From a virus: DNA of 43,353 bases. A model generated the notes under the pieces. The model did not search any database and was not told where the DNA came from. It was given only the letters and a program-made list of their open reading frames with translations. The position numbers were made by a program, and so were the translations under genes. This document shows positions 1 through 43,353 of this stretch, in pieces (positions within the stretch are counted from its first letter, which is position 1; every line of letters starts with the position of its first letter). The stretch lies in the IMG/VR virus record IMGVR_UViG_3300045996_000822, positions 1-43,353 of that record; one strand, written 5' to 3'.

Positions 1-43
1 CGGTCCTTACCGCGCGCCCGTTGGCAGACTTTTGATGCCCCCC

Positions 44-74
44 TTGCCATAGAGAAATGTTTTCTTGATGGCAA
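44..74. other. Imperfect stem-loop upstream of the packaging genes
   Basis: TTGCCAT at 44-50 and ATGGCAA at 68-74 are perfect complements, and the arms extend inward as AGAGAAA facing TTTCTT with a two-base mismatch. The structure lies in the short noncoding stretch (1-86, plus 43304-43353 if the ends join) between the 51-aa membrane protein gene and the terminase small subunit gene. That position would suit a packaging-site element or an mRNA processing hairpin. No T-run follows it, so it is not a canonical terminator. Confidence 0.3.
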
Positions 75-86
75 TGCTTTCTGTTG

Positions 87-242
87 TCAACTTGCAACGT
101 TCTTTCCGTCTGCGTTTTTCTGCGGATGCCGTGCGCGGTACTCCTCATACGACGTGCGCCTGCGGCCCGACCACCTGGCGAGGCCGACGACTGCCAGCAT
201 AGCAGCGACCACGATCAGGATACCGACGTCGAGCGCGGTCAC
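87..242 (-). CDS. Small single-pass membrane protein (51 aa)
   Basis: A GTG start at 242 overlaps the TGA stop of the upstream gene (GTGA overlap), which indicates translational coupling. The N-terminal half (LDVGILIVVAAMLAVVGLA) is one clear transmembrane helix. It is followed by a positively charged stretch (RWSGRRR) and a polar, charged C-terminus, which predicts a cytoplasmic tail. No family was recognised. It is the last gene of the 2261-87 run and, if the genome is circular, directly precedes the terminase small subunit. Confidence 0.6.
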   Translation of the reverse strand: MTALDVGILIVVAAMLAVVGLARWSGRRRTSYEEYRARHPQKNADGKNVAS

Positions 243-769
243 GACGCCACCCCATACTTGGCCTTCTGCTCGTCGGTCAGCATCGACACTTGCAGCAGAT
301 ACTCCGGCCCGTTTTCGTTCCGCGTATCCGACGCAAGCCCCACTTGCGAGCGCATCAGGTCCGCATCCCGCACCCACACCGAAGCCGGCAATCCGGCATC
401 GCCCTCTTCCTTGGGCACTTCGACATGCGCCACCTTGCGCCCGCCCACGCCTTCCGTGCTCGGCTCGCGCCACGTGCCTGTCAGCCCTTCCGCATCGAAC
501 GCGGCCGACTGCGCCTCGCTCATGCCCGCACGCGGCTTGCCGATGAAGCTGTCGAGCGCTTGACTGGCACGGTGCTGGTCCAACTGCTTCATGCGGTTGG
601 TGATGCCGATCAGGTCATCGGGCGTGATGGCCATCTCAATCGATATGCGGAACGTACCGCCGATGACGCCCACCTGGCCGCCGAGGACCAGCTGATCAGG
701 CGGCAGGCCGAAGTAGGACGCTGCAGCGTTGAAGAATGCGGACGAAGTGTTGAGGGTCTTGGGGTTCAT
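239..769 (-). CDS. Hypothetical phage protein (176 aa)
   Basis: The ATG at 769 overlaps the upstream gene's stop (ATGA), so it is coupled to the 62-aa gene before it. The protein is soluble, without signal peptide or membrane segment. It has a hydrophobic, glycine-rich stretch near residues 25-45 and a charged C-terminal half. No motif I can assign. Its place in the packaging/structural transcription unit suggests a virion or accessory morphogenesis role, but that rests on position only. Confidence 0.65.
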   Translation of the reverse strand: MNPKTLNTSSAFFNAAASYFGLPPDQLVLGGQVGVIGGTFRISIEMAITPDDLIGITNRMKQLDQHRASQALDSFIGKPRAGMSEAQSAAFDAEGLTGTWREPSTEGVGGRKVAHVEVPKEEGDAGLPASVWVRDADLMRSQVGLASDTRNENGPEYLLQVSMLTDEQKAKYGVAS

Positions 770-954
770 GCTTTCACCTCGTCGCCCGTGCCGAGAATAC
801 CGCCGAAAGCAATCAGGTCATCCGCGCTGATATCGGTCATGCGGTCCAGCTTCTCCACAGCTTCCGCAGACAACAAAATAGCGCCCGGCTCAAGCGCCTT
901 CTTTATCGCCGCCATTGCCTCGGTAGCGTCAATTTTCACAGTCAAGACTTCCAT
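766..954 (-). CDS. Small hypothetical protein (62 aa)
   Basis: The start ATG at 954 lies 7 nt downstream of the GAAAGG Shine-Dalgarno inside a 12-mer leader (962-973) that is exactly repeated before two other genes. The protein is acidic, predicted mostly helical, and lacks transmembrane segments. It overlaps the next gene by ATGA and follows the collagen-like fibre gene. No family was recognised. Confidence 0.6.
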   Translation of the reverse strand: MEVLTVKIDATEAMAAIKKALEPGAILLSAEAVEKLDRMTDISADDLIAFGGILGTGDEVKA

Positions 955-961
955 AATTCAT

Positions 962-973
962 CCTTTCGAGAGG
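962..973 (-). promoter_or_regulatory. Repeated 12-mer translation leader, copy 1
   Basis: Read on the minus strand this is CCTCTCGAAAGG, with the Shine-Dalgarno GAAAGG 7 nt before the ATG at 954. The identical 12-mer occurs at 16431-16442 (plus, before 16450), 32106-32117 (minus, before 32096) and, in plus orientation, at 32145-32156. The exact conservation beyond the ribosome-binding core suggests a recycled leader module and not a chance ribosome-binding site. Confidence 0.6.
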
Positions 974-986
974 GGGTTATCGCCTG

Positions 987-1931
987 TCACGGTGCCACGG
1001 CAGTGATGTGCACGAATGCTTGTGGGTTCGTATCGAACCCCAACACCCCCACACCCGCCACGCTTATGGTCGTGACCTTGGCGAGTTGGATAGTAACACT
1101 TGTGTTCGTCACAGCCAATAGCTTGTGATTAAACACCACGTTGCCCGCCGTGGCGTCCTGCACCGTCAGGCCAATCACCGGCACCACGCCCGCCGGGTAT
1201 GGGGTCGGGAACGTCCACACGTATCGCCCGTTGATGTCGGTTTGCACGCGGATGCGCTGCACCGCCGTGCCGGCCGGGCCCGCTGCGCCGGTATCCCCTT
1301 TCACGCCCTGTGGCCCCGTCAATCCGATCGGCCCTTGCGCACCGGGGGCGCCACGTGGGCCTTCTGGCCCGGCTGGTCCTTGATCCCCCTGCGGCCCGCG
1401 TTCACCGGTGGCGCCCACAGGTCCGACTGGCCCTCGCGCGCCGGCCGTGCCGTCAAGGCCTGGGGCCCCTTGCGCGCCGGCAGACCCCGTTTCGCCCTTC
1501 GCACCTGGGGCGCCGCGTTCGCCGGTGTCGCCTTTCGGGCCTGCGGGGCCCATGGGCCCGGTCGCGCCGGTCGCCCCTGTGGCGCCGGGGTCGCCTTGCG
1601 GGCCCCGCGAGCCGATGGGGCCAGGCGCCCCAGGAAGGCCGTCAGAGCCGTTTTCTCCGGCTGGCCCTGCCTCACCCCTTACCCCGTCCTTTCCGTCGCG
1701 TCCTGGGGCGCCTGCGGGCCCCGCTGGGCCTTGTTCACCGCGTGGGCCAGCCGGCCCAGGCTCGCCGGGGTCACCTTTTGGTCCTGGCGCCATCACGTTG
1801 CCGCCCTTCGATACCCGGAACGATGCGTCGGGGCTTTCAATGCCGGTGATGTTCCCCGCGTCATCGGTCGTGTAGCGCACCGTGCGGCGGTTGAGCGTCT
1901 TGCGCAGTTGGTCAGAATCGCGGCCGGCCAT
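987..1931 (-). CDS. Collagen-like fibre protein
   Basis: This 314-aa protein has three parts. Residues 1-48 form a polar N-terminal domain. Residues ~49-221 are an almost uninterrupted Gly-X-Y tract (for example [13 protein letters not shown]) of about 57 triplets that should form a collagen triple helix. Residues ~222-314 form a beta-rich domain that is likely the trimerisation or receptor-binding head. Phage collagen-like proteins are usually trimeric fibres on virions. The start ATG at 1931 directly follows the TAA of the 109-aa gene. It is not adjacent to the tail genes; it sits upstream of the packaging genes, so it may decorate the head or be a displaced fibre. The GC-rich repeat creates long antisense reading frames that are not real genes. 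Confidence 0.85.
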
Positions 1932-2261
1932 TTACGGGGCCTCCGCGGACGGGACGAGGAACCATGCGGACTCAGCCATGAGCAGATCGCCTTCCCACGT
2001 CGACACTTGGCGAACGAACCGGCCGGACTGGTCGGGGCCGTAGGTCACCATGGTCTGGTTGCCGTTGCTGTCGTAGCGGAATTTGCACGCCAGCGAGCCC
2101 AGGTCGAAGGTGTGCTCGCCGGTCTGGTCGGTGACGATGCCCGAGCCGAAGGCCGGGGCCGTCATGTCGACATACGAGCCATTGGGCAAGCGCTTGAGGG
2201 CCCGGGTGCGGTTACCGCCAATGCCGAAGGTGAGAATGTCGGGGGAGTCGTTGTCTGCCAT
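1932..2261 (-). CDS. Hypothetical structural-type protein (109 aa)
   Basis: The start is taken at ATG 2261 (MADNDSPDIL), because the reading frame further upstream has no good start and runs into noncoding sequence. The protein is acidic, beta-rich in appearance and lacks membrane segments or cysteine motifs. It lies directly before the collagen-like fibre gene with no gap, so a structural partner role (fibre attachment) is plausible but unproven. The 144 nt between it and the HNH gene (2262-2405) hold no gene I can support; a TACAAT -10-like hexamer on the minus strand there lacks a convincing -35. Confidence 0.6.
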   Translation of the reverse strand: MADNDSPDILTFGIGGNRTRALKRLPNGSYVDMTAPAFGSGIVTDQTGEHTFDLGSLACKFRYDSNGNQTMVTYGPDQSGRFVRQVSTWEGDLLMAESAWFLVPSAEAP

Positions 2262-2405
2262 GCGAATCTCTCGGGTAGATGGTTGCGAGAGGGATGGCGA
2301 AATTGTAGCGGAGAATGTTGCGGGAGGTGGCCCGTTTCGTGGGCCGGTCGGCGAAGGGGCCATTCTTCGCACCGTAGGAGCTTGCCACAAGCAAAACCGA
2401 GGCTA

Positions 2406-2726
2406 TCACTCCACCGGCCACCCGTCCAGTCCAATTTGCACCTTGGGCCGGTAGGTGCGGCCGGTTTCCTCTGTTGTCTTTTTTGCATGACATGGGGCGC
2501 ATATGCTTTGGCAGTTCTTCGGGTCGTCGATCTGCTCCTGCGTCCAGCCCAGGGCCACCGCCTTGGCTTTGCTCACGATGTGGTCCACCTGGGTCGCCAT
2601 CGTGGGCCGGTTTTGCTTGAGGCAAGGTTGGCAGAGGCCCTTGTCCCGATCCAAGACCAACTTGCGAATTTTTACCCATTCACTTCCGTATCCACGGCTT
2701 TGACGACTTTCCTTGCTCCAGGCCAT
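2406..2726 (-). CDS. HNH endonuclease, packaging-associated type
   Basis: This 106-aa protein has a zinc-binding HNH fold: CQPC near residue 33, the catalytic VDHI motif near residue 48, then a CAPCH motif near residue 77. Short HNH proteins of this layout are commonly found beside terminase genes in cos-type siphophages, where HK97 gp74 is the model and is needed for terminase-mediated DNA cleavage. ATG 2726 was chosen because AAGGAGG lies about 7 nt upstream; the longer TTG start would begin before that ribosome-binding site. If the window is circular, this gene lies about 2.7 kb upstream of the terminase small subunit in the same direction. Confidence 0.85.
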   Translation of the reverse strand: MAWSKESRQSRGYGSEWVKIRKLVLDRDKGLCQPCLKQNRPTMATQVDHIVSKAKAVALGWTQEQIDDPKNCQSICAPCHAKKTTEETGRTYRPKVQIGLDGWPVE

Positions 2727-2747
2727 TGCCCATCCTCCTTGCAAAAA

Positions 2748-2889
2748 TCTACCGGTTCGTATGCTCTACCTCTCTACCTCTACCCCTGTCTTATAGACAG
2801 GGGGTGGTAGAGGTAGAAAGGTAGAACAGCTTTACGCTCTACTTCTACCACGTTTCTACCTAAAATCTTGGTAGAGGTAGAAGTAGAGC
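2748..2889. repeat. TCTACC/GGTAGA iteron array with two stem-loops (candidate origin)
   Basis: Eleven copies of TCTACC (6) or its complement GGTAGA (5) are packed into 142 nt. They form two structures. The first spans 2765-2825, with a core stem CCCCTGTC/GACAGGGG around TTATA and outer arms of TCTACC repeats. The second spans 2836-2889, with perfect 14-bp arms GCTCTACTTCTACC and GGTAGAAGTAGAGC and an inner TCTACC/GGTAGA pair. An AT-rich TAATTATT stretch follows at 2891. The array lies directly downstream of the primase-helicase gene and is noncoding on both strands. Iterons plus dyads next to a replication initiator gene suggest a replication origin. A transcription terminator or attenuator is the alternative. 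Confidence 0.6.
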
Positions 2890-2894
2890 AGTAA

Positions 2895-5021
2895 TTATTC
2901 GCTTGCAGTTTTTGGCAAACTCAAACGCCCCGAAACCTCGATCACGGCCCCGTCGCGGATCAGCCGATCCAGTGGTTTGGTTATCAGAGCCTTCCAATTG
3001 TGGTTTTCGATGCCAGACGAAGGCAATGGGGTGATGGCCCGAACATCTTGGATGAACGCCTCGCGCTCGACGTCGCCAGCGATGTAGGTGGCCAACTGGC
3101 AAAGAATGCGGGCCTGCACCTCGCTGCGCGGCTTCTCCTGCTGGGCGCCCATCTGCTCGGCAACTGTGGGCGCGTCGGTCAGGTGCTCAACCACGCAGCT
3201 GGTCCGGGTGTCGCCATCCTCGTCCATGCCTACGGTCACGTTGGCCAGCTTGAACCGGTACTCGCGCCCGTCCTCGCCATCCTTCATCTTGGTCACCTTG
3301 ACCGTACGGTGGGCGGCGGCCTTCGTGACCGAGTACTCCACGTCGGCCGCCGCGCGCAATGCCCCTGAGCCCCGGGCCCCCCTCGCGCTGTCCTTGCCGC
3401 TGTGGTGGATCAGCATGATGATGGCGCCGGTAACCTGGTGGAGCAAATGGCAATTGGCCACGACGGTGTTCGTATCCTTGGCCTCGTTCTCGTTGCCCGC
3501 GCCCATCACCCGAGCATATGTGTCGACGTAGACCACGGCTAGCGGGCCGAGAGCCTTAAGCGCTCGGCCTAGGGCCAACACCCCACCTTTAGATTTCTTG
3601 TCGTTGTCCATCATGTTCGGCGCCGCGTCCAACACGCGAATGGGCACACCGGCCGGGTCAACATCGTGCTGGCGGCAATAGGCCGTGATGCGATCCTGCA
3701 GGCCCGTAGCACCCTCAGCGGCGATGTAGGCAACGGTGCCTTGCTTCGTGCGCGCGCCACGCCATTCCTGCCCGCGTGCGATGGCCATGGCCTGGTCGAG
3801 TGCCACGAACGTTTTGCCCGCGCCGCTGTCGCCGTACATGACACCTAGCGACGCCCGCGGCAACAGCCCCTTGATGATCCAGGACGGCGGTGCGCGGTGC
3901 AGGAACTCGTCGAGCGACTGGAACACGAAGCCGGCCGGTTTCTTCGCGGCCACGACGGGCGCCTCCGATTCGGCGTCGGGCGCGTCCAGGTTGTCGAACT
4001 CGTCGGCCGTTGCAGGCAGGCCGGATGGCCCCTCCTCGGGCGCCGGCTCTGGGCCCCCGAGGATATCGGACAGGTCGTCCACCAGGCCCTCGACCATCGT
4101 CTCGACCATCGGCTCGTCCACCAGGATCGCGAACTCGTCCGGATCGATCGGCCGGTTGCGGATATCGGCCCGCAGGCTTTCCAGTGTCACCCGGGCGCCC
4201 TCGCGGTCGGCGTCGAACGAATACCAGTGCTTTTCCAGGTCTTCAATCCCGAGGTACTTGGCGCCCTGCGATGACCAGTCGTCCCACAGTTCCAGGCCCT
4301 CGTACGCGCCGGCGAATTCATGGTGCAGGGCCATGCCTACCTCGACCCAGTTGCTATACCCCGCGTCCGGATCCAGCTGCGCAAGCGCTTCACGCGCGCC
4401 GGCCGCGTCGCTGTTGCCCGCTTCCCCGGCTTCGCCCCCGTGGTACGTGGACAACTCCTCCCACACAGCCAGCATGTCAGCCGGCAGTACGGGCGGGTTG
4501 CGCCAAGAGCCCTGCGACGGGTCGGCATACTCCCATGCGTACGGGTTGCCGGTCAGCGGGTGGAGCGACGGCGGCAGCACGTCCTGCATCGTGGCGCCGG
4601 AGCCCGACGCACAGCGCAGCTCGAGGCCATAGTCGTGGAACTGGTGGGTGCGCAGCGACTCGACGCCCACCGGCAACTGGAACAGCAGCTTGCCGCGGTT
4701 GGGACGCCCCGACGAGATGCGCACCGCCTTGGGGTGGTTCCACAGCGCGTCGAAGTCTAGCCCGTGCTCGACCAGCCATTCGGCTGCTTTGGCCAGGTCG
4801 TCGAAGTCGAGCACGCATGTGTGGCTGTAGCGGTGCGCTATGCCCACGTTGTTTTTGATGCGTGCGCATTGGGCCGGCGTGCGTACGCAGTTCTCCGGCT
4901 TGTTCCACCCCTTCGCAGTCGGGAACTTCTTGCCCGAAGGGATCGGCACCAGCGCCCAGCCGTTGGCCACATACTGGCGCGCGAGGAGGGACAGTTCCAG
5001 GTAGTCGAGCTGGGCGGCCAT
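2895..5021 (-). CDS. Bifunctional primase-polymerase / RecA-fold helicase
   Basis: This 708-aa protein fuses two replication activities. The N-terminal half (~1-200) matches the prim-pol family: a catalytic LDFDD acidic motif near residue 72, an SGR motif near residue 103 and a PPSLHP motif near residue 150. A PriCT-2-like helical segment (WVEVGMALHHE) follows near residue 225. After an acidic linker (~300-365) comes a RecA/RepA-type ATPase with Walker A GDSGAGKT (~396-403), Walker B-like VVYVDT (~495) and a LIHHSGK motif (~540). It would prime and unwind DNA at the origin, and the iteron array just downstream is the natural target. The ATG at 5021 overlaps the TGA of the nuclease gene upstream (TGATG). 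Confidence 0.88.
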   Translation of the reverse strand: MAAQLDYLELSLLARQYVANGWALVPIPSGKKFPTAKGWNKPENCVRTPAQCARIKNNVGIAHRYSHTCVLDFDDLAKAAEWLVEHGLDFDALWNHPKAVRISSGRPNRGKLLFQLPVGVESLRTHQFHDYGLELRCASGSGATMQDVLPPSLHPLTGNPYAWEYADPSQGSWRNPPVLPADMLAVWEELSTYHGGEAGEAGNSDAAGAREALAQLDPDAGYSNWVEVGMALHHEFAGAYEGLELWDDWSSQGAKYLGIEDLEKHWYSFDADREGARVTLESLRADIRNRPIDPDEFAILVDEPMVETMVEGLVDDLSDILGGPEPAPEEGPSGLPATADEFDNLDAPDAESEAPVVAAKKPAGFVFQSLDEFLHRAPPSWIIKGLLPRASLGVMYGDSGAGKTFVALDQAMAIARGQEWRGARTKQGTVAYIAAEGATGLQDRITAYCRQHDVDPAGVPIRVLDAAPNMMDNDKKSKGGVLALGRALKALGPLAVVYVDTYARVMGAGNENEAKDTNTVVANCHLLHQVTGAIIMLIHHSGKDSARGARGSGALRAAADVEYSVTKAAAHRTVKVTKMKDGEDGREYRFKLANVTVGMDEDGDTRTSCVVEHLTDAPTVAEQMGAQQEKPRSEVQARILCQLATYIAGDVEREAFIQDVRAITPLPSSGIENHNWKALITKPLDRLIRDGAVIEVSGRLSLPKTASE

Positions 5022-5593
5022 CAGATCGCCCCTTTCGCGCCGAACTCGAACCGAGCTTCTTTTGCTCGGTTAAGGGGCTCGTCCATCCAAGGAGTTCGCA
5101 GTTGACCTTTCAACCTAGTTGGGGTAACGCCGTAGTCACAGCCGCCCCATGCGAGCACCATCGTGTCCTCCTGCGACATGGTGTCGGAGAATAACCACAT
5201 ATGGTTGTCGCCTACGGCGCCCCAGTCGGCCTCCGCATCGATCGACAGCACAGCATCGGTGAGGGCTGAAGCGCTCGTAACGAGCGTGCCGCCCTGGCCC
5301 GGTAAGCCGCAGGAAATGAAGACGGGTTTTTGACTTTGGACCGCAAGCCTACCTGCCTTTTCAAGAGTCACGCTGTCGGGCTCGTCGGGCTTTATCTCCA
5401 GCCACATATCCCACTCCGGCAGCCAGAAGTCTGGCAGGTAGCGCAGGCCATTGCCGAGTTCGAACCCTTCCGGCTCGTACTCCCATTTGTACCCCAGGTG
5501 ATCAAGAAAGACGGCCCAGCGGGCCTCAAGGCGGCTGCGGAAAGCGTAGCCGTTATATCGGGTCGTGATGGCCCGAAGCGATTTGCTTCTCAT
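5021..5593 (-). CDS. PD-(D/E)XK family nuclease
   Basis: This 190-aa protein carries the elements of the restriction-endonuclease fold in order: FRSRLEARW with the first acidic residue (~17-25), YLPDFWLP with the PD motif (~55), and WLEIKP with the ExK motif (~69). Such phage nucleases act in recombination, junction processing or host DNA degradation; which one is not evident. ATG 5593 was chosen for its ribosome-binding site GGAAGGA about 5 nt upstream. It is the first gene of the primase operon and lies after a terminator, so it needs its own promoter. I could not identify one with confidence between 5594 and 5722. Confidence 0.8.
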   Translation of the reverse strand: MRSKSLRAITTRYNGYAFRSRLEARWAVFLDHLGYKWEYEPEGFELGNGLRYLPDFWLPEWDMWLEIKPDEPDSVTLEKAGRLAVQSQKPVFISCGLPGQGGTLVTSASALTDAVLSIDAEADWGAVGDNHMWLFSDTMSQEDTMVLAWGGCDYGVTPTRLKGQLRTPWMDEPLNRAKEARFEFGAKGAI

Positions 5594-5610
5594 GTGTTTC
5601 CTTCCGAGTT

Positions 5611-5657
5611 GGTACTTCGTTGGCACCGGCAAAATGCCGGGCTGATCCGAATGTACC
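5611..5657 (-). promoter_or_regulatory. Nested dyads in the primase operon leader
   Basis: The untranslated leader holds a perfect inner hairpin (CCGGCA at 5626-5631 with TGCCGG at 5635-5640). This is enclosed by a second pair, GGTACTTCG (5611-5619) and CGAATGTACC (5648-5657), complementary apart from one bulged base. The structure ends about 18 nt before the start codon at 5593. It could be an operator or an mRNA element controlling translation of the nuclease-primase operon. No factor can be named. Confidence 0.4.
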
Positions 5658-5722
5658 ACCGAAAGACGAGTCCGCTAAATAACCTATAGCTATAAGCCCC
5701 AGTCCGCTTATGCCGATTCGCC

Positions 5723-5750
5723 AAAAGAAAAGCCCCGCAGGACGCGGGGC
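5723..5750 (-). terminator. Rho-independent terminator of the leftward early operon
   Basis: Read on the minus strand, GCCCCGC - 5-nt loop - GCGGGGC (5750 to 5732) is followed at once by TTTTCTTTT. This is a textbook intrinsic terminator about 22 nt after the stop of the 110-aa gene. It separates the 9258-5773 operon from the primase operon. Confidence 0.9.
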
Positions 5751-5772
5751 CAAATGCCCGGATAAGGCGGGG

Positions 5773-6105
5773 TCAGTCTACCATGGCTTCGCCGATCTCG
5801 GCCGCGATCATCACGATTGCCAAGCGGTTGATTGCCATCCGGTCGTGCACGCCATAGGGGATCTCGACTATCCGTGTCATCGGGCCGCAGATGACTCTTA
5901 CACGGCGCTCGTCCATGTCGACCATGAGGTGGAGCGCATCGGCTAGGCGGAACGCGTCGCCGTCGTCACCACCGGGGTTCCACGGACTTGGGTACTCTTT
6001 CCCCGCCGGATCCGGCACCAGCAGCGCCGCGCCGAACGACGCAGGGCCCTCGTGGATAATGCCAGCCGCCTTCGCCGCCATCTCCAGCATGCGCCGCGTG
6101 ATCAT
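5773..6105 (-). CDS. Hypothetical phage protein (110 aa)
   Basis: Last gene of the leftward early operon. The ATG at 6105 overlaps the preceding stop (ATGA). The centre contains WNPGGDDGDAFRLADAL, a layout I associate with small uncharacterised phage proteins that pair a WNP..DDGDA core with alternating helices and strands. No catalytic motif or membrane segment was seen. The function is unknown. Confidence 0.65.
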   Translation of the reverse strand: MITRRMLEMAAKAAGIIHEGPASFGAALLVPDPAGKEYPSPWNPGGDDGDAFRLADALHLMVDMDERRVRVICGPMTRIVEIPYGVHDRMAINRLAIVMIAAEIGEAMVD

Positions 6106-6278
6106 GCCTTATCCCCCACGCGCAGACCACCGCCCAGCGATGCGGCCACCTTGCGGCGCTCCTCGGCGCACCGCTTCTCGTCCTCGATGATGCGCAGGCC
6201 GATCTTCGGGCTCACCAGGGACAGCAGAGCCACCATCTGGAAATACGCGAACAGGATCAATCGGTTCTTTATTTGCAT
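6102..6278 (-). CDS. Small membrane-associated protein (58 aa)
   Basis: This short gene starts MQIKNRLILF at ATG 6278 and stops in an ATGA overlap with the next gene. Residues ~6-25 are hydrophobic and probably form one membrane helix. The rest is a charged, arginine- and glutamate-rich cytoplasmic helix (EDEKRCAEERRK) with a glycine-rich end. The tight fit into the operon (48 nt after the zinc-ribbon gene, 4-nt overlap downstream) supports it being real. Confidence 0.6.
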   Translation of the reverse strand: MQIKNRLILFAYFQMVALLSLVSPKIGLRIIEDEKRCAEERRKVAASLGGGLRVGDKA

Positions 6279-6326
6279 TTTGTCACCCCAGCATTTGCGC
6301 GCCGCTCATCGCCGCGGCGCTTGGCG

Positions 6327-6533
6327 TTATTGCTTTCCGGCCTGCTTGCCCAACAGCCGCGAGAAAATGCCGTTCTTCTCCTTTTCCGGCCCTTTGTACC
6401 ATTCCGGCGCGGGGCTGCCCATTTGGAGCCTTCCGACGCCAGGCTCTCCGCACTTCGGGCAACCTTTGATATTGATATCGCCGGTCAGCATCCACTGGTG
6501 CCCGCATTTACGGCATTCAACGTAAGTGTTCAT
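6327..6533 (-). CDS. Zinc-ribbon protein (68 aa)
   Basis: The N-terminal half has two CxxC knuckles, CRKCGH near residue 7 and CPKCGE near residue 25, spaced as in a rubredoxin-like zinc ribbon. The C-terminal half is basic. ATG 6533 has GGAGGGG 2-3 nt upstream and overlaps the stop of the gene before it. A nucleic-acid or protein adaptor role is typical for such small phage zinc ribbons; no partner can be named. Confidence 0.7.
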   Translation of the reverse strand: MNTYVECRKCGHQWMLTGDINIKGCPKCGEPGVGRLQMGSPAPEWYKGPEKEKNGIFSRLLGKQAGKQ

Positions 6534-7186
6534 TGCCCCTCCTTCCATTCGTTATCAGCCCAATCCGGCTCGTATTGCTCCAAGCGCTGTTCAAGTTCCG
6601 CGATGTAGCTCTGGACAGCGCCGATCGGGCTGGTGCATGCCTTGTACCTGTCTGGCACGCTGCTGCGCAAGATGCGGTCGCCGTCGTCCTGCGGCTGGCG
6701 CATTGCCAGCGCGGCGCGGGCGTATTCGCGCATCTGGTCGGCGGTGTAGAACGTGTGCAGGCTTTCCAGATTGGCGCCGTGCAGAGCCTTTGCGCGAGGC
6801 GGCGCCGGCAGTTCCTGCCCACCCGCCTGTTCCGCTGCGCTCACTGGTGCGCCCGCCGACAAGAGCGCTTCCAATTCCTCGATCTCGAACATGCAGGTTT
6901 GCGATGGCGGGCGGCCCTTGCCGGTTTCGCCGTACGTCACGGCATGCTTCATGGCGGTGAGGCAGCGGCGCAGCAGGTCGAGCGGCACGGCGCTCACTGG
7001 TGCGGTAGCGGCGCGCTCGACAATGGCGAGTGCTTCGCGCATGTCCGCCACATCGCGGTCAACGGCTGCGTGCCGGTCGGGCTTGTAGCCAGCGTATGCG
7101 CGGTGCGTTTCGTCAGCGTGCGCGACGGCCAGGTCAACGCCGGTTTCGAGTGCCGCTTTCACTTTTGCCAATTCTTCGTTGTTCAC
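6530..7186 (-). CDS. Hypothetical early protein (218 aa)
   Basis: A mostly helical, acidic protein without membrane segments or cysteine clusters. It contains an Ala/Pro-rich low-complexity linker (residues ~110-130) between two helical regions, and the C-terminus (AELEQRLEQYEPDWAD) is a likely coiled coil. It overlaps the zinc-ribbon gene by 4 nt. No family was recognised. Confidence 0.65.
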   Translation of the reverse strand: MNNEELAKVKAALETGVDLAVAHADETHRAYAGYKPDRHAAVDRDVADMREALAIVERAATAPVSAVPLDLLRRCLTAMKHAVTYGETGKGRPPSQTCMFEIEELEALLSAGAPVSAAEQAGGQELPAPPRAKALHGANLESLHTFYTADQMREYARAALAMRQPQDDGDRILRSSVPDRYKACTSPIGAVQSYIAELEQRLEQYEPDWADNEWKEGQ

Positions 7187-7207
7187 GGTGTTCTTTCCCT
7201 TCGGTGG

Positions 7208-7564
7208 TTATGCCGCACGGCGAACGCGCGGGATCTGTGGCTTCGGCTTCATCAGCGGGTCAGGCAAGGCGCCGGCCAAGATCGCGTTCCAGTTGGCGCG
7301 ATTGTTGAGCACAACGGGGCCGACGTTCCCGTCGATCATGCCTTTCGTCGGCGCCTCACCCAGCGCGTCGATCACCTCGCACGGCACGGCCAGCGTGTCA
7401 TCGCCCCGGTGGTAGTAGTTCCGGTTCGCGCGCACCTGCTCCGTGCTGTACTTCCCGGCCCACGGCAGCGGCCACGCATAGCCGGAGTCTTCCGGACGCC
7501 ATACCGTGATGTACGGCGTGTCGCGCTTCGTCCATTTCAGGCTCACGATGTAGCAGTCACTCAT
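7208..7564 (-). CDS. Hypothetical early protein (118 aa)
   Basis: ATG 7564 (MSDCYIVSLKWT) was chosen over a longer upstream reading because the shorter start overlaps the preceding gene's stop in the usual 8-nt way. The protein is rich in aromatic residues and prolines (WRPEDSGYAWPLPW), which suggests a compact beta domain. It ends in a basic RVRRAA tail. No known motif; function unknown. Confidence 0.65.
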   Translation of the reverse strand: MSDCYIVSLKWTKRDTPYITVWRPEDSGYAWPLPWAGKYSTEQVRANRNYYHRGDDTLAVPCEVIDALGEAPTKGMIDGNVGPVVLNNRANWNAILAGALPDPLMKPKPQIPRVRRAA

Positions 7565-7817
7565 CGCCCGCCCCTTTCCGGTCCACGCCCTGAGAGGCAA
7601 CTTCCCGCACCTCGACTTCGAACTGCTTGCCGTCCTGCCGCGTCACGGTAGTTTTGTTGCCGGGCCTGACCATTTCGATGACGGCACCGAACACATCGCT
7701 GGTCACGTCGAACTTTTCGCCACTCCACGTATCGCCAGCTTTGTTCACGCGCCCTGCGTAGATGCGCAGGGTGAGCGGCGAGAGTTGAACGCGAATCGGG
7801 TTGAGCAGCTTATTCAT
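7557..7817 (-). CDS. Hypothetical early protein (86 aa)
   Basis: Start ATG 7817 (MNKLLNPIRV) overlaps the stop of the 326-aa gene. The protein is basic and predicted to be mainly beta-strand. PGNKTTVTRQDGKQFEVEV in the second half resembles an SH3-like or OB-like small barrel, though I cannot assign a family. Confidence 0.6.
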   Translation of the reverse strand: MNKLLNPIRVQLSPLTLRIYAGRVNKAGDTWSGEKFDVTSDVFGAVIEMVRPGNKTTVTRQDGKQFEVEVREVASQGVDRKGAGDE

Positions 7818-8797
7818 CACTCGCCTCCCTTCACGCCCTGAGAGGCTAGAGCGGCGAACTCTGCCATGCTGCTGTCGATGTCACGGGTGGTGGCGAAATG
7901 GCTGCTGGTGCCGAGGCGCACTGCAAGATCGCGCGCCCGCTGCCGTTCATCCGCGTTGTCGTGGTCGGCAGTCAGCCAGCGAAGCCGATGCGCATCCTTC
8001 GCATCCTCGTTCGTCACTGCCGAAGATGCGGATAGAGCGGCGAGCAACGGGTCTACTTCGATGGCGCGATAGAAGCGCCCGGTTTCGGATTCTTCCATCG
8101 TGTTGCTGTCACCAAAATAATCCCAGCGCTGGATTTTCGGCGCCTCCTGCACGCCTGCCTGTTGCGCGGAGAGAGCGGCGCGGGCCTGCCATGCGCGCCA
8201 CGCGACCTGAACGTGAGCGTAGAAGTATTCGCCGTTCGGCTGTTGCCAAACCGCCGTCGGGTTCGACCAGTCGTTGGTCAATTCGTCGGCCATCACGTGC
8301 CCCTCGAACGCTGCCCGTTCATCGCTCGGCGCCGGGTGCGCGGCTGCTGGTGCGGCGAAAAGGTTGTCGCCCACGTTCAAGCCTTCAGGACGCAGCCATG
8401 CCACGCGAAGTTCCCCGCCGAAGTTTGGGCCCGTTGCGCTGACCACCTTCGCCACTGGCTCGCTCGTCGCTGCCTGGGCGAGCGAGGCGGCGAGAATTGC
8501 ATCGATGCGCGCGATTTCTTCGTCGACAACGCTTTTGGGGGCGCCGATGCTGCGCAGTTTCAAGTGCGCCCGGTAGGCTTTCACCAGCCCAATCAGCTCG
8601 CTCGCCGTGCCTTGCGGGGCTGGGGTGAGCGAGGCGGGAGCGGCGGCCGCCTTGCATATAGCGACAACGTCAGCGTACCGGTAAAAGTAGTCGCCTTCGT
8701 GAAACTTCTCCTGCCGGGTGGGACGAAGCTTATCGCCCACCAGAACGGCCGGCGCCCCGTAACCATTGATGAGATCAAAAAGTGTCTTATCGTTCAC
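7817..8797 (-). CDS. Hypothetical early protein (326 aa)
   Basis: The second gene of the leftward early operon overlaps the regulator gene by ATGA. The protein looks modular: a short N-terminal domain (1-50) and Ala/Pro-rich linkers (~52-62 and ~145-155). A central segment carries conserved-looking tryptophans (AWRAWQARAAL, ~205-215), and the C-terminal region (RLRWLTADHDNADER, ~272-286) resembles a repeated element of phage hypothetical proteins. No enzyme motif is visible. Confidence 0.65.
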   Translation of the reverse strand: MNDKTLFDLINGYGAPAVLVGDKLRPTRQEKFHEGDYFYRYADVVAICKAAAAPASLTPAPQGTASELIGLVKAYRAHLKLRSIGAPKSVVDEEIARIDAILAASLAQAATSEPVAKVVSATGPNFGGELRVAWLRPEGLNVGDNLFAAPAAAHPAPSDERAAFEGHVMADELTNDWSNPTAVWQQPNGEYFYAHVQVAWRAWQARAALSAQQAGVQEAPKIQRWDYFGDSNTMEESETGRFYRAIEVDPLLAALSASSAVTNEDAKDAHRLRWLTADHDNADERQRARDLAVRLGTSSHFATTRDIDSSMAEFAALASQGVKGGE

Positions 8798-9258
8798 AGG
8801 TCACCCCCAGTTCCCATTGCGTTGCGAAGTTTCGGCGAGATCAGCTCGGCGCGCGGCACGCCGTAGTGCATCTCGATCTCCTGCGCCCTGGCCGGCGGCG
8901 CGTAGCCCGCTTTCACCCAGCCCGCCACCGCCTGCTGCGTGACACCCAGCCGCGCGCCCATGGCCGGCTGCCCACCGGCTGCGGCCACCGCCCGCTCGAT
9001 GCCGTTCTTTGGCTCGGGCTTCTGCGGCGCGGGTACATCGCCGCGCAGCCAGGTGGACACCGCCGTCTGCGATGCGCCGAGGCGCCGCGCCAGTTCGGCA
9101 CCGCTGCCGACACGTTCGATGACTCGACCCAGTGCGCGCTTCGGATCGTCCTTGATCCACATGCGCAGCGTCCGTTCCGTCAAACTGATCGCACCCGCCA
9201 GCTCCCCTACCCCACCGGCGAACCGCGCCGCTCGGTCGATCCCATACATACGTTCCAT
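8794..9258 (-). CDS. Transcriptional regulator with three YdaS/Cro-like HTH units
   Basis: This 154-aa protein contains three successive HTH-like units: ~5-35 (GELAGAISLTERTLRMWIKD), ~43-75 (SGAELARRLGASQTAVSTWL) and ~85-140 (QPAMGARLGVTQQAVAGWV, followed by PPARAQEIE). The third is a canonical YdaS/Cro-type domain. Single-domain YdaS proteins are about 70-100 aa, so three in one chain is unusual. ATG 9258 is preferred to the GTG at 9267 because AAGGGG lies 8 nt before it. It heads the leftward early operon and faces the replication operon across a region with two operator-like dyads, so it is the best candidate for the phage's early-gene repressor or switch and is probably autoregulated. Confidence 0.8.
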   Translation of the reverse strand: MERMYGIDRAARFAGGVGELAGAISLTERTLRMWIKDDPKRALGRVIERVGSGAELARRLGASQTAVSTWLRGDVPAPQKPEPKNGIERAVAAAGGQPAMGARLGVTQQAVAGWVKAGYAPPARAQEIEMHYGVPRAELISPKLRNAMGTGGDL

Positions 9259-9289
9259 ATCGTGCACCCCTTGTCAAGTTGATGGCGCC

Positions 9290-9318
9290 AGTATGCCAAC
9301 AAACAAGCGTTAGCACAA
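9290..9318 (-). promoter_or_regulatory. Putative promoter of the regulator operon
   Basis: On the minus strand, TTGTGC (9318-9313) and CATACT (9295-9290) are separated by 17 nt, a weak but acceptable sigma-70 match. The -35 overlaps the operator-like dyad at 9315-9330, which would allow autoregulation. The predicted transcript starts about 25 nt upstream of ATG 9258. Confidence 0.4.
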
Positions 9319-9330
9319 GCGAATTCTTGT
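9315..9330. promoter_or_regulatory. Operator-like dyad ACAAG-N6-CTTGT, copy 1
   Basis: ACAAG (9315-9319), six bases, CTTGT (9326-9330). Same half-sites and spacing as the dyads inside the promoters at 19376 and 42371, and closely related to those at 9356 and 15385. It lies between the divergent regulator and replication operons. Confidence 0.65.
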
Positions 9331-9355
9331 CCGCGAAAATATTTTGCGAAAATGC

Positions 9356-9384
9356 TTGATACAACCATTCGATTGTGCGATAGT
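9356..9384 (+). promoter_or_regulatory. Rightward early promoter with operator at its spacer
   Basis: -35 TTGATA (9356-9361), 17-nt spacer, -10 GATAGT (9379-9384). The spacer region holds ACAA-N8-TTGT (9361-9376), a degenerate version of the shared dyad. It would drive the replication operon beginning at 9431; AAGGAG (9419-9424) lies 6 nt before that ATG. Confidence 0.65.
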
Positions 9385-9430
9385 TTGATCCGCGTCAAAC
9401 GAAATCACCGAACTTTTTAAGGAGCACTAT

Positions 9431-9904
9431 ATGAGCATGGAAAACGCAATCCTCGAACTGGCTGCAGCGATCCGAGAACTGGCCGGCAGCGGCCAACGCA
9501 TCACCGGCATGGCTCCAGCCCTCGCCGCGCCCTGCGGCGCCGCCCATGTGGCGGTCAACGAAGTCTCGGCTCAGCAGCAAGCGGAGCAGCTGAAGCCTGA
9601 CGCCGAACTGGAAGAGGCCGTCCAGAAGGTGGAAGCTGCGGCCAAGGAAGAAAAGAAGGCCGACAAGCCGGTGCCGAAGAAGGAAGAAGTCAAAGCGGAA
9701 ACGAAAGTCGAAGAACCTGCGTCAGCCGCTGAAGCCATCGACTACAAGACCCAGGTTTATCCGAAGCTGGTCGAACTGGGCAAGGGCAAAGGCCGCGCTG
9801 CCGTTGTCGGCCTGCTGGCTGAATTCGATGCCAAGAACGGCGACCAGTTGAAGCCCGAGCAGTATTCGGCCGTGCTGGCGCGCGCTGCGGAACTGGTGGC
9901 CTGA
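9431..9904 (+). CDS. Hypothetical early protein, first gene of the replication operon
   Basis: This 157-aa protein starts at ATG 9431 after an ideal AAGGAG. It has three regions: a helical N-terminus (1-45), a Lys/Glu-rich low-complexity segment (~50-105, many KAE/KKE repeats), and a compact helical C-terminal domain (~108-157, YPKLVELGKGKGRAAVVGLL). Proteins of this plan precede recombination or ssDNA-handling genes in many phages, but I cannot name a function. The charged middle may be a flexible linker or nucleic-acid contact region. Confidence 0.75.
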   Translation: MSMENAILELAAAIRELAGSGQRITGMAPALAAPCGAAHVAVNEVSAQQQAEQLKPDAELEEAVQKVEAAAKEEKKADKPVPKKEEVKAETKVEEPASAAEAIDYKTQVYPKLVELGKGKGRAAVVGLLAEFDAKNGDQLKPEQYSAVLARAAELVA

Positions 9905-9906
9905 TC

Positions 9907-10101
9907 ATGGCTACCGCGATCATCACGATCACCGACTGCGAGGACGGCAGCGCCGCCCAGGTGTCGGTGAAGTTCGAGCCGCTGGGTGCTGACGAGAACA
10001 GCACGGCGCACGCCCTCGCGGCCATGGCCATCAACGCGATGACCACCGAGGAAGAACGCGAGGACGCCACCTACTCCGAAGGGATGTGCGGCCATGGCTG
10101 A
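9907..10101 (+). CDS. Small hypothetical protein (64 aa)
   Basis: Starts 3 nt after the preceding stop and overlaps the DUF2800 gene by 8 nt. The N-terminal half alternates beta-strand residues (TAIITITDC...QVSVKFEPL). The C-terminal half is one helix rich in Ala and acidic residues. No family was recognised; gene order places it with replication/recombination functions. Confidence 0.65.
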
Positions 10102-11599
10102 CCACGCGAAGCTCTCGCCGAGCAGCGCCCACCGCTGGCTGCGCTGCCCTGGCTCCGTGGCGCTCGAAGCCGGCTACCCGGACAAGGGCAGCGACTTTGC
10201 CGACGAGGGCACGGCGGCCCACTTCCTGGCGTCGGAATGCCTGGAGGGTGAGCACGATGCAGCGTTATTCATCGGGCAGCATATCCTCGTCGATGGCGGC
10301 GCAACGATGTGGGCCGGCCCGGAAGGTACGCACACCGTCGACCGCGAGATGGCCGGCCACGTCCAGAAGTACATCGACAAGGTGCGCGAGAACGCGGCCG
10401 GCGGCGAGCTGTTCGTCGAGCAGCGACTGCCGATCTTCGGCGGTTCGGGTGTCGACCAGTTCGGCACCAGCGACTCGGTGATCATTGTCGGCCGCCGGAT
10501 CGTCATCATCGATCTGAAGTACGGCAAGGGCGTGCAGGTGTTCGCCGAGGAGAACGAGCAGCTGATGCTTTACGCCCTGGGCGCGCTGGACGAGCACGGG
10601 CTGCTGCAGGAGTTCGACGAGGTGGTGCTCGCCATCCACCAGCCGCGCATCGACCATTACGACGAGTGGGTGACAACGCCGGCGGCGCTGCGCGAGTTCG
10701 AACAGCGGGCGATCGCCGGTGCCAAGGACGCTTTGCACATCGTCATCCCCGGCGCGCTGTCGCTGATCCCCGGTGAGAAGCAATGCCGGTTCTGCAAGGC
10801 GAAGGGTGGCTGCCCCGCGTTGCGCGACAAGGTGCTGGCCACGGTGGCGGGGGACTTCGAAGTGGTCACGGAATCCGGGGATCCCGCTGCACCCAACACC
10901 GTAACCGAAGCGTTGATCACCCTCGGCAAAGGCGAGGTGGCCGTCACGATCACCGAGGCCGAGAAGATCATCGCGGCGGCCCACGGGGTGGCGCCGAAGG
11001 CGGTGGATTTCCTGTACGGAGACTATCGGGACGAAAACACCCCCGGCTTGTCGGCTCACTTCGTCGTCAAGAAACCCACCATCCGCCCCGTGCTCGACGG
11101 CTACGAGCAGCGCATCACCGACATGGACGACGTGCACCTGGCGGCGGTGATGGAAGCGATCGACCTGCTCGAAGCCTTCCCCAAGGCGGTACGGGCGGAG
11201 GTCGAGCGCCGGCTGCTGGCCGACCGCCAGGTGCCAGGGTTCAAGTTGGTGCAGGGCAAGCAGGGCAACCGCCAATGGAATGACGAGGCGGGCGTCGAAG
11301 CTGAACTGAAGCGCATGCGCTTGAAGAAAGACGAGATGTACGACTTCGTGTTGATCTCGCCCACCACGGCCGAGAAGCGCGCCACCGAACTGGTCGACGG
11401 CAAGCCGGTGATCGGCGCGAAGCAATGGGCCAAGCTGCAGGCGTACATCACCCGCAACGAAGGCAAGCCCTCGGTGGCGCCGGCGGCCGACAAGCGGCCC
11501 GTGTGGACGCCGCCGAACGTGCTCGATGAATTTGACGAAATGACCGGTGGCGAAGATATCGCCTCGGGCGAAATGGACGACTTGTCCGACCTCATTTAA
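10094..11599 (+). CDS. DUF2800 family Cas4/RecB-like nuclease with Fe-S cysteines
   Basis: This 501-aa protein matches the phage DUF2800 family: N-terminal [15 protein letters not shown], then DEGTAAH, and the PD-(D/E)XK core [10 protein letters not shown] near residue 138. Four cysteines, C18 near the N-terminus and C231, C234, C240 in [10 protein letters not shown], are arranged like the iron-sulfur cluster of Cas4/AddB nucleases. It is expected to process DNA ends or ssDNA during replication-linked recombination. It is followed 15 nt later by the DUF2815 gene, a pairing seen in many phages with family A polymerases. Confidence 0.85.
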
Positions 11600-11614
11600 C
11601 TGAAAGGCAATACC

Positions 11615-12172
11615 ATGAAAATCAAACTGCAAAACGTCCGCCTGGCCTTCCCCAACCTGTTCAAGGCCACCACCGTGAACGGCGAAGGCGACCCGGCATT
11701 CTCCGCGTCGTTCCTGCTGGCGCCGAACGACCCGCAAATCAAGGTGATCGAGGCGGCCATCGCGCAGACCGCCAAGGACAAATGGGGCGCCAAGGCCGAC
11801 CAGGTGCTCAAGCAGATGCGCGCGGCCGACAAGACGGCGCTGCACGACGGCGACACGAAGAGCCAGTACGCCGGCTTCGAAGGCATGATGTTCGTGGCCT
11901 CGCGCAGCAAGACCCGGCCGCTCGTCATCGACCGCGACAAGTCGCCGCTGACCGAGGAAGATGGCAAGCCGTACGCTGGCTGCTACGTGAACTGCTCGCT
12001 GGAGCTGTGGGCCCAGGACAACAACTACGGCAAGCGCATCAACGCGCAACTGGGCGGCGTGCAGTTCTTGAAAGACGGTGACGCCTTCGCCGGTGGCGGC
12101 AGCGCGGCCGACGAGAACGACTTCGACGACCTGGGCGAAGGCGCCGACGCGGAAGACGACCTGCCGCTGTAA
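11615..12172 (+). CDS. DUF2815 family protein, likely ssDNA-binding
   Basis: This 185-aa protein begins MKIKLQNVRLAFPNLFKAT, which is characteristic of DUF2815. It contains YAGFEGMMFVASRS mid-protein and NCSLELWAQDN near residue 130, and ends in a strongly acidic tail (residues ~160-185). A conserved OB-like core with an acidic C-terminal tail parallels SSB proteins, so an ssDNA-binding role is likely though indirect. The stop codon overlaps the ATG of the next gene. Confidence 0.85.
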   Translation: MKIKLQNVRLAFPNLFKATTVNGEGDPAFSASFLLAPNDPQIKVIEAAIAQTAKDKWGAKADQVLKQMRAADKTALHDGDTKSQYAGFEGMMFVASRSKTRPLVIDRDKSPLTEEDGKPYAGCYVNCSLELWAQDNNYGKRINAQLGGVQFLKDGDAFAGGGSAADENDFDDLGEGADAEDDLPL

Positions 12173-12525
12173 TGGCCACCTACTCGCTACGCTGCCGCAA
12201 TTCGGCCTGCCGCCACCGGCGCGTGGCGAGTACCCACCCGGACGACTACAAGGTGGTGCCGCGCTGCCCCCGGTGCGGTGAGCGGCGCGGCTGGCGCATC
12301 GAGGACCGGGCCTACAACCGGCGCGGACTGTGCCACTGCAGCGGGCCGGAGATGGTGACCGGCCGGCATTTCCCGCACCGCCCCCACCATCCGCTATGCG
12401 ACAACCACCCGCATGGCTTTTACAACCAGGCGCGCGCCCGTGGCGTTGCGCATTCTGATATCCCGGAGGAATTTTGGCCGAAGAATGGAGAGCCGTGCCC
12501 GGCTACGAAGGGCGATACGAGGTAA
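12172..12525 (+). CDS. Zinc-finger-like hypothetical protein (117 aa)
   Basis: Start ATG overlaps the DUF2815 stop. The N-terminus has CRNSACRH and, 24 residues later, CPRCGE, which together can form a zinc ribbon. A His/Cys-rich middle (CHCSGPE, HFPHRPHHPLCDNHPHG) could bind a second metal. The last 17 residues overlap the start of the downstream HNH gene, so its C-terminus may have been replaced or extended when that gene inserted. Function unknown; the position implies a replication accessory. Confidence 0.65.
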   Translation: MATYSLRCRNSACRHRRVASTHPDDYKVVPRCPRCGERRGWRIEDRAYNRRGLCHCSGPEMVTGRHFPHRPHHPLCDNHPHGFYNQARARGVAHSDIPEEFWPKNGEPCPATKGDTR

Positions 12526-12986
12526 GTAATTTGGGCCGCGTGCGATCTTTAGACCACCGCGTGCGGGTTGTTTGCAAGGGCATCGAGACAACGCGCCTTT
12601 CGCCGGGAAAGATGCTGAAGCCCGGCGGCTCCGGCGAGTTCGGCCACGTGACGGTAGCGATCGGAAGGGGTAATTCTATCCCCGTGCACACGCTCGTAAT
12701 GCTGGCATTCGTGGGGCCGCGGCCAGCAGGGGCAGACGTTGCGCATAACAACGGGGACGCCGGCGACAACCGATTGGCGAACCTGCGCTATGCCACGCGC
12801 ACCAGCAACAATCAAGACATCTTTTACCATGGGCGCCGCCGCTGGACCCTAGCCGATATCCGCCGTATTCGCGCCGAGGCTGGGGCGTACCGCGGAGCCG
12901 GCCGCGATCTGGCGCGCGAGTACGGAGTAACCACGGGAACTATCAGCGCTATCTATACGCGAAGGAATTATGGCTATGTCGAGTAA
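12474..12986 (+). CDS. NUMOD4/HNH homing-type endonuclease
   Basis: This 170-aa protein has an N-terminal NUMOD4 motif (WRAVPGYEGRYEVSNLGRVRS, residues 5-25), then an HNH_3 nuclease core with AHNNGD and DNRLANLRYAT (~90-113), and a C-terminal HTH-like tail. The family cuts DNA site-specifically and spreads as free-standing homing genes. The start is TTG at 12474 with GGAGGA just upstream, inside the 3' end of the zinc-finger gene. Its 3' end overlaps the first codons of DNA polymerase. Insertion directly before a polymerase gene is typical of such elements. Confidence 0.85.
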   Translation: MAEEWRAVPGYEGRYEVSNLGRVRSLDHRVRVVCKGIETTRLSPGKMLKPGGSGEFGHVTVAIGRGNSIPVHTLVMLAFVGPRPAGADVAHNNGDAGDNRLANLRYATRTSNNQDIFYHGRRRWTLADIRRIRAEAGAYRGAGRDLAREYGVTTGTISAIYTRRNYGYVE

Positions 12987-15375
12987 GCTCTGGTTAGACG
13001 ACGAGACCTTTTCTCCCACCCCCATCACCAACGGCCTGCACCGCTACGCCGAGGACGTCGAGATCCTGATCCGCGCGCTGGCGCTGGATGACGGACCGGT
13101 GATAGTGCAGGATTGCACCCCAGGCGGGCTCATGTGGGAGCTGCGCGGCGATGATCTTATATCGCCGGACCTGGCCTACGTGCGCCAGGTCGACACCGCT
13201 TTGCGGCACAGCGATTGTGAAGTGTACGCCCACAACAGCCAGTTCGACAGGACTGTCGAGCGCTGGGCCGGCCTGCGCATCCCGCTGCACCGCTGGCGCA
13301 TCCCGCTGCACCGCTGGCGCGACACCATGGTGCAGGCGCTCGCGCACAGCCTGCCCGGCGCCCTGGGCGACTTGTGCGAGGTGCTGAAGCTGCCCACCGA
13401 CAAGGCCAAGGACAAGGCCGGCAAGGCCCTCATCCAGCTGTTCTGCAAGCCGGTGCCGTTCAAGTTCCGCAAGCGCGCGGAGGGCGAGAAGCTGGCCGAC
13501 TACAAGGCCGCGCGCGAAGCTGCAGAGAAGACCTGGAACGGCCGCGCCACGCGCGAAACGCACCCGGCCGAGTGGCACCAGTTCCTCCTGTACGCCGGCC
13601 GCGATATCGAGGCGATGCGCGCCGCGCACAAGATCATGCCGACCTGGAACTACCGCGGCGCCGAGCTGGAGCTGTGGCACCTGGACCAGACGATCAACGA
13701 CCGCGGCGTGGCCATCGACGTCGAACTGGCCGAGTGCGCGGTGAACGCGGTGGACGAGGCCCAGGCCCTGCTGCGCGAGCGCACGGCCGAGATCACGAAC
13801 GGCGAGGTGGAGTCGGCCACGAAGCGCGACGCCATGCTGGCCCACGTCCTGGCCGAGTACGGGGTGGAACTGCCTGACATGCAAATGGCCACGCTCGAGC
13901 GGCGCATCGCGGACCCGGACTTGCCCGAGGGCCTGCGCGAGCTGCTGCGCATCCGGCTGCAGGCGTCCACCACCAGCACCAGCAAGTACAAGACGCTGAT
14001 CAAGGGCACGTCCAGCGACGGCCGGCTGCGCGGCCTGCTGCAGTTCTGCGGCGCGGCGCGCACCGGGCGGTGGGCGGGCCGACTGTGGCAGCCGCAGAAC
14101 CTCCCCCGGCCCGTGCTCAAGCAGGACGAGATCGACGCCGGCATCGACGCGCTCAAGGCCGGCATGGCCAATGTCCTCTACGACAACGTGATGCAACTGA
14201 CGTCATCGGCGATCCGAGGGTGCATCATCGCGCCGCCCGGCAAGAAACTGGTGGTGGCCGACCTGTCGAATATCGAGGGCCGGGTGCTGGCCTGGCTGGC
14301 GGGCGAGCGGTGGAAGATCAAGGCGTTCGGGGAATACGACGCCGGCACCGGGCACGACCTGTACGCGCTGTCGTATGCCAAGTCCTTCGGCGTCACGCCC
14401 GAATCTGTGATGGAAGACAAGAAGGCCGGTGGCAGCCAGCGCCAGGTGGGCAAGGTGCAGGAGCTGGCGCTCGGCTACGAGGGCGGCGTCGGCGCGTTCG
14501 TCACGTTCGCCGCGGCGTACAACATCGATCTGGAGAAGCTGGCCGAGATCGGCTCGCGCGCCATCCCCGGCGAGGTGTGGGGCCGGGCGAACATCATGTA
14601 CGAATGGCACCAGAAGCAAGGCCGCCACCCGGACGCAGCACTCGGCCTGTCGAAGAAGGCATGGCTCACTTGCGAGTCGTTCAAGTTGGGCTGGCGCGAC
14701 GCCCACCAGAACGTGGTGCAGCTGTGGCGCGACCTGGACGCGGCCGTGCGCAGCGCCATCACCCGGCCGGGCGAGACGTTCATCGTCGGTGTGCTGCGCG
14801 TGCGGCGTGATGGCGCCTGGCTGCGCATCGTGCTGCCATCGGGCCGGGCACTCTGCTACCCGTCACCTGCGCTGGTGCCGGAGAAGAAAAAGCGCAAGAG
14901 CGACGAATGCCCCACGTGCGAGGGCGGGGGAATCGTGCAGGCGTTCGGGTGGCAGGGCGATATCGATCCCCAGGCGACACACCCGGAGGTCTGCTACACC
15001 TGCAAGGGTTCGGGGAAAATCGACTTGGGCGATCTGGATACAGATGTGAGCGGCGGCCGTACCGTCATCACCTACATGGGCGTCAACCAGTACAGCCGCA
15101 AATGGGACCGGCTCACCACCTACGGCGGCAAGCTGGTGGAGAACGTGACCCAGGCCGTGGCGCGCGACGTCATGGCGGCGAACATGCCGGCGATCGAGGC
15201 CGAGATGTACGAGATCGTGCTGACGGTGCACGACGAGATCATTTGCGAAGCACCCGAGCATGAGGACTGGAACCACGAGCACCTGGCCGCGTTGATGGCC
15301 ACGGTGCCGCCATGGGCCGCCGGCCTGCCGCTGGCCGCTGCGGGCTTCGAAGCAACACGATACCGCAAGGACTGA
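12970..15375 (+). CDS. DNA polymerase I (family A) with 3'-5' exonuclease and inserted zinc fingers
   Basis: The protein is about 800 aa. The N-terminal exonuclease has DDE at residues 10-12, an HNSQFD motif (~90) and YAGRDIE (~200). The polymerase domain has motif A VVADLSNIEGR (catalytic D431), motif B-like RQVGKVQELALGYEG (~490) and motif C VHDEI (D755). Between motifs B and C sit two DnaJ-type knuckles, CPTCEGGG (647-654) and CYTCKGSG (675-682). The exonuclease contains a tandem RIPLHRW duplication. Two ATGs are possible; 12976 has better spacing (9 nt) from AAGGA than 12970 (3 nt). It should be the phage replicative polymerase. Confidence 0.93.
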   Translation: MAMSSKLWLDDETFSPTPITNGLHRYAEDVEILIRALALDDGPVIVQDCTPGGLMWELRGDDLISPDLAYVRQVDTALRHSDCEVYAHNSQFDRTVERWAGLRIPLHRWRIPLHRWRDTMVQALAHSLPGALGDLCEVLKLPTDKAKDKAGKALIQLFCKPVPFKFRKRAEGEKLADYKAAREAAEKTWNGRATRETHPAEWHQFLLYAGRDIEAMRAAHKIMPTWNYRGAELELWHLDQTINDRGVAIDVELAECAVNAVDEAQALLRERTAEITNGEVESATKRDAMLAHVLAEYGVELPDMQMATLERRIADPDLPEGLRELLRIRLQASTTSTSKYKTLIKGTSSDGRLRGLLQFCGAARTGRWAGRLWQPQNLPRPVLKQDEIDAGIDALKAGMANVLYDNVMQLTSSAIRGCIIAPPGKKLVVADLSNIEGRVLAWLAGERWKIKAFGEYDAGTGHDLYALSYAKSFGVTPESVMEDKKAGGSQRQVGKVQELALGYEGGVGAFVTFAAAYNIDLEKLAEIGSRAIPGEVWGRANIMYEWHQKQGRHPDAALGLSKKAWLTCESFKLGWRDAHQNVVQLWRDLDAAVRSAITRPGETFIVGVLRVRRDGAWLRIVLPSGRALCYPSPALVPEKKKRKSDECPTCEGGGIVQAFGWQGDIDPQATHPEVCYTCKGSGKIDLGDLDTDVSGGRTVITYMGVNQYSRKWDRLTTYGGKLVENVTQAVARDVMAANMPAIEAEMYEIVLTVHDEIICEAPEHEDWNHEHLAALMATVPPWAAGLPLAAAGFEATRYRKD
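13276..13317 (+). repeat. 21-bp perfect tandem duplication in the polymerase gene
   Basis: 13276-13296 and 13297-13317 are identical and in frame, each encoding RIPLHRW just before RDTMVQAL in the exonuclease domain. Replication slippage is the simplest origin. The reading frame is kept, so the protein gains seven residues. Confidence 0.9.
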
Positions 15376-15384
15376 TAAAAGTAC

Positions 15385-15412
15385 TTGCACAAGTCTTTGG
15401 TTGTGCTATTAT
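15385..15412 (+). promoter_or_regulatory. Internal promoter with embedded operator
   Basis: -35 TTGCAC (15385-15390), 16-nt spacer, -10 TATTAT (15407-15412). GCACAA (15387-15392) and TTGTGC (15401-15406) form a perfect dyad that spans the spacer; one outer half-site base differs from the ACAAG-N6-CTTGT consensus. It starts 9 nt after the polymerase stop and drives the gene at 15445. The TATTATACGT...ATCG downstream segment is shared with the promoters at 19376 and 42371. Confidence 0.8.
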
Positions 15413-15444
15413 ACGTTCATCGCAACCCCTCTCGGAGATTCAAA

Positions 15445-15753
15445 ATGTACACCCAGGAAACCAAGGCCAAGTTACTGGCCGCGATGCCCGGCACGCGGGA
15501 AGAACTGCAGGTGAAGTCAGGACTGGCGAACAGCACGATCCGCGCGGTGACCAAGGCGCTGTTGCTGGCCGGCGAGTGCCACATCGGCGACTGGCAGCGC
15601 GGCGCGGGCCACAAGCCGCGCGGAGTGTACCAGCGCGGGCCGGGCAACAAGGCCAAGGTGCCGCGGTTCTTCGACCGACCCAAGGCCCAGCGCACTGGCG
15701 TGTGGCGCGACCCCCTGGTGGCGGCCCTGTTCGGCGAGGCCACCAAATGCTGA
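15445..15753 (+). CDS. Winged-helix-like DNA-binding protein (102 aa)
   Basis: First gene behind the operator-bearing promoter at 15385; ATG 15445 has GGAG 7 nt upstream. Residues ~15-50 (GTREELQVKSGLANSTIRAV, then a helix and GECHIGDW) read as a winged helix-turn-helix. The C-terminal half is basic, with an RGPGNKAKVPRFF segment. It may regulate phage or host transcription or act in replication. The specific role is inference from the fold only. Confidence 0.65.
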   Translation: MYTQETKAKLLAAMPGTREELQVKSGLANSTIRAVTKALLLAGECHIGDWQRGAGHKPRGVYQRGPGNKAKVPRFFDRPKAQRTGVWRDPLVAALFGEATKC

Positions 15754-15842
15754 CCGATCGCATGCTGCACCTCACCTTGGCCGCGCTGGTAGCTGTCGGC
15801 GCTATCCTTCTCACCGCCCTTATCGTATTGGAACTGCAATGA
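15747..15842 (+). CDS. 31-aa membrane peptide
   Basis: ATG 15747 overlaps the preceding gene's 3' end, and the TGA overlaps the VRR-NUC ATG (ATGA). Residues ~8-29 (LHLTLAALVAVGAILLTALI) form one transmembrane helix. It is too short for family assignment. The double coupling makes it a credible translated small protein. Confidence 0.5.
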   Translation: MLTDRMLHLTLAALVAVGAILLTALIVLELQ

Positions 15843-16165
15843 TCAAACCGAAAAAGATTCTCGAACGCGACGTCGAGAAGTACCTCGTCGAGCGCGCCAA
15901 GGCGCTAGGCGGCGAGTGCCGCAAGGTCAAATGGCTCGGCCGCAGCGGGGCGCCGGATCGGATCGTGATGCTGCCTTGGTTAAACCCCGCCAGCCCTGCG
16001 GAAGTTCGGCACACCGGCCCAACACAAACCATCTGGATCGAACTGAAGGCCCCCGGCAAGACGCCCGAGCCCCACCAGCTGCGCGAACACGAGCGCATGC
16101 GCAAGATGGGCCAGCGGGTGGAAGTGGTCGACAGCTTCGAACGTGTCGACGAGGTGCTGTCGTGA
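15839..16165 (+). CDS. VRR-NUC domain nuclease
   Basis: This 108-aa protein is a stand-alone VRR-NUC (PD-(D/E)XK superfamily). The active site is GAPDR (D40), IELK (E68, K70) and HQLREHERM (Q80), followed by a final VEVVDSFE strand. Family members are structure-specific nucleases, and stand-alone phage versions act on branched DNA such as Holliday junctions. It lies between polymerase and helicase genes, consistent with processing replication or recombination intermediates. Both ends overlap neighbours by 4 nt. Confidence 0.92.
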   Translation: MIKPKKILERDVEKYLVERAKALGGECRKVKWLGRSGAPDRIVMLPWLNPASPAEVRHTGPTQTIWIELKAPGKTPEPHQLREHERMRKMGQRVEVVDSFERVDEVLS

Positions 16166-16419
16166 GCGGCGGTTTCCGCCCCTGCCCTCCGCTTCCGCCC
16201 GATGTGGAAGAGGCGGCCCGTAAAGTGGAACGCTACATGGCAGAGCAAGGACTGGTTAGCTTCGGCGGCCTGTCCCTTCGCAAAGACGCAGAAGCCGGCA
16301 AGCGTTTGGCGCACGCCGTAATCGACCTGGTGAACTGTCGCGGCCGATACCACACGGAACAGAACTTCGAAAAGTTGAAAGCGGAATTGAAATACTACCT
16401 GTCCCGCGTCACGAAGTAG
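16162..16419 (+). CDS. Hypothetical protein (85 aa)
   Basis: The GTG start at 16162 overlaps the VRR-NUC stop (GTGA). A proline-rich N-terminus (RPCPPLPPDVEEAA) is followed by a helical, basic body. No motif was recognised. Gene order puts it in the replication operon. Confidence 0.6.
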   Translation: MSGGFRPCPPLPPDVEEAARKVERYMAEQGLVSFGGLSLRKDAEAGKRLAHAVIDLVNCRGRYHTEQNFEKLKAELKYYLSRVTK

Positions 16420-16430
16420 CAACACCCAAC

Positions 16431-16442
16431 CCTCTCGAAAGG
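16431..16442 (+). promoter_or_regulatory. Repeated 12-mer translation leader, copy 2
   Basis: CCTCTCGAAAGG, identical to the copies at 962-973, 32106-32117 and 32145-32156; its GAAAGG is 7 nt before ATG 16450. Confidence 0.6.
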
Positions 16443-16449
16443 AATCGCC

Positions 16450-16644
16450 ATGAACCACGTTGACGACGTAACCAAGGCATTCGACACCATCCACGAAGCA
16501 ATGCGCGCCATGCAGCGCCAGAATCTCGATCTGCGTAAGCAGGTGGAACAGGCCAAGGCCAGCAAGGTGATCGCCGAACAAGAACGCGACGACGCGCTGC
16601 GCCAGCTTGCGCAAATGAAGGCTAGCCGCCGGGTGGCGGCATGA
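16450..16644 (+). CDS. Small coiled-coil protein (64 aa)
   Basis: Almost the whole sequence is one amphipathic helix rich in Gln, Glu, Arg and Lys (MQRQNLDLRKQVEQAKASK), predicted to form a coiled coil. It starts 7 nt after the repeated leader and overlaps the next gene by 4 nt. No family assigned; it probably oligomerises. Confidence 0.6.
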   Translation: MNHVDDVTKAFDTIHEAMRAMQRQNLDLRKQVEQAKASKVIAEQERDDALRQLAQMKASRRVAA

Positions 16645-16823
16645 ACGAGAAGTGGGTGGCGCTGGCCGCGCAGATCGCGGATCTGAAGCGCGAAGTAGAA
16701 GCCCTGCGGGCCGAGCGCGATGTGTACAAAGCAATGTGCGATCTGCACGACGCCCGCGCCCGTATCGTCACCATCGGCCCGGCCGATGACGTCATCGAAA
16801 TTAACCTGAAGGAATTGGCATGA
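16641..16823 (+). CDS. Small coiled-coil protein (60 aa)
   Basis: The N-terminal 35 residues form a heptad-like helix (LAAQIADLKREVEALRAERD), followed by a short beta-like tail (RARIVTIGPADDVIEIN). It is coupled on both sides by ATGA overlaps. It may pair with the preceding coiled-coil protein, by adjacency only. Confidence 0.6.
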   Translation: MNEKWVALAAQIADLKREVEALRAERDVYKAMCDLHDARARIVTIGPADDVIEINLKELA

Positions 16824-17152
16824 AAAACAACATCGTCGCTTTCACCCTCGAAGCCCTGTTCGTGGGCTCGCTCGCCGCCTGGCTGTTGCTGGACCTGGAC
16901 GGCGCCGGCAACCTGTTCAAGTTCATGGCTTGGCTGATGATCGTCTTCGGCCTGATCTGCGCGCTGTCGGACGCCGGCAAGGTGGCGCTGCGCAAGAGCA
17001 AGATGGCGCCCGCCCGGGCCGCCTGGCTGTTCGTGCGCAACCTGGCCGTGCTGGCCATCACCGCGTGGCTCGGCCTGTACTTCCTGGCCACCATGTGGGC
17101 ATTCTCCTGGCTGCTGGTGCACAGTGTGCGCAACGCGAAGGTGCAATCGTGA
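16820..17152 (+). CDS. Membrane protein (110 aa)
   Basis: Three hydrophobic segments are visible: ~6-25 (FTLEALFVGSLAAWLLL), ~33-50 (MAWLMIVFGLICALS) and ~70-100 (LAVLAITAWLGLYFLATMWAF). They are joined by short basic loops, so this is an inner-membrane protein of three passes. It sits in the early replication operon, between coiled-coil proteins and a NinX-like gene. Function unknown; an effect on host membrane physiology or superinfection is possible. Confidence 0.65.
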   Translation: MKNNIVAFTLEALFVGSLAAWLLLDLDGAGNLFKFMAWLMIVFGLICALSDAGKVALRKSKMAPARAAWLFVRNLAVLAITAWLGLYFLATMWAFSWLLVHSVRNAKVQS

Positions 17153-17526
17153 TCCGCGTATCCGAACTGACCGGCGCGCAGCTGGACTACTGGACAGCGC
17201 GCGCCGAGGGCATCCCGGCCGAGCAGTTGACCATTCGCCGGGTGCCGCGCACCGACAACCTGATTTGCGTGCACAGCTTTTACGACGTGGCGGGCCTGGG
17301 CGGTCTGCTGGTGAAGCGGGTGGACTACAGCAGCAAGTGGGAAACCGGCGGGCCGCTGATCGAGAAGCACCGGGTGGACCTGTATTGGATCGCCGGTCAT
17401 AGCGGTTGCGGGGCCTTCATAGGATCGGACGATGGGCACGGCGACACCCCGCTGCAAGCCATCTGCCGCGCCGTCGTGCGCGCGGCCTTTGGCGACGAGG
17501 TTGAGGAGGTGCCGATACATGACTGA
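17149..17526 (+). CDS. NinX-like protein (DUF2591)
   Basis: This 125-aa protein starts VIRVSELTGAQLDYWTARAEG, which matches the conserved N-terminus of the DUF2591/NinX family of lambdoid and other phages. The family continues with a metal- or ligand-binding core of unknown function. GTG 17149 overlaps the stop of the membrane protein gene. The 3' end overlaps the HNH gene that follows by 8 nt. Confidence 0.75.
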   Translation: MIRVSELTGAQLDYWTARAEGIPAEQLTIRRVPRTDNLICVHSFYDVAGLGGLLVKRVDYSSKWETGGPLIEKHRVDLYWIAGHSGCGAFIGSDDGHGDTPLQAICRAVVRAAFGDEVEEVPIHD

Positions 17527-17998
17527 GCGGATCTGGCGCGACATACCCGGCGAAACGCGGTACGAAGTCAGCAACGACGGATTGATCCGGACGAAGCCCC
17601 AGGTGCTCAAACCCTACCCTAATCGGGTGGCCGGGCACCTGTACGTAACACTTTCCAACCGCAAGAGGATGCTCGTACATCGGGCGGTGGCGCTGGCTTT
17701 CCTCGAAAACCCGGAGCAAAAGAGGTGCGTCAACCATAAAAACGGAAAATCTTTCGACAACCGACTCGAAAACTTAGAGTGGGCCACGCACAGCGAAAAC
17801 AACTTGCACGGGTATAGGTCAAACGGACGCCGGCACTACTCGGTATTCCCCGTCTACTCGGTGAATTCGGACGGTGAAGTTACCCATTACGATTCCGTCA
17901 AAGCCGCAGCCGAGCACCACCAGGTGACGCGCGGCGCGATCCACGCGGCGCTTCGTAACGGCGGCACCTGCCGCAAACTCCATTGGAAGAAAGCATGA
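17519..17998 (+). CDS. NUMOD4/HNH homing-type endonuclease with C-terminal NUMOD1-like domain
   Basis: This 159-aa protein has an N-terminal NUMOD4 motif (WRDIPGETRYEVSNDGLIR), an HNH_3 core (VNHKNGKSFDNRLENLEWAT, ~75-95) and a C-terminal NUMOD1/IENR1-like DNA-recognition repeat (~115-157, VYSVNSDGEV...YDSVKAAAEHH). It is a complete free-standing homing-type nuclease. Its codons look more AT-rich than those of its neighbours, a sign of recent arrival. It sits directly before the SNF2 helicase with an ATGA overlap. It shares architecture with the HNH gene at 12474 but is divergent in sequence. Confidence 0.88.
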   Translation: MTERIWRDIPGETRYEVSNDGLIRTKPQVLKPYPNRVAGHLYVTLSNRKRMLVHRAVALAFLENPEQKRCVNHKNGKSFDNRLENLEWATHSENNLHGYRSNGRRHYSVFPVYSVNSDGEVTHYDSVKAAAEHHQVTRGAIHAALRNGGTCRKLHWKKA

Positions 17999-19371
17999 GC
18001 CAAGTATTCACCCCACGTCCGTATCAGCACCTTCTCACGAACCACATGCTGGATTTGCCCCGATGCGCAGCCTTCGCGGGAATGGGCGTTGGCAAAACGA
18101 CAAGTACCCTTAACGCTTTGGATATCTTGCAAGCGGTGGACAATCGCCCCGTGCTGGTGCTGGCGCCTCTCCGGGTGGCCAAGACCACATGGCCGGATGA
18201 GGCGCGCAAATGGTCCCACCTGCGCCACCTGTCGGTGATGCCGATTGTAGGCAGTGAGCGCGAACGGCTGTCGGCTTTGAAGTACGACGCCAATATCTAT
18301 ACTAGTAACTACGAGCAACTACCATGGCTCGCATCCCATTTCGAAAAGAAGGCATGGCCCTTTAAAACGGTGGTCTGCGATGAATCGACGAAGCTGAAAG
18401 GGTTCCGCCTGCGGCAAGGCACGCAACGCGCCAAGGCCCTCGCCCGGGTGGCGCACAAAGACGTCGAGCGGATGATCGAACTGACCGGCACGCCATCACC
18501 CAACGGCCTGGCCGACCTGTGGGGGCAAATCTGGTTTCTGGACAAGGGCCACCGGCTCGGCCGCACGTATGACGACTTCCGCCAGCGCTGGTTCGAGAAG
18601 TCATACGACGGCTTCAGCATGACGCCGCGCGACTACGCCCAGGAACAGATACAGCGCGCGCTGCGCGACCTGTGCATCACCATCGACGCCAAAGACTGGT
18701 TCGACCTGCGCGAGCCGGTGATGCACACCGTGAAGGTGGAACTGCCGGCCAAGGCCCGGGCGCTGTACGAGGACATGGAGAAGCGCATGTTCATGGAGCT
18801 GGCCGGCATCGGGGTGGAAGCGTTCGGCGCAGCCGGCAAGACCATGAAGTGCCTGCAGATCAGCAGCGGGTTTGCCTTCCACGGCGACGCCGGCGACTGG
18901 GCCCCCATCCATGACGTGAAGATCGATGCCCTCGACGAGATCATCGAGGAGGCTGCGGGCATGCCGGTGTTGGTGGCCTACCACTTCAAGCCGACGCTGG
19001 CCCGGCTGCTCAAGGCTTTCCCCAAGGGCCGCGCGCTCGACAGCGACCCACAGACCATCAAGGACTGGAACGCCGGCAAGATCCCGGTGTTGTTCGCCCA
19101 CCCGGCCAGCGCCGGCCACGGATTGAACTTGCAGGACGGCGGAAATATCCTGGTGTATTTTGACCACTGGTGGAACCTGGAGGAGCGCATGCAGATCTTC
19201 GAGCGGATCGGCCCCACCCGCCAGATGCAGGCCGGCCATGACCGGTCGATGTTCTGTTACAACATCGTGGCGGCCGACACCATGGACGAGCGCGTCATCG
19301 AGCGCACCGAGACAAAGCGCAGCGTGCAGGATATCTTGCTCGATGCGATGAAGGTGGCCGGGTACAAATAA
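17995..19371 (+). CDS. SNF2-type superfamily II helicase/ATPase
   Basis: This 458-aa protein is about the size of phage SNF2-like helicases. It has FTPRPYQ at the N-terminus (Q motif), Walker A GMGVGKT (~30-36), motif Ia APLRVAKTTW, Walker B VCDEST (~127-132), motif III ELTGTPSPNG (~160) and C-terminal motif V/VI elements ASAGHGLNLQ and ERIGPTRQMQ (~375-410). It should be an ATP-driven DNA translocase used in replication or recombination. ATG 17995 overlaps the HNH stop. Its stop at 19371 is followed 5 nt later by the next operator-bearing promoter. Confidence 0.92.
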   Translation: MSQVFTPRPYQHLLTNHMLDLPRCAAFAGMGVGKTTSTLNALDILQAVDNRPVLVLAPLRVAKTTWPDEARKWSHLRHLSVMPIVGSERERLSALKYDANIYTSNYEQLPWLASHFEKKAWPFKTVVCDESTKLKGFRLRQGTQRAKALARVAHKDVERMIELTGTPSPNGLADLWGQIWFLDKGHRLGRTYDDFRQRWFEKSYDGFSMTPRDYAQEQIQRALRDLCITIDAKDWFDLREPVMHTVKVELPAKARALYEDMEKRMFMELAGIGVEAFGAAGKTMKCLQISSGFAFHGDAGDWAPIHDVKIDALDEIIEEAAGMPVLVAYHFKPTLARLLKAFPKGRALDSDPQTIKDWNAGKIPVLFAHPASAGHGLNLQDGGNILVYFDHWWNLEERMQIFERIGPTRQMQAGHDRSMFCYNIVAADTMDERVIERTETKRSVQDILLDAMKVAGYK

Positions 19372-19375
19372 ATGC

Positions 19376-19403
19376 TTACACAAGTCTTTACTTGTGCTAT
19401 TAT
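19376..19403 (+). promoter_or_regulatory. Internal promoter with embedded operator
   Basis: -35 TTACAC (19376-19381), 16-nt spacer, -10 TATTAT (19398-19403). The dyad CACAAGT-CTTT-ACTTGTG (19379-19396) fills the spacer and matches ACAAG-N6-CTTGT exactly at 19380-19395. It drives the PP-loop enzyme at 19435. Confidence 0.8.
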
Positions 19404-19434
19404 ACGTTTATCGACAACGTAACTGGAGAACGAA

Positions 19435-20133
19435 ATGCACGTAGTTGGCCTAAGCGGCGGCAAGGACTCGACGGCATTGGCCTTGCGCCTTGCCGAAGTG
19501 GAGCCGCGCGAATACACCTTCATTTGCAACACGACCGGCAACGAATTGCCCGAGATGCTGGACCACTGGAAGCGGCTCGAGGATATGCTCGGCGCCGAGA
19601 TCGTCCAGGTGCGGGCACACACGGATCTCGAGGGCTTGATCGCCGAGCAGAACATGCTGCCCAACGTATTCGCCCGCTGGTGCACGCGCATCCTGAAAAT
19701 CGAGCCAACCATCGCATTCATGGAAAGCCTGCCGGACGACTCGACCCTGTACGTCGGCCTGCGGGCCGACGAGGAGGTGCGCCGCGGCATCTACGGCGAA
19801 GACATGAAAATCCGCTTTCCGATGCGCGAGTGGGGATGGAAAGAAGAGGACGTCTGGAAGTACCTCGATTCGCGCGGCGTGTGCATCCCGGAGCGTACTG
19901 ATTGCGCATGGTGCCCTTACCAGCGCCTCGGCGAATGGCGTAGCCTTTATCAGAAATACCCGACCATCTACATGCGCGGCGCCGAGATCGAGCGGGAGCA
20001 AGGCCACACGTTCAGGTCGCCGGGGCGTGACACCTGGCCCGCCGACCTGGATTCCCTGGCCAGGGACTTTGACGCCGGCCGCAAGCTGCGTGAGTTCAAG
20101 CGCGCGACTACTTGCCGCGTCTGCTCGCTGTAA
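19435..20133 (+). CDS. PAPS-reductase/PP-loop family enzyme
   Basis: This 232-aa protein has the PP-loop SGGKDS at residues 7-12, which binds ATP-type substrates, and a FARWCTRILK motif (~82-91) common to phage and DndC-like PAPS-reductase-family proteins. Two later cysteine pairs, CAWCPYQ (~160) and CRVCSL at the extreme C-terminus, could hold a metal or Fe-S cluster. The family activates sulfate or performs adenylation-dependent sulfur transfer. No dnd genes or base-modification genes are visible nearby, so the substrate is unknown. It has its own operator-bearing promoter and ribosome-binding site (GGAG, 7 nt upstream). Confidence 0.85.
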   Translation: MHVVGLSGGKDSTALALRLAEVEPREYTFICNTTGNELPEMLDHWKRLEDMLGAEIVQVRAHTDLEGLIAEQNMLPNVFARWCTRILKIEPTIAFMESLPDDSTLYVGLRADEEVRRGIYGEDMKIRFPMREWGWKEEDVWKYLDSRGVCIPERTDCAWCPYQRLGEWRSLYQKYPTIYMRGAEIEREQGHTFRSPGRDTWPADLDSLARDFDAGRKLREFKRATTCRVCSL

Positions 20134-20140
20134 AAACCCC

Positions 20141-20162
20141 GCGCCCTTCTCCCGAGGGGCGC
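20141..20162 (+). other. Stem-loop after the PP-loop gene
   Basis: GCGCCC (20141-20146) and GGGCGC (20157-20162) form a strong stem. No T-run follows, so it may be an mRNA-stabilising or processing hairpin between the PP-loop gene and the Imm-like gene and not a terminator. Confidence 0.35.
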
Positions 20163-20181
20163 ATCACCTGGAGCACTGAAA

Positions 20182-20382
20182 ATGCTTGAATCTTACATTT
20201 GGCTGGGCGTCGTGCTCATCCTTTATTTCGCACCGACGTTCGCGGCCCCGGCTGGCCGGCGCGGCTCGGTGTTCGTCATCAATCTGTTTTTCGGCTGGAC
20301 GCTGATCGGGTGGGCGGTGGCGCTGTTCGTCGCCATCCGCGCGAAAGAAGCGGCCGAGCAGCGCGCGAAAGGGGGTGCGTGA
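20182..20382 (+). CDS. Superinfection immunity (Imm-like) membrane protein
   Basis: This 66-aa protein has two transmembrane helices: ~5-22 (YIWLGVVLILYFAPTFAA) and ~33-52 (FVINLFFGWTLIGWAVALFV). The second carries the signature N-F-GWT-IGW-AL of the superinfection immunity family related to T4 Imm, which blocks DNA entry by later phages at the inner membrane. The tail is charged and Ala-rich. Expression from the 19376 promoter would place it early, as expected for exclusion. Confidence 0.8.
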   Translation: MLESYIWLGVVLILYFAPTFAAPAGRRGSVFVINLFFGWTLIGWAVALFVAIRAKEAAEQRAKGGA

Positions 20383-20519
20383 TGCGCGCGGCCCATGTCG
20401 TTCACAATATCGCGTGCCTAGCTGCGGCCTGCTACCTGATCACCACTGGCAATGAATGGTGGTCGCTCGCGCCTTTCGCATTCATCCTGTGGGAGAAGTC
20501 GAAGAAAGGAGGTGCGTGA
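20382..20519 (+). CDS. 45-aa membrane protein
   Basis: ATG 20382 overlaps the Imm-like stop (TGATG), and its own stop overlaps the next ATG in the same way. Two short hydrophobic stretches (NIACLAAACYLITT and WWSLAPFAFILW) suggest a small hairpin membrane protein ending in KKGG. No family was recognised. Confidence 0.55.
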   Translation: MRAAHVVHNIACLAAACYLITTGNEWWSLAPFAFILWEKSKKGGA

Positions 20520-20773
20520 TGCGGCCCGCTGAGCACCGGCCGGCGCCGCCGGATCCGGATGTCGACCGCATACGCGACCAACTGGCCCGAGCACAGGCCG
20601 CCCAGCGCCAGCAGCGCCGCGAAGAACTGGCAAAAGACCTGCTGCTAAAGCTGGTAGAGTCGACGCCTGGGGCGCTGAAGTACGACACGAAATTCAACAT
20701 CGGCAAAGCCGTCGAGTACACCGATGGCCTGCTGTCCGAACTGGAGAAAAGCGATGAGCCAACCGACGAATGA
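20519..20773 (+). CDS. Hypothetical helical protein (84 aa)
   Basis: Begins MRPAEHRPAPPDPDVDRIRD. A helical Gln/Arg-rich segment (~20-50) is followed by a compact C-terminal region (GKAVEYTDGLLSELEKS). Soluble, no motif recognised. It is translationally coupled upstream (TGATG) and overlaps the next gene by 20 nt. Confidence 0.6.
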   Translation: MRPAEHRPAPPDPDVDRIRDQLARAQAAQRQQRREELAKDLLLKLVESTPGALKYDTKFNIGKAVEYTDGLLSELEKSDEPTDE

Positions 20774-20915
20774 GGAAATCCGGCGCCAGCTCGGGCCGAC
20801 ACAAGGCGCCGCGCAGTGCGAACACCACTTCGTGAAGATCGCGTATCACCAGTTCCAATGCCTGCACTGCCGCGTGGTCAAGGACGTGCAGGCGGCGCCG
20901 TGGGGTGTGCAATGA
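20754..20915 (+). CDS. Small zinc-finger-like protein (53 aa)
   Basis: Contains CEHHFVKIAYHQFQCLHC, a C-H-H-C-x2-C set that can bind one zinc ion. It overlaps both neighbours. No family assigned; probably a small nucleic-acid or protein adaptor. Confidence 0.55.
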   Translation: MSQPTNEEIRRQLGPTQGAAQCEHHFVKIAYHQFQCLHCRVVKDVQAAPWGVQ

Positions 20916-21109
20916 GCGGGTGGACCGTCTTCCTTTTGTACGCGATCATGGTTTTGTTCGATGCCTTCATCTTGGCCGGCACGGTATGGCTAGTTGGCTG
21001 GTGCGGTTGGTCGCCGTGGTGGTTCGTGGTAACCATCCTGATGTGTAGCGGATCAAGCCCAAGCGGCGTGATCCTGGCGCAGCAGGGTATCCGGAAGGAG
21101 CGCAAGTGA
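20912..21109 (+). CDS. Membrane protein (65 aa)
   Basis: Two hydrophobic segments, ~3-27 (WTVFLLYAIMVLFDAFILAG) and ~31-47 with several tryptophans (CGWSPWWFVVTIL), are followed by a soluble basic tail. It overlaps the previous gene by ATGA. Function unknown. Confidence 0.6.
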   Translation: MSGWTVFLLYAIMVLFDAFILAGTVWLVGWCGWSPWWFVVTILMCSGSSPSGVILAQQGIRKERK

Positions 21110-21243
21110 AACACGAAAACAACCCGCCATGCTGGCGCGAGGCCAAAGCCTGGGCGGAGGATCAAGAGGCCGGCGACTCGGTGGCCGCCTGGCTGGTGGT
21201 GCTAATCGTCACCCTGTCCGCGCTGGGCTGGTGGCTGCTCTAA
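21106..21243 (+). CDS. 45-aa single-pass membrane protein
   Basis: The GTG start at 21106 overlaps the previous TGA and has a strong GGAAGGAG 6 nt upstream. A polar, Trp-containing N-terminus (ENNPPCWREAKAWAED) precedes one C-terminal transmembrane helix (WLVVLIVTLSALGWWLL). It is the last rightward gene, and its final 42 nt overlap the 3' end of the convergent Rz gene. Confidence 0.55.
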   Translation: MKHENNPPCWREAKAWAEDQEAGDSVAAWLVVLIVTLSALGWWLL

Positions 21244-21726
21244 CGCGTCATACGTCCCGTAGCACATTTTCAGCGCTGCCCGGAGTTCGTCGCCTCGGGC
21301 AGCTTCCCTTGCAAGAAATTCTCCATCCTGTCTTGAAAGCTCGGCCCCAGTGGAACCCGCGCAAGCGGGGGCGGGCGCGGGCACTCCACCTGCACCGGCG
21401 GGCTTGCGATCGGGGCGCTGTTGCAGCCGCTTAACAGCATCATCGCGCTGGCCAGCAATACGTGCGTTCTCATCGATCTGCTCCTGAAGTTTTATCCCTG
21501 CTTCCCGTGCGGCCTCCTGTTCCCGGGCCCGCGCTGCGCGTTCGTCGTTCCCGCGTTGTACCTCGCGCTGGCGCTTCTCTTCGGCCACCTGGGCCGACAG
21601 GTCGGTGTAGCGCTTCTGCGCGGCCGATACCTTTCCGTTCATCCATAAATGGTCAGCTCCCGCGCCGAGCACCAGGCCGGCCACCAGCGCGCCGGCCGCG
21701 ATCGGCCAAGTTGGTAAGATGCTCAT
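21202..21726 (-). CDS. Rz-like spanin, inner-membrane subunit
   Basis: This 174-aa protein has an N-terminal membrane anchor (PIAAGALVAGLVLGAGAD, ~7-24), a long periplasmic coiled coil (~35-100, AQVAEEKRQREVQRGNDERA), a Pro/Ala-rich hinge and a C-terminal region typical of Rz (ELSRQDGEFL). ATG 21726 overlaps the endolysin stop. Together with the nested Rz1 it would bridge the envelope and fuse inner and outer membranes in the last step of lysis. Confidence 0.85.
   Translation of the reverse strand: MSILPTWPIAAGALVAGLVLGAGADHLWMNGKVSAAQKRYTDLSAQVAEEKRQREVQRGNDERAARAREQEAAREAGIKLQEQIDENARIAGQRDDAVKRLQQRPDRKPAGAGGVPAPAPACAGSTGAELSRQDGEFLAREAARGDELRAALKMCYGTYDALEQPPAQRGQGDD
21270..21473 (-). CDS. 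Rz1-like outer-membrane lipoprotein, nested inside Rz
   Basis: This 67-aa protein lies wholly within the Rz gene in another frame. The signal peptide ends in a lipobox, LLSGC, so the mature protein would begin at Cys17 and be proline-rich (CPRPPPLARVP), as is usual for Rz1. A fully embedded Rz1 is the lambda-like arrangement and independently supports the Rz call. Confidence 0.85.
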   Translation of the reverse strand: MRTHVLLASAMMLLSGCNSAPIASPPVQVECPRPPPLARVPLGPSFQDRMENFLQGKLPEATNSGQR

Positions 21727-22223
21727 GGCTTCAGTCCTACAGCAAGGGTGGCGGCGTGCCAATGGGCGGCCCACGTGTTCGGGTGGGGCTTGCCCGGCCG
21801 CCAGGCGGCGAGGTACTGCGACCACCCCTCGTCGACCGTGGTCGGCAGTTTCTTGGGCAGGGTGTAGATCAGCGCGCGCGCGGCGCAGGCCGCCACGATA
21901 TCGTTGTACCGCATCGCTTCCCACAGTGCCGAGGCCGTGGGGCTGATATCGTACGCGCCGCAGATGTTGATCATCTTCGACGCAACGGCCTTGTGCGTCA
22001 TCACGCCAACGCACCCGCCACCGCGCTCAAACTGCCAGTAGGACGCCGCGGGCCCCGTCTCCTGCCCGCCGGCCACCACCTGGCGCCGGTAGCGCAGGCC
22101 GGACTCCTGCATGGCGATGGCGAGCAGAATGCGGGCGGCATGAATGTTCTGAGGAATGCCCTGCAGTTCAAGTTCGGCGAGGGCGGGGTTGATGGCGGTG
22201 GTCAGCAGGCGGTGGGGGGTCAT
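21723..22223 (-). CDS. Endolysin, lysozyme/transglycosylase-like
   Basis: This 166-aa protein has a lysozyme-like layout. AMQESGL (~38-44) supplies the probable catalytic Glu, followed by GPAASYWQFE (~57-66), which corresponds to the GLMQI-type strand of lytic transglycosylases. A second domain has repeated tryptophans. No signal peptide is seen, so release would depend on the holin. The start overlaps the holin stop by 4 nt. Family assignment is by motif and position. Confidence 0.8.
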   Translation of the reverse strand: MTPHRLLTTAINPALAELELQGIPQNIHAARILLAIAMQESGLRYRRQVVAGGQETGPAASYWQFERGGGCVGVMTHKAVASKMINICGAYDISPTASALWEAMRYNDIVAACAARALIYTLPKKLPTTVDEGWSQYLAAWRPGKPHPNTWAAHWHAATLAVGLKP

Positions 22224-22690
22224 GGCGGGGTTTCCTCTCGGGGTTTCACAGGGTCAGCGGTACGCCCGAATAAGCGTGTGAAGACGAGGCGAAGCCAGGG
22301 AATGCCACCCTCGTCGAGCAGCACGTCCAGCACCTTACTGCCGCCGTAACCGCCCAGCAGGATGAGCACCGCTTGCGCCCACAGGTTGATGTCCTCCCAC
22401 CAGTTGGTGGCAAAGAATGCCAGCAAGCCCACGACTATGGAGGCCATGGTGTCTTTCGCCACCTCCAGAACCAGATTGACGATCACCACGTCGCGCTTGG
22501 CCAGTTTCACCAGGGTGCCAGTTACGCCGCCCACGATCGCCAGCACCAGCACTACACCGATGTCTTGGATGGGGATAGTGCTGAGTCCTTGGGCAAGGGT
22601 GCGGGCTTCGGCGGCATAGCAGGCCATCGACCAGGTGAGCAGGATAGCAATCCAGATCCCGGCCTTTAGCTGTGCGCTGCTCTTTGCCAC
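22220..22690 (-). CDS. Holin, LydA-like
   Basis: This 156-aa protein starts at GTG 22690 with AAGGAG 6 nt upstream. It has an N-terminal hydrophobic segment (~11-26, possibly a signal anchor) followed by DIGVVLVLAIVGGVTGTLVKL (~43-63), IVVGLLAFFATNWWEDIN (~85-102) and AQAVLILLGGYGG (~105-117). That arrangement, with a long charged C-terminus, fits the LydA-type holin family. It directly precedes the endolysin, as expected. Confidence 0.8.
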   Translation of the reverse strand: MAKSSAQLKAGIWIAILLTWSMACYAAEARTLAQGLSTIPIQDIGVVLVLAIVGGVTGTLVKLAKRDVVIVNLVLEVAKDTMASIVVGLLAFFATNWWEDINLWAQAVLILLGGYGGSKVLDVLLDEGGIPWLRLVFTRLFGRTADPVKPREETPP

Positions 22691-23124
22691 TGGAGGCTCC
22701 TTGATCTTTGCTTAGCGTCAAAAAACGCCAAGACTAGGCACTGGAAAGAGTTCCAGTAGTAAAATATTACTAACGATACAGCAAAACCGCTCTTAGCGGC
22801 AACATAAGGTTGAGCCGCATAGCAAAAAGCAAGGGTTACAAAAAGAAAGTGTCTGTATTCAAACGCACGTTGCCACGCGAGACGGAAACGCTTATTCCCA
22901 ACCCGGATGCTGTCGGGCGTCAAGTCGTTAATCAGCACGTCAATAACCATCACCGCGCCGGCGATAGCCATTATCCACAGCAGGGTGGCACCATCCTCGG
23001 TGCGAGCGACAGAAGAAAGGCCGGAGCGGGGGTCTAGAAATGCGTTATACCAGGACACGATTGCGTCGCCCCCTGCATACAATCGTAGGAGCGACATTGC
23101 ATAATCGTTAAGTCGGTAGCGCAT
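22666..23124 (-). CDS. Membrane protein of the lysis cassette (152 aa)
   Basis: ATG 23124 was chosen; a TTG at 23151 is possible. Three or more hydrophobic helices are visible: ~45-65 (LLWIMAIAGAVMVIDVLI), ~93-110 (FLFVTLAFCYAAQPYVAA) and ~113-132 (FAVSLVIFYYWNSFQCLVLAF). The stop region overlaps the holin start by 25 nt. It could be an antiholin or a lysis timer; no family was recognised. Confidence 0.65.
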   Translation of the reverse strand: MRYRLNDYAMSLLRLYAGGDAIVSWYNAFLDPRSGLSSVARTEDGATLLWIMAIAGAVMVIDVLINDLTPDSIRVGNKRFRLAWQRAFEYRHFLFVTLAFCYAAQPYVAAKSGFAVSLVIFYYWNSFQCLVLAFFDAKQRSRSLQWQRAAHS

Positions 23125-23506
23125 GGCGGTTTCGCAATATTGGTGCGGCAACGGGTGACAGCACCACGCAAGCCAGCAGCTGCATTACCTCGAGGATTTT
23201 CACAATGGCGCGGTAAGGGCTGAAAGGCGTGGAACCATTCAGAACGTACCCGAATACATGCGTTATGACAAGCAGCGCGCACACGTTGGCGATAAGATAG
23301 CCGGCACTGCTGCGGGTTCGATAGGCGAAAAGGCCCACCAGGATCTCGGCCGAAACGCAGAACGAATAGAAATGCAGCGCGGTGTCGCTCGGCACCGGAA
23401 CAAAAACGCTCACCCCCACGACGAAGGCAAGTAGTAGCGCGCGCTGGTCGCGCATGTTAAGGCCCAAGGCCAGAACCCACAAGGCAGCGCACGCGTACAG
23501 GTACAT
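23108..23506 (-). CDS. Four-pass membrane protein (132 aa)
   Basis: Hydrophobic segments lie at ~2-18, ~23-40, ~46-64 and ~72-88, with a fifth amphipathic one near 105-122 (LEVMQLLACVVLSPVAA). It overlaps the next membrane protein gene by 17 nt and precedes holin and endolysin. This suggests a lysis-control or exclusion role, though there is no sequence signature to choose between them. Confidence 0.65.
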   Translation of the reverse strand: MYLYACAALWVLALGLNMRDQRALLLAFVVGVSVFVPVPSDTALHFYSFCVSAEILVGLFAYRTRSSAGYLIANVCALLVITHVFGYVLNGSTPFSPYRAIVKILEVMQLLACVVLSPVAAPILRNRHALPT

Positions 23507-23508
23507 AA

Positions 23509-23628
23509 TTACTTCGTGTCGGCCGGTTTGTCGACAGGGTCTTTTTCCACTGGCACGGTCTGGCGGCTCGGCGGCGGATTGCCGTTGCCAGTTTCGCCGC
23601 TGCGCTGCTGTTCGTTATCGCCTTGCAT
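23509..23628 (-). CDS. 39-aa hydrophilic protein
   Basis: ATG 23628 has AAAAGGAA 5 nt upstream. The sequence is very polar and proline-rich (MQGDNEQQRSGETGNGNPPP), with an acidic-basic tail (VEKDPVDKPADTK), likely disordered. It ends directly before the 132-aa membrane protein. Function unknown. Confidence 0.5.
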   Translation of the reverse strand: MQGDNEQQRSGETGNGNPPPSRQTVPVEKDPVDKPADTK

Positions 23629-23658
23629 GGTTTTTCCTTTTAGTGAAGGGACAGTTTT

Positions 23659-23680
23659 CCCGCCTGCATTATGCGGCGGG
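23659..23680. other. Strong hairpin between tail and lysis genes
   Basis: CCCGCC (23659-23664) and GGCGGG (23675-23680) enclose TGCATTATGC, whose inner bases also pair. It marks the boundary between the tail-fibre genes and the lysis cassette. On neither strand does a T-run follow the stem, so intrinsic termination is not supported; partial attenuation or RNA processing is possible. Confidence 0.4.
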
Positions 23681-23698
23681 CTTGGCGACACGTCAACG

Positions 23699-24094
23699 TT
23701 AGACCGGCCTTGCTGCGGCGCGAATGAAGAGTTCATCAACTTCCGCCTCGGTCTTGCCAATCGCGGCCGGGATAGCCAGGACCAGCGGGTGATTGCGCTC
23801 CATCGTCAGGGCCTTGTCCCAATACACCTGGGCCAGTGCTCGGTCTTCCTCGGGCAGCATCTCCTCGATGAAAGCGCGGATGGCCGGCATCCATCCGGCC
23901 TCAACCAGTTCCAGGTGAGCATTCAGCATGGGGATGCGATCAGGCACCACGGGGGCCGGATTGGACCGCTCGTAAATCTCCGCGATCTCGGCCGGGGTGG
24001 CGTCGCGTAATACGCCATCCTCCATCACGTGGATTGCGCCAGGCGTGACCACTGGCGGCTCGGCTTCTGGAACCTCGATCATTTCATCGCTCAT
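23699..24094 (-). CDS. Tail-fibre-assembly-like protein (131 aa)
   Basis: Follows the fibre gene with an ATGA overlap. An acidic N-terminus (MSDEMIEVPEAEPP) leads to RDATPAEIAEIYERSN, a layout found in small phage proteins encoded next to tail fibres. The C-terminal half (~60-131) is helical and alanine-rich. A fibre chaperone or tip component is inferred mainly from position. Confidence 0.55.
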   Translation of the reverse strand: MSDEMIEVPEAEPPVVTPGAIHVMEDGVLRDATPAEIAEIYERSNPAPVVPDRIPMLNAHLELVEAGWMPAIRAFIEEMLPEEDRALAQVYWDKALTMERNHPLVLAIPAAIGKTEAEVDELFIRAAARPV

Positions 24095-25461
24095 ACGACC
24101 CCCGCTACATTACGAATGCCGTACACCCGAACGGTGCCGGCGGTGAAGTTTGCACCCGCGCCCCAGTACAGACGGAAGCCCGTGAGCGGGCCTGTGCCTT
24201 GGTAGCCGAATGCGGAAAACAAATCCAGACTAGCTGCGGTGTCAAGACGACGTTGCAAACCACGCCTAACAATGGTTGCACGATCACTGTTTGCACCTAA
24301 TACTTCTATTACCCCCGTGAATTCTCGAACACCGCTAGCGTCGGATGGGGATATGGAGATTTGGGTATTCAAGAGATTAGCAGCGAGATAATTAGAGCCA
24401 GCGTCAACGGCACCAGCTTTAGCAATCCGCATGGCAAGGAAATTCGCGGCGGCACTGGACGCTGCGTTGTTGACGACAATCTCGTAGCGGTCATAGTCGG
24501 CCGTGAAAGCGTTCAGGAAGTCGATGTTCGCCACCGCGCTGCTGACCGTGGCTGTCCCGAGCAGCGTCATGGTCTGCGCCGGAGATACGGCGGCAAGGCC
24601 GTTGCGACGGCGCACCGTGACGCGGAATCGGCTCACCAGCGTTTCGGAGCGAACGTCCACGATATCGCCGGGGCTGAGCGTTTGTGTTCCTCCCGACACG
24701 ATATGGTTCGCGCTCTCGACCAATCGCGGGTTGCCGGTCACCAGGTATTCGCGCTTGGCCCCGATCTGCGGCGCATCCGTATAGCCAAGGATATCGCCCG
24801 ACCCCGTGAGCCGGAACATGTTCCCTCCCGTGCCCCAGATATCCGGGGTTGAGGTAAGCGCCACCTCGTTGCCTTGCCGCTCGTTGAGCGCCCCGGTCAG
24901 CGATCCGCCCGCCACACCGCCTGCCGGGCCCATGGCGCCGTCCGCGCCGCGCTGACCGGTGACCGAGATATTCCAGGTCGCCACCGTGCCGCTACCGCCC
25001 ACGATATCGACGGTAACCGTGAGCGTGGTGCCGCTGTACGACGCCACCGTGCCGCTCATGTACTGCGCCGGGTTCGAAGGGTTGACCGCACTCACCCGGA
25101 TGCCGGCCACGAACGACTTGCCGGCCGGGACGGTGAACGCCTTGGTGCCCGTACCGATGGCGAGCGACGACGTGCTGCTGGCCGTGAGCCCGGTGGCGCT
25201 GACTGCGGCGATGGCCGCGCTGTCCGATGCCGACTGCGCGGCCCCGGTGGCCGTGGTGGCGGCTGTCGACGCCGTGGTGGCGCTGGCGAAGGCGTCTACG
25301 GCGTTGTTGTAGACGTTCGTTGCCGTGGCGCCGAACTGCGTCACCGCGTTGACCAGCCAGGTGATGAACGCATCCACCCGGGCGGAGAACGTGGCGCGGT
25401 CGCCGCGTTGAATCGGCGGAGTCGGAACCGGATCGATACCGGGCGGTGGAGTTTGTGCCAT
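24091..25461 (-). CDS. Tail fibre / receptor-binding protein
   Basis: This 456-aa protein begins MAQTPPPGIDPVPTPPIQRGD, a typical fibre attachment start. Then comes a helical Ala/Thr/Ser-rich trimerisation segment (~40-100, ASATTASTAATTATGAAQSA) and beta-rich domains. A short collagen-like insert (GQRGADGAMGPAGG, ~168-182) and a large beta C-terminal domain (~200-456) follow, probably the receptor-binding part. It is coupled to the upstream tail-tip gene (start and stop share base 25461) and is the only large fibre candidate in the tail module. Confidence 0.8.
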   Translation of the reverse strand: MAQTPPPGIDPVPTPPIQRGDRATFSARVDAFITWLVNAVTQFGATATNVYNNAVDAFASATTASTAATTATGAAQSASDSAAIAAVSATGLTASSTSSLAIGTGTKAFTVPAGKSFVAGIRVSAVNPSNPAQYMSGTVASYSGTTLTVTVDIVGGSGTVATWNISVTGQRGADGAMGPAGGVAGGSLTGALNERQGNEVALTSTPDIWGTGGNMFRLTGSGDILGYTDAPQIGAKREYLVTGNPRLVESANHIVSGGTQTLSPGDIVDVRSETLVSRFRVTVRRRNGLAAVSPAQTMTLLGTATVSSAVANIDFLNAFTADYDRYEIVVNNAASSAAANFLAMRIAKAGAVDAGSNYLAANLLNTQISISPSDASGVREFTGVIEVLGANSDRATIVRRGLQRRLDTAASLDLFSAFGYQGTGPLTGFRLYWGAGANFTAGTVRVYGIRNVAGVV

Positions 25462-26429
25462 TATACGAATCCTCTAACAGATAAATTAAGGGTGCGGTCC
25501 GGCCAGGTGTTGTAATCCATCTCACCGCTCATGATGCCGAACGTGCTCATTTTAGTATGGTATTGGGCAATACTACCGATAACCGCCACCGGCACGTCGA
25601 GTAAATTCTGCAGAGTCTGGATCACGTCGTCGGTATCTTCGAGCGCCACCTTGAGCGACAGGGTAAGGTTCGTCGCGCTCAGGCCGCGCCGGATGGTGAT
25701 TTCGCCGTATCCGTTCTCTTTGAAATACGCGTAGGACTTGGGCGCCACGCGCGAGTTGCGCTCAGGGATGCCGATCGGCTTGACGTCGCCCACGGCGATC
25801 ATGCCCACCTTCGCGTCGCCCGTGCCCTTCTTCAACGTGATGGTAAGCTCCGACGCACCATAAGGCTGGATGCCGGTGGCGACGAACTGGGTCTGCGGCT
25901 TGAACTGGTCGAAGAAATACTCGTAGTAGTCGGCCGGCATGCTGCCTTCGAGCGGCACGTCGCCGCCGGTGGTGTAGATCACTTCGCCGCCTGGCGCCGT
26001 CTTGTCCACGATGCTGATCGTATCCGCATCGAGGCCAAACAGGGAAATACCATTGTGCGGGCCCGGCCGCAGCGTGATCACCAGCGGCGAGGCGCCCGCC
26101 GTCTGCGTGGAGATCGTGCCGTCGAACATGGCGCGCTTGTTCGACGGGCCCACCTCCGCCCACCAGGTGGGTGTGCCGGAGATGTTGAACTGCGATGCGG
26201 GCTTCGTTGGGTCTTTGCCGGTGTTGCCTGATTTCAAGCTCTCATAAACTTTATGTGTCGATACTACGTGCACACGGTCGCCCTCGGCATACGTCACGCC
26301 AGCGGCCCAGGCCGGGTTATCGTCCTCCGGCATGGCCACGCCGCCCTCAGTGATCGACGTGATCCGGCTGTCGTCGAACGTCACCGGCACCAGGATGCTG
26401 GTGTAGTCGTCCTCGTCGTCCCAGCTCAT
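25461..26429 (-). CDS. Tail-tip protein with carbohydrate-binding-like motif
   Basis: This 322-aa protein immediately follows the tape measure gene (ATGA overlap). Residues ~40-70 (AWAAGVTYAEGDRVHVVSTH, then Y) match the W-x-G-x-Y-x-x-GD-V pattern of family 5/12 carbohydrate-binding modules. The C-terminal part (~190-322) is beta-rich and ends with MSGEMDYNTWPDRTLNLSV. By position it should be a distal tail or tip protein. I see no separate lambda M/L/K/I/J-type genes, so it and the fibre may make up the whole tip. Confidence 0.65.
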   Translation of the reverse strand: MSWDDEDDYTSILVPVTFDDSRITSITEGGVAMPEDDNPAWAAGVTYAEGDRVHVVSTHKVYESLKSGNTGKDPTKPASQFNISGTPTWWAEVGPSNKRAMFDGTISTQTAGASPLVITLRPGPHNGISLFGLDADTISIVDKTAPGGEVIYTTGGDVPLEGSMPADYYEYFFDQFKPQTQFVATGIQPYGASELTITLKKGTGDAKVGMIAVGDVKPIGIPERNSRVAPKSYAYFKENGYGEITIRRGLSATNLTLSLKVALEDTDDVIQTLQNLLDVPVAVIGSIAQYHTKMSTFGIMSGEMDYNTWPDRTLNLSVRGFV

Positions 26430-29400
26430 GCTTCCACCGTACGCATGGCGTTGCCGCCGGAGGTGACCTGATCCACGTAATCGGTGAGCTGGCTGATTTT
26501 CTGGTTCATCGTCTGCAACTCCGTGATAACTGAACTACCGGCCATTGTATCCGACTGTTGCCCGGTTGCACTCGGTTGTTGCCAGTTCACGGCGCCGGTG
26601 ACGGGGGCCGCGGCGGTCGGCATCGGCGCCCCGGTGATAGCCGAGTTGAACCGCGCCAGCGCGTCGTGCACCTGCAGCACGCTGTTGTTGACGCCGTTCA
26701 GCGCGTCCACCTGTTGTTGGGCGGCCGTCACCATCTTGTCGAGGCGTTCGATCTCGGCATTGTATTGGCTGGTGGCGGCGTCCTTCTGCTCGATCAGGGC
26801 CGCGAGCTGGCGCTCGTCGATCGTCAGCTGCGTTTCGGTGATGCCGTTGAGGGCGGCAATGTCGCTGGCCGTGCGCGCGGTGGCCTTCACATATTCCAGG
26901 TAACTGCCGTAATCCTCCATCGAGGTCTGGCCCACCGTCTGCAGGGCCGCGGCCAGGTCGCCGGCGGTCGGCAGCACGCCACTTGCGCGGGCGGTCTTGA
27001 GCGCCGCGGCGATCTGGTCGGATGCCACTTGCCGGCTGGCGCTGCGCGCGGCGTCGCTGTCCACCGACAGGCCGCCCAGCGTGGACTTCAACGCTTGCGA
27101 CAGGTCGCGGGTGTTGCCGATCGACACATTCACGTCGTCGATGTGCTTTTGCAGTTGGGTCATTACGTCCTGGTAAGCCGTGGTGACGGTGTTCTTCTCC
27201 GCGTTCACGGCGCGTTGCAGGGCGCCGAGGGCGTCTTGCGCATCCTTGATGCGTTGAGCCCTTAGCTTCTCGGCCGCCGCCGTGGCGTCTTCGGTGGCCT
27301 TCTTTTCGTCTTGCAGCGCGTACAGGCGCAGGTACAGAGGCCGCAGGCTCTCGTCCACCGCGGCCAGTTCGATCTGGCGGCGCAGCGCGAGCGCGCCTAC
27401 GGAATCGCCCTCGGCCTCCATGATTTGAATTTGCACGTTCTGGCGAGCGGCGAGCAGTTGCGCGGCCTTCTCCTCCAGGGCGTTGAGGTCTTGGAGCGCG
27501 TGCACACGGGCCAGCAGCGGGCGCAGGCTCGCGTCCACCGAGGCCATCTCGATCTGGCGTTGCGCGGCCAGCGCACCGGCCGAGTCGCCCGACAATTCCA
27601 TGATCTGGATTTCGAGTTGCCGCTTCTCGGCCGCCGTGGCCGCAAGCGCCGCTTCATCCTCGCGCGCGTAGATGAGCTGCTGCAGGGGCCTCAGCGTCTC
27701 GTCCATGGCCGCCAGTTCGATCTGGCGCCGTGCGGCCAGCGCGCCAGCAGCGTCGCCTGAGATCTCCATCAGGCGGATTTCCATATCCTGGCGGGTCGAT
27801 GCCAGCTGCGCGGCGCGTGCCGCCGTCTCGGTTGCGGCGTCGGCCACGGCCTTGAACGCAGGTGCGATTGCCAGCAGCGCGGCGAACGTCTTGGCACCTT
27901 CCTCGGTGGCCAGCGCGCCGGAGTTGGCCATGCCCTGCACCAGGGCCTTGAACTCGTCGTTAGTATCCACCGTGGCGTGGCCCAGTGCGGCCATGCGCTC
28001 GGTGACTTGCTTCTGCACCGGGGCCAGGCGTTCGGCTTCGGTCAGGAAGTTGGCGGTGAAGAAATCGGTTTGCGTTGCCAGCGCGTCGACGCCGCCGGCG
28101 AACTTGATCAAGCGTTCGCGAGCTTCGATCGACGCCAGGCCGACCGCGCCGAACGCTTTGGCGCCGTCCACTCCCAACACCTGCATGATGGCGTTCGTGT
28201 TGGCGAACTCGGTGGCGAGGCGCTGCAGCGTGGTGCTTGCGGTTTCGCCCTCGGCGGCAAAGCTGGCGATGTTCGGGACCAGCGTAGTGGCCAGCGCGTT
28301 GCCCACGTCCTTGAGCATGTCGACCACCTGCTGCTCGCGCTTGGTCGCGTCCTTGTCCCACGTGATGTTGGTGGTGAGCTTGAACGCCTCCAGGCTATCG
28401 GTCGACACGTTGAGCGACGTGGCCAGGGCCTTGGACGTTTCGAGCATCATCGAGAACGAATCGGACAGGCCATCAATCACCGATTGGTCCAGCCCGCTTT
28501 TCAAGGTGTAATTCTTGTCGCTGCGGAAAATGCCGCCCTTCTCGAGCACCTTGGCCCAGTTCTCGCCGAATAGCCCGGTCGAGTCGAACGTGGTGGACAT
28601 GCCCGAGCTGGTGATCTCCGGATTTTTACGGCCGAACAGTTTCGACACCGGGGCCAGCCCGGAGAGAATATTGGCGGTGCTGTTGCTGAACCCCAGCTTG
28701 CGGAATATCTGGTCCACCAGGTTAATGCCGCTGCCCAGGTTCTGGCCCAGCTTGTTCACGCTGCCGTTGTTGAAATCCCAGCCCTGCTTGTACAGGCTAT
28801 TCGACGCCATCATGCCGCTAATGATCCACCCGATCACCGGGATTGCGTTGGCGAAGCTGGCGCCGGCGCCAGCCGCGGAGCCCGCTGCCAGGTTCGTGCC
28901 CGCCACTCCGGACATGCCCGCGCCGAACTCGGCCACGGCGGCCGAGCCGAAGGTGGTCCCCATGCTGGTGAGCGTCGTACCCAGCGAACTGGCGATGCCG
29001 CCGGCAAAGCCGCTATAGATACTTTTACCGATCGACAGCAAGGTGGAAGCATTGCCTAGCAGGCTGCCGTCGCTAGACCCACCGCCCCCGCCGAAGGCCG
29101 AGGCGAGCGACGACAGCCCGCCGCCGTCCACGCTGGCGTTGCCCTGCAGGTTGATGATCCATTTCTTCAAGGTCTGCTGATACAGCCAGTCGAAGAAAAC
29201 GTTCTTGAACGTGTCCTTGAGCCTGGTGGCCGCGTCCTTGCCGCCGTCGACGATCGAGATGAAAGTATCGTGGGCCGTCTTCTCGATCGACTCCCACATG
29301 TCTTTGGTCTTCTGCAATTCCGCGAGCTGACCGGTGGCCTGGGCACCGCGGCGTTTAAGTTCGATCAGCTCGGTGAGGTACGCGATCTCTTTCTCGTCCA

Positions 29401-31240
29401 GTTCCAGGTCAACGCGCCGCGCCAGCCGGTCTTCCAGCCGCTTGATCGTCACCATCTCGATGGCCTCGGCCGTCATGCCGAAAGTGGCCACCAGGTTCTC
29501 GGCCGACTCGGCCTCGGTGCGCGCGCTCTCGATCGTCTTGCGCCGGCTGTCGTCCAGTTCCTCGACCGCTCTTTGCACGGCTTCCGCGCTGGCCTTGGCC
29601 TTCGCGTTGGCCGCTATCGTGTCCTCGTTCGCGCCTAGCGTTTCGATCAGGGCGCGGTAATAGGCTTCTTCGGCGGCGGTCAGTTTGATCTTTCCCGTGG
29701 CGAGTCCCTGGTCGAGCGCAAGCGCCATCTCCTGGCTCTTGGTCAACTTATCCAGGCCCTTGGCTTCCCGGTCGGTGGCCATCACCAGGGTGCTGGCAGC
29801 ATCGACGAGCGCCGCGTACCGGCCGAGCCGGTCATCCTCGGTCTTCTTTGTCGCGGCCGACGCCTTCTCGCGCGCGTCGGCGGCCTTTTTTACGGCCTTC
29901 TGCTGGGCCTCGCTCAGCGCCTCTTCGCGCTTGATCTGCGCTTCATAGGTCTGCTTGGCAAGCGCCTCTGTCTTGCGGATATATTCGGCTTCGCTGATAG
30001 CACCGTTCGTGCGGCTGTCCTGCAGGTTCTTGAGGGCGATCAGATAGTCCTGGCTCGCGGCGTCCAGGATCTTGTATTCACCCAGCACGTCGGCCGTGTT
30101 CCGCTTGCGCGATTCGGCATCTTTCGCGCGCGCCTCAGCGGCCCTGGCGGCGGCCCCCAAAACTGCCTTGCTGGTCGTGTCGACCTGACGGCGCTCCTCT
30201 TCGGCTTCCGCTACCCTCGCGCGGCCCACTTCCTGCACCAGTCGGAGGGTCGATCCGTCCATCAGCCCCTGCAGCCCTCGGCTAAACAGAATGCCCGCCT
30301 GCCCGGCGAGTACGCCAATGTCTTTACCGATAGTCTGGAACGTATAGGCGACGTTCAGGCCGAACACCGTCAGCGCTTCGAAAATCATGGTGAGGCCCTG
30401 GTGGAGCGGGCCCAAGGCGTTCACCGCCTCGCCTTCTTTCGTGGCCTCGCCGGCCACGGCCTTCATGATGGCTTGCAGATCCACCAGGGCGCCCGACAGC
30501 GAGGTGACCCCCTCGCGCGCGGAATCGCCAAAGCCGGACTGGTTGAAGGTAACCAGTGTTTGATTCCACGTGTCTGCTAGCGCGGATATATCGCCGTTCA
30601 AGGTGTTGGCCTGCAGCGCCATTGCGCCGGCGAAGTTCACTTCGCCGATCTGCATCAGGTATTTTTCGATATCGTTGGCGCTGTTTTTAACCGTGGTGGT
30701 GACGCCTTGGAAAGTGAAAGAGACGTTATCGCCTTCCTTCTTGGACTTGACCCCGAATTCCTTGAGACGTTCGAATTCCCCGGTGGCGGCGTCGGCCACG
30801 GCTTCGATCAGCTGGTTCAAGTCCTTGCCCATCGCGGAGGCAGTATTGCCGTACGAGGTCAGCGCGCGCTCTGATGGCGTCAAGCCTAGATTGCGCAGCT
30901 TGAGGAAAGCCTCGGTGACCTCGCCGACGCTGTATGGTGTACGCGAGGCGAACTCCTGTATCACCGCGAATACTTCCTTGGCCGACTTGCTCGACCCGGT
31001 GACCGCGATCAGCGACGCGTTAAGCTTGTCGAATTCGCGTTGAGCACCGATCAGTTGCCCGACCAGTGCGGAAATGCCGAGGCCCGCTCCGATACCCGCA
31101 AGCAAGCCTTTGAACTGCTCCACCGCGCGGCTCATCTGTGCGAGAGGTCGATTCACCTCCTGCCGTGCGCGCTCCATGTCTTGCCGGAGGCGCGCAATAT
31201 CGGCACGGAGCCGGATCTCTACGTCGCTAACGATGGCCAT
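26426..31240 (-). CDS. Tape measure protein
   Basis: At 1604 aa this is the largest gene of the phage. The N-terminus has the classical tape measure domain: RLRADIARLRQDMERARQEV, then GLGISALVGQLIGAQREFD and ASRTPYSVGEVTEAF (~110-125). Long coiled coils follow (~370-700), then a hydrophobic Gly/Ala/Ser-rich membrane-active region (~720-840). More coils and three tandem ~58-aa repeats come next (~1147-1325), with a helical C-terminus. It sets tail length and is probably injected with DNA. At roughly 1.5 Å per residue a tail of about 240 nm would be expected, which fits a long non-contractile tail. Confidence 0.93.
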   Translation of the reverse strand: MAIVSDVEIRLRADIARLRQDMERARQEVNRPLAQMSRAVEQFKGLLAGIGAGLGISALVGQLIGAQREFDKLNASLIAVTGSSKSAKEVFAVIQEFASRTPYSVGEVTEAFLKLRNLGLTPSERALTSYGNTASAMGKDLNQLIEAVADAATGEFERLKEFGVKSKKEGDNVSFTFQGVTTTVKNSANDIEKYLMQIGEVNFAGAMALQANTLNGDISALADTWNQTLVTFNQSGFGDSAREGVTSLSGALVDLQAIMKAVAGEATKEGEAVNALGPLHQGLTMIFEALTVFGLNVAYTFQTIGKDIGVLAGQAGILFSRGLQGLMDGSTLRLVQEVGRARVAEAEEERRQVDTTSKAVLGAAARAAEARAKDAESRKRNTADVLGEYKILDAASQDYLIALKNLQDSRTNGAISEAEYIRKTEALAKQTYEAQIKREEALSEAQQKAVKKAADAREKASAATKKTEDDRLGRYAALVDAASTLVMATDREAKGLDKLTKSQEMALALDQGLATGKIKLTAAEEAYYRALIETLGANEDTIAANAKAKASAEAVQRAVEELDDSRRKTIESARTEAESAENLVATFGMTAEAIEMVTIKRLEDRLARRVDLELDEKEIAYLTELIELKRRGAQATGQLAELQKTKDMWESIEKTAHDTFISIVDGGKDAATRLKDTFKNVFFDWLYQQTLKKWIINLQGNASVDGGGLSSLASAFGGGGGSSDGSLLGNASTLLSIGKSIYSGFAGGIASSLGTTLTSMGTTFGSAAVAEFGAGMSGVAGTNLAAGSAAGAGASFANAIPVIGWIISGMMASNSLYKQGWDFNNGSVNKLGQNLGSGINLVDQIFRKLGFSNSTANILSGLAPVSKLFGRKNPEITSSGMSTTFDSTGLFGENWAKVLEKGGIFRSDKNYTLKSGLDQSVIDGLSDSFSMMLETSKALATSLNVSTDSLEAFKLTTNITWDKDATKREQQVVDMLKDVGNALATTLVPNIASFAAEGETASTTLQRLATEFANTNAIMQVLGVDGAKAFGAVGLASIEARERLIKFAGGVDALATQTDFFTANFLTEAERLAPVQKQVTERMAALGHATVDTNDEFKALVQGMANSGALATEEGAKTFAALLAIAPAFKAVADAATETAARAAQLASTRQDMEIRLMEISGDAAGALAARRQIELAAMDETLRPLQQLIYAREDEAALAATAAEKRQLEIQIMELSGDSAGALAAQRQIEMASVDASLRPLLARVHALQDLNALEEKAAQLLAARQNVQIQIMEAEGDSVGALALRRQIELAAVDESLRPLYLRLYALQDEKKATEDATAAAEKLRAQRIKDAQDALGALQRAVNAEKNTVTTAYQDVMTQLQKHIDDVNVSIGNTRDLSQALKSTLGGLSVDSDAARSASRQVASDQIAAALKTARASGVLPTAGDLAAALQTVGQTSMEDYGSYLEYVKATARTASDIAALNGITETQLTIDERQLAALIEQKDAATSQYNAEIERLDKMVTAAQQQVDALNGVNNSVLQVHDALARFNSAITGAPMPTAAAPVTGAVNWQQPSATGQQSDTMAGSSVITELQTMNQKISQLTDYVDQVTSGGNAMRTVEA
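27265..27800 (-). repeat. Three tandem ~58-aa repeats in the tape measure gene
   Basis: The units share GDxxGALAxxRQIExAxxDxxLRPL followed by xxxYAxxD-like residues: MEISGDAAGALAARRQIELA, MELSGDSAGALAAQRQIEMA and MEAEGDSVGALALRRQIELA. They are divergent enough to be stable yet clearly homologous, so intragenic duplication could have lengthened the tail in steps. Confidence 0.85.
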
Positions 31241-31257
31241 TGCGCGGTGGTTCCTTC

Positions 31258-32096
31258 CTATTTACAAAATGCGTCGAGGTTGCGCTCTGCCTGGATCATC
31301 CGAGCCCTTTTGTACTGCCAGGCCACCTCCGGAAACGGGCACTCGGTGGCGGGCTTGGTGGCATTGTACAGTTCGCCCTGGTACTCGCGCGACAGCTTGA
31401 TCAACATTCGGCTTTCCCAGGGTTCGAATTCCACCGCCAGCACCTGGGCGATCTTGAGCACCGCGTCCGCGTCGAACGGCCCTTCCTTCCCCACCGGGCC
31501 GAACTCAAACAGGTAACCCACCCAGTGCTCGCCCCTTTCGATTCGAGGCAGCAGCACTTCCATGCCCGCCGCCTCGATCTGCTCGCGGCGCGATAACCGC
31601 GCCGGTTGCTTCCCTTCCTTCTGTTCTGGCACAGCATTGAGCCATGCCATGTACCGCACGTGCTCGGCCAGTTCTTCGACTAGCCCTTCGTGAAATTTCC
31701 CTGGTTATTGTGGAAGTTTTCCAGGCCGATCGACACGTGCGACATGAACGGGTCGAGGAACATGGCGCGCATGCCATCGGTGCCGGTCTTGCCGTCGTAG
31801 GTGAAGCCGTCGGCGTTCGTGCCTTCGAAAATTTCCATGAGGAAGTCGGCGCGCAGCTGCACCGCGGTCGATTCATCCGTCTTGGATTTCTTGCCCTTGG
31901 CCCGGCTGAACAGGTCGCCTTCCATGAACTTCTGGCGCTTGTGCAGCGCGGCCATGGCCTTTTTCGTGCCGGGGCTGGCCACCGTGATGGTCCACGGGGT
32001 TTCTTCGGCTTCGTCCAGGTAAATGATGTTGCCTTCGGCGTCGAGGACTTCGTAGGCGGCGGATTCGGTGATGCGGTACTTGGATGGATCGAACAT
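31258..32096 (-). CDS. Tail assembly chaperone GT fusion (-1 frameshift product)
   Basis: Produced if ribosomes slip -1 on GGGAAAT (31701-31695) near the end of the G-like gene. Translation then continues FHEGLVEELAEHVRYMAW and runs to the stop at 31258, giving 279 aa: 134 from G and 145 from the T frame. The T part has no start with a convincing ribosome-binding site of its own, which favours frameshifting. In lambda-type phages the GT protein bridges the tape measure and tail tube subunits during assembly, and the gene order here (tube, G/GT, tape measure) is the same. The tape measure starts 17 nt downstream. Confidence 0.8.
31680..32096 (-). CDS. Tail assembly chaperone G-like protein
   Basis: This 138-aa protein is encoded between tail tube and tape measure genes. 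ATG 32096 (MFDPSKYRITES) was chosen because the repeated leader 12-mer with GAAAGG lies 9 nt upstream; a longer start at 32126 would include that leader. The protein is mostly helical and acidic in the middle, with a charged KGKKSKTDES linker. It ends GNFTKG just after the slippery site. It is expected in excess over GT and coats the tape measure before tail polymerisation. Confidence 0.8.
   Translation of the reverse strand: MFDPSKYRITESAAYEVLDAEGNIIYLDEAEETPWTITVASPGTKKAMAALHKRQKFMEGDLFSRAKGKKSKTDESTAVQLRADFLMEIFEGTNADGFTYDGKTGTDGMRAMFLDPFMSHVSIGLENFHNNQGNFTKG
31695..31701 (-). promoter_or_regulatory. Programmed -1 frameshift slippery heptamer
   Basis: On the minus strand the codons are CAG GGA AAT, so G_GGA_AAT fits the X_XXY_YYZ rule in the correct phase. 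Lambda uses GGGAAAG at the equivalent place. It lies 12 nt before the G stop codon at 31682-31680. Confidence 0.8.
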
Positions 32097-32105
32097 TGCT
32101 GCTTC

Positions 32106-32156
32106 CCTTTCGAGAGGAGTTGGCACCGAACCCGCCGCGCGCCCCCTCTCGAAAGG
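32106..32156. repeat. Inverted 12-mer pair between tail tube and chaperone genes
   Basis: CCTTTCGAGAGG (32106-32117) and CCTCTCGAAAGG (32145-32156) are perfect 12-bp inverted repeats around a 27-nt loop. The promoter-proximal arm on the minus strand would pair with the arm carrying the Shine-Dalgarno of the G-like gene. Folding could therefore hide this ribosome-binding site and lower G/GT synthesis relative to the tail tube. Confidence 0.65.
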
Positions 32157-32207
32157 TTGTTACGCGCGGCAGGACGATGCCCGGTTATGCCCAGGTGGGC
32201 GGAAAAA

Positions 32208-32687
32208 TTACGGGGGCGTCGGCTCGACGCGGATCGTTTCGGAGTCGCGCAGGATCGACAGGGTGCCGGTCAAGGCATCGTTCGGGCCGCCGCCGGCTTC
32301 CGAGAGCGTCAGCACGTAGCCGGTGAAATAGATCACCGTGCCCGAGGGACGCGTCAGACGGAACGAGCAGATGGTACGGTCACGCATCGCCGCTTCGGCC
32401 GTGTCGTACGCCCCCGTGCCGGTCAGCCATTGGATGGTGAAGTCGGCCTGCGGATACGTGTACGTGCCCGGCTTCTGGCGGGTGCGTCCACGGGACACCA
32501 CCGTCAGCGAGGCGATATCGGAATTGCGGCCTTCGACCGCACCGACGTTGGTCAGCTCGAAGCCGTCATCGTCGGTCACGCCAGTGAAGAGGGTTACATA
32601 TGCGGCCGAGGTGTCCGCGGTCGGGCGGCCGGCGGCGATATGCAGCTCGGTGCCGGCGATAGTTTCGAAGTCGGGTTCGAATGCCAT
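32208..32687 (-). CDS. Major tail (tube) protein
   Basis: This 159-aa protein has the beta-rich layout of siphovirus tail tube subunits: MAFEPDFETIAGTELHIA at the N-terminus, an FTIQWLTGTGAYD segment in the middle (~85-97) and a FTGYVLTLSEAGG strand before a C-terminal LTGTLSILRDSE strand. It lies between the tail terminator and the tail chaperone genes, the standard place. Length and order agree with a lambda V/HK97-like tube protein without an extra Ig domain. Confidence 0.85.
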   Translation of the reverse strand: MAFEPDFETIAGTELHIAAGRPTADTSAAYVTLFTGVTDDDGFELTNVGAVEGRNSDIASLTVVSRGRTRQKPGTYTYPQADFTIQWLTGTGAYDTAEAAMRDRTICSFRLTRPSGTVIYFTGYVLTLSEAGGGPNDALTGTLSILRDSETIRVEPTPP

Positions 32688-32757
32688 TTTGTTGCTCTCC
32701 TGTGATAAAGCCCGCTCGCACCATGCGATACGGGCGGGCTAGAAGCTCACCTGTATT

Positions 32758-33171
32758 CTAGTTTGCTTCGGCGAAAGTTACCATAAAATCCCGCGATTGC
32801 TCGTATATTTTGTCGTCGCCAGGGTAGATATCCGGATTGATGCCCACCGGGTCGACCATGTTGACGGTGTATCCGGCCACCTCGCCGATTTGATACCCCG
32901 GACCCAGGCCGGTGGCCTTGATCAGCGCCTTCTGCTGCTCGTACGTTTTGGCGTACACCGTCACCTGGACGCGCGAGCGCATCGTCGTCTTGGCGCGGCG
33001 GCGCGTGGTGGTCTTCCAAGGTTCACTGCCGCCCACTTCGGAGATCGCGATGGCCGGCGTGGGGGCGCCCTGCGGCAATGCTCCGATGTGCACCCGGTCG
33101 TCGGGCACGCCGGCGGCGGCCAGGGGCGGCCAGTCAATGAGCAACTTGCGGATGATCTTGACGGCGCTCAT
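32758..33171 (-). CDS. Tail terminator / DUF3168-like protein
   Basis: This 137-aa protein matches the tail completion family (DUF3168/gp17-like): an N-terminal helix (IIRKLLIDWPPLAA), RVHIGALPQGAPTPAIAISEVG, then RSRVQVTVYAKTYEQ (~75-90). These proteins cap the tail tube and join it to the head. The 70 nt between it and the tube gene (32688-32757) hold no visible gene. Its start overlaps the upstream gene by 4 nt. Confidence 0.8.
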   Translation of the reverse strand: MSAVKIIRKLLIDWPPLAAAGVPDDRVHIGALPQGAPTPAIAISEVGGSEPWKTTTRRRAKTTMRSRVQVTVYAKTYEQQKALIKATGLGPGYQIGEVAGYTVNMVDPVGINPDIYPGDDKIYEQSRDFMVTFAEAN

Positions 33172-33671
33172 TCTTCAGGGTCCGATGGCGTTGGCGCTGG
33201 CGTGTCGATGCCGGCATTGGTCAGCCGCTCGCGGATCTTCGCCGTGACGCGGGCGATTGCGCGCTCGAGCGATGCGTCGGCCGCCGGCCGCATGAACGGC
33301 TGCGGGCGGATGCCAGGGTGGTCCACGCTGCGCACCTCGAGGCCGCCGAACCGGAGCACACCGCCCGGGTTCTTCGGCACGATGCGGTGCGGCCGGGTGC
33401 CGAACTCCACGAGGTGCGCGTACCAGGCCACGAAGTTGCCCACCTTGACGCTGGCCGACACCTCGCCCTTGCGATACCGGGTGGTGATCCGCGCGCTGGC
33501 GCGCAGCTGGCCGGAGTCGGTCGGGATACGGTTCTGCACCTCGGGCAGAATCTCGGCCGCGCCGGCGCGCAGGGCCGCGCGCATGATGTTGCGCTCGAGC
33601 TTCGTCGGAAGCGTCTGCAGCAGGCGGTCTAAGTCCGCGCCGCCGTTGATGTTCTGGTCACGTGTCGCCAT
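33168..33671 (-). CDS. HK97 gp10-like tail completion protein
   Basis: This 167-aa protein matches the HK97-gp10_like family: a helical N-terminus (LDRLLQTLPTKLERNIMRAA), RIPTDSGQLRASARI near residue 68, and WYAHLVEFGTRPHRI near residue 101, which is the hallmark. It acts at the head-tail interface, between the connector genes and the terminator. Confidence 0.85.
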   Translation of the reverse strand: MATRDQNINGGADLDRLLQTLPTKLERNIMRAALRAGAAEILPEVQNRIPTDSGQLRASARITTRYRKGEVSASVKVGNFVAWYAHLVEFGTRPHRIVPKNPGGVLRFGGLEVRSVDHPGIRPQPFMRPAADASLERAIARVTAKIRERLTNAGIDTPAPTPSDPEE

Positions 33672-34017
33672 GGGTGCTGTATTCCGTGATCACAAATTCG
33701 ATCCACTCGCGCCGGCCGATCTCGGCGGGAGGGCTGGATATCTGGTACACCTCGTCGACGTCATTGTGCACCACGATGCGCATGTCGGACGAGATGCCGC
33801 GGGTGAAGCGCATGCGCACCCGCGCGGTGCGGTCGGCCACGCGGGCGCCATTCTGTACCTGCTCGCTCTTGCTCGGCAACAGGTCTTGCACCTGGGCTGG
33901 CACGCGCACGAAGCCCGCGACCGGATCCCACTCGTCTACCGGCTGCGGGCCGTATCCCGTGTCTTCAACGCGCTGGCGCTGCACGGTGATGCGGCGGTCG
34001 AGGTTCCCGGCTTCCAT
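33658..34017 (-). CDS. Head-tail adaptor / head closure protein
   Basis: This 119-aa protein belongs to the phage head-tail joining family (SPP1 gp16/HK97 gp7 type): N-terminal MEAGNLDRRITVQRQ, then DEWDPVAGF and RVRMRFTRGISSDMRIV. ATG 34017 overlaps the connector's stop (TGATG) and was preferred over a longer reading frame because the protein family starts here. Confidence 0.85.
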   Translation of the reverse strand: MEAGNLDRRITVQRQRVEDTGYGPQPVDEWDPVAGFVRVPAQVQDLLPSKSEQVQNGARVADRTARVRMRFTRGISSDMRIVVHNDVDEVYQISSPPAEIGRREWIEFVITEYSTHGDT

Positions 34018-34583
34018 CAGAAGTACACCCGGTACGGGTGCCACAGCCAGTGCATGAAATCTTCCGGCAGCGTGGCCACGATCGTGCCGGCGATCACGGC
34101 CGAGCGGTGGTCGTACATGGCCGCGATGGCGGTTAGCATCCACTGCTTGAGCGGCGCCGGGATGCTGTCGGCGTCGTCGTAACCTACCGCCGCGCGCACG
34201 ATGCGCAGGCTACCGATTTGCGCCGCCGGCCAGGTGCCGCCATACGGCAGGCCGATGAGCGCGGGCTCGATGTAGGAGTCGACATAGACAGATGCCGGAT
34301 CCATGTTCACGGTGACGCCCTCGGGGTCGATGTACGTTACCCCCACCAGCTCGCGGAACGGCGCGGCCTGAGCGCGGATGCCGTAACCCCAGGCTGGCGT
34401 GGCGAACTCCACCACCTGCGGCATCAGCAGCCGGCCGGTTTTCTTCTCCAGCATGCCGCGCGCCGCGGAGATCATGCCTTCGATCTGCGCGTCGTCATCC
34501 GGGCCAAACACCCGGAGGTGGGCTTTCGCTTCGTCCAGGGTGATCGGCTCGGCCGCCGGTGGGGTGATTACCTTGACGCTCAC
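34017..34583 (-). CDS. Head-tail connector, gp6-like
   Basis: This 188-aa protein starts MSVKVITPPAAEPITLDEAK and continues HLRVFGPDDDAQIEGMISAA, the typical pattern of HK97 gp6-like connectors. Two to three helices are followed by a beta region and a C-terminal helix (PLKQWMLTAIAAMYDHR). It forms the ring below the portal. It overlaps the beta-helix protein gene upstream by 4 nt. Confidence 0.88.
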   Translation of the reverse strand: MSVKVITPPAAEPITLDEAKAHLRVFGPDDDAQIEGMISAARGMLEKKTGRLLMPQVVEFATPAWGYGIRAQAAPFRELVGVTYIDPEGVTVNMDPASVYVDSYIEPALIGLPYGGTWPAAQIGSLRIVRAAVGYDDADSIPAPLKQWMLTAIAAMYDHRSAVIAGTIVATLPEDFMHWLWHPYRVYF

Positions 34584-36238
34584 GCAAATTTCCTCAGTTG
34601 ACGCGGCTTCACTACCGTAGACTCATACGCCCCGATCGCAAATGCTGCACGGTAACGGCGGCCGGATGCGTCCTTGAGTTTGTATCCCACGAACTTTCCG
34701 GCGCCGATCAGCGGCGAATCAGGGCGAGGCCGGCGGGTGACCGCGTCAAGCTTCGGATCGACGCCAACACGAGTATCCGCCGAAAGCGTATGCCCAAACG
34801 TGCCTGCCGGGAAGTCATTGATGAATCCGTTTGTCGCCCCGTTCCACGTCCGATTGGTGTAGAAGCTGTAACCGAGCCCCTGCCCTGGCGCACCTTTGGC
34901 GACGTAATTGGAAACCTGTACGTTGTTCGACAGGGTAGCGCTCGAAGACATATACAGGAAGTAATCTTTTACGTTGGTGGCCGTGATGCCCGATATCTGC
35001 ATGCTGGCCTTATTACCGGTGTTTCCGATAAAGATAACCGTCTTGACGTTGTCCGCGTCAATCCCGCTGATCACGAAATTGATGGGGTTTTGCAGCGACA
35101 GGAACACGGCGCCGCTGTTCACACGGGCGGGGTTGCCGGTCACGTTTCGCGCGTAGATACCTTCGAAGCGGCAGTCGTAGCAATTGATATCGGCCAGCAG
35201 TACGCATCCATCGATGTTTGGAGTGTGCAGGCCGTCGACCCACAGACATTTACCCCGCAGGTCCGGGTAGCCTTCCACGTCGAAGTCAGCTTGTTTGCCG
35301 AGGTATGAGCCCCACAGCAAGTCGCACATGCCGGCGTCGCCGCTGATGTTTTTCCCGTACACGGGCCCGATGAGGTTCGGGCCAAAGCCTGGCGTTGTCG
35401 ACGGGCCAAAGCCGGAGATAAATACCGCCCCGCCAAAGAATGACCCCGTAGTCGCCGTTTGCGCCGTGCAGTTTTCGCAACGAATGTTCTCCGTAATGAT
35501 GCCGGTGCTCCATCCTGGCGTGCCGACAGGCACCAGGGCCGGATCGCTCGTTGGACCGGGAACTTCTACGTCGATAGCCACACCGCTGTAGTTCTTGAAC
35601 GTCAGATTGCGGAATACGAGATCTTGCGCGCGCGGCGTACCGTACCCGAAGAACGTGATGACGCCGCGGCCGGCGATGTAATTTTCGAAGCCGCAATCTT
35701 CAACGGTGATTCGATACAGCCCCGCCACTTGGCCGTCGCTTGGCCGCCACACCATTGCTCCTACCGTCGAGTTGGCCGGCAGGGCGTCGGGCTGGGTGAA
35801 CTTCTTGATCCGTGCAAATCGGTAGTTCGTATGGTTACCGGGGTTTTCCAACACGATCGAGCGCATTTCGTTGCCGTCGATCAGAACGAAATTCACTGCC
35901 GTAGCTGCCAAGCGGAGCGTCGAAATGCGATTGAAGTTTCTGATGACGATGTTGGGCCGTACGTTGTAGACGTACGAACCTGCCGCGGCAAGGCTCTCGC
36001 CATTGAAATCTACAATGGCCCTGTTCGATTCGCTCGTACCCGTAGGTGAAGGAATCGAAAAGAGGGTCGTCCACGTATCCCATCCGGCGCCCGGGACAAC
36101 GTTGAGCACATCGCCGCCGCTCCATCGGCCCGTGCCAACTATCGTATCCGTGCCGAAAATCCAGGGCTTTTCTTTCGAGCCGTTGCGCCCACTCGCGGGC
36201 GCAAAAGCTGCTGACCCGACGATGTAAAAATCAGCCAT
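34580..36238 (-). CDS. Right-handed beta-helix protein in the head module
   Basis: This 552-aa protein begins MADFYIVGSAAFAPASGRNG. Successive short strand-turn repeats of N, G, V, I and F follow (~95-480, for example NIVIRNFNRIS, VLIDGNEM, ITVEDCGFENYIAG), as in parallel beta-helix pectate-lyase-like folds. The C-terminus has SPLIGAG and FAIGAYES, a signature that ends many such repeat proteins. ATG 36238 has AAGGGG upstream. It lies between capsid-region genes and the connector, an unexpected place for a tailspike. Polysaccharide binding or cleavage, or a head fibre, is inferred. Confidence 0.75.
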   Translation of the reverse strand: MADFYIVGSAAFAPASGRNGSKEKPWIFGTDTIVGTGRWSGGDVLNVVPGAGWDTWTTLFSIPSPTGTSESNRAIVDFNGESLAAAGSYVYNVRPNIVIRNFNRISTLRLAATAVNFVLIDGNEMRSIVLENPGNHTNYRFARIKKFTQPDALPANSTVGAMVWRPSDGQVAGLYRITVEDCGFENYIAGRGVITFFGYGTPRAQDLVFRNLTFKNYSGVAIDVEVPGPTSDPALVPVGTPGWSTGIITENIRCENCTAQTATTGSFFGGAVFISGFGPSTTPGFGPNLIGPVYGKNISGDAGMCDLLWGSYLGKQADFDVEGYPDLRGKCLWVDGLHTPNIDGCVLLADINCYDCRFEGIYARNVTGNPARVNSGAVFLSLQNPINFVISGIDADNVKTVIFIGNTGNKASMQISGITATNVKDYFLYMSSSATLSNNVQVSNYVAKGAPGQGLGYSFYTNRTWNGATNGFINDFPAGTFGHTLSADTRVGVDPKLDAVTRRPRPDSPLIGAGKFVGYKLKDASGRRYRAAFAIGAYESTVVKPRQLRKFA

Positions 36239-36248
36239 GCTCAGCCCC

Positions 36249-37301
36249 TTAGGTAAAGTCGCCCACAGCGCGCAGCCGTACACCGGCCTCGGTGGTCAAG
36301 CGCCAGCCCGCTTGGTAGCTGCGGAACTGGCAGTCCCATTGCATCGCCGCCGCCGTCATGCCGTTAGGAATCAACTCCCACACGTAACGGCGGTCCTCGA
36401 TGACGAACGCCACCCCGGTGCCGGGCGCCGCGCTCAGCGCACGATCCAAGGTGTACGTGTTCACCGCGTTGGCGGCAAAAGCCGTGTGCGTCAGGATGCG
36501 CCGGTATTCGCCGCCGACCTTCAGCAAAGAACCTTTGTACTGGTCTGCGGTCACCGCGGCTGGGTTTGTCGCGGTGTTGATGACGGTCGTAGTGCTGGCC
36601 GTGCTGGCGTGAGTGATGAGCGACAAGGAAGGCGCCGTCACGCCGTCGCGAATGACTACCTGGCTCTTGGTCGAGTCGGTGATGTAGACGTCGAGGTGAT
36701 GCAGGAAATCGCCAGCGGCACCGGTCACCCCGAGCAGCGTGTCGAGCATACCGGACTGCACCGCGAGCACTTGGTCCGCACCGTTGGCGACTGCTTGCCA
36801 GTCGCGATCCTGATTCTCGCCGGCCGCCAGGGTCGCGCTCGAAGTGAAGACCGGGGCCGCGTCGACCGAGCCCGCCACCACTCCCGCTTTGACGGTCAGT
36901 GTGCCGAAGGTGACGTTAAAACGCACTTTCGTATCGACAACGAAAACGCCCACCGTCGACAGCCCCGCGAGCAGCGGGGTGGAGCTGGCCACGGTGCCGT
37001 CCGGGTTGAGCACTTCCCGGGTCCCCGCGATATCGGAGCTGGCATTCACCCCCAGGCTCACGCCCGAGGGCACGGTCAGGGTGTCCGTTTGCCCGGCCAG
37101 CAGAGTGCGATTCGCGGGCAGATTGGTGCCGGAAGACAGGCCGGAGCCCGTCCCCGGCTGGAATGCCGGTGCACCACCCGTCAAGTCCGTGGTGGCGTTC
37201 AGGCCCGCGATCAGTTGCGTGGCGATGGCGTCGTCGACCGTGATGATCGATTGCGGCTTGTAGCCGTTGTACGTGGACAGCAGGCGGATGGTGGTTGCCA
37301 T
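36249..37301 (-). CDS. Putative head decoration/fibre protein (350 aa)
   Basis: Starts MATTIRLLSTYNGYKPQSII with a short N-terminal domain (~1-50) that resembles the base of small head proteins. A long Thr/Ser/Ala/Val-rich beta region follows (~60-300) and a C-terminal domain with tryptophans (VWELIPNGMTAAAMQWDCQF). No enzyme motif. It immediately follows the 94-aa head gene with overlap and precedes the beta-helix gene by 10 nt. The three may form one surface structure on the capsid. The role is inferred from position. Confidence 0.55.
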   Translation of the reverse strand: MATTIRLLSTYNGYKPQSIITVDDAIATQLIAGLNATTDLTGGAPAFQPGTGSGLSSGTNLPANRTLLAGQTDTLTVPSGVSLGVNASSDIAGTREVLNPDGTVASSTPLLAGLSTVGVFVVDTKVRFNVTFGTLTVKAGVVAGSVDAAPVFTSSATLAAGENQDRDWQAVANGADQVLAVQSGMLDTLLGVTGAAGDFLHHLDVYITDSTKSQVVIRDGVTAPSLSLITHASTASTTTVINTATNPAAVTADQYKGSLLKVGGEYRRILTHTAFAANAVNTYTLDRALSAAPGTGVAFVIEDRRYVWELIPNGMTAAAMQWDCQFRSYQAGWRLTTEAGVRLRAVGDFT

Positions 37302-37585
37302 TATTTAGCCTTCGCGGTGGATTTCGTGCTGCCTTTGTTGCTCGGCGCGGCGTCCATCTTGTTCTCCACTTCGCCGTCCATCTTGGCGTCGCCGAGCAGA
37401 TCGTCGACGTCGCCATCCGCTTGGGGGGTCGGTGCGGCCTCCTGCGGCACGGCGCCCTGGTCGGCGGCCAAGCCGGCTTTCACCAGGTCTTCGGCTTCGC
37501 CCTTCGTCACTTCCAGTTCGTCGCCAGCGTGAGCATGCACGCGGCCGTGCATGAAGCTGGTGGTGGCCGTTACTTTCGTTTTCAT
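37301..37585 (-). CDS. Small head-associated protein (94 aa)
   Basis: ATG 37585 gives MKTKVTATTSFMHGRVHAHA. An N-terminal beta-type domain (HAHAGDELEVTKGEAEDLVKAG) resembles the compact domains of small phage structural proteins. The C-terminal half is Asp/Ala/Lys-rich and disordered. It follows the major capsid gene. A decoration or stabilising role is possible. Confidence 0.6.
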   Translation of the reverse strand: MKTKVTATTSFMHGRVHAHAGDELEVTKGEAEDLVKAGLAADQGAVPQEAAPTPQADGDVDDLLGDAKMDGEVENKMDAAPSNKGSTKSTAKAK

Positions 37586-37632
37586 CGTGTTCTCCAATCC
37601 TGTGAAAGTGGCGGCCGGAGCCGCCACGGTGA

Positions 37633-38805
37633 TTAGGCCGGGAAGGTGCCTTTGATGCGCGCTTCGGGGCGGTAGTCGGCCAGCGCCAGGCGTTCTTCCG
37701 CCAGGATGGTCACACGGTTGTTCACGAAGTCGTCTTCGTTTTCCGTCGACACCACGACGTTCGCATCTTCGCGGTCGAAGATCTGCGCGGACTGGCGGAA
37801 GTTACCGGCCAGGAACGAATTAGCGGTCATCGCCAGCGTGGTGACGATGCGACGGCCCCACAGGGTCGCGGCCAGGTTGCCTTGCGGATTGCCGATGATG
37901 TAACGGCCCTGGGTGTCCTTGAGCAGTTCGATCTTCGCCCAGTCCTGCGGGTGCAACACGGCGGCGTCGGCCGGCAGCAGCGCCAGCTCGCCTTGCAGGA
38001 AGGCCAGGCGCAGGCGGTCGATGGCCGTTTCGCCAGTTACATCGAACGGGGAGACGAACGCAGAGGCCGTGGTGTAGATGCCGGACAGGTTGTTGCCCAC
38101 GCCCGAGCCCATCAGCAGCTGCAGGTCTTCGACGTAGTCCAGGCCGTAGCGCAGACGCTGGTCGATCATCGACTGCAGGGCCGGGGCGTCGTCCAGGATC
38201 TCGGTAGTGGCCTTGATGAAGTGGGCCAGCTTGATGACCTTGGCGTCGCGCTGTTCGAACGTCAGGTTCGATTCCGGCTTGCGCGTGCCTTCAGCCACCG
38301 GGGCGGCGTTGTTCGTGAAGACCAGTTCGCGGAAATACTGGATCAGCGTGGCATTCGTGCGGCCGGGGGCCAGCAGATCGCGCACCGTGGCCGGGCGCTG
38401 GGGCAGGGCGATCACGCCGTCGCGGCGATCCGGACCCACCAGGGTGCCGGCCGATGCGCTCAGGCTGGTGATCGCCTTGACGTCCACGCGCAGCATCTCG
38501 CCGCGCTTCTGCTCCACGCCGCCGGCGGTGAAGTTCTTGAACTGCTCGGATTCGATGAACTTGTAGCCGGCCGTGTCGGGGGTCTGTTTCTCGGCGCCGC
38601 CGCGGCGGGCCATCTTCTGCAGCAGGTCGTCGAGCTCAGCGCGCGCGGCCGACTGCTTGGTCATCAGGTCGTCGACCTGTTCCTTGACGCCTTCGGTCAT
38701 CTTGATGCCGCGTTGGGCTTCGTGGATGGCCTTCTCGGCTTGTTCGCGTACGGAATCGGTCAGCTTGTCGACCGCTTCTTTGATTTGGGTAATTTCAAGA
38801 GACAT
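37633..38805 (-). CDS. Major capsid protein, HK97 fold
   Basis: This 390-aa protein has an N-terminal ~70-100 residue helical delta-like scaffold domain (ITQIKEAVDKLTDSVREQAE) that the adjacent protease would remove. The HK97 core follows: residues ~130-150 with RPATVRDLLAPGRTN, an E-loop/spine region near VFTNNAAPVAEGTRKPES, and a C-terminal AEERLALADYRPEARI typical of this capsid family. Gene order portal-protease-capsid confirms it. Fusion of the scaffold to the capsid subunit explains the absence of a separate scaffold gene. Confidence 0.95.
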   Translation of the reverse strand: MSLEITQIKEAVDKLTDSVREQAEKAIHEAQRGIKMTEGVKEQVDDLMTKQSAARAELDDLLQKMARRGGAEKQTPDTAGYKFIESEQFKNFTAGGVEQKRGEMLRVDVKAITSLSASAGTLVGPDRRDGVIALPQRPATVRDLLAPGRTNATLIQYFRELVFTNNAAPVAEGTRKPESNLTFEQRDAKVIKLAHFIKATTEILDDAPALQSMIDQRLRYGLDYVEDLQLLMGSGVGNNLSGIYTTASAFVSPFDVTGETAIDRLRLAFLQGELALLPADAAVLHPQDWAKIELLKDTQGRYIIGNPQGNLAATLWGRRIVTTLAMTANSFLAGNFRQSAQIFDREDANVVVSTENEDDFVNNRVTILAEERLALADYRPEARIKGTFPA

Positions 38806-38825
38806 GGTTTTTCCTCGGGGTGAGA

Positions 38826-39485
38826 TTAGGTTTTGCTGCGGATATGGTCCAGCAGCGATTTCAGTTCGTCGCTTTGTTCGCCACCGGGCTCACCCCGGGA
38901 AAGCTTCGACAGGCCACCATTTGCGACGAGCGCGGCCTGTGATTTTGAGAACCCTGCCTCCCGCAGGAAATCCTCGAATTCTCGTACTGTCGGCACCCGG
39001 CCAGCGGCCAGCATGCTCTTGACGTCCGCCACGCGGGCGTCGTCGTTCATCGGGTTGGTGACCACGCTGATCTCCACCAAGTCCAGCTTTTGCAACGTGT
39101 AGACCCCGGTTTCCTTGTTGACGCTGTAATCCTTGACGCGGTAACCGATCGACAGGCCGGTGATCGCCTTCGACTTCATGCCCCGGTGTGCCAGGCGCGC
39201 GTATGGCGCGTCATCCAGCCACAGCGACGCCGTGCCGAGCAGGCCGTGGTCGTCTTCCTTGAGGTCTTCCCACGCGCCGATTGGCTGGTCCGGCTGGTGC
39301 TGCCACAGCACCGGCACCGTGCGGCCGTTCTTCTGCCACGTGGCCAGGCTCTCGGCGAACGCGCCGGGCGCGACGATATCGCCTCCCTTGTCCACCACGT
39401 TGAACACGGAGCCGTAACCGGAGAAATTACCGGCATCGGTAAGGCTTTTGAGCTCGAGCTCGATGGACTTGTGCAGGACGGTCAT
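38826..39485 (-). CDS. Prohead maturation protease, HK97 type (U35)
   Basis: This 219-aa protein begins with a strand-rich start (LELKSLTDAGNFSGYGSVFN). It then has the catalytic His region VLWQHQPDQPIG (~57-68) and the Ser region ITGLSIGYRVKDY (~106-118). A VEISVVTNPMNDDA segment (~133-146) and a helical C-terminus follow. It cleaves the capsid delta domain during maturation. It overlaps the portal gene by 4 nt and ends 20 nt before the capsid gene. Confidence 0.94.
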   Translation of the reverse strand: MTVLHKSIELELKSLTDAGNFSGYGSVFNVVDKGGDIVAPGAFAESLATWQKNGRTVPVLWQHQPDQPIGAWEDLKEDDHGLLGTASLWLDDAPYARLAHRGMKSKAITGLSIGYRVKDYSVNKETGVYTLQKLDLVEISVVTNPMNDDARVADVKSMLAAGRVPTVREFEDFLREAGFSKSQAALVANGGLSKLSRGEPGGEQSDELKSLLDHIRSKT

Positions 39486-40783
39486 TGCTGTTCCTCGGGG
39501 GTATCTTGCGCGATTGTATCATTCTGCGCGGTACTGGTGATTTTTCCTACCATATCGAGCGGGATCATGTTGGATTGCATGTAAAGCATGTCGCCGCCCG
39601 GCAACGGCTCCAGGTTCTCCAGGCCGCGGCAGAAGTTCGGGGTATATACCCCGCCCTTGATCATCTTGTCGTAGAAGTTGGCCCGGCTCGCGCTGTCCAT
39701 GCTGAGCATCTTCTCACGGCCGAACTCGGCAAAATACCGCGCGCGCTCGCCCGGCGCAATCAACCACTTGGCGATGCTCTGCTCGATCATGGTCAAGTCC
39801 GGGTCGAGCACCTCTTGCAGAAACCCGAGATTCTGTTGCTCGCGGCCGGTGCCCCAGTTCGATACCGCGGTGCCGTGTCCGATCTTCGACGGCGGAACAC
39901 CGAACCAGCGGCAGATATCCTCGACGCTGGCGTTCAGCTGCTCCATCATCTGCGCGTCGATCGGGTTGATCGTGAGCTGCTGGAACTTGGCATTGCCTTC
40001 CAGGAGGTACATGCGGCCGAGCGCGGCATCGCCGAACACTCCGTCGAGCAGCTTGGCCTTCATCTGCGTGCGCTGGTCCGGCTCGAGGATCGGCTCGATC
40101 GACACCACCCCGGAAGGGCGCATGCCGCCGCCGAACAAACGGGTGGCAGCGTCGCCCACGCCGTTTGCCCGCGCCAGCGAGCGCCAGCCCACACCAATCG
40201 GCGACAGACCGGTGAGCCCGTCCTCGCTCACACCCATCAGGTGCCACACCTCGTCCTCGCTGTACACCTCGCGCCCGCGCGGATCCGCGTAGACGTACTC
40301 TCGCGCGCCGGCGGTGTTGCGGCGAACCGTCATCAAGGCGGGGTCGAGCGGGTCGAGCGCGGTGATGCGCCGGCCGGCCTTGGCCTTCAGCGCGTAGAAG
40401 TTGCCCCACAGGCAGAGGCGCCAGGACACCAGGCGGCGGAATTCGAAAGCGGTCTGGTCAGCGTTGGGGGAGTCATGCAGGAGGGCGTACAGCGGGTGTT
40501 CTCGGGCAATGCGGCGTGTCTCGCGGCCACCGGTTTCGGTGCGTTCGTAGACGAACAGCGGCATGACGGCGATCTGGTTGGAGATCAGCTTGACGCAGGC
40601 CCACACCGTGGACAGCTGCAGGGCGCGGTCGACGCGCGGCGCGCGGTCCGTGTCGGGGTAACTGCCGCTGGTGATATCGCGGTTACCCGGGTCGCGGTCC
40701 ATTTCGCGGAGAGATAAGGCGGCACGAAGCGAGCCGTAGATCGCTTTCAGCGAAAACCGGCTGGCCTTATTCTTTTCCGTCAT
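39482..40783 (-). CDS. Portal protein, HK97 type
   Basis: This 433-aa protein has the family pattern: LSTVWACVKLISNQIAVMPL (~57-76), DQTAFEFRRLVSWRLCLWGN (~105-125), EVWHLMGVSEDGLTGLSPI (~185-203) and a long C-terminal stem region (NWGTGREQQNLGFLQEVLDP). It forms the dodecameric ring through which DNA enters and leaves. It overlaps the terminase large subunit by 4 nt (ATGA), a normal arrangement for packaging genes. Confidence 0.94.
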   Translation of the reverse strand: MTEKNKASRFSLKAIYGSLRAALSLREMDRDPGNRDITSGSYPDTDRAPRVDRALQLSTVWACVKLISNQIAVMPLFVYERTETGGRETRRIAREHPLYALLHDSPNADQTAFEFRRLVSWRLCLWGNFYALKAKAGRRITALDPLDPALMTVRRNTAGAREYVYADPRGREVYSEDEVWHLMGVSEDGLTGLSPIGVGWRSLARANGVGDAATRLFGGGMRPSGVVSIEPILEPDQRTQMKAKLLDGVFGDAALGRMYLLEGNAKFQQLTINPIDAQMMEQLNASVEDICRWFGVPPSKIGHGTAVSNWGTGREQQNLGFLQEVLDPDLTMIEQSIAKWLIAPGERARYFAEFGREKMLSMDSASRANFYDKMIKGGVYTPNFCRGLENLEPLPGGDMLYMQSNMIPLDMVGKITSTAQNDTIAQDTPEEQQ

Positions 40784-42363
40784 GCTTCCGCCAAGTAATC
40801 ATCCCAGGTCCGTTTCTTCTCTTCCGGTGCCTCTTGCGGCATCACGCCCACCGCTATGGCCAGCGCCACCATACCGTCGATCCGGCCGCGCGCCGTTTTC
40901 TTGTCGAACTTGCGCGCGCCGCTGTCGCCTACCACCTTGGCGTTCGCCGCGCACATGGTGAGCACCGGGTGGTTGCCGTGTTTCAGCTGGCCTTCCAGCA
41001 GTTTGACTTCCAAATCGCGCAGGGCCGGCGTCATCGACGCGGTGCCTTGGCCGAACTCGACGAACCGGTCTAGCTCTGCCTGGGAGAATAACGGCTTTTT
41101 GGTTTGACTGTCTTCCCGCTTGAGCCATTCCATCAAAAACGCCATCAAATACCGGTCAAAACCGAACAATTGAACGTCGAATTCATCGAAAATCTTGCGC
41201 AAATATAACGCCACATGGCGGTATTGTATAGCTTTTCCGGGCGTTGTTTGCAAGAATCCTTGTTCGTGCCACACGTCATACGGTACTTTATCGGCCTTGG
41301 ATCGCTCCCGCAGGCCCTCTTCAGGCAGCCAAAAGTAGGAGAAAACACCCCCATCGGTGGCGTCTACAAGCACTGCGGCCGTCAAATCGCTGACGCTGGA
41401 AAGGTCCAAACCCCCATAAACCTTGCGTTTCGGCCTTGCCGCCGGCGTTTCGCCGTTGGCCTGCCAGATCGAACGGGAGATGAAAGGCGCGGTGGCCTCC
41501 ACCCGCTGGTTCAGGTTGAGCCACCTGAACTCTGGTTCGAATGACGGCGTGTCGATCGCCTTACGCGCCAGCTTGCGCATGTCGGCCAAGGACCGGAATA
41601 CGCCCAAGGCCGGATTCGAACGTGCCCACTCGGCTTCGTCATCCATTGGCGTGTCTTCCACCGTACCATCGGGCAGCGTACGCTGCAGCGGCGTGGTGTA
41701 GACGTGGCAGACCACGTGCGGGTCCGGGTTCCGGGCCTGATTATCGATCATGATCGACAGCATGTCGGCATCGGTCGGTGCCTGTGTCGAGATGATGATC
41801 TTGAGCCCGTCCTCATAGGCGCCCTGGGCGGTTTCCAGTGCGGTGTAGAAGTCGTTCGACGGCCCTTTGATCTGTCCCGCCTCATCAAAAATGATGACGT
41901 AAGGCGACAAACCGTGCTTTGTCTTGGCCTCCGCCGACAGGGCGGCGAACTTCACGTTGCGCGACAAACCCACCAGGCGCTTGCCGGACGGCATAGCGCG
42001 GCACCGGTTCGACAGGTCCGGATTCAGGTTGATCATCTTCTCGGCCAGCTCGTACACCACCGCCGCCTGGTCCTTGGCCAGAGCCCCGCTCACCACCTGG
42101 GAATTCTGCCGTGCCTCGGGACCAACAAGGAAGGCTAGCAGCAGCGCGGCAATCAACGCGGTCTTGCCGTTCTTACGGCCGATGCAGAGGATCGCAGTGT
42201 GCGTGCCGTGCGGGTTGTCGAACACGGCGAGGATGAAGTCTTTCTGGAACTGCTCCAGCACCATGGGCTGCCCCATGAGTTTCCCCTCGGGCACGATGCA
42301 ATACTTCTCGATGAACGCGATTACGCGCTCGCCGCGGGTCAACTTTTTTCGGGCAATCGTCAT
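40780..42363 (-). CDS. terL: Terminase large subunit
   Basis: This 527-aa protein begins MTIARKKLTRGERVIAF. It has an N-terminal ATPase with Walker A GRKNGKT (~61-67) and Walker B VIIFDEAGQ (~152-160), and a C-terminal nuclease domain beginning GGLDLSSVSDLTA (~325). This is the HK97/lambda-like Phage_Terminase family. ATG 42363 was chosen over an extended start at 42417, since the extension would be coded by the plus-strand promoter/operator sequence. Its Shine-Dalgarno is weak. It cuts concatemeric DNA and pumps it into the prohead. Confidence 0.95.
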   Translation of the reverse strand: MTIARKKLTRGERVIAFIEKYCIVPEGKLMGQPMVLEQFQKDFILAVFDNPHGTHTAILCIGRKNGKTALIAALLLAFLVGPEARQNSQVVSGALAKDQAAVVYELAEKMINLNPDLSNRCRAMPSGKRLVGLSRNVKFAALSAEAKTKHGLSPYVIIFDEAGQIKGPSNDFYTALETAQGAYEDGLKIIISTQAPTDADMLSIMIDNQARNPDPHVVCHVYTTPLQRTLPDGTVEDTPMDDEAEWARSNPALGVFRSLADMRKLARKAIDTPSFEPEFRWLNLNQRVEATAPFISRSIWQANGETPAARPKRKVYGGLDLSSVSDLTAAVLVDATDGGVFSYFWLPEEGLRERSKADKVPYDVWHEQGFLQTTPGKAIQYRHVALYLRKIFDEFDVQLFGFDRYLMAFLMEWLKREDSQTKKPLFSQAELDRFVEFGQGTASMTPALRDLEVKLLEGQLKHGNHPVLTMCAANAKVVGDSGARKFDKKTARGRIDGMVALAIAVGVMPQEAPEEKKRTWDDYLAEA

Positions 42364-42370
42364 AATTTGC

Positions 42371-42398
42371 TTGCACAAGTTTTTACTTGTGCTATTAT
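42371..42398 (+). promoter_or_regulatory. Plus-strand promoter with embedded operator between terminase genes
   Basis: -35 TTGCAC (42371-42376), 16-nt spacer, -10 TATTAT (42393-42398). The longest dyad of the set, GCACAAGT-TTTT-ACTTGTGC (42373-42392), has perfect 8-bp arms. It starts 8 nt upstream of the terL start codon on the opposite strand and drives the two genes at 42432-42818. Confidence 0.8.
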
Positions 42399-42431
42399 AC
42401 GTACATCGACAACGCACTTAGGAGAAACAAA

Positions 42432-42608
42432 ATGTTCGCAATCAACCAAATCGTTAAAGGCAAACGCGCTGGCACCTTCGTCATCCTGGGCTTTCGCACC
42501 ATCGGCGGCGAGCAGCACGCCCAAGTCAAACCGGTGAACCCGGCCAATCACGCCCAGCACGGCGCCGGCGAAATGGCCCTGCCGCTCGACGCTCTGGTGG
42601 CGCTGTAA
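42432..42608 (+). CDS. 58-aa hypothetical protein under an operator-controlled promoter
   Basis: ATG 42432 has TAGGAG 8 nt upstream. The protein begins MFAINQIVKGKRAGTFVILG and appears beta-rich with a small barrel-like pattern (IVKGKRAGTFVILGF, QVKPVN). It opposes the surrounding packaging genes in direction. It is the first gene of a two-gene early cassette. No family was recognised. Confidence 0.65.
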   Translation: MFAINQIVKGKRAGTFVILGFRTIGGEQHAQVKPVNPANHAQHGAGEMALPLDALVAL

Positions 42609-42818
42609 ATGAGCGCGGCGCGCAAAGCGCCGCCGGGTTTCACCTGGCGGCCTTCTCTTCTCCCCCACCTTCGGCGCGTGCTGGTCCTCGAGCGCGATGC
42701 AGATGGCGATCTGCGCGGCAGCGTCGGCCCTTTTGGCCGCAAATGGATCGTGCGAGAAACAGGCGAGATCTTCGTCACCCGTTGCGAAGCCCAGGCCGAA
42801 GTCGAAGCGGGGCGATAG
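42609..42818 (+). CDS. 69-aa hypothetical protein, second gene of the terminase-gap cassette
   Basis: Starts directly at the TAA of the preceding gene, so the two are likely co-translated. Basic N-terminus (MSAARKAPPGFTWRPSLLPH), then a beta-like middle (RVLVLERDADGDLRGSVGPFG) and an acidic end. It stops 2 nt before the 3' end of the convergent terminase small subunit gene. Function unknown. Confidence 0.6.
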   Translation: MSAARKAPPGFTWRPSLLPHLRRVLVLERDADGDLRGSVGPFGRKWIVRETGEIFVTRCEAQAEVEAGR

Positions 42819-42820
42819 CG

Positions 42821-43303
42821 TCACGGCAACAGATCCTCGTCCTCTTCCGCCACCTCGCCCGCCAGTTCCCGGGCGTTCTTCTCGAGCTGGCGCTTGCCGG
42901 CCGGCTTGCGCGGGTCGCCGATCGCGCGGCCGATCATCTGCAGCGAGCGACCCAACGCCATCTGCCGGCGCGCGAGCTGTTCGCTGATCGACACGTGCGC
43001 GTTCGCCACGATCGTACCCTTCGCGTTCATCACCGTCCACCCCTCCACCGCCAGGATCGCGCGCACGTCGTCCTGGTCCACCATGCACTCGGCCATCTGC
43101 GCGGCCACCGTCAGCTGGTGCGGGTTCCACTCGTCTCGCGCACGCGCGCGCACAATGTCGCGGTAGTACGGCATGGCCTTTGCAGAAATTTGCACGTGAT
43201 CCGGGGGCATTAGGTCGGGCAAAGTGGCATTTTTTGCAGCTTCGATCGCCGCTGTGGCGCTGTCGCTGCGGGCTTGCCGGGTGGTGTTTTTCGTTGCCAT
43301 CAT
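42821..43303 (-). CDS. terS: Terminase small subunit, P27-type
   Basis: This 160-aa protein is helical with a basic N-terminus (MMATKNTTRQARSDSATAAI). It contains MPYYRDIVRARARDEWNPHQ (~45-64) and IVANAHVSISEQLARRQMAL (~97-117), a pattern of P27-type small terminase subunits, and ends in an acidic tail (AEEDEDLLP). It recognises the packaging site. If the window closes into a circle, its upstream neighbour is the 51-aa membrane protein gene at 87-242. ATG 43303 is one of two adjacent ATGs. Confidence 0.88.
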   Translation of the reverse strand: MMATKNTTRQARSDSATAAIEAAKNATLPDLMPPDHVQISAKAMPYYRDIVRARARDEWNPHQLTVAAQMAECMVDQDDVRAILAVEGWTVMNAKGTIVANAHVSISEQLARRQMALGRSLQMIGRAIGDPRKPAGKRQLEKNARELAGEVAEEDEDLLP

Positions 43304-43353
43304 GGAACTTTCCGGTGTGGAATTTGTGAGTTAGCGTTGAAAGAAAGGCTGGG

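Follow-up and report, generated by a model that had tools for sequence, protein, structure and literature searches.

Dyad-bearing promoters dispersed through an uncultured phage genome and the Cro-like protein that likely reads them

The operators of phage 434 have the form ACAA-N6-TTGT and span 14 bp; the recognition helix of the 434 repressor and Cro starts with TQQ, and the half-site is ACAA. The C1 repressor of phage P1 has operators at many scattered promoters, and these operators are asymmetric. In SPbeta, an integrated prophage, a single repressor, the tyrosine-recombinase-fold protein MrpR, binds a short repeated element (SPBRE) present in about ten promoters across the phage genome (PMC10516654). 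The repressor of the L5/TipsytheTRex mycobacteriophages has more than one DNA-binding domain and many dispersed operators and stoperators; these sites are asymmetric 13-mers, bound by monomers, and many lie outside promoters (PMC9283540).

The window analysed here is a virus record of 43.35 kb (IMGVR_UViG_3300045996_000822, uncultured phage), encoding an HK97-type terminase and a siphovirus-like tape measure. One sequence element, a 16-bp dyad, was found at several unlinked promoters. The candidate reader is a small HTH protein of the Cro/YdaS/P22_Cro type, whose gene is divergent from the early operon, with dyads between the two. As with SPbeta MrpR, one element stands at several scattered promoters; unlike that system, the protein is a Cro/YdaS-type HTH protein, the phages have no detectable integrase and the dyads lie inside the -35/-10 spacer. 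Dispersed sites and a candidate single reader with more than one DNA-binding domain recall L5, but the window sites are symmetric 16-bp dyads and all five are located in promoters, and thus they are not L5-type stoperators. Scattered operators under one regulator are common to P1 C1, whereas the symmetric sites and the protein family differ. The TQQ helix start and the ACAA half-site are shared with 434, whereas the element is ACAA-N8-TTGT (16 bp), and base contacts are proposed by analogy only. The C-terminal HTH sequence, predicted fold and divergent placement are like those of Cro from Xfaso 1 (3BD1), XPH1 (5W8Y) and N15 (2HIN, 6ON0); those proteins carry a single HTH, whereas members of this regulator family have between one and three and go with a dispersed regulon. 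Literature searches returned no earlier description of this regulon.

Promoters and dyads in the window

The first-pass annotation had placed the dyad at four plus-strand promoters and, as a fifth copy, over the putative promoter of the regulator gene. All five sites were confirmed, each an exact match to the core ACAA-N8-TTGT; the -35 and -10 hexamers of the four promoters were correct when re-read in the sequence, and the fifth copy does overlap the -35 TTGTGC of the regulator promoter. The features are as follows.

8794-9258, minus strand: regulator, 154 aa, three HTH motifs, Cro/YdaS-like
9290-9318, minus strand: putative regulator promoter, as read from the sequence; -35 TTGTGC (9318-9313), 17 nt, -10 CATACT (9295-9290)
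9315-9330: dyad ACAAGCGAATTCTTGT, presumed operator for autoregulation; overlaps the regulator promoter at its -35
9356-9384, plus strand: early (replication operon) promoter, TTGATA-17-GATAGT, with dyad ACAACCATTCGATTGT (9361-9376) in the spacer
12970-15375, plus strand: DNA polymerase A gene, the query for finding relatives
15385-15412, plus strand: post-polymerase promoter, TTGCAC-16-TATTAT, with dyad ACAAGTCTTTGGTTGT (15389-15404), 14 nt past the polymerase stop
15445-15753: cargo of the 15385 promoter, a 102-aa protein, possibly with a winged HTH
19376-19403, plus strand: post-helicase promoter, TTACAC-16-TATTAT, with dyad ACAAGTCTTTACTTGT (19380-19395), directly past the helicase stop
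19435-20133: cargo of the 19376 promoter, PP-loop/PAPS-reductase-like
20182-20382: cargo of the 19376 promoter, superinfection-immunity-like (Imm)
40780-42363, minus strand: terL
42371-42398, plus strand: promoter TTGCAC-16-TATTAT, with dyad ACAAGTTTTTACTTGT (42375-42390), heading two small ORFs
42432-42818, plus strand: cassette of two ORFs (58 aa and 69 aa) in the gap between terL and the presumed terS, inverted relative to both
42821-43303, minus strand: presumed terS

The exact sites, starting at 9315, 9361, 15389, 19380 and 42375, are spread over 33 kb. In each of the four plus-strand promoters the dyad occupies the spacer between -35 and -10; it extends into the -35 and stops 2 nt short of the -10. 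The early operon starts at 9431 on the plus strand and is faced divergently by the regulator gene; the dyads at 9315 and 9361 lie between them, and the same layout is present in relatives.

In a scan of the window, the pattern originally suggested, with two mismatches allowed, was found 10 times against 10.28 expected, which is no enrichment, and the core was redefined. The window contains 6 exact copies of ACAA-N8-TTGT, whereas 1000 dinucleotide shuffles gave 0.26 on average and never more than 3; the core was picked after inspecting the five sites, so that this figure is somewhat optimistic and the independent test lies in the relatives. With spacers of N0 to N19 other than N8, the same half-sites were absent from the window, and the combination of the dyad, GC and a -10-like hexamer was present 4 times, compared with 0 in 1000 shuffles. 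The sixth exact match, at 41907-41922 within terL, is probably due to chance.

Several observations concern the genes behind these promoters. The PP-loop protein (19435-20133) matches SspD in PADLOC (9e-44) and PAPS reductase in Pfam, and may act in DNA modification or counter-defence. The cassette in the terL/terS gap (42364-42818) has its own plus-strand promoter, with transcription running against the late operon, and its 58-aa product has homologs in unrelated phages. The leader past the -10 (ACGTACATCGACAACG..ACTTAGGA; window 42399-42425, L021 3015-3045) is near-identical in Bcep781. Bcep1, Bcep43 and BcepNY3 have the leader too; in all of these records it occurs once and lacks the dyad.

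Conservation of the promoters among related phages

The polymerase of the replication block is approximately 63-65% identical to its counterparts in Bordetella phage BPP-1 and two metagenome contigs. Alignment of four polymerases identified 80 relatives in IMG/VR; the regulator alone as a query identified none, and the relatives were reached only through the polymerase alignment. Regulator homologs were present at the same position in L024, L025, L026, L030 and L069/L076/L083 (tblastn 1e-16 to 1e-25). In L024, L025, L026 and L030, dyad promoters lie directly past the polymerase stop and at the post-helicase place, as in the window, and L030 has one additional dyad promoter between these two.

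The relatives were scanned with a matrix that omitted each phage's own sites. A site 5-17 nt past the polymerase stop was present in 5/6 distinct regulator-bearing phages (scores 17-25) and in 0/38 of the regulator-less relatives (maximum score 9.1). The split corresponds to ~6e-6 (hypergeometric, calculated by hand), a value that is optimistic given the kinship among the phages. The regulator-bearing L069/L076/L083 showed no post-polymerase site, and no such dyad sites were found in the polymerase relatives BPP-1 and L015. In L015 the regulator is of another kind, HTH_3 (4338-4631), and another dyad, GCAACAT/ATGTTGC, stands close to its gene as well as at the early promoter (6120-6180); the layout is the same as in the window and the specificity is different. 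Scans with whole cassettes against viral contigs and bacterial genomes returned nothing, or single unrelated copies, and a short-query search with the post-helicase cassette gave no match in INPHARED phages or PLSDB plasmids. The co-occurrence of regulator homologs and dyad promoters in related phages lends comparative support to the earlier proposal of a dispersed regulon.

The promoter copies were also compared with each other. Copies within one genome have a mean identity of 80% over 50 nt, whereas copies at the same place in different genomes are 53% identical, no more than copies at different places in different genomes (53%). The copies thus evolve in concert within genomes. Eight L030-type phages each carry three copies of the 25-nt promoter core, identical at 25/25 positions, and the first gene behind the identical promoters differs among many of these phages. 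The suggestion that the promoters are copies of one cassette holds in part. Their sequence is homogenised genome by genome, but the post-polymerase and post-helicase promoters have counterparts at equivalent places in relatives; with positions conserved between phages, they are not simple recent copies.

The regulator and its recognition helix

The regulator had Pfam matches above the cut-off to YdaS (2e-22) and P22_Cro (1.8e-10), and no CI-type C-terminal domain was found in the Pfam search. Its top PDB matches by both sequence and structure were Cro of Xfaso1 and N15, the structural matches having Foldseek E-values above 0.05. The AlphaFold (AF2) model contains three HTH units with a mean pLDDT of 86. 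The description as a triple-HTH protein is correct for the window, but this is not a defining trait, as the number of HTHs varies from one to three among homologs. Only the C-terminal HTH (residues ~86-132, recognition helix TQQAV) is common to all of them.

The first base of the half-site was examined in relation to this helix. In the TQQ phages (the window, L024 and L025), the base is A in 22/22 halves. Independent TQQ/SQQ regulators of other phages have ACAA..TTGT dyads near their own genes, with A in 18/20 halves. In the TRQ phage L030 the base is G in 5/8 halves, and the remaining three, with A, lie in the -35; L026 (TTQ) has mixed half-sites. Analogy with the 434 repressor would assign the reading of A1 to the first glutamine of TQQ. 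The change from Q to R may be a single evolutionary event, since the phages with TRQ are closely related to each other. Both regulator-proximal and dispersed sites agree with the recognition helix, and the sites differ where the helix differs. This match, together with the co-occurrence with dyad promoters, supports the choice of the 8794-9258 protein as the factor.

The N-terminal HTH behaves differently in one group. In seven L030-type phages (L121, L123-L128; genes at ~9450-10400 of the respective loci) the regulators share 96-98% identity except in a stretch of 21-23 residues spanning this HTH, where identity has a mean of 33% and a minimum of 14%; the flanking DNA is nearly identical on both sides. 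The TRQ phages were searched for a target of the hypervariable HTH in their early control region, and spacer differences there do not track the HTH type. We tentatively suggest a regulator with two reading heads, a reading that we hold somewhat less probable than its negation: the constant C-terminal HTH would run the lytic promoter network, which evolves in concert within each genome, and the N-terminal HTH, swapped wholesale among phages that are otherwise nearly identical, would have a private specificity directed, for example, against rival phages or against an antagonist from the host or a phage.

Mode of action and competing explanations

The arrangement most probably represents a Cro-type regulon for early-promoter shut-off with autoregulation, in which the dyads are putative operators of the 8794-9258 regulator. 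The C-terminal HTH would read ACAAG-N6-CTTGT as a dimer, or via two heads. Bound on the -35/-10 spacer, the regulator would keep RNA polymerase off the early promoter as well as the internal promoters heading accessory-gene slots past the polymerase, past the helicase and between terS and terL. Through the copy that overlaps the -35 of its own promoter it would also limit its own production. The dyad geometry makes exclusion of RNA polymerase the likely mode of action. What the sequences show is the sites with their geometry and conservation, their occurrence alongside the regulator and their covariation with the recognition helix; binding, repression and timing are what we infer from these.

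An unlikely alternative is that the same operators and regulator serve a temperate phage that does not integrate or whose sequence was assembled incompletely, the regulator acting as its CI-type prophage repressor and the dispersed genes being silenced in lysogeny. The layout resembles the operators of SPbeta MrpR or the L5 repressor (PMC10516654, PMC9283540), a divergent regulator and early promoter are typical of immunity regions, and an Imm-like gene belongs to the regulon. However, the window and 12 regulator-bearing relatives all lack a detectable tyrosine integrase (PF00589) (0/13; contigs may be incomplete), and the same search was positive in 4/4 full-length, temperate regulator-less relatives tested, namely BPP-1 and three others. 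The protein is, moreover, Cro/YdaS-like, with the CI-type C-terminal domain not found. A search of the window alone for a serine recombinase (PF00239) was likewise negative. The missing integrase favours early shut-off over lysogeny but does not prove that the phages are virulent, as contigs may be incomplete. Cro-type shut-off of early promoters later in a lytic infection is the most likely reading over lysogeny maintenance because no integrase is detectable.

It is quite improbable that the dyads are part of the promoter signal for a phage or host activator, or for the polymerase itself, with the regulator incidental. The conserved unit does run past the dyad and takes in the -10 as well as the leader, and Bcep781-like phages have a similar leader that lacks the dyad; against this, the dyads co-occur with the regulator and covary with its recognition helix, and one copy overlaps the -35 of the regulator promoter. 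The idea that the dyads arose by chance, or by recent duplication of a single promoter, and have no regulatory meaning can be dismissed almost entirely: the three cassette promoters of the window are alike through the leader and within-genome copies are more alike than same-place copies in other genomes, but the shuffle test, the conservation of positions in diverged phages (with the 5/6 and 0/38 counts in strong contradiction) and the identical copies in eight genomes despite differing first genes all speak against it.

Dispersed operators are known from a few temperate phages, and the present case is a conserved network in an uncultured phage clade without detectable integrase. The Cro-like protein is likely the reader of this network, so that widely separated genes would be switched off together. 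As the promoters are constant and the first genes change, the network looks like a plug-in system that puts accessory genes under phage control. The natural Q-to-R/A-to-G change and the hypervariable second HTH make the specificity and evolution of the regulator directly testable.
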